Below, in pieces: positions 1 through 30,547 of a stretch of DNA of 30,547 nucleotides. This stretch comes from a virus: IMG/VR virus record IMGVR_UViG_3300025151_000015, positions 1-30,547 of that record; one strand, written 5' to 3'. Both the position numbers and the translations under genes were made by a program. The notes under the pieces were generated by a model. It was not told the DNA's origin, ran no database searches, and was given only the letters and a program-made list of their open reading frames with translations. The stretch's first letter is position 1. Each line of letters begins with the position of its first letter.

Positions 1-99
1 CTACATTTGTAGAACCTGCATTTCTAACTACTAAAGGAGTTGTTGAACTACCTGCTGATGTTTTTATTACTGAAGTTGTACCAGAACTGTCTATACGCA
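1..99. repeat. Left copy of the 99-bp terminal overlap
   Basis: Bases 1-99 are identical to 30449-30547. The repeat sits inside the tail-fibre coding sequence and the frame is continuous across it. It is therefore best read as the overlap of a circular or circularly permuted assembly, not as a physical genome end. A length of exactly 99 fits a k-mer-sized assembler overlap (inference). Confidence 0.95.
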
Positions 100-3000
100 T
101 TTTTTCTGAACCTCCAATAGCAAACTTGAATGGTCCCTGACCACCTGAAACCCATCCTACATCTAAAGATACACCTCCTGCATCGGTATTGCTTGGGGTC
201 ATTGAAAATGTAGTTTTTGTTGTTCTTAAATGAATGTCTCCTGAAGATGTAGAAGTTGAACCTACACTTAAATCTGCTGTAGGCGAAGTTGTTCCAATCC
301 CTACGTTTCCTGAACTGTCAATATATAATCCATCTGTAGTAGTAGAATTTGTTCTTAAATGTAAGGCATTATAAGTAGAAACACTATTAGAGTATCCAAT
401 AATTTGTGAGGCTGTAGTATTATTTCCATTTATTACTACACCTACATTGTTAGAAGTATCAAAAGATGCAGCATATACATCACTACTATCTACATCTAAT
501 TTCCAAGTAATTGGGGACTTTCCAATTCCAACTCGACCTGAACTATCTAAAACTATTCTATCTACGTTTGCTGTTCTATCCTTAATTACAAAATTACCGC
601 CTGAATCTGATTCTAATCTATATTGCCGCCCATTAGTAGATGTATTAGTCATATCCATTTCAGTAGCTGTTCCAGATAATGTTAATGTATTAGCTGATGC
701 TGTGGTTGAACCTATCGATACTCTCCCGTTCGAGTGAATACGCATTCTTTCTGAACCACCTGTTCTAATTGCAAGTGCTTCTCTACTTAATATTGTACTA
801 TTTCCAAATAAAGGATTTGTATATATATTAAGGTCTAAATTACTACCATTATATATTTGATAACCTGCTGTTATATCTCCAGTACCTGCATTATATATTC
901 TAACATAAGTATCACTTGCAGCACCAGTTCCAATATTTATATTTCCAGAACTGTCTATTCGCATTCTTTCTGCGTTATTAGTACCAAAAGCTAAAGTATA
1001 ACCAGATGGACAAAACATATTTGCAACACCAGCAGATGAGCCACTAGCTCCAAATTCATATCCTTTACCACTACCAGTTTGATATAAAATACTTCCAGAA
1101 CTATCAATACGCATTGTTTCTGCGTAAGAACCATTACGGAATATTTGTGTATTAGCATCAAAGTAATTTTCACTTGTGTTATTATATCCAATAAGAATTT
1201 GAGCAGCATTTGGGGAAGTACCTGATACAGCTTTAAAGATACCGTCAGGCGAATTCGTTCCAATTCCTACGTTTCCTGATGTATCGATAGTAACTCTTTG
1301 ACTGTTACCAGTCATAAAACCTAAATCGTGTGAACTTGAAGTACCTATCATAGCAGTATTTCCACCATATCCAGAATTAATTCTTATATCTCTAGTACCA
1401 TCTGTTACTTGTATTTGACCTCCTGCATCATATACTTTAAATCTTGTATATCCTGTAATTGTGTCTGTATCACTCCATACCGCTACTTGTCCTGCTGCAC
1501 CTGAACCATCTACTGCTCCTCCTCCAATAGGTATTTCAATAACATCTCCTGAACTATCTACTGCTAATCTATATGTAGCCGTACCTGTGAAACTACCTGA
1601 ACCATATTCTCCTAGATTTAATTGACCTCCTCCTTCAAGAGTTAAATAATCTGCTGCTAAACTTTGACTATGTATTTTAAAGTTGTTAGCTCCGTCTCCT
1701 ACTTTTACTTGCCAGTTTCCGTATGAATCTACAAAACGTATATGTTTATTGTTTCCAATTATATCAATATTGTTTATAAAGGAAGCAATTCCTGCTCTTG
1801 TAAAAGTCAAAACATTAGTGGCACTTGACAAAGCATCGTTAAAAGCTCTAATTTTTAATGCTGACAATTCACTTTGAATACCCCACACTTTATTATCAGC
1901 ACTTTGGTCTGTTTCTTTAAGTAAATAAATTGGATTACCTGCATCTATTGTAACAAAAGTGTTACCTGTACCATCTCCAAAAGTTGCATTTCCTGAATCT
2001 CTATCAATGGTTAATCTTGTTGTTAAAGTAGATGTTCCTGTTTGTATTTTAAAAGCATTGTTTGCACTATCATAAAATACATAAGCACCATTTGTATAAG
2101 GACTTGTTTGTGCAGCTTCTGTCATAAAAATACCATTGTTTTCAGCAGCAGTATTTGAGTTTAAAATGATATTAGAACCATTAGTATCTACAATATGAAT
2201 TTTTTGTTGTGGGTCACCATAGCCTATACCAACTTGACCTGAATTATTTATTCTTACTTTTTCATCATTGTCAATTAAAAACTCAATAGTAGATGAGCCA
2301 CTTACATTTCCATAATCTGCTGAAATTTTAAAGTTATCACTTGAACCATCAATTTTGTTTTGTCCTAAAACAATATTTGAAGTAACTTCTATTCCTGAAC
2401 TTGTTGTTTCAAACTTTTTAGAGTTGTCGTAATATAAGTTTACTGCACCATCACTTATGGCATCTATCATTGACTCGTTAGAGTTATTTCTAATTTTTAA
2501 GAAACTTGATTTTATAAATAAACTACCTGTGCCACTTTCATTAATATAACTATTATTGCTATCGTGATATATTTCTAAATCTCCACCACCTCCAAATATA
2601 GCTTTAGTACTGTCGTTTAGTTTTATATCTTTTGGGAATCTTGTATTTGTGGCACTTCCATCTAAATAAAAATATGTTTCTACACCCCCAGAACCATTAT
2701 CACAATCAAATTGTATATCTTGGTCATCTGCTCTATTTCTTATTATTAATTTACCTGTATCATTTAGTATAAGTGAATTTGAACCATCGTGATATATTTG
2801 TAAATCACTTCCTGCACCCAACAATATTTTACTACTATCTGCAAAAGTTATATCATCTCCACTACTTACACTAATATCCGTTCCTCCTGTAGTATTCCCA
2901 TTAGCTAATACTTCTGATAATGTATCTTGACCTCCTATTGCACTATCTACATAAGCAGTTGTCGCCACTTTAGTAGAATTATCTCCTTGTGTTTGTGTAG

Positions 3001-4009
3001 TAGCCGTAGTCGTTGAACTTATCGTTCCGTCTAATTGACCAGAAAAAGTCGTTGCACTAACTGCACCTGTAACTGTAATACCTGTTGTAGTAGTTTCTAG
3101 TTTTTTAGAATTGTTATAATATAATGAAACATCTGCACCATTATCAGCAGTTATATATTTTGCTGTACCATAATTAAGTAATCTTAAATCATTTGACCTT
3201 ATTCTTAATTCATTACTTGTGCTATCAATATAATTATTGCTTCCGTCACTATATACCTGTAAATCCAAAGAACCTCCAAAAATAGCTTTGCTTGTACTTG
3301 TAAAAGTAATATCGTCTGATGCACTTACTGATATGTCCGTTCCACTTGTTGTATTGCCGTTTACTAAAACTTCTGAAAGTGTAGAATTGCCTATTGAAGC
3401 ATCAACATAAGCAGTAGTGGCAACCTTTGTACTGTTATCTCCTGCACTTTGAGTAGTTGCTGTTGTAGTAGATGCAATTACACCTGTTAATGTTCCTTCT
3501 ACATCTGCAACTAAAGTAGCTACTGTATATCCTGTACCACTTGTATTTACTGTAGTTGTTGGTTGCTCCTCTAGGTTTCTAAATAGTTTAAATTTACTAT
3601 CTCCTGTATCTCTAAATAAACCTGCATATAAAGTCGTTCCACTAGGTGCGTATTTACCATAAAATCCTATATCTAATGCGTCAGAACTTGTATTGTCTTT
3701 TGCTAATTCTATTAATGGGTCAGTAACGGTTAAAGTTTCACTTGATACAGTCGTTACCGTACCGTCTACTGTTAAATCTCCTGTTACAGTTAGATTACCT
3801 CCTACTTTGGCATTACTATAAACGTGTAAATCATATGTCGCTTCTGGCGTTACGCCAATACCAATTTGTGTAGTAGATATATATAAAGGCGTACCGTTAC
3901 CTAGTCCGTCTGTTATTTGTTTTGCTGAGCTTGTTATATTGTCATTATCTGACGTCTTTAATAAGCTATCGTATGTATTTTTTATTTTTGTTGAGGTTAA
4001 TGTCGCCAT
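1..4009 (-). CDS. Giant tail fibre, N-terminal 1,336 codons (continues across the circle junction to 29478)
   Basis: The frame opens at the ATG at 4009 and runs without a stop to base 1. Base 1 joins to 30448 in frame, and the gene ends at 29478, giving 4,980 nt and 1,659 aa. The N-terminus (MATLTSTKIKNTYDSLL) is followed by low-complexity, Ser/Thr/Gly/Asn-rich beta-structured sequence. Phrases such as STKVATTAYVD, ERMRIDSSG and NVGIGTTSP recur many times, as is typical of trimeric phage fibres that end in a peptidase S74 chaperone domain. A segment near 3330-3470 is a diverged copy of 2880-3010. It lies 60 nt after the connector gene and ends the structural block. Its likely role is host recognition at the virion tip. 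The family assignment is firm from the C-terminal half; the receptor is unknown. Confidence 0.9.
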   Translation of the reverse strand, partial: MATLTSTKIKNTYDSLLKTSDNDNITSSAKQITDGLGNGTPLYISTTQIGIGVTPEATYDLHVYSNAKVGGNLTVTGDLTVDGTVTTVSSETLTVTDPLIELAKDNTSSDALDIGFYGKYAPSGTTLYAGLFRDTGDSKFKLFRNLEEQPTTTVNTSGTGYTVATLVADVEGTLTGVIASTTTATTQSAGDNSTKVATTAYVDASIGNSTLSEVLVNGNTTSGTDISVSASDDITFTSTSKAIFGGSLDLQVYSDGSNNYIDSTSNELRIRSNDLRLLNYGTAKYITADNGADVSLYYNNSKKLETTTTGITVTGAVSATTFSGQLDGTISSTTTATTQTQGDNSTKVATTAYVDSAIGGQDTLSEVLANGNTTGGTDISVSSGDDITFADSSKILLGAGSDLQIYHDGSNSLILNDTGKLIIRNRADDQDIQFDCDNGSGGVETYFYLDGSATNTRFPKDIKLNDSTKAIFGGGGDLEIYHDSNNSYINESGTGSLFIKSSFLKIRNNSNESMIDAISDGAVNLYYDNSKKFETTSSGIEVTSNIVLGQNKIDGSSDNFKISADYGNVSGSSTIEFLIDNDEKVRINNSGQVGIGYGDPQQKIHIVDTNGSNIILNSNTAAENNGIFMTEAAQTSPYTNGAYVFYDSANNAFKIQTGTSTLTTRLTIDRDSGNATFGDGTGNTFVTIDAGNPIYLLKETDQSADNKVWGIQSELSALKIRAFNDALSSATNVLTFTRAGIASFINNIDIIGNNKHIRFVDSYGNWQVKVGDGANNFKIHSQSLAADYLTLEGGGQLNLGEYGSGSFTGTATYRLAVDSSGDVIEIPIGGGAVDGSGAAGQVAVWSDTDTITGYTRFKVYDAGGQIQVTDGTRDIRINSGYGGNTAMIGTSSSHDLGFMTGNSQRVTIDTSGNVGIGTNSPDGIFKAVSGTSPNAAQILIGYNNTSENYFDANTQIFRNGSYAETMRIDSSGSILYQTGSGKGYEFGASGSSAGVANMFCPSGYTLAFGTNNAERMRIDSSGNINIGTGAASDTYVRIYNAGTGDITAGYQIYNGSNLDLNIYTNPLFGNSTILSREALAIRTGGSERMRIHSNGRVSIGSTTASANTLTLSGTATEMDMTNTSTNGRQYRLESDSGGNFVIKDRTANVDRIVLDSSGRVGIGKSPITWKLDVDSSDVYAASFDTSNNVGVVINGNNTTASQIIGYSNSVSTYNALHLRTNSTTTDGLYIDSSGNVGIGTTSPTADLSVGSTSTSSGDIHLRTTKTTFSMTPSNTDAGGVSLDVGWVSGGQGPFKFAIGGSEKMRIDSSGTTSVIKTSAGSSTTPLVVRNAGSTNV

Positions 4010-4069
4010 TCGTCTTCTTTAAATACGTTAATAATTTTTTTACATTTACCTTTTTAGGTTTATATCGCT

Positions 4070-4570
4070 TCATAATACCCATCCGTTGAATAAACTGTCT
4101 CTGTCTGGCGATATGTCGTCATTTGTATTGCTAGTATACTCAGGAAAACTTGCTTGATTAAATGCCATATAATCAATAAATCTCCTAGTATAATATTCTG
4201 CAAACTCTCTCTCTTTGTTTACTAAATAATCTACTTCGCTTTTTGATACTGTCTCTGCAGTTTCGCTACTATGTTTAAATATACCTCCGTTTTTTATTTG
4301 ATATGCCGCAAATGGTAAGTAGTCTACCATAGCATAATGAATAAGCATAGGCTGTATATAATCGTTTACAAGCGTTAAATAATCGCCTGACAAACTATCT
4401 GCAATAATATCGTTGCTTATTTTGTTATATAAATCTGTACCTAGATAATTTCTTATATGTATCTGTTGAGCTATTTTCAGAAAACCGATAAATTTGTCAA
4501 CGTCTACGTTTCCATCTATTATAGAGTTTCTTTTAAGCGTAACTGGTTTTATAAATAATGCTGTCGCCAT
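4070..4570 (-). CDS. Head-tail connector (adaptor) protein
   Basis: This 166-aa, mostly helical protein begins 4 nt after the portal stop. It has the size and helical look of the gp6-type or DUF6712-like adaptors that flavophages carry next to the portal. Conserved-looking parts are the N-terminal MATALFIKPVTLKRN and a central helix with the run YLPFAAYQ near residue 85. Such proteins bind the portal ring from below and form the first layer of the neck. The position between portal and tail fibre supports a virion role. No enzymatic motif is visible. The exact layer (adaptor or stopper) is inferred from position and size only. Confidence 0.65.
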   Translation of the reverse strand: MATALFIKPVTLKRNSIIDGNVDVDKFIGFLKIAQQIHIRNYLGTDLYNKISNDIIADSLSGDYLTLVNDYIQPMLIHYAMVDYLPFAAYQIKNGGIFKHSSETAETVSKSEVDYLVNKEREFAEYYTRRFIDYMAFNQASFPEYTSNTNDDISPDRDSLFNGWVL

Positions 4571-4574
4571 ATTC

Positions 4575-6350
4575 TTACTTTTTATAATTTGGGTGGTGTC
4601 CGTTATTTGGTAAGTCTTTAGGTGCTACTTTAGCTACTTTATGACCTGCAGGCGTAGGTTGGTAAGACTTAGGTATACTATCTACCTCATCGTAATTTTG
4701 TATAACCTTTTTCATTGTCTTAGATTTTAACCTATATAACACCTCACTCCAATAGTGACCACAGTTAACACCGCCTTTGTATTTAAACAAATCGTATGAT
4801 TTACCTTTATGTCCAAATGATTTATTAACTCCTGCTCTTGACGCTTTGTCAATGTCTTCTATTCTATATACTACGCCTCTTCCACTTCTTGACATCATAA
4901 TTCTACAGAACTGTCTTGACTTACCTGAAGAGTATTTTTCATTATATCTATATCTTACTTTATATAGAGACTTGTCTAAATAACTAAAGCCAGACTTCTT
5001 AGAGTCAATACTTTTCTTTTCTAAGTTTTCTTGTTTAGACTCAATCATTCTAGCAGCCCACTCTTCTTCACTTTCATTCTCTTGTTTATGCTCTCTTGCG
5101 TCTACCTCTTCCCATCTATTAGAAATTTTTTCTCCTCTTAATTCGTCTAGTATAATATCAAACTCTTCGTCTGTTAAATCTTCTTTTGATAATTCACAGC
5201 AATCGTGTGATAATTTAACACCTGTCTCCTCTTCTCTTGTTTCTTGGTCTGCTACATTGTCTAGGTCTGTAAATTCTAACGGTTGAAGCGTTTTAAAGTA
5301 TAAATTAAGCGAGATATTGTTATAAGCTAGTATTTGGTCAAAGGCATCAATTAAAAGCGTCTGAAACGGTCTTATAACCGTATTGTCCATTAATATAGTA
5401 GCTGTCTTTAATTCGTCTGCATTGTTTCCTAGACCTGTATTGTCTTTAATACCTAAAAGCATAGGAGAAACAACTCTATGAGCTACCATAATCTTTTTAG
5501 TACTTTCTTCACTTAAGAACTGATATTGTTGATGGGCGTCAGATAACTGTACAGGCTCTATAGATGCTGCAGTTTCAGCATTGTCGTTAAAAGCTAAGAT
5601 GAACTTACCCGCATTACTTGACCCACTAAACTTTTGATATATTCTCTGCTCAATTAGTTGTCTTTCCTCTGCATTAGGCGTACCGTTATTAAAGTTAATT
5701 AACATAGACGGACTCATACCGTTCATTATATTATTTAAGTGAAAATTACTTATCTCTTCTTCTAATTCTGCATATTGTAAACCTCCTTGATAATCTACTG
5801 GACTATAATAGTAAAATCCTGCTTTGTAAGGCTTTACATATAATATCTCAATACTTTCTTTACTTGTACCAAAAGCAGGTATTCTTAAAGGCTTGTCGCT
5901 AGGCTTTATACTAGACCAGTCTTTGTAATAATAATAACCTTCTATATCTCCTTTTTCATTTGCCTTTTCAGCTCTTAATGTTTCTACTGGCATATGCTCA
6001 ATCTGTGCAATTTTTTTTCTGTCTTTTGAGTATATAACTTGTATCGCACATTGTCCCATAAGTTTTAAGTCATACGTAAGCTTTCTTACGCAGTCATTAT
6101 CAAATAGAGAAATCATTTGAGCGTATTGGTCTGGCTTTTTATTGCTGTTAGTAGCGTCTAAGCCTTTTCCAAATATCATAGCAGAAATACCATTTATTAC
6201 TGCATTGTTTGTAGGAGACCCATTGTATCTGTCTATAAGATACTGAAAGTAATTATTATCGTCTCCATAAGATACCCAGTCCTTATTCTTTACTTCTGTA
6301 ATCTTAGGACTTGTATAGGTACTTAAATTAACTATTCTTAAATCATTCAT
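4575..6350 (-). CDS. Portal protein with an extra C-terminal Cys/His domain
   Basis: The 591-aa product starts with an ATG that overlaps the upstream stop (ATGA). Residues 1 to about 400 look like the portal family of Bacteroidota phages: an early WVSYGDDNNYFQYLIDRYNG segment, then TNNAVINGISAMIFGKG, and a central stretch describing clip and stem. The portal is the dodecameric ring at the capsid vertex through which DNA is pumped by TerL. After about residue 440 there is a basic extension containing SRQFCRIMMSRSGRGVVYR and, later, GGVNCGHYWSEVLY, which could bind metal through Cys and His. That tail is unusual for a plain portal and resembles modules that other phages carry in separate head-morphogenesis proteins. 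The portal call is strong; the extension's role is unknown. Confidence 0.85.
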   Translation of the reverse strand: MNDLRIVNLSTYTSPKITEVKNKDWVSYGDDNNYFQYLIDRYNGSPTNNAVINGISAMIFGKGLDATNSNKKPDQYAQMISLFDNDCVRKLTYDLKLMGQCAIQVIYSKDRKKIAQIEHMPVETLRAEKANEKGDIEGYYYYKDWSSIKPSDKPLRIPAFGTSKESIEILYVKPYKAGFYYYSPVDYQGGLQYAELEEEISNFHLNNIMNGMSPSMLINFNNGTPNAEERQLIEQRIYQKFSGSSNAGKFILAFNDNAETAASIEPVQLSDAHQQYQFLSEESTKKIMVAHRVVSPMLLGIKDNTGLGNNADELKTATILMDNTVIRPFQTLLIDAFDQILAYNNISLNLYFKTLQPLEFTDLDNVADQETREEETGVKLSHDCCELSKEDLTDEEFDIILDELRGEKISNRWEEVDAREHKQENESEEEWAARMIESKQENLEKKSIDSKKSGFSYLDKSLYKVRYRYNEKYSSGKSRQFCRIMMSRSGRGVVYRIEDIDKASRAGVNKSFGHKGKSYDLFKYKGGVNCGHYWSEVLYRLKSKTMKKVIQNYDEVDSIPKSYQPTPAGHKVAKVAPKDLPNNGHHPNYKK

Positions 6351-6721
6351 AGTATTATATAATCGTTATCGTGAGAGCCTGACGTGTCATCGTAATCGTA
6401 TTGTCCTTCATTAATATCATAATAGTCATTATTACTTTGATTAATTGTCTGGTCTGTACAAAATATTTTGTCTTTATAGTAGACTAGCGTTTCAACTAAT
6501 CTATTTGTGACTTCCATAGTATAAAATCTACCCTCTTTTAAAACAGGGTCAAATGTAACTTGTAAAGTCCTATAGTTATCGCTTGCTGAAGCTGTGACTT
6601 CGCCATTAAATACCTCTTCATTTGCAGCCTCATCTTTTACGATTAATTTATAACTTGATAAAAACTCTCTAGGAATTATAGCTATATTTTGAGACGCAGC
6701 ACTTGTCGTTAATATCTTCAT
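6347..6721 (-). CDS. Small virion-associated protein upstream of portal, function unknown
   Basis: This is a 124-aa protein. The frame is open further upstream to 6778, but the ATG at 6721 (MKILTTSAASQNIAIIPREF) is preferred because the late-promoter element ends exactly 3 nt before it. The upstream extension would also run back through the terminator and promoter. The N-terminal 85 residues look like a compact beta domain. The last 35 residues are rich in Asp, Asn and Tyr and probably disordered. The stop overlaps the portal ATG as ATGA, so portal translation is probably coupled to it. It is the first gene of a late unit with portal, connector and fibre. I do not recognise the family with certainty; a head or neck role is likely from context. 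Confidence 0.75.
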   Translation of the reverse strand: MKILTTSAASQNIAIIPREFLSSYKLIVKDEAANEEVFNGEVTASASDNYRTLQVTFDPVLKEGRFYTMEVTNRLVETLVYYKDKIFCTDQTINQSNNDYYDINEGQYDYDDTSGSHDNDYIIL

Positions 6722-6724
6722 ACT

Positions 6725-6752
6725 TATATATCGAAATAATAACGCTATTTTG
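6725..6752 (-). promoter_or_regulatory. Phage late promoter P5 (upstream of 6721)
   Basis: On the minus strand CAAAA (6752-6748) is followed by 14 nt and CGATATATA (6733-6725), ending 3 nt before the ATG at 6721. The same spacing occurs at four other late units. It lies directly downstream of a terminator, so it restarts transcription into the portal-fibre unit. Confidence 0.7.
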
Positions 6753-6761
6753 TATACATAT

Positions 6762-6791
6762 AAAAAAAAAAGGGTCAATAAGACCCCTTTT
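6762..6791 (-). terminator. Rho-independent terminator after the tail tube gene
   Basis: The minus strand shows GGGGTC, loop TTATT, GACCC and then ten T. A-T and G-T pairs extend the base of the stem. It ends the capsid/tube unit about 10 nt before late promoter P5. Confidence 0.75.
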
Positions 6792-6814
6792 CTTACATTT
6801 AAAGTATACTACTA

Positions 6815-7357
6815 CTATCCGTTATTTGGAGTTGCAGGCGTAATTTGTGTAGCACTTGCATTGCCAGTCACGTCAGTTGAATCTGCTAAGAAAGCAGGTG
6901 CTGAGATTTCTTGTGCTGTCAATGTAATTGAGAAGGATGACGCATCCGCCATACCTGCCCCAGTACTAAATGTACCGCCAGTTACCTCGCATCCGTGCTC
7001 ACGTCCTAATAAGAAGAAGTTACCGTTATAGTCTTCAACTACTACTTGAGGTCTTCCTAAAGCAATAATTTTTAACTCTTCTTGCGTAGCACTATCTAAT
7101 AACTGTAGTGTCATATTTAAGTTAGTTTCAAAGAAAGTCGTACCGTTTTCTCTTGAACTGTTTACTGTAGTTTCCATTGAAGAATTACCTTTTAAATCAT
7201 ATTGGTAAAAAGTTGGTGTTCCTCCTATATCTACTTTTTCAGCGTCAGTTGAGTTATCAGTAACAGTTAATCCATAGTCAGCAAAATATACTGTCTTAAG
7301 ACCACCTACTGAAGACTTACAAGGTATCGCTCTTCCTGTTGTTAGTGTACAAGCCAT
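6815..7357 (-). CDS. Major tail tube protein (probable)
   Basis: This 180-aa beta-rich protein is encoded directly after the major capsid protein. It begins MACTLTTGRAIPCKSSVGG, contains ETNLNMTLQLLDSATQEEL mid-protein, and ends in a Thr/Ala/Pro-rich tail. Size, composition and place fit the abundant tube subunit of long-tailed phages, which stacks around the tape measure. Proteins with this N-terminus are common beside the capsid gene in Bacteroidota phages (recalled, not searched). It is separated from the capsid gene by a strong hairpin, so its expression may depend on read-through. An alternative is a head decoration protein. Confidence 0.6.
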   Translation of the reverse strand: MACTLTTGRAIPCKSSVGGLKTVYFADYGLTVTDNSTDAEKVDIGGTPTFYQYDLKGNSSMETTVNSSRENGTTFFETNLNMTLQLLDSATQEELKIIALGRPQVVVEDYNGNFFLLGREHGCEVTGGTFSTGAGMADASSFSITLTAQEISAPAFLADSTDVTGNASATQITPATPNNG

Positions 7358-7373
7358 ATTTATTCTTTTTTAT

Positions 7374-7409
7374 AAAAAAAGGTAGATAGGTTTGACCCCC
7401 ACCTACCTT
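7374..7409 (-). terminator. Strong hairpin terminator between capsid and tail tube genes
   Basis: On the minus strand AAGGTAGGTGGG pairs with CCTATCTACCTT (12 bp, including two G-U pairs) around loop GGTCAAA, followed by seven T. It probably trims or limits transcription after the highly expressed capsid gene. Confidence 0.8.
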
Positions 7410-7434
7410 CTTTTTAGTTAAACTTATTTATTTA

Positions 7435-8376
7435 TTATGCTAGAGTCAATAAAGCAAGGTCTGAACCAATACCATACTGAACACCTGCACTAAATCTCAT
7501 AATTACTCTTACGTTTTGAGACCCGTCTAAGTCACCCATATCTAATAACTTAACTTCGTTATGGTCAGATAAAAGACCAGTACCAAAGAATAAGTTAGAT
7601 TTTTGACCTGCTACGATATGGTCTGAAGGCATACCTGAAGCTAATACTACTTCGATACCGTCAAACGATAAAGCGTTTCCTTCATTATACCATAGAGCAC
7701 CTCTGTTATCAACACCTGCAGCACCAACACCACCTGAAGCATAACCTCCTAAGTGTCTGATGTAAGACTGCCAAGCAGCTTTAGGTACATAAATTTTTAA
7801 GTCTTCTTTTCCGTATACTGCAGAAGGTAACGCATCTACTACGTTCTCTAATAAAGTAACAATGTTTGAAGAAGTAAATTCAGTATTCGAACCGTTGTCT
7901 GCATCGTTAACGTCTGAGTCTGCAGCCATTAATACTGTAAATCCGTCAAATTCTCCTGCGTTAGCGTTCACACCACCCCAGATATTTTGCTCAGTTTTTT
8001 CCGCTACTAATCCTGCAACGTGTCCGATAATAAAGTCAGAAAACTTTGGAGGTAAGTTTTGGTTTAGAAATGAATAACCCATTTCAATCGCTTCCCAGTC
8101 AGAAACGAAGTCTTTTTTACAAAGCTCAATGTTTACCATAAACTCTTCAGGTTGAAGGACTCTCTCTGTAAGAGTTATTGTAGAACCGTCACTAAATGAG
8201 CAATCAGCATTAGCAATTACGCTAGTAGCTGATACTTTCTTAATAACGTCTTTGTATTTTACATTTGGCTTAATTTCGATTAAACCTTTGTCTAACGTAG
8301 GCGAAGATAAAAGGGCAGCAGATATATACTTCCCTGAAAATTCTCCTGCATACGTACTTGTAATTGTAGTCGCCAT
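7435..8376 (-). CDS. Major capsid protein (HK97-fold)
   Basis: This 313-aa protein follows the scaffold gene and protease, the usual order for capsid assembly. It starts MATTITSTYAGEFSGKYISA, with no long N-terminal delta domain, in line with a separate scaffold gene. The middle part (FSDFIIGHVAGLVAEKTEQN, then a loop with WGGVNANAGEFDGF) looks like the spine helix and A-domain of HK97-type capsid proteins of flavophages. The C-terminus (FSAGVQYGIGSDLALLTLA) is a typical closing beta segment. It should be the most abundant virion protein. Transcription comes from promoter P4 through the scaffold gene. Identification is from order and overall pattern. Confidence 0.85.
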   Translation of the reverse strand: MATTITSTYAGEFSGKYISAALLSSPTLDKGLIEIKPNVKYKDVIKKVSATSVIANADCSFSDGSTITLTERVLQPEEFMVNIELCKKDFVSDWEAIEMGYSFLNQNLPPKFSDFIIGHVAGLVAEKTEQNIWGGVNANAGEFDGFTVLMAADSDVNDADNGSNTEFTSSNIVTLLENVVDALPSAVYGKEDLKIYVPKAAWQSYIRHLGGYASGGVGAAGVDNRGALWYNEGNALSFDGIEVVLASGMPSDHIVAGQKSNLFFGTGLLSDHNEVKLLDMGDLDGSQNVRVIMRFSAGVQYGIGSDLALLTLA

Positions 8377-8395
8377 AATTAATTATATTTATTTT

Positions 8396-9013
8396 TTATT
8401 TAAAGTTTGTAATTCTTTCTAATACTCGGTCTCTTGTAGTCATCGCTCTATTTTGTGCGTACAAGTAACCTTCTTTATTTGTTTCCCCTTCTGGGTTATG
8501 TTTGATAGGTTCTGCAGCAGGTTGTGATAACTCTTCTTTTACTGCTTCCTCTACCGCTTCTTGCTCAGATAACATTGTAGTCATCGCAAGTCCGATTTCT
8601 TCTGCTGTCTCTTGGTCTTTTAACTCAAGCTTCGCTTTTAAATCATCAATAATAGCTTTAAGCTCTGCAACTTCGTCCTTAGATGCGTATACTTCTTCGC
8701 TTAATTCTTCTTCTTGAGTAGCTTCTTCTTCTACAACTTCTTCGTTGTCTTCTTCTACTTCTTCAGCGTCTTTAATCTCAGAAATAACACCTTCGTTAAC
8801 GACAAGTACTTTTCCGTCTTCAAGAGAATACTCTCCAGAAGGTACAGGTACTTTTTCGTCTTCAGTTACAATAAATACTTCGCTATCTTTTTCAAATGAT
8901 TCTGCTTCTAATACAGTACCATTTTCTAATTTCATTTGCTCTAATTTAACTTCTTCTTGAAGCTCAACTCCTAGCAAATCTTTTACTTTAGTTAACATTT
9001 CTGTAGCTTTCAT
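8396..9013 (-). CDS. Capsid scaffold protein
   Basis: The product has 205 aa and is extremely acidic, with Glu/Asp runs around residues 80-110 and a predicted coiled coil around 110-145 (KDEVAELKAIIDDLKAKLEL). It has a short basic C-terminal stretch, NRAMTTRDRVLERITNFK. This design, acidic helical body with a C-terminal capsid-binding end, is typical of scaffolding proteins that line the procapsid and are removed by the protease. It lies between the protease gene and the capsid gene. The ATG at 9013 is set by late promoter element P4, which ends 3 nt upstream, so the message is probably leaderless. No other start in frame competes. Confidence 0.8.
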   Translation of the reverse strand: MKATEMLTKVKDLLGVELQEEVKLEQMKLENGTVLEAESFEKDSEVFIVTEDEKVPVPSGEYSLEDGKVLVVNEGVISEIKDAEEVEEDNEEVVEEEATQEEELSEEVYASKDEVAELKAIIDDLKAKLELKDQETAEEIGLAMTTMLSEQEAVEEAVKEELSQPAAEPIKHNPEGETNKEGYLYAQNRAMTTRDRVLERITNFK

Positions 9014-9016
9014 ATA

Positions 9017-9044
9017 TATATATCGTTTAGGGTTAATTTTTTTG
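9017..9044 (-). promoter_or_regulatory. Phage late promoter P4 (upstream of scaffold/capsid)
   Basis: The minus strand shows TGCAAAA (CAAAA at 9044-9040), 14 nt, then CGATATATA (9025-9017) and three bases before the ATG at 9013. It matches P3 even in the TG before CAAAA. It drives scaffold and capsid. Confidence 0.75.
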
Positions 9045-9049
9045 CATTT

Positions 9050-9214
9050 TTAAGTACGATAAATACTACCAATACCCTGAGCCCTCAGAGACCCATCGCA
9101 GCATTTAATCGAGTATGTATTTTCTTCCCAACATAGACAAGCTCTTCTACCTCCTTTAGGACTAGAGTAGCTAGGTATGTAATTTTTACGTGATACGTTT
9201 CTATTCCAGTTCAT
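9050..9214 (-). CDS. Conserved-looking 54-aa Cys-rich protein
   Basis: This short gene starts one base after the protease stop and ends inside the P4 promoter region. The product begins MNWNRNVSRKNYIPSYSS and has CLC near residue 26-28 and a CC pair at 38-39, followed by DGSLRAQGIG. The two Cys pairs could form a small metal site. I recall similar short proteins with a CC-DGS-AQGIG end next to head genes in Bacteroidota phages, which supports a real gene. The function is unknown; a head-assembly role is suggested by position only. It shares the P3 transcript with the protease. Confidence 0.65.
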   Translation of the reverse strand: MNWNRNVSRKNYIPSYSSPKGGRRACLCWEENTYSIKCCDGSLRAQGIGSIYRT

Positions 9215-9215
9215 A

Positions 9216-10334
9216 TTAATAAGAAGGTATATGGTCTTGGCAAGGCATATACCAAATTTTATTGTCTAGTTCGTGTTCGTGTACGCCTTCACATCCTAAG
9301 TCTTCCGCTATTTTTAAAGCCATATCTTTATTAGAATAAGCAAGCCTATCCATAATTATAGCATAGTCATCGTTTACTGTCATTGTTGATAATTCTATTT
9401 CTCCTAATTCTTTTAGTTTTGATTCACTCCAACGCTTAGCAGCTAGACCACCCCACAAATAGAACGATATTGTCCCACATTTAGAGTTGTCGCTAGGGTC
9501 AAAGTATTCTTCTGCTCTTGATAAATAAGAGTACATTCTTTTTATTGTTTCTTTACTGACAGGACGACCTGCTGCGAGAGTGGCTGCACGAATTTTTCCC
9601 ACGTCAGTAGCACATTTATTATTGACTTTTTTGTTAAGCTCAATACCTTTTTTAGCATTATTCTTAACTCCGCTAGGGTAGTCACTATAAGACTCCATTA
9701 TCATTTTTTTTCCGTTCTTATATCTTTTGTCGTTTCTTATAATACCCTTTACTTGCGATAATAATTCTTCTGCTTCTTCTTCTTCTATTTGCTCAAAGTC
9801 ATTTATCTGCTCTTTAGGTCTCTCCATTTTGTCTGCAAAATATCCTTCTATACTAAAACCTTTTACTTTGCCAGTCTTTACGTACTCATTCCATATGTCT
9901 TCATTATTTACTTTTACCGCACCCATCCAAGTACCTACTGGTAAATCCATATCGTATTTACGACTCTTATCGTGTACTTCGTCTTCTATAATCCACGATT
10001 CTACTAAAGACAATCCTTGTATAGAGTGCTGATGCTCTAAAGTCGAATTATTTTGGTTGCCTTTTTGCAAATAAAGTTGGGAAGCTTTTAAGACCGTGTC
10101 CTTAGAGAAGTATATATAATATTCATCTTCTCCGTTCCTTCTGTAAATAGGTTTGTTAGGTATTAGTAAAGCCCCCAGTAGTATACGCTTCTCGTTATCT
10201 ACTTCAGCTAGTTTTATTTCTTGATTTTTTAGAGCTACAAAGTCTTCTTCTATAGCAGGATTTTCTACTATACTTATCGCTTCAATTCCTGATATTTCCT
10301 GCTCTTCGTCTAAAATTAATTCAACTATTCTCAT
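9216..10334 (-). CDS. Prohead serine protease (XkdF-like) with C-terminal domain
   Basis: The 372-aa product begins MRIVELILDEEQEISGIEAI, the usual start of XkdF-type phage proteases. The putative catalytic His is in LEHQHS (about residue 100) and the Ser in KGFSIEGYF (about residue 162). These enzymes digest scaffold and capsid ends during head maturation. From about residue 210 there is a second domain (YPSGVKNNAKKGIELNKK, CATDVGKIRAATLAAGRP, CGTISFYLWGG) that many phages fuse to portal or protease proteins; its role is not settled. The start is fixed by promoter P3, ending 3 nt upstream. It is followed directly by the 54-aa gene, then scaffold and capsid. Confidence 0.85.
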   Translation of the reverse strand: MRIVELILDEEQEISGIEAISIVENPAIEEDFVALKNQEIKLAEVDNEKRILLGALLIPNKPIYRRNGEDEYYIYFSKDTVLKASQLYLQKGNQNNSTLEHQHSIQGLSLVESWIIEDEVHDKSRKYDMDLPVGTWMGAVKVNNEDIWNEYVKTGKVKGFSIEGYFADKMERPKEQINDFEQIEEEEAEELLSQVKGIIRNDKRYKNGKKMIMESYSDYPSGVKNNAKKGIELNKKVNNKCATDVGKIRAATLAAGRPVSKETIKRMYSYLSRAEEYFDPSDNSKCGTISFYLWGGLAAKRWSESKLKELGEIELSTMTVNDDYAIIMDRLAYSNKDMALKIAEDLGCEGVHEHELDNKIWYMPCQDHIPSY

Positions 10335-10337
10335 ATT

Positions 10338-10365
10338 TATATATCGTATTTTATTTTATGTTTTG
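10338..10365 (-). promoter_or_regulatory. Phage late promoter P3 (upstream of protease)
   Basis: CAAAA (10365-10361), 14 nt, CGATATATA (10346-10338), then AAT and the ATG at 10334, all on the minus strand. It lies in the 34-nt gap after the tape measure stop. Confidence 0.75.
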
Positions 10366-10368
10366 CAT

Positions 10369-12087
10369 TTATCCTATTGCTGCACCTTGTACTATGTTTC
10401 TGTCTAACTCCTGTGCTGTAGAAACATCGCCAGAAACTACAAAAGCTTTTACTGGTTGCTCTTGCTGTCCTGCTATTGCTGTAGCTAATTGATTCGCTCC
10501 TGAAGCACCTACTACGTTAAATGCAGGCGGTGCAGAAGGTGTCGCTGCAGCTCCTCCTGTACTAATTCCTGCAGCTCCTGCAGAAGCAGCCATAGGTTGT
10601 ACTGAGTTTATTTGTTTTACAGTTTTTAAACCTGTAGCTAATACAGTTGCAATATTTGCTATTCTTGCTATAGTAGCTATAGGCTCAGGTAGTACTGATT
10701 TACTAGCTAAGACTTCTGTAACACCTTGATAGGTATTTATAAGAGCCTGACCTGTAGCAAAAGCCTTACCTGCTTTACTTGATTCTCCTAAAAGCCCTGC
10801 TATAGCACCAAAGGTGTTTGATACCATATTTATTTTAGCCTTTTCTACTGCTTCCTTTCTTGCTAATTCTTGTTTGTCTTCTTCTTCTTTTGTCTTATTT
10901 ATTTCGTCTCTTCTTTTTTGGTCTATATCGTCAAATTCTTTTTGCTTTGCTTCTCTTGCTACTCTTTGTGCTTCTTCTAACTCTGCAGTTGCAATATCGT
11001 TTAGTTTTGCTTTTTCTATAAGAGCTGTATAATGCTCATCTATTTTTGTTAATTCTAAAGCTCTTTTATCTGCTTCGCTTACTGCTTCTGCGTCTCTAAT
11101 TTGTTTCTTTAAATCTGCTAAAGCTTTTATTCTAGTTTCTTCTTCTTTTGCTGCGGCATCGTCTGCAGCTTTTTTCTCTGCTTCTATTCTCTTACGCTCA
11201 GTTTCTTCTTCTCTTAACGCTGTAGTCATTTCTGCAGTTAAAGCTTTTTGTTTTTTTAGCCTTGCTGTCTCAAGCTCTGTTAACCTAGCTTTTAATCTTG
11301 CTTCTTCGTCTAGGTCTTCTTTTGTAGATTTACTTAAAGCATTTTCTTGCTGCTTAGTTTCAAATCTAATTCTTGCAGCTTCTATTTCTTGGTTAGTTAT
11401 TTCTTCTTCAATTCTACCTGCTTCTTTAATTGCTGCTATCCTGTCTTGTATAGATACGTTTTCTTTATCTGCAGCTTGCTCTCTTAATTCTGCTACCTTT
11501 CTATTTGCTTCTGCTCTCGCTGTAATTAACGCTCTCTCTTGTTTATCTGCTTTAGCACGCATATCGGCTAGTTCGCCTGCTATTTCTATTTCTTTACGTG
11601 TCTCTTCTCCAAAGTTTTTAATACTATCTATTGCAGCATCTACTGAAGCTTTTGCTTCTTTAAAATTACCGCTAAATACATTTATAATAGCCATACCAAA
11701 GTCTGCTAAAATATCTGTTACGTTTCCTATAACAGTTTGTATCTGTAAGAAAAATTTAGCAAACTTATTTTGACCTTCTTCAGAAGACTTAAAGGCTGTA
11801 GTAACTGCTCCTATAGCCAATACTAAAGCACCAATACCAGAAGCTAAAATAGCAACCCTTAAAGATTTAAAGCTTTTAATTGTACTACCTATACTTGTTC
11901 TAAACTGTTTAAACCTAGACAAAGCACCTCCAGTCATTTTATCTAAGCCTTGATTTACTTCGCCAGTACTCTTCTTAAGCTTTTTATTTTCCTGCTCAAT
12001 CTTAGTATACTCTTTTTTAAACTCGTTTAGGTTATATACGGCTTCTTTGTATTTTAACTCTAAGTCTACTGTTATTTTCTTTGCCAT
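10369..12087 (-). CDS. Tail tape measure protein
   Basis: This 572-aa protein has an N-terminal coiled coil (residues 20-45), a hydrophobic segment near 75-100 (SLRVAILASGIGALVLAIGA), and a very long Lys/Glu/Ala-rich coiled coil from about 165 to 420. A second hydrophobic and Ala/Gly-rich part runs from about 430 to 530. This is the standard build of a tape measure, which sets tail length and is ejected with the DNA. At roughly 1.5 angstrom per residue it would specify a tail of about 85 nm (inference). It follows two tail-tip genes and a 48-aa gene that overlaps its start by 16 nt. The size is small for the family, matching the compact genome. Confidence 0.9.
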   Translation of the reverse strand: MAKKITVDLELKYKEAVYNLNEFKKEYTKIEQENKKLKKSTGEVNQGLDKMTGGALSRFKQFRTSIGSTIKSFKSLRVAILASGIGALVLAIGAVTTAFKSSEEGQNKFAKFFLQIQTVIGNVTDILADFGMAIINVFSGNFKEAKASVDAAIDSIKNFGEETRKEIEIAGELADMRAKADKQERALITARAEANRKVAELREQAADKENVSIQDRIAAIKEAGRIEEEITNQEIEAARIRFETKQQENALSKSTKEDLDEEARLKARLTELETARLKKQKALTAEMTTALREEETERKRIEAEKKAADDAAAKEEETRIKALADLKKQIRDAEAVSEADKRALELTKIDEHYTALIEKAKLNDIATAELEEAQRVAREAKQKEFDDIDQKRRDEINKTKEEEDKQELARKEAVEKAKINMVSNTFGAIAGLLGESSKAGKAFATGQALINTYQGVTEVLASKSVLPEPIATIARIANIATVLATGLKTVKQINSVQPMAASAGAAGISTGGAAATPSAPPAFNVVGASGANQLATAIAGQQEQPVKAFVVSGDVSTAQELDRNIVQGAAIG

Positions 12088-12218
12088 TTTACTTCGTTTT
12101 TAATTTGTTTTATACCTTCTCCAAAATTTTCAGGTAGCTTGTACTTACCTTTAGCGATTCTTATTCGCTCTGTTTCTCCGTCTGCTATCTGTAATAATTC
12201 TAATATGTTTTGTAACAT
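12072..12218 (-). CDS. 48-aa protein coupled to the tape measure gene
   Basis: The short frame starts at an ATG that overlaps the stop of the upstream tail gene as TAATG, and it runs 16 nt into the tape measure gene. The product starts MLQNILELLQIADGETERIR and is charged and probably helical. Tight overlaps on both sides suggest a real, translationally coupled gene. I do not recognise the family. A small tail-assembly factor is possible from its place before the tape measure. The frame fills an otherwise unexplained gap of 130 nt. Confidence 0.6.
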   Translation of the reverse strand: MLQNILELLQIADGETERIRIAKGKYKLPENFGEGIKQIKNEVKWQRK

Positions 12219-14314
12219 TATACTACGTTTAATAATTCTAAGTCAGATTCTCCTGTGCCTAGATTTGTTGTTATACTATTGATTCTATATTCTTGGTTGT
12301 TTATTATAAACTTGTCTGCAAGCGTATACTTTCTTAATATCTTTAACGGCAAAAATGCCTTGAATTTTATGATTCTTCGTTTAGGCACAAATACATCTGT
12401 TATATAAGTCTTATAATAATTTTCAAACAAAGTACCGTCAAAGTCTCCTGAAGGCGTGTACTCGTTTAGCTCTTGATTAAAATGTAAAACGTCATCGTCT
12501 GTACTAGCGTTTAATGACACACTATTACTAGGAATTATATAATCGTCAATCTGTACGTGTGAACCTGAAGAGGCTGTCTCTTGTTCTAAAAAGCTTATTA
12601 CTGTACCGTTAGTTATTTGTATAGGGTAGAATAATAATGCTTCTCCTAAATAAGGGTCATCGTTGTCATCTACAAACCATCCTACCTGTGCGTCTGTATT
12701 ACTGTAATTGTTACCTGCGTCTAGCATACGCTCAAATTTCATATGCTCAAAAGGTGCTTCTACATTATATATACCTCCTGCTATTTCGTCTATTGCACTA
12801 TCTCCTCCTTTATACTCTATAGACCCCCAGTCAAACCCTTGCGTTAATTGAGCGTGCTGTATAGCAAGCTTCGTACCAATACCTTTAAATTTAAAATTAA
12901 TTTCTTTGTAGGGTAATGCTACGTCTACTGTACGCTGTGACATATCTATATATTCGTCTATAGTATAAGTCGTACCAGAAGCATAGAAGTCGTCTAGCGT
13001 TTCTACTTTTATCGTACCATCGTCTTGCTTATATGCAGTTAAATTAAATACCTTAAATAATCCTGTAAGAAAATCTATAACTCTCATTTTAGGCATCTGA
13101 CCTGTACCGCTAAATGTTTTAGTAGCATCTATTGTAAAAGTACTTACTGTAAATTGACCGCTTATAGGTTGCGTTAAATCTGACGCATCAAATTCGACTC
13201 CATTAGTACTAGCGTTACCGCAAGTAAATTCTTCGCTGACAGTTATCTTTAAATTATACGTACCATTAGTTAAATCTGCAGATACCGCAACTGAGTTAGG
13301 TGCTGTACCGCTAAAAGATTCTACTACAGTACCTGCTTTTATTAGAGAGACTGTATAATTACTTGTCTCGTCAGGTGCGTATACAGTAAATGTAGTTATA
13401 AGCTTATTTACGCCTGTCATTCCTGTAACTATAATATCTTCTCCGCTTATTGTTAAATTGTTCCAACCGCTAGTATCTGGTACGCCAAAATCTACTAAGT
13501 GGTCATATGTTTCAGGTGCATTAGGGTCATCTATATTCCCTTTTTTTCTGTGCATCCACAAATAAAGATTATAGTAAGGGTCATTTGTTGTATTAAAAAA
13601 GTTAGTGCTAAATGTTATACCGTATTGCTCTTCTATTGCTTTAATAATTAAATGTACTCTAATTGCATATTTTAGCTCAGCCCAATAAACTCCGTGATGG
13701 TGTCCCGTACCTGACTGATAATATAAGTTACCTCCAGAAGCGTTAGGGTATTCATAGTCTGTAGAGCCGTGAGCTCCTGAGTCATAATATAATCTAGTAG
13801 TATGCGTAATTAAAGGAGCTACTAAAGCATCTGTATAAGTTACGCTGTCTACTGTTTTATCAACACCTGCTTGTAACGCTACTTTTACGCTACTCATTTT
13901 ATAATCGTGTGTAAAGTTATTTAGCCACGTTAGAGCCTCTAATTTGTCTTCTCCTAGTAAATCTTTAAGGTCTACTGTATCTCCAAAGAAAGTAACTCTA
14001 TAAGCATATGGCTTATTGTCTCGCATATCTACGCCTTCAAGCTTTATCTTGCCTTTTTCAAACGGGAAATAGTTTAGCTCTATTGTAGCACTTTTTTTAA
14101 CTCTTGCGTCAAACCCATCGTCTATATTAAAATTATAATAGTGTTCAAATATTTTATTATTGTCTTTAGAAGCAGGCAAAGAAAATGTCTTAGTAAAGTT
14201 TGTAAATACTTTTGCTATGTCTTTAACATTCTGTATTGTCTGCGTTAGACTTACAGATTCGTCTTTAAACATATCCATCCTTTGACCTTCTATATAAAGC
14301 TGTATATTCTGCAT
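12218..14314 (-). CDS. Tail tip/baseplate protein (large)
   Basis: This 698-aa protein begins MQNIQLYIEGQRMDMFKDES, a start I associate with the conserved large tail protein of Bacteroidota phages. The first 130 residues contain FTKTFSLPASKDNNKIFEHY and the later part is beta-rich with many aromatic residues. A domain of about residues 290-400 has an immunoglobulin-like look (repeated Thr/Ser/Val strands). The ATG overlaps the upstream stop as TAATG. It probably forms the distal tail or hub that holds the fibre, but I cannot assign the exact part. Alternative: a receptor-binding baseplate protein. Confidence 0.6.
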   Translation of the reverse strand: MQNIQLYIEGQRMDMFKDESVSLTQTIQNVKDIAKVFTNFTKTFSLPASKDNNKIFEHYYNFNIDDGFDARVKKSATIELNYFPFEKGKIKLEGVDMRDNKPYAYRVTFFGDTVDLKDLLGEDKLEALTWLNNFTHDYKMSSVKVALQAGVDKTVDSVTYTDALVAPLITHTTRLYYDSGAHGSTDYEYPNASGGNLYYQSGTGHHHGVYWAELKYAIRVHLIIKAIEEQYGITFSTNFFNTTNDPYYNLYLWMHRKKGNIDDPNAPETYDHLVDFGVPDTSGWNNLTISGEDIIVTGMTGVNKLITTFTVYAPDETSNYTVSLIKAGTVVESFSGTAPNSVAVSADLTNGTYNLKITVSEEFTCGNASTNGVEFDASDLTQPISGQFTVSTFTIDATKTFSGTGQMPKMRVIDFLTGLFKVFNLTAYKQDDGTIKVETLDDFYASGTTYTIDEYIDMSQRTVDVALPYKEINFKFKGIGTKLAIQHAQLTQGFDWGSIEYKGGDSAIDEIAGGIYNVEAPFEHMKFERMLDAGNNYSNTDAQVGWFVDDNDDPYLGEALLFYPIQITNGTVISFLEQETASSGSHVQIDDYIIPSNSVSLNASTDDDVLHFNQELNEYTPSGDFDGTLFENYYKTYITDVFVPKRRIIKFKAFLPLKILRKYTLADKFIINNQEYRINSITTNLGTGESDLELLNVV

Positions 14315-15675
14315 TATCTTAAATCATTTATTTTATTGAACGCATAACTAAAGTCTATAGTATAGTTTATTAGCTTATCGTTTACAGACGTTTTAAATTG
14401 TAAAGAAGTTGTATTTAATGTTATCGGTTTTACTTGACTACCGTCATAAACCCACACCTGTTCGCTTAACATTAGCTGTCTCATTATCTCATTAAAAGAT
14501 TCGTCTATATATCCTGTATTCATTTGTATTGTCTCTTTACCTGTAACGTGAAATTGTCTTACTTGATGTTTTTCTTTACTATATGTAGGGTCGTTTACAA
14601 AGTCCATTAGATTACGCTTAAAACTATCGCTTTGCGTATTTATACTAATCATTGATTTTTTATGAAACGGTAAAACTTGTAAAGCACCATACTTGTTATA
14701 AAATATAACTTCTAAATAATCATACTTAGGCTCGCATACTTCTTTTAAGGTTATTGTTTTAGTTTGTGTATATCCTGACTTAGTTGTAGATACTGTAATA
14801 GTATCGCCTGTCTGTAATCCTGTTGTAGGCGTTACTCTAATATATACAATCTTGTCTTTAGAGTCTGTTGAGTCGCTTACTGTTATGTCAGATAATACGT
14901 TACCCCAAGTCTCATCATACAAGTCCCAAAACTCATCTGTCAAATTCCAATATACATCTGCACCTCCTCCAGTAGTAAATTCTATTGTACCTTCTGCTTC
15001 TGCAAATACTGGAAATACTATATCTCGACCTTGTTTAAAATAAATAGTAGTATTTGACTGTAATAGTTGAGGCGTAAAGTTGTTTGTATCTGCTATACTA
15101 TAGTCTTCTCCAGTCGTAAAAATATCGTCTTCTACTGTAAGCTGTGTGTCGCTGTCTATAGCTGTAATAGTTGTACTTGTAGTATCTGTATCATTGTTAA
15201 CAGTATCTCCTACACTAACTGTCTTAGTAAATGTTTGACCAGAGTCTATAAGTTTATATGCTCCTACGCCTGTAGTAGTACTATCTACTTTTGTTACTGC
15301 AGGGTTTGTAGAAGTTCTAGGATTAACTCCATCTTCAAAATATCCATACCCATCAAAAGCTAAATAATCTTTGTTTTGTGTTTCGCTTCCTGACGTCTTA
15401 GTTAATGTTATATCTGCTTCTACCCAAACACCGTCTGTAGCAAAAGACCCATACTCTGTAATTAAGTAGTCTCTTATTAATTCTGTTATCTCGTATACTA
15501 CATAATTATTGCTACCTATTATGTCTTTAGATATTGTATAGGTTGCTGTAGAAGGCTTGTCTGTTGTAAACGTGCCTGCATATATAAACAGCTCCATAGA
15601 TGCGGAGCTTAATGTACCTGTAGCAGGTTCTACCTTTATGTAGTACGGACTTCTTGCGTTTATTATTGTACTCAT
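14314..15675 (-). CDS. Tail protein with an inserted beta module
   Basis: The product has 453 aa and starts MSTIINARSPYYIKVEPATG, an N-terminus I recall from conserved tail proteins of flavophages. Residues 1-110 and about 300-453 look like the core. Between them, roughly residues 120-200, lies a Thr/Asp-rich insert with AYKLIDSGQTF and DTQLTVEDDIFTTGEDYSI. I recall this insert pattern from unrelated phage structural proteins, so it may be a mobile domain. A further Thr-rich segment follows around 265-310. The ATG overlaps the upstream stop as ATGA. A role in the tail tip together with the 698-aa protein is likely; no enzyme motif is seen. Confidence 0.6.
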   Translation of the reverse strand: MSTIINARSPYYIKVEPATGTLSSASMELFIYAGTFTTDKPSTATYTISKDIIGSNNYVVYEITELIRDYLITEYGSFATDGVWVEADITLTKTSGSETQNKDYLAFDGYGYFEDGVNPRTSTNPAVTKVDSTTTGVGAYKLIDSGQTFTKTVSVGDTVNNDTDTTSTTITAIDSDTQLTVEDDIFTTGEDYSIADTNNFTPQLLQSNTTIYFKQGRDIVFPVFAEAEGTIEFTTGGGADVYWNLTDEFWDLYDETWGNVLSDITVSDSTDSKDKIVYIRVTPTTGLQTGDTITVSTTKSGYTQTKTITLKEVCEPKYDYLEVIFYNKYGALQVLPFHKKSMISINTQSDSFKRNLMDFVNDPTYSKEKHQVRQFHVTGKETIQMNTGYIDESFNEIMRQLMLSEQVWVYDGSQVKPITLNTTSLQFKTSVNDKLINYTIDFSYAFNKINDLR

Positions 15676-16160
15676 TCTATATTGTTTTCTATGTCTATTA
15701 CAAATCCGCTAGTTATTTCAGGCGGTAAATTATCAAATGCTTTTTCAAAAGGCTTAGTAAAAAACATACTAGGCTTTATACCCTTATTGTAAATGCTTCT
15801 AGCTATAAGAAAGTTTAAGCTTTTTCTAGGTATAAATTTACCCTTCTTGTCTCTAGGTGCTATACCCTTTCTTACTGTCCATTTATCTAAGCTGCTAGAA
15901 GGAGGCATTTTGTTTTTAAAGCTGTAAGGCGTGTTATACTTTTTCTTCTTACCGCTTACCCCTTCGTCTTGATAAGCTCCGTACTCTTCCATAATAAACT
16001 GAATACCGAAGCTGTTGTCTGTTACTGTTAATTCATAATCTATACTATCATATAATCTCTTGCTCGTATTCTTCTTGCCTCTAGTAAGATTTGCTCTTGA
16101 CTGTTTTACGACATACTTGCCAAATTTGTTTAATATTTCTTGCGTCTTCTTAAGCTCCAT
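15672..16160 (-). CDS. Tail completion/neck protein, HK97 gp10-like
   Basis: This basic 162-aa protein has the usual features of gp10-type neck proteins. It has an N-terminal helix (ILNKFGKYVVKQSRANL), a central FIMEEYGAYQDEGVSG segment, and the closing pattern KPSMFFTKPFEKAFDNLP near residue 130-147. Such proteins join the head connector to the tail during assembly. It is coupled to both neighbours (TAATG in front, ATGA behind). The fit to size, charge and order is good, although I cannot align it here. Confidence 0.7.
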   Translation of the reverse strand: MELKKTQEILNKFGKYVVKQSRANLTRGKKNTSKRLYDSIDYELTVTDNSFGIQFIMEEYGAYQDEGVSGKKKKYNTPYSFKNKMPPSSSLDKWTVRKGIAPRDKKGKFIPRKSLNFLIARSIYNKGIKPSMFFTKPFEKAFDNLPPEITSGFVIDIENNIE

Positions 16161-16630
16161 TAACAGCTACTTATATTGTTTTCTATTAGTATATCCATTG
16201 TACAAGCCCATCCTGCTAATTGATTTTCAAACCTTTCATAAAAAGGCTCACAGCTAGGGTCTCCTTCTAATTGGTATCTGTCTCTATACAAAGTACCTTT
16301 TCTTAAAACAAGTATAAGCCTGTTTAGTACAGCTAGCTGAGAGTTTAGTACATCGTGCTCATTATTGTTACCTCTAAATCTGTCTGTAGCATTTTCTTTG
16401 TTTATGTCTACTACATCCATTGACATTATTGTTACGTTAAATACTAATACCTGCTCTTGCGGTGTTACGTTATTTATGACAATATGCGACAAAGGGAATA
16501 TAGTCTGTTTAGTTAAGTCTATGTCCGTTATATCGCCTGTAGTTACTGTATTGACATTTATATCGTCTAGTAACTTGTCTTCTATTGTTTCTAATATTTT
16601 ATAAAAAGCTGTTATACCTCTATTACTCAT
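16160..16630 (-). CDS. Tail terminator-like protein
   Basis: The 156-aa protein starts MSNRGITAFYKILETIEDKL and has an alternating strand/helix build with IFPLSHIVINNV and NQLAGWACTMDILIEN. This resembles the tail-terminator or neck proteins that flavophages place beside the gp10-like gene. Its ATG overlaps the stop of the frameshifted chaperone product (ATGA), and its own stop overlaps the next ATG (TAATG). The call rests on order and general pattern. Confidence 0.55.
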   Translation of the reverse strand: MSNRGITAFYKILETIEDKLLDDINVNTVTTGDITDIDLTKQTIFPLSHIVINNVTPQEQVLVFNVTIMSMDVVDINKENATDRFRGNNNEHDVLNSQLAVLNRLILVLRKGTLYRDRYQLEGDPSCEPFYERFENQLAGWACTMDILIENNISSC

Positions 16631-17363
16631 CTTAATTTAGTTTTTAATTGTTTCGATTCCGCTTCTGCTTTGTCTTTCATAAATGCTAAAAAGTTTAGAC
16701 ATTGGTGCACGTTTAATTTAGTGATATGTTCAAACCTTCTAATATTCCCTTGAGCGAGTGCGTAAATCGATGAATACCAACCCCACTTTGCTCCAAACTG
16801 TCCCGCAGGGCTATAGTCTTGTCCTCCTCCTGCTCCAAATAACTCGTCATAACTTGAGACAAGTCGATTCCTAAACGGTAAAAAAAAAGCATACTACTTA
16901 GTACCGCATCCATTGGCATATTTTTCATTTTCTCTTGGTCTTTAGCCTCATAGTCTTGTATAAGATATTTATGCTTTAGCTTTTGTTTTATAGGTCTGTA
17001 TAGTACAGCCATTGCTAAATGCATATTTTGCCAGTCAGACAAATGAGTATCTAAGTCTATATATTCTCCTAAGCTCATATCGTCTAGGTTCGGTATAAAG
17101 CCATATTCCACACCGTCCATAATAAACCTTTGTACTAGCTTAGGTTTTTGCTCAAACATCTCTCCTAGTATTGCTGTAATTCTATACACGTCTGTAGCCT
17201 TCATTTTAAAAGCATCTTTAAGGTCTAAGCCGCAGAAAACTTCAATCATTTTAGAAGCCAGAAACGTATCGTCACTATTATTCTCTTGTATCTTTAAATA
17301 CTTTTGATACTGGTGCAGCTTGACTTCAGACAGGTCTGTAGGTATCTCTAGTTTAACTCTCAT
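16627..17363 (-). CDS. Tail assembly chaperone, -1 frameshift long form (gpGT-like)
   Basis: After the T9 run at 16880-16888 the -1 frame stays open for 84 more codons and ends at 16627, so the fused product would be about 245 aa. The -1 frame segment reads like a conserved protein: a glycine loop FGAGGGQDYSPAGQFG, then KWGWYSSIYALAQGN, then a helical end with VHQCLNFLAFMKDKAEAE. I recall a KWGWY-Y-LA pattern from the T-part of tail chaperones in Bacteroidota phages. It ends by overlapping the next ATG (ATGA), which fits an expressed frame. The slip itself is inferred from the slippery T run, the open -1 frame and the known lambda gpG/gpGT mechanism. Confidence 0.75.
16713..17363 (-). CDS. 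Tail assembly chaperone, short form (gpG-like)
   Basis: This is a 216-aa helical protein. I choose the ATG at 17363 (MRVKLEIPTDLSEVKLHQYQ) because late promoter P2 ends 3 nt before it; the open frame further upstream crosses a terminator and is not credible. Residue 158-163 is coded by CTT followed by seven more T in a T9 run (16888-16880), where a -1 slip leads to the long form. The short form ends at 16713. Chaperones of this type bind the tape measure and guide tail polymerisation, and they are usually not part of the finished virion. It heads the tail transcription unit. Confidence 0.8.
   Translation of the reverse strand: MRVKLEIPTDLSEVKLHQYQKYLKIQENNSDDTFLASKMIEVFCGLDLKDAFKMKATDVYRITAILGEMFEQKPKLVQRFIMDGVEYGFIPNLDDMSLGEYIDLDTHLSDWQNMHLAMAVLYRPIKQKLKHKYLIQDYEAKDQEKMKNMPMDAVLSSMLFFYRLGIDLSQVMTSYLEQEEDKTIALRDSLEQSGVGIHRFTHSLKGILEGLNISLN
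16880..16888 (-). other. Programmed -1 frameshift site (T9 slippery run)
   Basis: On the minus strand the zero frame reads CTT TTT TTT TAC. A slip of one base back gives TTT TTA CCG and opens the gpT-like frame. T-TTT-TTT fits the X-XXY-YYZ rule. A stem-loop just downstream was not examined in detail. Confidence 0.7.
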
Positions 17364-17366
17364 ATA

Positions 17367-17393
17367 TATATATCGAAAATTAAAAGCGATTTT
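17367..17393 (-). promoter_or_regulatory. Phage late promoter P2 (upstream of tail chaperone)
   Basis: AAAA (17393-17390), 14 nt, CGATATATA (17375-17367), three bases and the ATG at 17363, on the minus strand. Here T replaces C before AAAA. A terminator lies 13 nt further upstream. Confidence 0.75.
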
Positions 17394-17405
17394 AGAACAA
17401 GGCAT

Positions 17406-17433
17406 AAAAAAAGGCGACCATTTCTGACCGCCT
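17406..17433 (-). terminator. Terminator of the small-gene operon
   Basis: Minus strand AGGCGGTC, loop AGAAAT, GGTCGCCT (8 bp with two G-U pairs), then seven T. It separates the host-promoter operon (18312-17482) from late promoter P2. Confidence 0.8.
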
Positions 17434-17481
17434 ATCACTCAATTAGTTTTTGTATAAAAACAATAAACTTAAAAAAACCAA

Positions 17482-17589
17482 CTATACTAATTGAATGGAG
17501 AATATTAAAGTAAACAATATAGCACCGACATAAATAATTGTCTTTACAAACATATCGCTTAATATAATTTTTTCTATAATTTTTTTCAT
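17482..17589 (-). CDS. 35-aa single-pass membrane protein
   Basis: The short frame starts at an ATG that overlaps the upstream stop as ATGA. It encodes MKKIIEKIILSDMFVKTIIY followed by a hydrophobic stretch and ends in IQLV. A charged N-terminus followed by about 20 hydrophobic residues (about 15-34) predicts one membrane helix. It is the last gene of the host-promoter operon and precedes the terminator. The function is unknown; small membrane proteins of this kind can act in superinfection exclusion or lysis control, but nothing here decides it. Confidence 0.6.
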   Translation of the reverse strand: MKKIIEKIILSDMFVKTIIYVGAILFTLIFSIQLV

Positions 17590-17798
17590 AACATTTCTTC
17601 TAAGATTTGTGACTCCCATTGTCTAACAATATCGACCTCTAATATATCTAAAATATTAATATCGTCAATTAAAACTTCTGTAATTGTTACAGATGCTTCT
17701 TTAGGTGGCGTATACCAGTCTCCTTTACAACCTTCGTCTAAGACGTACTTTGCGTCAAACTCTAGGCTTTCGTATTGTACTGTAGTTGACCTAATCAT
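17586..17798 (-). CDS. Small acidic protein, function unknown
   Basis: The product has 70 aa from the ATG at 17798 (MIRSTTVQYESLEFDAKYVL), chosen because it overlaps the upstream stop as ATGA; a start four codons earlier is possible. It is acidic, with GCKGDWYTPPKEASVTITEV in the middle and a Ile/Leu/Asp-rich C-terminus. The central pattern (G-W-TPP) is common among small unknown phage proteins. It is the third gene of the 18312-17482 operon. Confidence 0.65.
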   Translation of the reverse strand: MIRSTTVQYESLEFDAKYVLDEGCKGDWYTPPKEASVTITEVLIDDINILDILEVDIVRQWESQILEEML

Positions 17799-18031
17799 AC
17801 TCGCTCCCATTTAATTTCTGATTCTACTATCTTACTACTACCATTTGTTTTAAATGTCTTGTAGATAGTCTCTGCTACGATATGACCGCTTCTAAGCGTT
17901 CTAAGCTCTTCCTGTGCTTCTTTAATCGTATCAAAGGTCTTACTGTTCTTGTACGTCTGTACCCAGTTTCTTTTGTGATTTAGATTAAGACCCTTACTGT
18001 TTTGGATTCTAAACTGTATTATATCTTTCAT
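17795..18031 (-). CDS. Small basic protein, function unknown
   Basis: This 78-aa protein (MKDIIQFRIQNSKGLNLNHK) is Lys/Thr-rich with a likely beta-hairpin then helix (KTFDTIKEAQEELRTLRSGH). The ATG follows a hairpin with a T run and an A-rich leader (AAAACAAAACAA), the kind of unstructured start region typical of Bacteroidota genes. I do not recognise it. It is the second gene of the host-promoter operon. Confidence 0.65.
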   Translation of the reverse strand: MKDIIQFRIQNSKGLNLNHKRNWVQTYKNSKTFDTIKEAQEELRTLRSGHIVAETIYKTFKTNGSSKIVESEIKWERV

Positions 18032-18044
18032 TTGTTTTGTTTTT

Positions 18045-18070
18045 AAAAAGGGAGGTTTTACCCTCCCCTT
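18045..18070 (-). terminator. Hairpin between the first two genes of the small operon
   Basis: Minus strand AAGGGGAGG, loop GTAAAA, CCTCCCTTTTT (six G-C/A-T pairs plus extensions). It may attenuate or process the transcript, since no new promoter is obvious before 18031. Confidence 0.65.
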
Positions 18071-18075
18071 GTGTT

Positions 18076-18312
18076 TTATTTTCTTAATATATCGTAGCTT
18101 ATTTCTTCTCTATATAATTTATAAAATTCGTTCTTTGCTTGTGATAAATTATCTTCATTAAAAGAAGTATAATATTTATCTTCTACATAAACTGAATATT
18201 CAAATTCTGTTGTTTCTTGTAATCTATTTTGAGCTACAACGCCTTGACCTTTTTTGTGTCTAATTAAGTCAGCTTTTAATCCTGACCAAGTTGATGTTAA
18301 AATTGTATTCAT
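18076..18312 (-). CDS. Small protein, first gene of host-promoter operon
   Basis: This 78-aa protein (MNTILTSTWSGLKADLIRHK) has a middle beta part (EFEYSVYVEDKYYTSF) and a helical end (NLSQAKNEFYKLYREE). A perfect Bacteroidota promoter lies 25-56 nt upstream, followed by an A-rich leader (AAAAAACAAAACATT). It should therefore be expressed by host RNA polymerase as soon as the DNA enters, although it lies inside the late region. The family is not recognised. A host-takeover or exclusion role is possible but unproven. Confidence 0.65.
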   Translation of the reverse strand: MNTILTSTWSGLKADLIRHKKGQGVVAQNRLQETTEFEYSVYVEDKYYTSFNEDNLSQAKNEFYKLYREEISYDILRK

Positions 18313-18337
18313 AATGTTTTGTTTTTTAAATTATACT

Positions 18338-18368
18338 CAAAGATACACTTTTTTTAATTATCAACAAA
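18338..18368 (-). promoter_or_regulatory. Host (Bacteroidota) vegetative promoter for 18312-17482
   Basis: Minus strand TTTG (18368-18365), exactly 19 nt, then TATCTTTG (18345-18338). This matches the TTTG-N19-TAnnTTTG pattern recognised by the primary sigma factor of Bacteroidota. It sits just after the terminator of the RNA gene. Confidence 0.85.
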
Positions 18369-18392
18369 TTTTAATAACTTTTTTTTGTATAT

Positions 18393-18425
18393 AAAAAAAC
18401 CCCACCCTAAAAAAGAATGAGGTTT
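18393..18425 (-). terminator. Terminator of the large RNA gene
   Basis: Minus strand AAACCTCA pairs with TGGGGTTT (8 bp, one G-U) around an A/T-rich loop, followed directly by more T (seven in a row). It closes the transcript started at about 18932. Confidence 0.75.
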
Positions 18426-18932
18426 AATCTTCAAAATTAATAAGTGAGGAGAAACATTAGGGGATATATTGTACTTCTATATCAAGAAAGCTGACACTTT
18501 CTAACACCTCCCAACTGTCAGGTTGGTTCTTTTTTTATTTCTTTATGGGAAACTTCTTCCCTTCCTTTGCTAATGTAAGTTGTCTTATTGTTTTATTTAA
18601 GCTATCGTACTTTTGACTATCGCATCAAGCGAGTAGGGCGTTCAGCCTACACCTTCTTAAAACCACGCTTCAAACTTTCAGGTTCTCTTTCAACCTGTTC
18701 CACACTCTTGTTGTTTAACCTCGTATAAATTTCACCGAGCAGCAATTTTCCTTATTAATTAAATACCTATTCCTCGTTTTTTACTAAACCTACATAAGTA
18801 GTGATTTTCATACTAGGAGGAAAGTGCATCTCTCTATCGTGCTTCTTTCAGTTTACCACACGCATTATAAAGTCCGTAACACTTATCGGTATTTTCAGTA
18901 TTTTAATGAACGTATGTAATTATCAATCAATT
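18393..18932 (-). ncRNA. Large structured RNA of unknown class, about 540 nt
   Basis: No convincing protein frame covers this stretch on either strand, yet it has its own perfect host promoter (18938-18969) and a terminator (18393-18425). Many local helices are visible on the minus strand: CCG-A-UAA/UUACGG (18889-18874), GAAAG/CUUUC (18849-18820), CUAC/GUAG (18801-18790), CAGGUU/AACCUG with a 7-nt loop (18697-18679), GUAGG/CCUAC (about 18650-18632), GGGAA/UUCCC (18561-18547), CCAAC/GUUGG (18526-18511) and AGAAAG/CUUUCU (18502-18485). The last two have fully complementary 6-nt loops. I see no tmRNA, RNase P or group I/II signature. Length and ornate folding recall the large phage RNAs GOLLD and ROOL, but I cannot confirm homology. 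It lies directly after TerL. Confidence 0.65.
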
Positions 18933-18937
18933 ACACT

Positions 18938-18969
18938 ACAAAGATATTATAAATTGTTAATAATCCAAA
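18938..18969 (-). promoter_or_regulatory. Host vegetative promoter of the large RNA
   Basis: Minus strand TTTG (18969-18966), exactly 19 nt, TATCTTTG (18946-18939). It is identical in both boxes and in spacing to the promoter at 18338-18368. The predicted start is about 18932-18934. Confidence 0.85.
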
Positions 18970-19010
18970 ACTTTTATAGTTTTTTTTTACTTTTTTTTTA
19001 TCTACCTCTG

Positions 19011-20177
19011 TTATTGTATAGTATATTTTCCTCTATTTGGATTCTCTAGTTGCATCATTAAAGCGTATCTAGCAGCATCTATGCAGTCAGGATGAGCACC
19101 AGTAGGCTTCTGTAGATTATTACCTTCTTTGTCTTTTGCCCATACATAACCTTGCAGCTCTCTAATTAGATTCTTAGACTTAGACGTTACATATATCTCG
19201 TTTTCGTTTATTAGGTTTATACCGTATATCACGCTATCTCGTCCCTTTGTTACGCCAGATATTCTATGCCCGTAAGCTCTTAAGGTAGCAATACTCTTAG
19301 GTTCTGCGGAGTCTGCGTAAATATGAGTTGTAATATTGTTGTCAGTTAAGAAGCGACTTATATCTCTATTTAGCATACCCTTTCTATAAAGTACCTCGTC
19401 AAATATATATGCTTCATTCCACTTGTAAAGAAAAATTAAACTTGAGGGGTCTACTGCATAACCAAAGTCAAGTCCTGCACAAAGTAACCTAGCTTCTTCA
19501 GGTACATTGTCTATAGGCTTCCAGTCAGGAATACAAACACCTTCTAAGCTTCCTATTTCTCCTAGACCGTATACCTTCCACCAATTAGCCCAGTAAGTAG
19601 ACGTCTTAGCTTTTATCTTAGCCTTCTCTATTTCTTTTACTATTGATTCTGGCAAGCTATCATTGTCTTTATATGTAAGTGTTATAAAGTCCGTATCTGG
19701 CTGTCCTATTAATTCTTTGTCTACCCAAAATAAACTGCTTGGGTTGTAGTCAAGCCATATCGTACCAGAGGTTCTTACAGATAGTTGTTGGAACGATTCA
19801 AAGTCTACGTTATTGCACTCGTTTATAAAGAGGTCTGTTCTACGTGCTCCACGTAAGCGGTCAGGTTGGTCGCTGCTAAAGAACTCAATATAACTACCTG
19901 TACTAAATTCGTATTTTAAGGTAGTCTTATTGAACTTTCTGTCATCGTACCTATTGGTCATCTTAAGTATGTTGAGAAAGTCTTTTAGAGCTCCTCTACG
20001 CAAGTGAGGGACTGTTTCAGCGACTACGCTTATTTCTTTGTAAGGATTTCTTATAGCATAGTCAATAAGTATCATAAGAATACCTATCGTTTTTCCCGCA
20101 GAACTACCGCCCCTTATAATTTTTATTCTGCTATCTAATTGTCTTAAACGCTTTACTGCTTTTGTCTGTGAAAACAT
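19011..20177 (-). CDS. terL: Terminase large subunit
   Basis: The 388-aa product is the DNA-packaging motor. Walker A is GGSSAGKT at residues 23-30 and Walker B is DLFINE at 115-120, with Glu120 as the catalytic carboxylate. The RNase H-like nuclease part has GLDFGY (Asp237), YADS (Asp289) and HPDCIDAARYAL (Asp364/Asp367), so all acidic metal ligands are present. It belongs to the Terminase_3/6-like group common in Bacteroidota phages. The length is a little short but complete. The ATG overlaps the TerS stop as TAATG. Transcription comes from late promoter P1. The DNA-end type cannot be decided from sequence, but the permuted assembly suggests headful packaging. Confidence 0.95.
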   Translation of the reverse strand: MFSQTKAVKRLRQLDSRIKIIRGGSSAGKTIGILMILIDYAIRNPYKEISVVAETVPHLRRGALKDFLNILKMTNRYDDRKFNKTTLKYEFSTGSYIEFFSSDQPDRLRGARRTDLFINECNNVDFESFQQLSVRTSGTIWLDYNPSSLFWVDKELIGQPDTDFITLTYKDNDSLPESIVKEIEKAKIKAKTSTYWANWWKVYGLGEIGSLEGVCIPDWKPIDNVPEEARLLCAGLDFGYAVDPSSLIFLYKWNEAYIFDEVLYRKGMLNRDISRFLTDNNITTHIYADSAEPKSIATLRAYGHRISGVTKGRDSVIYGINLINENEIYVTSKSKNLIRELQGYVWAKDKEGNNLQKPTGAHPDCIDAARYALMMQLENPNRGKYTIQ

Positions 20178-20425
20178 TAATCAATAAATAAAGGGACGTC
20201 TTCGTTTATATGTATGTCCTTTGTTTCTTTTGGCTTACCTGCTACATAGTTATAGTATAGCTGTACAAACTTAAAGTCGCCTTCTGCTAGTCCTGCTTTT
20301 AAAGCTTCAAATGCTAAAGGCTCTAAGGGTGTTAATTTCTCTATTAACTGTATCTCTTCTGCTTTAGGTTTACGTCCTGCACGCCCTTTAGTTGAATGTC
20401 CACCGTTGTTTTTTCTACCGTCCAT
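20177..20425 (-). CDS. terS: Terminase small subunit (very short)
   Basis: This 82-aa protein, MDGRKNNGGHSTKGRAGRKP, has a basic N-terminal region and a helical rest (PLEPLAFEALKAGLAEGDF, then FVQLYYNYVAGKPKETKD). The N-terminal GGHSTKGRAGRKPK and the AL-GD-KFVQLYYNY-GKPKE pattern are typical of the small TerS of Bacteroidota phages. It recognises phage DNA and recruits TerL. Most TerS proteins are 140-180 aa, so it lacks a full oligomerisation core or has a reduced one. Late promoter P1 lies upstream with a predicted leader of about 36 nt, the only late unit that is not leaderless. Confidence 0.8.
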   Translation of the reverse strand: MDGRKNNGGHSTKGRAGRKPKAEEIQLIEKLTPLEPLAFEALKAGLAEGDFKFVQLYYNYVAGKPKETKDIHINEDVPLFID

Positions 20426-20428
20426 AGA

Positions 20429-20455
20429 ATTAATAAAAATTAATTAATTAATTAT
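20429..20455. repeat. AT-only palindromic leader repeat before terS
   Basis: The stretch holds TTAATTAATTAATTA-type iterations between the predicted start of transcription (about 20461) and the terS ATG. It could be an operator, a pac-linked site or just an unstructured leader. No function is shown. Confidence 0.35.
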
Positions 20456-20464
20456 TTGTATATC

Positions 20465-20491
20465 TATATATCGAAAAATAAATTAAATTTT
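20465..20491 (-). promoter_or_regulatory. Phage late promoter P1 (packaging operon)
   Basis: Minus strand AAAA (20491-20488), 14 nt, CGATATATA (20473-20465). No ATG follows at the 3-nt distance. Because motif and spacing are kept even here, the element is a promoter and not a translation signal. Its AAAA overlaps the stop of the preceding gene. Confidence 0.7.
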
Positions 20492-20912
20492 AGTCCGTTG
20501 CTTCTAATTCTTTTTTTGCCATAGCGTCAATCATTATTGCTAACTCGTCTACGTCTTTGTTAGATATATAGTTTAGCTTAAGTTTTATGAGCTCTCTTTT
20601 CTCTTGATTATCGTAACTGTTTATGTCGTCACTTATAATGTTTAGCCAGTCAATAAGCTGCGGACTATAGTTTTTAAATATCTGAAAGTTCTTAATGCTG
20701 TGTATGACTGTAGCGTGATTCATATGCTTACCGTTCTTTATGTAGAAGTCTCTTATTTCGTGCAGCGTCATACCTTCATACTTCTTTAGTATAAATCCTA
20801 GTAAAGACCTTGCTTCTACATACTGCGTCTTTCTTGTATTTTCAAATACGTTTAGGTTTGCTAGTTTGCTTATTCTCTTTGCTATTTTTTTAGCTCTATT
20901 TACTTTTTTCAT
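20490..20912 (-). CDS. Stand-alone DnaA domain IV-like DNA-binding protein
   Basis: This 140-aa basic protein has, at residues 27-77, a helix-turn-helix with the DnaA C-terminal signature. YVEARSLLGFILKK is followed by GMTLHEIRDFY and then KHMNHATVIHSIKNF, which parallels the RDHTTVLHA motif of DnaA. There is no AAA+ ATPase domain. It is the last gene of the early block and couples to the nuclease before it (ATGA). It may bind the phage origin and recruit or block host replication, or act in packaging or regulation because terS follows. The fold call is good; the role is open. Confidence 0.75.
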   Translation of the reverse strand: MKKVNRAKKIAKRISKLANLNVFENTRKTQYVEARSLLGFILKKYEGMTLHEIRDFYIKNGKHMNHATVIHSIKNFQIFKNYSPQLIDWLNIISDDINSYDNQEKRELIKLKLNYISNKDVDELAIMIDAMAKKELEATD

Positions 20913-21679
20913 AATGTACCTGTAATTATATAATCGTCTAGGTCTGCACCATCGACAAAAAATGTTTTGTATATGTCTACTGCTTTTTTAGTTTGTTCTT
21001 CTCCGTCTTTATAAAAGTCTTCGCTACATTTAAATATACCTATGTCTAAACTTCCTTTGTCTACTACTAGAAATTGGAATTGTTTATAAGACACGCCAAA
21101 GAGTTGACAGTATATATAGCATTGTACGGAATATAAATACTTCTTAGCTGAATGATAAAAGTTCTTTATACCTCCTGACGTTGTTTTTAAATCTACTATA
21201 CCTTTACTGCTTAGTACATCTGCTTTGCCTCTAAATGGTAATCCGTATATGTCGCCTATTGCAGGTACTTCAAACTCGCAGTCAGTTATAAGTTGTAACG
21301 CCTGTTCGTTTCTGAATATTGCATCTGCTATTTTCTCTGCATTTTGTTTCTCAACTCTTGTATATACTTCTCCATACTTTGATAAAGCTTCTTTATACAT
21401 TTTAGTATTCTTACTTGCAACGTCTACAAATATTTGCTCTTGGAATTTGTCAGGTTCTAGTATAGCCATATGTATTAGCCTTCCGTCTCTTAAAGGTTGT
21501 GTTTCTTTGCTTCCGTACTCAGTTACAAAAGCATACTTTTTAGGACTGTCTAATAATAGTTTCAAAGAGCTGCTACTTAATGCTAGGTGTCCTAGCGTAC
21601 CATAGTAATAGCTGTCATCGTACATCTGCTTTAGTACGTCTTCCTTTTTATAATTCTTTTGGTCTAAGAGTTGTATCAT
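20909..21679 (-). CDS. PD-(D/E)XK exonuclease, RecE/DUF3799-like
   Basis: This 256-aa protein has the motifs of the RecB/Cas4-type nuclease core: GRLIHMAILEP (His70), FRGKADVL (Asp154), IVDLKTT (Asp163, Lys165) and a following YSVQCYIYCQL helix with the usual Gln. This pattern fits the DUF3799 group related to RecE exonuclease VIII, which makes 3' single strands for recombination. No annealing protein is obvious next to it, although the SSB-like protein lies in the same block. Its start overlaps the upstream gene by 32 nt. Confidence 0.8.
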   Translation of the reverse strand: MIQLLDQKNYKKEDVLKQMYDDSYYYGTLGHLALSSSSLKLLLDSPKKYAFVTEYGSKETQPLRDGRLIHMAILEPDKFQEQIFVDVASKNTKMYKEALSKYGEVYTRVEKQNAEKIADAIFRNEQALQLITDCEFEVPAIGDIYGLPFRGKADVLSSKGIVDLKTTSGGIKNFYHSAKKYLYSVQCYIYCQLFGVSYKQFQFLVVDKGSLDIGIFKCSEDFYKDGEEQTKKAVDIYKTFFVDGADLDDYIITGTL

Positions 21680-21938
21680 TTTTAAAAATTACTTCTTCTG
21701 CTACTCTTGCACGTTCAGCCCATTTTACTTTTTCATTATGTACATCGTCTTCCCTTGACTGTAGTATATGGTTTTCCGTTTCGAGTATGTTAGTATAAAT
21801 ATACATCTGGTTAATGTTTCCTATAAGGCTTAAGATTTGTTGTTTCTTTTTACCTTCTGCTTTCTCGTATGCTTCTTTTAAAAAGCCACCTATCATATTA
21901 AAGTTACATTCGTATACTTGTTTCTGTAGTATATTCAT
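21648..21938 (-). CDS. Small helical protein, function unknown
   Basis: This 96-aa protein starts at the ATG at 21938 (MNILQKQVYECNFNMIGGFL), which overlaps the stop of the membrane-protein gene as ATGA; an upstream extension in the same frame is not credible. It is Lys/Glu-rich, with one or two helices and a likely coiled coil around residues 50-85. It lies directly before the exonuclease gene and overlaps it. The family is not recognised; an accessory role to the nuclease is only suggested by the overlap. Confidence 0.65.
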   Translation of the reverse strand: MNILQKQVYECNFNMIGGFLKEAYEKAEGKKKQQILSLIGNINQMYIYTNILETENHILQSREDDVHNEKVKWAERARVAEEVIFKNDTTLRPKEL

Positions 21939-22069
21939 TGATTTAAAATTAAGGTTACGATAATAATTACTACAAATGCTATGACTGCAAGTTCTATAGT
22001 CTTGTAGCACTCCTCATTTTTTTTAGGGTTACGTCCTTGATTAGAACGATATTGTCTTTGTTTTTTCAT
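21935..22069 (-). CDS. 44-aa membrane protein
   Basis: This short gene encodes a basic N-terminus (MKKQRQYRSNQGRNPKKNEE) and a single hydrophobic helix of about residues 26-42 (IELAVIAFVVIIIVTLIL). It is coupled by ATGA to the following gene, which supports expression. The positive-inside rule puts the basic half in the cytoplasm. The function is unknown. Confidence 0.65.
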   Translation of the reverse strand: MKKQRQYRSNQGRNPKKNEECYKTIELAVIAFVVIIIVTLILNQ

Positions 22070-22073
22070 ATTA

Positions 22074-22427
22074 CTATTTATTATATGTTCTTATTTTTTC
22101 CCAACGATTAAAGTCAGACATATCTAGAAAATCTGTTTTAACTATATGTTTGTTATTTAGTTTTAGTATTTTATCTCTACTTATTTCAGCAACTTCGTTT
22201 TTCCATTTATTTACTATCGAGTCCCAGTCTAATTGCATATGACCGCTCATCTCATTTTGTTTTTCGTATATCTTAGAAGCAGCATTAAATAAAATATTTA
22301 TATAGCTATTGTTTAAAATTTCTCTGTCATCTTTTGATTCTACGTAAGAATTTAATTTGGTTTCGATACAGTCGATTAAAACCTTTAATTCATTTTTACT
22401 TAAATGTATATTATTTTTGTAACTCAT
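22074..22427 (-). CDS. Hypothetical early protein
   Basis: The product is 117 aa from the ATG at 22427 (MSYKNNIHLSKNELKVLIDC), preferred because a longer in-frame start would overlap the nuclease gene before it. It is mostly helical with a hydrophilic surface and shows no motif I recognise. The leader before it is A/T-only. It belongs to the early block between two nuclease genes. Confidence 0.6.
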   Translation of the reverse strand: MSYKNNIHLSKNELKVLIDCIETKLNSYVESKDDREILNNSYINILFNAASKIYEKQNEMSGHMQLDWDSIVNKWKNEVAEISRDKILKLNNKHIVKTDFLDMSDFNRWEKIRTYNK

Positions 22428-22455
22428 ATTAACAATTTTTAATAAATATATAAAA

Positions 22456-22869
22456 TTAATCTGGAATGACAAGAGAAGCCATATCTTCTGTAAGTAAGTA
22501 CACTTTCTTAAGTACTTTTTTCTTTGTCCAAAGCGTAGTGTCAGGACAGTAAAGTTCTTTGACTTTTGGCATCTCTAAATAATTTAGCCAATATAAATAA
22601 GTGCCTTTAGGGTCTGACACAAAGTACAGCTTTACTATCTCGCTGTCCATACTCATTAAGGCATCGTACTTATGCTTCTCTAACAGCTTGTCTGCATAGT
22701 ATTTATTTCTAAACTTCATCTCCATAACGCAGTCGTGTCCTTTAGGTGTTTTACCTTTAGCATCATAAAAGTCATATCCACCACCTGACCACTCTAGTTC
22801 CCATCCTGAAAATTCATTAAGAAACGTGACTACTGTTTTTTCAAATTTATGTATTCTTTCTATATCCAA
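22456..22869 (-). CDS. PD-(D/E)XK nuclease-like protein
   Basis: I place the start at the TTG at 22869 (reads DIERIHKFEKTVVTFLNEF), giving 137 aa. The longer open frame from 22977 would overlap the preceding gene by 131 nt and adds no motif. The core is LEWSGGGYDFYDAKGKT, then GHDCVMEMKFRNKYY, where Asp46, Glu50 and Lys52 form a D-(x)3-E-M-K nuclease motif. The Asp-Ala-Lys-Gly-Lys-Thr loop is typical of a group of small phage nucleases. It may process branched or host DNA. Confidence 0.65.
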   Translation of the reverse strand: MDIERIHKFEKTVVTFLNEFSGWELEWSGGGYDFYDAKGKTPKGHDCVMEMKFRNKYYADKLLEKHKYDALMSMDSEIVKLYFVSDPKGTYLYWLNYLEMPKVKELYCPDTTLWTKKKVLKKVYLLTEDMASLVIPD

Positions 22870-23086
22870 GCTCGTACAGTTCGTTAATTTGTTTAATCCA
22901 TTGATTCCATTGTTTAGGACTGCAACCGCAAGGCAAATAAAATTTATGAGCAAAGTACTTAGCGTGTATTGTAGCAATAAGCTCTTGTTCCTTTTTGGTT
23001 ATCTTGTTGTTTTGTACAGACCTAAATTCAGTCCATTTATTATATTCTTCTTTATTTAGTTTTTGTTCCATCTCTTGTGATTCCAT
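22847..23086 (-). CDS. Small protein with CGC motif
   Basis: This 79-aa product has a start at 23086, or at an internal Met five codons later (23071). Both overlap the upstream gene. The sequence is charged and helical, with the C-terminal pattern YLPCGCSPKQWNQWIKQINE, in which Cys-Gly-Cys sits before a Trp-rich helix. I recall similar CxC-SPK-x-W ends in small proteins of flavophages. The function is unknown. Confidence 0.6.
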   Translation of the reverse strand: MESQEMEQKLNKEEYNKWTEFRSVQNNKITKKEQELIATIHAKYFAHKFYLPCGCSPKQWNQWIKQINELYELGYRKNT

Positions 23087-23219
23087 TTAGATAGTTTTTA
23101 CGTTTTTCACACCCGCAATCTTCATAGCCAAGTTTATTAGCTACCCAAGTTGCTATTGCTTTACCTTTACCAAAGGTTATAATATTAATTATTTTTTCTA
23201 ATTTATCTCCTAGTTTCAT
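23052..23219 (-). CDS. 55-aa protein with C-terminal CGC motif
   Basis: The start at 23219 (MKLGDKLEKIINIITFGKGK) overlaps the upstream stop as ATGA, so the longer frame is rejected. The C-terminal half has LGYEDCGCEKRKNYLN; Cys-Gly-Cys followed by KR and LN recurs in small phage proteins I recall. The next gene product also has a Cys-Gly-Cys, so the two neighbours may act together (inference). Confidence 0.6.
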   Translation of the reverse strand: MKLGDKLEKIINIITFGKGKAIATWVANKLGYEDCGCEKRKNYLNGITRDGTKTK

Positions 23220-23563
23220 AATATTTCTTTTATTGGTATACAAATACCTTTACTTGTATTATTATCTCCTCCTCTTTTATCATACTCTGTCCCTATATAT
23301 TTTCTACATATTTCCTTTAGCTTGTTTGTTGTAATTAAAACTATTTGGTTTTTTGTAAGTACAAAAGCATACCATTCGCTTTCTGTCTTTGCAATACCGC
23401 TAGGCTTGTTTCTCGATTCATACTCTATATATATATTGCCAGTATCTTTATATTTAAAATCTGTCTTAACTTCAATTTTTTTATTAGACAAAACCTGACT
23501 TAAATATTTCTCGCCTAATTGTCCTAACTCTAAGTCGTATTTAAAATCGCTGTTAAAATTCAT
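23216..23563 (-). CDS. PD-(D/E)XK endonuclease-like protein
   Basis: The 115-aa product has DLELGQLGEKYLSQVL, then IEVKTDFKYKDTGNIYIEYE, then SRNKPSGIAKT. A Glu-rich first helix, a K-T-D strand and a TGN-IE strand with an adjacent Ser-Gly motif mark a group of small phage nucleases (Holliday-junction or VRR-type relatives). Likely metal ligands are Glu17, Asp35 and Glu47. It lies directly after the sigma-like gene, overlapping it by 4 nt. It may resolve branched DNA before packaging; substrate not shown. Confidence 0.65.
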   Translation of the reverse strand: MNFNSDFKYDLELGQLGEKYLSQVLSNKKIEVKTDFKYKDTGNIYIEYESRNKPSGIAKTESEWYAFVLTKNQIVLITTNKLKEICRKYIGTEYDKRGGDNNTSKGICIPIKEIL

Positions 23564-24036
23564 ACATACTGTTTTAATTTTTCTTTTACTTTCTTGTATG
23601 TATTATATAGAGAGTAGTAGCTTATATTACTCTTCCTAGATAACTCGCTTATGTTTGTGCCGCTATCTATAATATCATATACTTTTTTATCGTACCAGTA
23701 CATAGTTTCTAATATGCTTTGTATCTTCTCATATACTTCGATATAATTTGTATGGTCATACTCGCTTATCTCTATGCCTTCTAGTTCTATTAATTTTACT
23801 TTTGCTTTTTTTCTTATTAGGTCTATATGAAGACCTCTCAGTATTTTGTAACAGTAGTAATAATTAATATCGTCTTTGTAATTAAAGTCTATACCTTTTT
23901 GAGTGTTTTTAATTAGTATTACATACATCTCCTGACACAGGTCTTCTGCTTCAGTATCTTTTATGCCTCCAAAGCTTTTAACTATGCCTAGCCATTTATC
24001 GTGTCTCTTGTATGCTTTTTCTACTGGCGTAATCAA
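23560..24036 (-). CDS. ECF-like sigma factor (predicted late-gene sigma)
   Basis: This 158-aa protein starts at a TTG that overlaps the helicase stop (TTGA). Residues about 28-80 match sigma region 2: AEDLCQEMYVILIKN is the DLxQExF-type core-binding helix, and YYYCYKILRGLHIDLIRKK parallels the W-x-I-A-x-N-x-x-I-D-x-x-R helix that reads the -10 element. Residues about 110-158 fit region 4: YDIIDSGTNISELSRKSNIS, then a recognition helix SYYSLYNTYKKVKEKL. There is no region 1 or 3, as in ECF factors. It probably directs host RNA polymerase to the AAAA-N14-CGATATATA promoters of the late genes (inference). Expression is early and coupled to the helicase gene. Confidence 0.8.
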   Translation of the reverse strand: MITPVEKAYKRHDKWLGIVKSFGGIKDTEAEDLCQEMYVILIKNTQKGIDFNYKDDINYYYCYKILRGLHIDLIRKKAKVKLIELEGIEISEYDHTNYIEVYEKIQSILETMYWYDKKVYDIIDSGTNISELSRKSNISYYSLYNTYKKVKEKLKQYV

Positions 24037-24947
24037 AATGGTAAATTTAATTGTTCAATCATTGTACTGTTAATTGCTGTACTGTCTCCTATTTGAAAAC
24101 CTACATTATTTACAATACTTTTAACTCTTATAGGCGTATCGATTCCTGTAGGTCTACCTCCAGTATCAATATCTTTAACCTTTCTAATATGTAACATTGA
24201 ATACATCCAGTCTGTAGGATGCTGTATGTATCTATGTATAACCATAAAGTCATCTGCTCTATTTACAAACTTACCTCCTCCTTCTACGTCAGATGCCATA
24301 GGCGGTATAGGATGTCCTTCATACTCTTCGTTCTTACCGTGCTTTTTTCTTAATGCTTCTGTAGCTGCGTGAGTACAAAGCCATATAGAAACATTATGCT
24401 TTTTGCAGAATACTCTAAATTCGCTTGTAGCTTGGTAGTCGTAATCGTGACCTGAAATACCTTTTAGTGTATCTCGGTCTTTTACTAAAGAGTTATAAGG
24501 GTCTATAAAAAAGCCTTGATATTCCCAAGCATTTTTAATAACAGTAGCCAAGTCAATAAGCGACTTATAAGTATGAAGCTCGTTAATATCAATAAACTTA
24601 AAATGCTCAAATACAAATTCCTTGTGCTTATTAAATTCATCCTCTGTGATTTTGTTTATAGGTTTGACTGCTAAAAACTCAATAAGTTTCTTTATAATAC
24701 TATAAGGTTCGTTTTCACTTGAATAGACTAGCCACTTTATATTATGCTTAATTGAATACAATAACATAAAAAATAAAGTAAGTGTAGTCTTACCTGAGTT
24801 TGCGTGACCTAGTACTATATTAAAATTCCCGTACTTAAAACGAAGATGCTCGTCTATAGTCGGGAATCCTAATTTTAAACCTTCTTTGATTTTGCCAGTC
24901 CTAATATCTTGGAGTTTATTTATCTGGTCGTCAAAGTTGATTAACAT
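24033..24947 (-). CDS. DnaB-type (RecA-fold) replicative helicase, no N-terminal domain
   Basis: This 304-aa protein has Walker A GHANSGKTT (residues 47-55), Walker B FFIDP (146-150) and WLCTHAATEAL (189-199), the sensor-like motif of SF4 helicases. RADDFMVIHR and a late HIRKVKDIDTGGRP loop fit the DnaB C-terminal domain. The N-terminal primase-interaction domain of DnaB is missing and no primase gene was found, so it may rely on the host primase. It lies between the DUF1599 gene and the sigma-like gene with 1-nt and overlapping spacing, as part of one operon. Confidence 0.85.
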   Translation of the reverse strand: MLINFDDQINKLQDIRTGKIKEGLKLGFPTIDEHLRFKYGNFNIVLGHANSGKTTLTLFFMLLYSIKHNIKWLVYSSENEPYSIIKKLIEFLAVKPINKITEDEFNKHKEFVFEHFKFIDINELHTYKSLIDLATVIKNAWEYQGFFIDPYNSLVKDRDTLKGISGHDYDYQATSEFRVFCKKHNVSIWLCTHAATEALRKKHGKNEEYEGHPIPPMASDVEGGGKFVNRADDFMVIHRYIQHPTDWMYSMLHIRKVKDIDTGGRPTGIDTPIRVKSIVNNVGFQIGDSTAINSTMIEQLNLPF

Positions 24948-24948
24948 T

Positions 24949-25206
24949 TTATTTCTCTTGGTCTCTTACTAAAATTAATAAAATTAAATAACCTACCAAA
25001 TCATATAACGTATCTTCTGTTTTATCGTTAATGCCCTTATTCTTAATTCTCATAAGCTTGTCGTCTAGTCGAGCCTTGATAGCTTCTTCTGCTCCTAGCT
25101 TACTAAATATATTTACTGGGTCTTGAGCTGTATTGCCATAAGCTTTATTCTTAGCTATTAGCAAGTCAGTTAGATGGTTAGTTATTTGTCGTATCTGTTG
25201 TTCCAT
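24949..25206 (-). CDS. DUF1599 (nucleotide-modification associated) protein
   Basis: The product is 85 aa from the ATG at 25206 (MEQQIRQITNHLTDLLIAKN), which overlaps the SSB stop as TAATG; the upstream extension lies in the SSB gene and is rejected. The pattern KNKAYGNTAQDPVNIF, then ARLDDKLMRIKNKG, then EDTLYDLVGYLILLI is that of DUF1599, a helical family linked with modified-base systems in phages. It is only an association, and no DNA-modifying enzyme is visible in this genome. Confidence 0.75.
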   Translation of the reverse strand: MEQQIRQITNHLTDLLIAKNKAYGNTAQDPVNIFSKLGAEEAIKARLDDKLMRIKNKGINDKTEDTLYDLVGYLILLILVRDQEK

Positions 25207-25562
25207 TAAAACGGTAAATCGTCTACTGTTTCTCTGTCTGGACTTTGCTGTGCTGCCGTTACAGCGTCTTTTACTTGCTTTACAATAGGAGCATTGTTTT
25301 CTATTCTCCAACCCGTAATGCTTGTAAAGTATTTAACTTCTCCTTTAGGGCTAGTCCATTCCCTACCTCTTAAGTTAATATCTATACTTACTGTGTCTCC
25401 TTCATTAAAGTCGTCTAATAAGTATACTTTTTCTTTAATAAACTCAACTTTATGTACTTGCGGGTATTGGTCTTCAGTATTAAGTATTAATGACCTTGAC
25501 CTAAAATTATTTGCAAATTCTTGGATTTCTCCTATTGTTACTATTTTGCCTTCTAGTTTCAT
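25206..25562 (-). CDS. Single-stranded DNA-binding protein (DUF3127-like)
   Basis: This 118-aa protein has an OB-fold-like first 90 residues (KLEGKIVTIGEIQEFANNF, then DTVSIDINLRGREW, then KYFTSITGWRIE) followed by a flexible Gln/Asp-rich linker and a C-terminal DDLPF. That acidic tail with terminal Phe is the classic SSB tip that recruits replication and repair partners. The family is common in Bacteroidota and their phages. The ATG overlaps the upstream stop (ATGA), and the stop overlaps the DUF1599 start (TAATG). Confidence 0.8.
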   Translation of the reverse strand: MKLEGKIVTIGEIQEFANNFRSRSLILNTEDQYPQVHKVEFIKEKVYLLDDFNEGDTVSIDINLRGREWTSPKGEVKYFTSITGWRIENNAPIVKQVKDAVTAAQQSPDRETVDDLPF

Positions 25563-25909
25563 TTTAAAAAATTATAATATTGGTTTGTAAATTGTTCTAC
25601 TTCGTCTAGCTTAATAACTCCTGCTGCAGCAAGTTCAATAGCTCCTTTAAATGCTACTGCGTGTTTTATACTATCTGCGTTTTTAGGATTATTGTTTTGT
25701 TGGTCTTGATTATAAACTAGCTTTGCTGTACCGTATTCTTCATTAGTGACCTCATAGTCAATAACGTCTCCTACGTTCTTTTTAAAATCTCCTTTACTTA
25801 AAAATGTATAAGAGTTTCCATTTGATAAGAACACTTCGCTTTTTGTAAATGTTCCGTGTTTTAATTGTGCAGTCCCTTTAGGTCTGATGTCTGTAATTTT
25901 ACTTTGCAT
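25559..25909 (-). CDS. Early protein, probable nucleic-acid-associated
   Basis: This 116-aa protein starts MQSKITDIRPKGTAQLKHGT. The first 65 residues have a beta-barrel look (SYTFLSKGDFKKNVGDVIDY), and the last 45 are helical and carry KHAVAFKGAIELAAAGVIKL. It is coupled by ATGA to the SSB gene. Similar two-part proteins precede SSB in other flavophages as far as I recall, but I cannot name the family. A DNA-binding or recombination accessory role is inferred from position. Confidence 0.65.
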   Translation of the reverse strand: MQSKITDIRPKGTAQLKHGTFTKSEVFLSNGNSYTFLSKGDFKKNVGDVIDYEVTNEEYGTAKLVYNQDQQNNNPKNADSIKHAVAFKGAIELAAAGVIKLDEVEQFTNQYYNFLK

Positions 25910-25922
25910 AATATAAATATAA

Positions 25923-26120
25923 TTAATTTTTAGTTTCTATGTAAGTTTGTATTTCTCGGTCTTCGTAAACTTCGTTCTTTGCGTAAAGTAATCTGTTCTC
26001 AATTTTTAAGTCTTTGATTTCTTCGTTTTGTTTTGCAACGTGTTTAGTCAGGAAGTTTATTCTATTATGTAACCTCTTTATTTCTTTGTTAAATTCTTCT
26101 TTAGATAAGTGTAAAGTCAT
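25923..26120 (-). CDS. Small coiled-coil protein
   Basis: This 65-aa product is almost wholly a coiled coil (FNKEIKRLHNRINFLTKHVA and on to residue 50). Its ATG overlaps the upstream stop as ATGA. No family is recognised. It may be an oligomerising adaptor; nothing more can be said. Confidence 0.6.
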   Translation of the reverse strand: MTLHLSKEEFNKEIKRLHNRINFLTKHVAKQNEEIKDLKIENRLLYAKNEVYEDREIQTYIETKN

Positions 26121-26320
26121 TTGTTATAATTTTCGTTTTGTGTTTCTTTAATAAGAATAGCTATATAATCGTGTAGAGTTTTTTCCTCTATACTATTATT
26201 CTTGTACTTTCTGAGTAGTACTCTTAGAAAACCGTAATCAGTTTCTTTTAATACTTTTTTAAGTTGTATGCTCTCTTCTGAAAGCTCTACCTTTAATAAT
26301 TTTTTTAAGAAATTTGCCAT
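26117..26320 (-). CDS. Small early protein, function unknown
   Basis: This 67-aa charged, helical protein starts MANFLKKLLKVELSEESIQL. It is the first gene after a terminator, and a host-type promoter upstream (26440-26470) may read through to it. It is coupled to the coiled-coil gene by ATGA. The family is not recognised. Confidence 0.6.
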   Translation of the reverse strand: MANFLKKLLKVELSEESIQLKKVLKETDYGFLRVLLRKYKNNSIEEKTLHDYIAILIKETQNENYNK

Positions 26321-26371
26321 ATAGTAAATGTTTTGTCTTACTAAAGTAATTAAAAAAAGTTAATAAACAAT

Positions 26372-26402
26372 AAAAAAGGGGAAAAAATTAATTCTCCCCT
26401 TT
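26372..26402 (-). terminator. Terminator or attenuator after the NinG-like gene
   Basis: Minus strand AAAGGGG, A/T loop, CCCCTTT followed by more T (six A on the plus strand at 26372-26377). It lies about 35-65 nt downstream of a predicted host promoter and before the gene at 26320. Confidence 0.75.
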
Positions 26403-26436
26403 ACAAAAACAAAACACTTACCTAAAACGTAAGGAC

Positions 26437-26841
26437 TTACAAAGATAGTCTTTTATTTTCCTTATCCAACTTTTGCTTGTACAAATCAACCATCTCTTGC
26501 AGGTCTATCATACTAAACTTTACTACTTCTTTTGATTTGTTATATAGGCGTTTACTAAGCCCTTTAGACTTCTGGTCTAGTGATAAACTAAATTGGTATT
26601 GTCTACCGTACCTAAACCTATTACAATGTTTGCATTGAGCGGCTACATTTTGCTCGTCCCATCTTGTAGCCATCTCTTTACGTGATATAAAATGCCCTGC
26701 GTCTATATCGTTCCACGCATATTCTTTATTGCAGGTTATACATTTACAGATACCTTTTTTATTGGCATCTCTTTTACGTATATATTCGCTAAATATTCTG
26801 TCGAGTTTGTTTATAAGACCTTTACGAGATATTTTTCTCAT
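26437..26841 (-). CDS. NinG-like recombination nuclease (HNH, Rap family)
   Basis: This 134-aa basic protein has a zinc-type pair CKCITC (Cys34/Cys37) and CKHC (Cys70/Cys73), with NDIDAGHFISR (Asp47, His50) between, and QCKHCNRFRYG after. This is the NinG/Rap layout of lambda, a structure-specific nuclease that acts on Holliday junctions and D-loops. It is coupled to the upstream gene by ATGA. Its C-terminal end also carries a host-type promoter sequence. Confidence 0.8.
   Translation of the reverse strand: MRKISRKGLINKLDRIFSEYIRKRDANKKGICKCITCNKEYAWNDIDAGHFISRKEMATRWDEQNVAAQCKHCNRFRYGRQYQFSLSLDQKSKGLSKRLYNKSKEVVKFSMIDLQEMVDLYKQKLDKENKRLSL
26440..26470 (-). promoter_or_regulatory. Probable host promoter inside the end of the NinG-like gene
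   Basis: Minus strand GTTG (26470-26467), 19 nt, TATCTTTG (26447-26440). The -7 box is identical to the two perfect promoters, but the -33 box has one mismatch. A 5-bp hairpin CTTAC/GTAAG (26433-26417) would lie at the very 5' end of the RNA. Confidence 0.55.
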
Positions 26842-27065
26842 TTGTCCATAGCCTTAAGTAGCGATTCGCCAAGTGGTCGGTCAAGAGTTTTAATAGCTGT
26901 GTATATCTGTCTGCTTTGTTTCTTTACGTCTAGCTTCTCTCTTTTTGTACTGTCAGTACCTAGATTTGCATACAACGTACAGTCGAGCTCTAGTAGCCTG
27001 TCTATTTTGCCTTTAATGCTTACGCTTGTATAATTAAGTATTTTGTCTATCATAAATGTTAACAT
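26838..27065 (-). CDS. First early gene, function unknown
   Basis: This 75-aa product starts at 27065, or at a second Met at 27053 (MIDKILNYTSVSIKGKIDRL). It is helical and basic, with DCTLYANLGTDSTKREKLD and RQIYTAIKTLDRPLGESLL. I recall similar small proteins in flavophages without a known role. A -7-like box (TATATTTG) lies 5 nt before the first ATG, so this is probably the head of the early operon. It overlaps the NinG-like gene as ATGA. Confidence 0.65.
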   Translation of the reverse strand: MLTFMIDKILNYTSVSIKGKIDRLLELDCTLYANLGTDSTKREKLDVKKQSRQIYTAIKTLDRPLGESLLKAMDK

Positions 27066-27070
27066 ATAAT

Positions 27071-27078
27071 CAAATATA
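27071..27078 (-). promoter_or_regulatory. Possible -7 box of the early operon
   Basis: Minus strand TATATTTG fits TAnnTTTG and lies 5 nt before the ATG at 27065. No good -33 TTTG is found at 19 nt, so the call is weak. Confidence 0.35.
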
Positions 27079-27090
27079 TAAAATTAAATT

Positions 27091-27149
27091 AAAAGAAAAG
27101 AAAAAGAAAAAAGGACAAAAAAGAAAAAGAAAAGAAAAACCTACAAAAA
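27091..27149. other. Homopurine tract (single C) between lysis and early modules
   Basis: On the plus strand this 59-nt stretch is only A and G except for one C at 27115. The flanking 27150-27241 has no convincing gene. On the minus transcript it would be a long U/C run, which might stop or slow polymerase at the module border, or mark a replication site. No hairpin was found. Confidence 0.6.
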
Positions 27150-27241
27150 GAAAACAATTTTAGTACCCGTTCCAACAAGCGTCCATCTTTATTAGGTTCT
27201 TGAAGTTTAGCTATAAGCAGGTCAAATATATAAATATTTTT

Positions 27242-27373
27242 TTATTTACCTTGACCTCTATATCTTTTTAAATAATTTTTAGATGCTTTTACTTTGCTAG
27301 ACTTAGACTTTGCGTGTATGCCTTTACGCTTACGAGACTTGCTTTTATATATGTTTATAACTGCTTTAGGCAT
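27242..27373 (-). CDS. 43-aa highly basic protein
   Basis: This short gene starts at an ATG overlapping the holin stop as TAATG. The product is MPKAVINIYKSKSRKRKGIH, continuing AKSKSSKVKASKNYLKRYRG and ending QGK, with about 40% Lys/Arg. I recall very similar short GIHAK-K-SK-NY-YRGQG proteins from many marine and flavobacterial phages, which supports a real gene. The high charge suggests nucleic-acid or virion binding, but the role is not known. Confidence 0.7.
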   Translation of the reverse strand: MPKAVINIYKSKSRKRKGIHAKSKSSKVKASKNYLKRYRGQGK

Positions 27374-27783
27374 TATTTCTTTTTAACTATTGTAGATATT
27401 TTTTCTAGTCCTCTACTTGTAAAGTAAAACCCTAAAGCGTATGACAGTATCTGACCCATTAAGTCAACGTATTGATTTTGTAAATTAAAACTACCTACGT
27501 TGCCGTCTAATAAAGCAAATATTGTATATATAGCTAAACTAAATAAAGTAATCATAGGACGTATATTTTTACTTAACCAAGAGTCAGAAGACATATCTGC
27601 TTTGTGTCTTGCAGAGATTTCTTGTTCTAAAGATAATTCGTGCTCCATAAAGACCTGAGTCATTTGTTTTTCAAACTCTGCTTTTTCGTCTTTTGTTCTT
27701 ACAAATTTATCTACAAGACCTCCTAACTTGTCTGCAATATCAAGACCTGCTCCTCCGAATATTTTACCTAGTATTTTTTTCAT
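27373..27783 (-). CDS. Holin (3TM-holin/gene-transfer-release type)
   Basis: This 136-aa protein has a glycine-rich amphipathic N-terminus (KKILGKIFGGAGLDIADKLG), a charged coiled section (residues 30-65), and hydrophobic helices at about 75-93 (NIRPMITLFSLAIYTIFALL) and 105-123 (VDLMGQILSYALGFYF). The WLSKNIRPMITL motif is typical of this holin family. It should form the membrane lesion for lysis. It follows the M15 peptidase gene directly (TAATG). Confidence 0.75.
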   Translation of the reverse strand: MKKILGKIFGGAGLDIADKLGGLVDKFVRTKDEKAEFEKQMTQVFMEHELSLEQEISARHKADMSSDSWLSKNIRPMITLFSLAIYTIFALLDGNVGSFNLQNQYVDLMGQILSYALGFYFTSRGLEKISTIVKKK

Positions 27784-28241
27784 TATGTAATATTTATGTA
27801 TTTAGTTTTACCTTCGTCTCTTACTGCTTTCAGTATTCTGTTTCTATTTTTCTCTTCACTTACATAAGACACGTGTACCCAGTCAGGATTTTCTTCGTTA
27901 CCAAATTCGTAAATTAACTGGTCAAAATCTAGGTTGTCTCTTATAAATTCAAACATCTCTTTATTTGTTTTATGTCCGTAGATGTCATCTATATCCATAG
28001 CTCGACCTTGACAATGCTGTGAGCGTGTACTACCGCCTATAGCTTCATTTAAAGCAGGAGACCTATAAAAACTATTTATCTTTATTGCACCTCCTACCCA
28101 GTCTCTTAACGGTTCAAAGATTTTCTCTGCTACTAATTTCATATTGTTAAGCGTATCTCCGTCAGGCGTATTATCTATACCTAATCGTAAAGCTGTTACG
28201 CTCTTAGTTGCTTCTTTTTCTGAAATATGCTTACTTATCAT
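27783..28241 (-). CDS. M15 peptidase endolysin
   Basis: This 152-aa protein has the zinc-site motifs of peptidase M15A: SQHCQGRAMDID (His76, Asp83) and DWVHVS (His123), with Glu112 in YEFG as the likely catalytic base. SFYRSPALNEAIGGS precedes the motif as in the family. It should cut peptide links in peptidoglycan at lysis. No signal peptide is seen, so it depends on the holin next to it. Confidence 0.85.
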   Translation of the reverse strand: MISKHISEKEATKSVTALRLGIDNTPDGDTLNNMKLVAEKIFEPLRDWVGGAIKINSFYRSPALNEAIGGSTRSQHCQGRAMDIDDIYGHKTNKEMFEFIRDNLDFDQLIYEFGNEENPDWVHVSYVSEEKNRNRILKAVRDEGKTKYINIT

Positions 28242-28247
28242 AGTTTA

Positions 28248-28583
28248 TTAGTTAGTTGCTACTCTTGTATATTTACTATTGTCTATAACCTCTTGTAATT
28301 CTTCTACAGGTGCTTTTATACTTAATGATATATCTGCGTCCCATCGACCTACTAGACTATTACCTTTATAAATAAATATAACAGGTACAGCTTTAATTTG
28401 CTGTCGTATACTAGGCTTCTGGTCTTCAAGTAACGCTTTTACTATTTTTGCACCTTTTATTTGGTTTAATTGCTTGTAGTCGTTTCTATAGTTCCAAGAG
28501 CTGTTTATATGTAAAACAGTATACTCTTGCGTAAAACTATTTGCAGAAACAAATAACGCAATTAGGACAATTAGCTTTCTCAT
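28248..28583 (-). CDS. Secreted thioredoxin-like protein without CxxC
   Basis: This 111-aa protein starts with a signal peptide (MRKLIVLIALFVSANSFTQE; cleavage probably around residues 16-19). The rest looks like a reduced thioredoxin fold: strand YTVLHINSSW, helix, then IKAVPVIFIYKGNSLVGRW, where AVPV carries the cis-Pro-like Pro67. Where thioredoxins have WCxxC, this protein reads WNYRN (Trp30, Asn31, Asn34). It may be a periplasmic or exported non-redox protein. It is coupled to the membrane protein gene by ATGA and precedes the lysin. The fold call is tentative. Confidence 0.55.
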   Translation of the reverse strand: MRKLIVLIALFVSANSFTQEYTVLHINSSWNYRNDYKQLNQIKGAKIVKALLEDQKPSIRQQIKAVPVIFIYKGNSLVGRWDADISLSIKAPVEELQEVIDNSKYTRVATN

Positions 28584-28867
28584 TTTTGTATAATTTCATA
28601 TAACTTCTCATCTATTTTATCTAGCTTCTCGCTGTTTTCTTTAACTTGTTCTGCTGTATTAGCAATTTGTTCACGTACTAATAAATCTTTCAAATCATAT
28701 TCAGACCTTGTTACAACAGGCTCGGGTAAAAGCTTAGCCTCGCTTATACCTGCATTTAAATCTGTGTACATTAAAACTAACGATACAGCTCCTGCAATTA
28801 CAATTCCTATTGTTTTTAAATCTAAAGTTAATTTTGTCTCCTCCGAGAGTTCAGTTGGTTTGCTCAT
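28580..28867 (-). CDS. Membrane protein of the lysis block
   Basis: This 95-aa protein has a hydrophilic N-terminus, a hydrophobic helix at about 19-36 (TIGIVIAGAVSLVLMYTDL) and a charged, coiled C-terminal half (VREQIANTAEQVKENSEKLD). The position before the lysin and holin suggests a second holin, antiholin or spanin-like protein. I cannot decide between them. It is coupled to the next gene by ATGA. Confidence 0.6.
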   Translation of the reverse strand: MSKPTELSEETKLTLDLKTIGIVIAGAVSLVLMYTDLNAGISEAKLLPEPVVTRSEYDLKDLLVREQIANTAEQVKENSEKLDKIDEKLYEIIQK

Positions 28868-28878
28868 TTTTTATATCA

Positions 28879-29118
28879 TTATTCTTGTTTATCTTCTTTT
28901 ATTTCTTCATAAGAACCATCTTCTAAGTTGATATTTATTTTACCGTACTCTTCTTCTAGCTCTTGTTTGAATTTATTATCTTCTTCTTGAATACCTGCCC
29001 ACAAATGTAGTAATCCGTGTTTCTGTACTTCAAGTTGTCCTAAGTCGTGCTTAATAGCAGCATACTTCTTTTGTGATTCTTGTAATTTTTCTAATTGTTC
29101 TTTAGTAATTTTTGACAT
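28879..29118 (-). CDS. Small coiled-coil protein near the tail fibre
   Basis: This 79-aa charged helical product begins MSKITKEQLEKLQESQKKYA and has DLGQLEVQKHGLLHLWAG mid-protein. I recall very similar short proteins after fibre genes in marine phages, with unknown role. A -7-like box (TATATTTG at 29142-29149) lies upstream without a good -33 box. Confidence 0.6.
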   Translation of the reverse strand: MSKITKEQLEKLQESQKKYAAIKHDLGQLEVQKHGLLHLWAGIQEEDNKFKQELEEEYGKININLEDGSYEEIKEDKQE

Positions 29119-29154
29119 TTTATTAAATTTAAAGTTATATCCAAATATAAGAAA

Positions 29155-29475
29155 TTAGTCCCAATCAGGTCTTAATGTTTCATCTACTGGGTTTATTTCT
29201 AATTCAATTTGATTATCTAAATTTTCTTGCATCGCTTCAACATCTAATCCTGCTTCTAACCATCCAACTACATCTTCTTTAGTTAAGTCAGCATAAGGAA
29301 TAAAGTTGTCTGGGTCATAAGTTACACCTAACGTACCTATCGAACTTGCTGTATGTTCTCCTGATTCGTCTTGAGCTATATAACTCCAATGTACTGTGTA
29401 GATAACATCGCTGTTATCTCCTTCTTGAATTTTTGCGTCTAACGCATTAATTTTCCAATTATAAGTATTTGCCAT
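29155..29475 (-). CDS. Fibre-associated protein, DUF7936-like
   Basis: This 106-aa beta-rich acidic protein starts MANTYNWKINALDAKIQEGD and contains VIYTVHWSYIAQDESGEH and DLTKEDVVGWLEAGLDVEAM. Proteins with the TYxWKINALD start, a VHWSY strand and a VVGWLEA segment are found next to fibre genes in many marine phages; I associate them with DUF7936. A role as fibre chaperone or fibre part is plausible. It begins 2 nt after the fibre stop, in the same unit. Confidence 0.7.
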   Translation of the reverse strand: MANTYNWKINALDAKIQEGDNSDVIYTVHWSYIAQDESGEHTASSIGTLGVTYDPDNFIPYADLTKEDVVGWLEAGLDVEAMQENLDNQIELEINPVDETLRPDWD

Positions 29476-29477
29476 AA

Positions 29478-30547
29478 TTAATTATTTATTTGTGCTTTTA
29501 AAGTTTCTATTTCTTGTTTTAATTCTTGTATTGATTTTAAAAGTATAGGCACTACTTTAGAGTAATCTACACTTTGATATTTTTCTCCGTCTTTTTCTCC
29601 AACTACTGCTTGAGGTAAAACTTCTTGTAATTCGTGTGCTTGTACACCATAAGCTCTTGTTCCAGATTTTTTCCATTGAAAATCATATACAGGTATATTG
29701 CTTACTAAATCTAAACCATTAAAATCTTGATAATCTTCTTTTAATCTATAGTCAGAACCTGTACTATAATTTGTTGTATTTGTTGAACCATTAACTGCTA
29801 TTTCTCCACAATGAGTAAAAGTTGAATCTCTAAATACTATTGCAGCTACGTTATTATTAGCATTATCTCCTGTTTGTATAGTACACATATCAGCAGTTCC
29901 TGTAGGTGCTTTTATATGTAACCTAGAAGTTGATGAACCTGTTGTTCCTATTGCTACTGCTCCTGCACTCGTAATACGCATTCTTTCTGTTGTTCCTGTA
30001 TAAAAAGCCAAAGGCATATTGCCTGTACTTGCATCCCTACTTATTATAAGATTTAAACCACTTTCACTACCTAATCTTAAGGTACTTGCAGTAGCGTTTG
30101 TTCTTCTTGTTTGTATATAGCTATTCCCATCATCAACCACATCTAATTCTACTAAAGGCGATGTAGTTCCGATTCCTACGTTTCCATTATCATTTATAAC
30201 AAAAGTTGGCGTGAAGCTTGAATAACTTCCATATCCAACTCTAAAAGGAAAAGTACCACCCGAATAACTAGCAATATGAGTTGTATCACCACTTGAATCA
30301 ATACGCATTCTTTCTGTAGGAGCTGCACCTGCTGTATTAGTTGCTAATACTAAAGCATTACCATTGCTTGAATCAGTTATTATTGAAGATATATAAGCAC
30401 CCCTATCATCATTTGCTACTGTTGATAAAAATATTTTTGATTCAGTACCTACATTTGTAGAACCTGCATTTCTAACTACTAAAGGAGTTGTTGAACTACC
30501 TGCTGATGTTTTTATTACTGAAGTTGTACCAGAACTGTCTATACGCA
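29478..30547 (-). CDS. Giant tail fibre, C-terminal part with S74 chaperone domain
   Basis: This is the end of the gene that starts at 4009; bases 30449-30547 repeat 1-99. The last 92 residues form an intramolecular chaperone (peptidase S74) domain: TGSDYRLKEDYQ, then DFQWKKSGTRAYGVQAHELQ, then QSVDYSKVVPILLKSIQELK and a C-terminal coiled coil. In this family the domain helps the fibre trimerise and then cuts itself off in front of a Ser next to Asp; here that would be Ser1568 of 1,659. Before it lie repeated ERMRI-NVGIGTTSP modules. The next gene starts 2 nt downstream. Confidence 0.9.
   Translation of the reverse strand, partial: RIDSSGTTSVIKTSAGSSTTPLVVRNAGSTNVGTESKIFLSTVANDDRGAYISSIITDSSNGNALVLATNTAGAAPTERMRIDSSGDTTHIASYSGGTFPFRVGYGSYSSFTPTFVINDNGNVGIGTTSPLVELDVVDDGNSYIQTRRTNATASTLRLGSESGLNLIISRDASTGNMPLAFYTGTTERMRITSAGAVAIGTTGSSTSRLHIKAPTGTADMCTIQTGDNANNNVAAIVFRDSTFTHCGEIAVNGSTNTTNYSTGSDYRLKEDYQDFNGLDLVSNIPVYDFQWKKSGTRAYGVQAHELQEVLPQAVVGEKDGEKYQSVDYSKVVPILLKSIQELKQEIETLKAQINN
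30449..30547. repeat. Right copy of the 99-bp terminal overlap
   Basis: Identical to bases 1-99. It closes the 30,448-bp circle within the tail-fibre gene. Confidence 0.95.

Follow-up and report, generated by a model that had tools for sequence, protein, structure and literature searches.

An ECF-type sigma factor and a covarying candidate late promoter in a group of marine phages

How does the virus represented by the window, that is, the whole 30,547-nucleotide stretch of the IMG/VR record IMGVR_UViG_3300025151_000015, direct transcription to its packaging and structural genes? The question is raised by a short element repeated before the late units and by a gene for a sigma-like protein in the early block. 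It is very probable that this phage sigma factor directs the host RNA polymerase to the late-gene promoters; we infer the assignment of the late units, the binding of the sigma factor to the host core polymerase, its direct recognition of the element and the positions of the RNA 5' ends. The virus appears to be one of marine Bacteroidota bacteria, a host assignment made because Nonlabens phages share the portal, the protease and other genes with it.

The element upstream of the late units

A pattern scan located exactly five copies of CGATATATA on the minus strand of the window (6725-6733, 9017-9025, 10338-10346, 17367-17375 and 20465-20473) and none elsewhere on either strand, as an earlier note on this DNA had claimed. 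The mean expectation from dinucleotide shuffles is 0.35 copies, none of 100 shuffles gave five, and a reversed control pattern had no match. All five copies are preceded by AAAA-N14, again in agreement with that note; AAAA begins at 2.1% of the minus-strand positions, which puts five of five by chance at about 4e-9 if the sites are independent. The five unit starts that had been given alongside need one correction: at four of them the C of the element lies exactly 12 nt before the ATG, but 20425 is the start codon of terS, with the C 48 nt upstream of it.

All of the candidate promoters are on the minus strand, and each is conserved in relatives. The first (P1, AAAA-N14-CGATATATA, 20465-20491) precedes the terS/terL unit (20425-19011) and has a predicted +1 at A20461, which would leave a leader of about 36 nt. 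For the other four the predicted +1 coincides with the A of the ATG. P2 (17367-17393, +1 at A17363) precedes a tail-chaperone-like gene (16713-17363) and the downstream tail genes to 10369; P3 (10338-10364, +1 at A10334) a head maturation protease-like gene (9216-10334); P4 (9017-9043, +1 at A9013) a scaffold-like gene (8396-9013) followed by the probable capsid gene (7435-8376) and a further gene (6815-7357); and P5 (6725-6751, +1 at A6721) a gene at 6347-6721, the portal gene (4575-6350), 4070-4570 and the fibre gene. Intrinsic-terminator-like hairpins lie on the same strand directly upstream of P2 (17412-17433) and P5 (6764-6794); such sites number 11 in the scanned stretch against 6.5 expected.

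The proposal had been made to depend on the motif standing before the same genes in related phages, and it is present there: the IMG/VR relatives carry the same element at the same genes, with 162 copies of CGATATATA in the orientation of the sigma or terminase gene and 3 in the opposite one. A stray CGATATA at C+12, lacking a -35, was seen inside a gene of one relative (G024). The host promoter that the earlier note had set against the late element, searched as TTTG-N17-21-TAnnTTTG, fared poorly. In the window two sites follow the direction of the genes and one opposes it; over 31 genomes (window included) the respective counts are 26 and 44, which shows no enrichment in the gene direction. 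A scan for sigma-70-type promoters was set aside: it gave 88 sites where shuffles gave 66, and most were noise from AT-rich sequence.

The fixed distance to the start codon invites the explanation that the element is a translation-initiation signal of a host group that does not use Shine-Dalgarno sequences. The ATG stands at one distance in four of the five window sites and, across the 15 genomes of the window's own promoter class (class A, with A as the third -10 letter), exactly 12 nt away in 57 of the 78 sites with a -35, with none on the reverse strand. However, the terS copy, among the best conserved, has its ATG 48 nt away, and in most relatives a start codon is missing at 12 nt from it; an A tract resembling a -35 stands at a fixed place, and the element varies with the residues of the sigma factor (see below), which is unexpected for a ribosomal signal; a role in translation is therefore highly unlikely, and we continue to treat the element as a promoter.

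The sigma factor encoded at 23560-24036

The open reading frame at 23560-24036 on the minus strand, where the earlier note had placed an ECF-like sigma factor, starts with TTG and encodes 158 amino acids, laid out as sigma2 (about residues 1-79), a linker (80-97) and sigma4 (98-158). The protein matches Sigma70_r2 (E 2.5e-4, 21.2 bits; Pfam cut-off 24) and, over residues 26-157, TIGR02937 sigma70-ECF (E 5.6e-9, 35.8 bits; cut-off 42.9), and the latter profile is matched by all 34 aligned family members, with a best E of 6e-13. The AF2 model (pLDDT 83) is helical at 4-79 and 98-157, with a low-confidence linker at 80-97; sigma2 and sigma4 each match ECF structures, VIA-align Z against ECF sigma chains reaching 9.8, and sigma4 superposes on region 4 of E. 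coli sigmaE bound to -35 DNA (2h27) with an rmsd of 1.7 over 63 residues. ECF sigma factors are defined by having sigma2 and sigma4 domains only, joined by a linker of under about 50 residues (PMC8103513), and both the model and the TIGR02937 coverage agree with this layout. By profile and fold the protein is thus a two-domain ECF-type sigma factor, though its scores lie below the curated cut-offs.

The gene was found in 35 of the 40 records searched, and the five records lacking it are 18.6-23.7 kb long, shorter than a complete genome of the group. A search of 84,980 bacterial and archaeal genomes with the sigma alignment gave 109 pattern matches, among which there were no relatives; therefore no prophage or host was found.

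Joint changes of a sigma residue and a promoter base

The sigma factor of the window has Gly at residue 68 and Asp at residue 72. Throughout the group, Gly at residue 68 goes with A as the third letter of the -10 (CGAT or TTAT), and Ser or Thr with T (CGTT, class T). At unique in-register sites the ratio of A to T is 53:0 for Gly and 0:62 for Ser/Thr. When anchored on gene starts, 53 of 54 unique upstream sequences of the Gly68 phages have A-10 (CGAT in 44, TTAT in 9) and 62 of 76 of the Ser/Thr68 phages have CGTT, the remaining 14 being out of register or without the element. The chaperone promoters of L267 and L283, the latter with a class-T sigma factor, are alike but for two bases over the 32 nt compared, and base -10 is one of the two. 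On a tree of 83 sigma factors, base and residue each change three times, at the same places; this result holds with the trait columns taken out of the tree, and a tree on which Gly68 arose just once is rejected (p-AU 0.005). With only three independent switches, a phylogenetic sign test has too few events for 0.05.

This residue lies where a reader of the base is expected. HMMER alignments to solved ECF chains equate residue 68 with N88 of sigma-H and residue 72 with N92, which read T-10 and G-11, respectively (PMC6411747). The match of residue 68 to N88 rests on these alignments, which were preferred over an hhalign comparison with a single E. coli sigmaE sequence that aligned part of sigma2 and left a gap at the critical helix (residue 68). 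Sigma residue and promoter base thus change together at a base whose recognition by proteins of this kind is established.

It could be objected that sigma factors and promoters were simply inherited together with no functional link, the contigs being related and the switches only three. Yet several promoters per genome switch jointly, and the class label follows the sigma gene more closely than the terminase and chaperone genes: in a comparison of 44 contigs, motif class equals sigma clade in all 44, and the label needs one change on the sigma tree against two on the terminase and chaperone trees. Sigma columns 40, 44 and 68 split the classes with no errors, whereas among about 1,640 columns from nine further co-inherited genes there is not one that does. 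Since the tracking column is in addition the known reader of that base (PMC6411747), shared ancestry has a very small probability of accounting for the covariation.

Two other proteins could be supposed to read the element. One is the product of the last gene before the late region (20490-20912, minus strand), a DnaA C-terminal-like HTH protein (Bac_DnaA_C E 2e-4, below the cut-off) for which the element might be an operator or an activator site; its gene adjoins the late region and is in nearly all relatives. None of its 137 alignment columns splits the A and T classes (the best makes 5 errors), against three in the sigma factor, and the geometry is that of a -35 and a -10 with +1 at the start codon, which makes this reading very improbable. 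The other is a host sigma factor, ECF or primary, with the phage protein doing a different job. Transcription needs the host RNA polymerase either way, and ECF sigma factors abound in Bacteroidota genomes; but the motif tracks the phage's own sigma factor in three independent lineages, including contig L006, in which the terminase is at 37% and the sigma factor at 71% and CGATATATA is kept. We regard a host factor as extremely unlikely.

We therefore return to the phage sigma factor as the reader of the element and propose the following scheme. The early/replication block would encode a minimal two-domain ECF-type sigma factor, which once made would bind the host core RNA polymerase and target it to AAAA(T)-N13/14-CGATATATA before the packaging, tail, protease, scaffold/capsid and portal/fibre units. 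The A-rich -35 would be read by sigma4 and the -10 by sigma2; in sigma-H numbering of the promoter, the residue that reads G-11 has its aligned counterpart in D72, the one that reads base -10 in residue 68, and the one that reads T-9 in the loop around N58, so that each may do likewise here. Counted from a C at -12, transcription in four of the five units would begin with the A of the ATG, and those late mRNAs are thus predicted to be, and probably are, leaderless. The conserved motif, the sigma fold and the co-switching in independent lineages support the pairing put forward in the earlier note, in which the sigma factor would switch the host polymerase to late genes. On balance we also favour a broader reading, in which the sigma factor repeatedly shifted its -10 specificity through one pocket residue, with all late promoters rewritten, +1 on the start codon and leaderless structural mRNAs. 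That Gly68 reads A-10 and Ser/Thr/Asn68 T-10, together with a change of Asp72 to Asn accompanying G-11 to T, is a part of this reading that we hold jointly to be rather likely.

Comparison with known sigma factors and late promoters

The literature searched, which was thin on subscription journals, contained no description of such a pairing in Bacteroidota phages, but the novelty claimed earlier has to be narrowed, phage late sigma factors as such being already known from phiEco32-like phages. Gene timing in the abundant Bacteroidota phages is little described, and the scheme supplies an early-to-late switch that can be tested, in marine phages that are widespread and have a cultured cousin (P12024L on Nonlabens). 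Pairs of sigma factor and promoter, more than 80 in number, show joint changes of single residues and single bases and form a natural set from which to learn how ECF factors choose promoters and how a regulator shifts its specificity while all target sites follow; if the reading is true, the group amounts to an experiment of nature on how a promoter code evolves. Leaderless late mRNAs, as predicted, could explain start-codon placement and aid genome annotation.

The late promoters of phage T4 are served by a phage sigma-like protein, gp55, and have a TATA-rich -10; they have no -35 and require the sliding clamp, whereas in the window the promoters keep a -35 at a constant distance and the sigma factor includes a sigma4 domain. 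The phiEco32-like phages encode a sigma factor with late promoters of its own (PMC4331800; PMC4281155), and the SU10 copy goes under the name 'ECF sigma factor' (PMC4281155). For phiEco32 gp36 and the sigma factor of phage 7-11 the middle/late promoter motif is tAATGTATAtA, 6-8 nt upstream of +1 (PMC4281155, PMC4331800). As proposed for the window, a phage sigma factor there sends the host polymerase to a few conserved late promoters, and the window too has, by sequence, its own promoter class before structural genes. Those phages are enterobacterial podophages, whereas the window phage is assigned to Bacteroidota, and its promoter has two parts, the -35 at a fixed distance, with the start codon at the predicted +1; an anti-host-sigma protein was not recognised in it. 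Close homology to gp36 was not found, a tblastn search of 50,697 phage records with the window protein coming back empty at E 0.1; a class-T sigma factor gave a marginal match only in the phage collection.

M. tuberculosis sigma-H and E. coli sigmaE consist, like the window protein, of sigma2 and sigma4 with a short linker. The -10 of sigma-H is read as three bases, G-11 T-10 T-9 (PMC6411747), and CGT is the hallmark of ECF -10 elements (PMC8103513), which the CGTT of the sister (Ser/Thr) class fits, the window's own class having CGAT. Differences are that the ECF-typical AAC is absent from the -35 (consensus AAAAT in class A, AAA(A) in class T), that the -35/-10 spacing appears slightly short, that Gly stands where Asn is usual, that the motif scan of the window gave no late promoter upstream of the sigma gene (24036), and that no anti-sigma was recognised, short of a dedicated search.

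A further parallel is in the cultured Nonlabens phages P12024L and P12024S (Inhavirus). Their gp35, annotated in P12024L with Sigma-70 region 2 and too diverged for a tblastn match from the window protein, is encoded just before the terminase genes, and CGTTA(AT) lies 12 nt before late start codons; in P12024L, CGTTA stands exactly 12 nt before six ATGs and not once so on the reverse strand. The late RNA starts predicted for P12024L lie on the A of the ATG of its genes at 179, 3031, 5412, 24771, 26011 and 27612. In these phages the third base is T, the residue-68 position is occupied by Asn, and the -35 surroundings differ from those of the window.

A putative promoter element before the late units

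CGATATATA occurs five times in the window against 0.35 copies expected, each time on the minus strand, and in 5/5 copies AAAA lies exactly 14 nt upstream, which bears out the five minus-strand elements described in the earlier note. In four units (starts 17363, 10334, 9013 and 6721) its C stands exactly 12 nt 5' of the ATG, and these late-unit starts hold; 20425 is the start of the terS gene, not of the element, whose C lies 48 nt upstream of it. All five units are on the minus strand. The first (20425) opens with terS followed by terL, a PHROG terminase large subunit; the others open with a tail-protein-like chaperone gene (17363), a head maturation protease-like gene (10334), a scaffold-like gene with a probable capsid gene after it (9013), and a small gene that precedes the portal gene (6721). 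By gene content the units cover packaging, chaperone, protease, scaffold/capsid and portal as had been suggested, although we infer the capsid, scaffold and chaperone identities from weak PHROG matches plus gene order.

The terS leader (20426-20464) carries a conserved GATATACAA after the promoter and often a TTGATTAATC-like palindrome, here and at the same place in relatives; these might form an RNA hairpin or belong to a packaging site. Terminator-like hairpins (17412-17433 and 6764-6794) lie directly upstream of the chaperone and pre-portal promoters respectively, and may shield some late units from read-through. Small ORFs at 17586-18312, rarely present in relatives, are possible accessory genes, and two host-type TTTG-N17-21-TAnnTTTG sites (18368, 18969) are found near them. 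A 99-bp direct terminal repeat (1-99 and 30449-30547) marks the record as a circularly closed whole virus genome, with a large fibre gene spanning its cut point (2-4009 plus 29478-30545).

The sigma factor and its relatives

The 158-aa protein at 23560-24036 (minus strand) matches Sigma70_r2 and TIGR02937, both under curated cut-offs; TIGR02937 is matched by all 34 aligned family members. In its AF2 model (pLDDT 83) a floppy linker connects two helical domains, and a whole-chain comparison returned ECF sigma factors as top matches, with a large rmsd because the two domains sit differently. Residues 96-158 superpose on E. coli sigmaE region 4 on -35 DNA at 1.7 Å over 63 residues, and residues 1-81 on Bartonella RpoE at 2.5 Å over 76 residues. 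Since the structure-match Z of about 9-10 is only moderate for helical proteins, the fold was weighed jointly with the profile match and gene context. The proposed ECF-like sigma factor is supported by profile and domain folds.

Relatives were a redundant set of 159 IMG/VR loci retrieved via sigma or terminase similarity, each scan contributing no more than its top 80. Of the CGATATATA copies in these best matches, 162 share the strand of the gene, sigma or terminase, by which the locus was matched, and 3 lie on the opposite strand. The motif is found upstream of the same genes in relatives, a test set beforehand. Again among the best 80 or fewer per scan, loci that cover late genes and whose sigma is at least 59% identical carry AAAA-N14-CGATATATA; those with a sigma of 37-55% identity have no such element, and show an A-tract then CGTTATA at the same gene starts. 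Some contigs of the CGTTATA type have a terminase 80-82% identical to that of the window, and the converse case, L006, combines a 37% terminase with a 71% sigma and CGATATATA promoters. In whole genomes the two types never occur together with C 12 nt before an ATG, bar one stray copy lacking a -35. The sigma is present in 35/40 records, and the 5/40 without it are 18.6-23.7 kb, below the complete genome length for the group. One 47.7-kb contig (L242 and L259) holds two distinct sigma genes from this family, and the L070 contig, at 89 kb, is roughly triple the usual genome length; these are either assembly joins or real larger genomes. In L284 the sigma region 2.4 sequence is disrupted (TLKNSYYIYSEKN), yet CGTTATATA is retained before the chaperone gene.

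Co-switching of sigma residues and promoter bases

In a set anchored on gene starts and not on the motif (259 sites upstream of homologues of four late genes, on 161 contigs), the bases at -12 to -9 were CGAT in 44/45 unique upstreams where sigma residues 68/72 are Gly/Asp, CGTT in 51/64 with Ser/Asp and 11/12 with Thr/Asp, and TTAT in 9/9 with Gly/Asn. At in-register unique sites from related contigs, the third base was A versus T in a ratio of 53:0 for Gly68 versus 0:62 for Ser/Thr68; a Fisher test on these counts takes no account of shared descent, and its p value is no gauge of evidential strength. Across the tree built from 83 sigmas, residue 68 switches three times and so does the promoter base, in the same places; the coincidence persists with columns 40, 44, 68 and 72 deleted, and a constraint grouping all Gly68 sigmas together is rejected (p-AU 0.005). 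For an independent-pairs sign test on these switches, the pairs are too few for significance to be within reach. The most telling case is the nested clade L267/L273/L274/L276/L279, whose chaperone promoter differs from that of its neighbour L283 over 32 nt at base -10 and one other; its terS promoter likewise has A. Sigma columns 40, 44 and 68 sort the motif classes with zero errors, and 0 of about 1,640 columns in nine other genes, the DnaA-like protein included, separate them. Positions 40 and 44 may share in promoter choice, with effects inseparable from those of 68 in this analysis.

A proposed -10 reading and known phage systems

Aligned by HMMER to chains of Mtb SigE and of SigR, the latter near-identical to sigma-H in that region, window residues 68 and 72 fall at the N88 and N92 positions. 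T-9 is unchanged across the three promoter classes, and loop residue N58 is invariant in 34/34 aligned sigmas. The -10 element of the sigma-H open complex reads G-11 T-10 T-9, in which T-10 is bonded by N88, the G-11 pair is contacted by N92, W81/I85 form a pocket and the flipped T-9 is held in a loop; its authors suggest that the N88 position may determine specificity at -10 (PMC6411747). Side-chain loss at residue 68 would plausibly make room for a purine at -10. With C at -12 in sigma-H numbering, +1 would coincide with the start-codon A of four window units, predicting leaderless late mRNAs. Late timing, sigma binding to core polymerase and RNA 5' ends are likewise what we infer from sequence and model.

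That phages can encode a sigma factor with its own late promoters is already established for phiEco32-like phages (PMC4331800, PMC4281155); a description of the present pairing was not found in the literature searched, which covered few subscription journals, and this absence is weak evidence. By portal similarity the only named relatives of the window virus are Nonlabens phages P12024L/S. In P12024L, genes at 16409-18674 annotated as a 2OGFeDO oxygenase, a glucosyl-HMC transferase and a methyltransferase make DNA base modification probable in this cultured cousin. A Sigma-70 region 2 protein (gp35) adjoins the terminase genes of P12024L/S. In P12024L six start codons on the gene strand have CGTTA exactly 12 nt upstream, against 0 on the opposite strand. 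At the residue-68 position the P12024L sigma carries Asn, and its promoters have T at the third base, a pairing that fits the residue-68/base rule.
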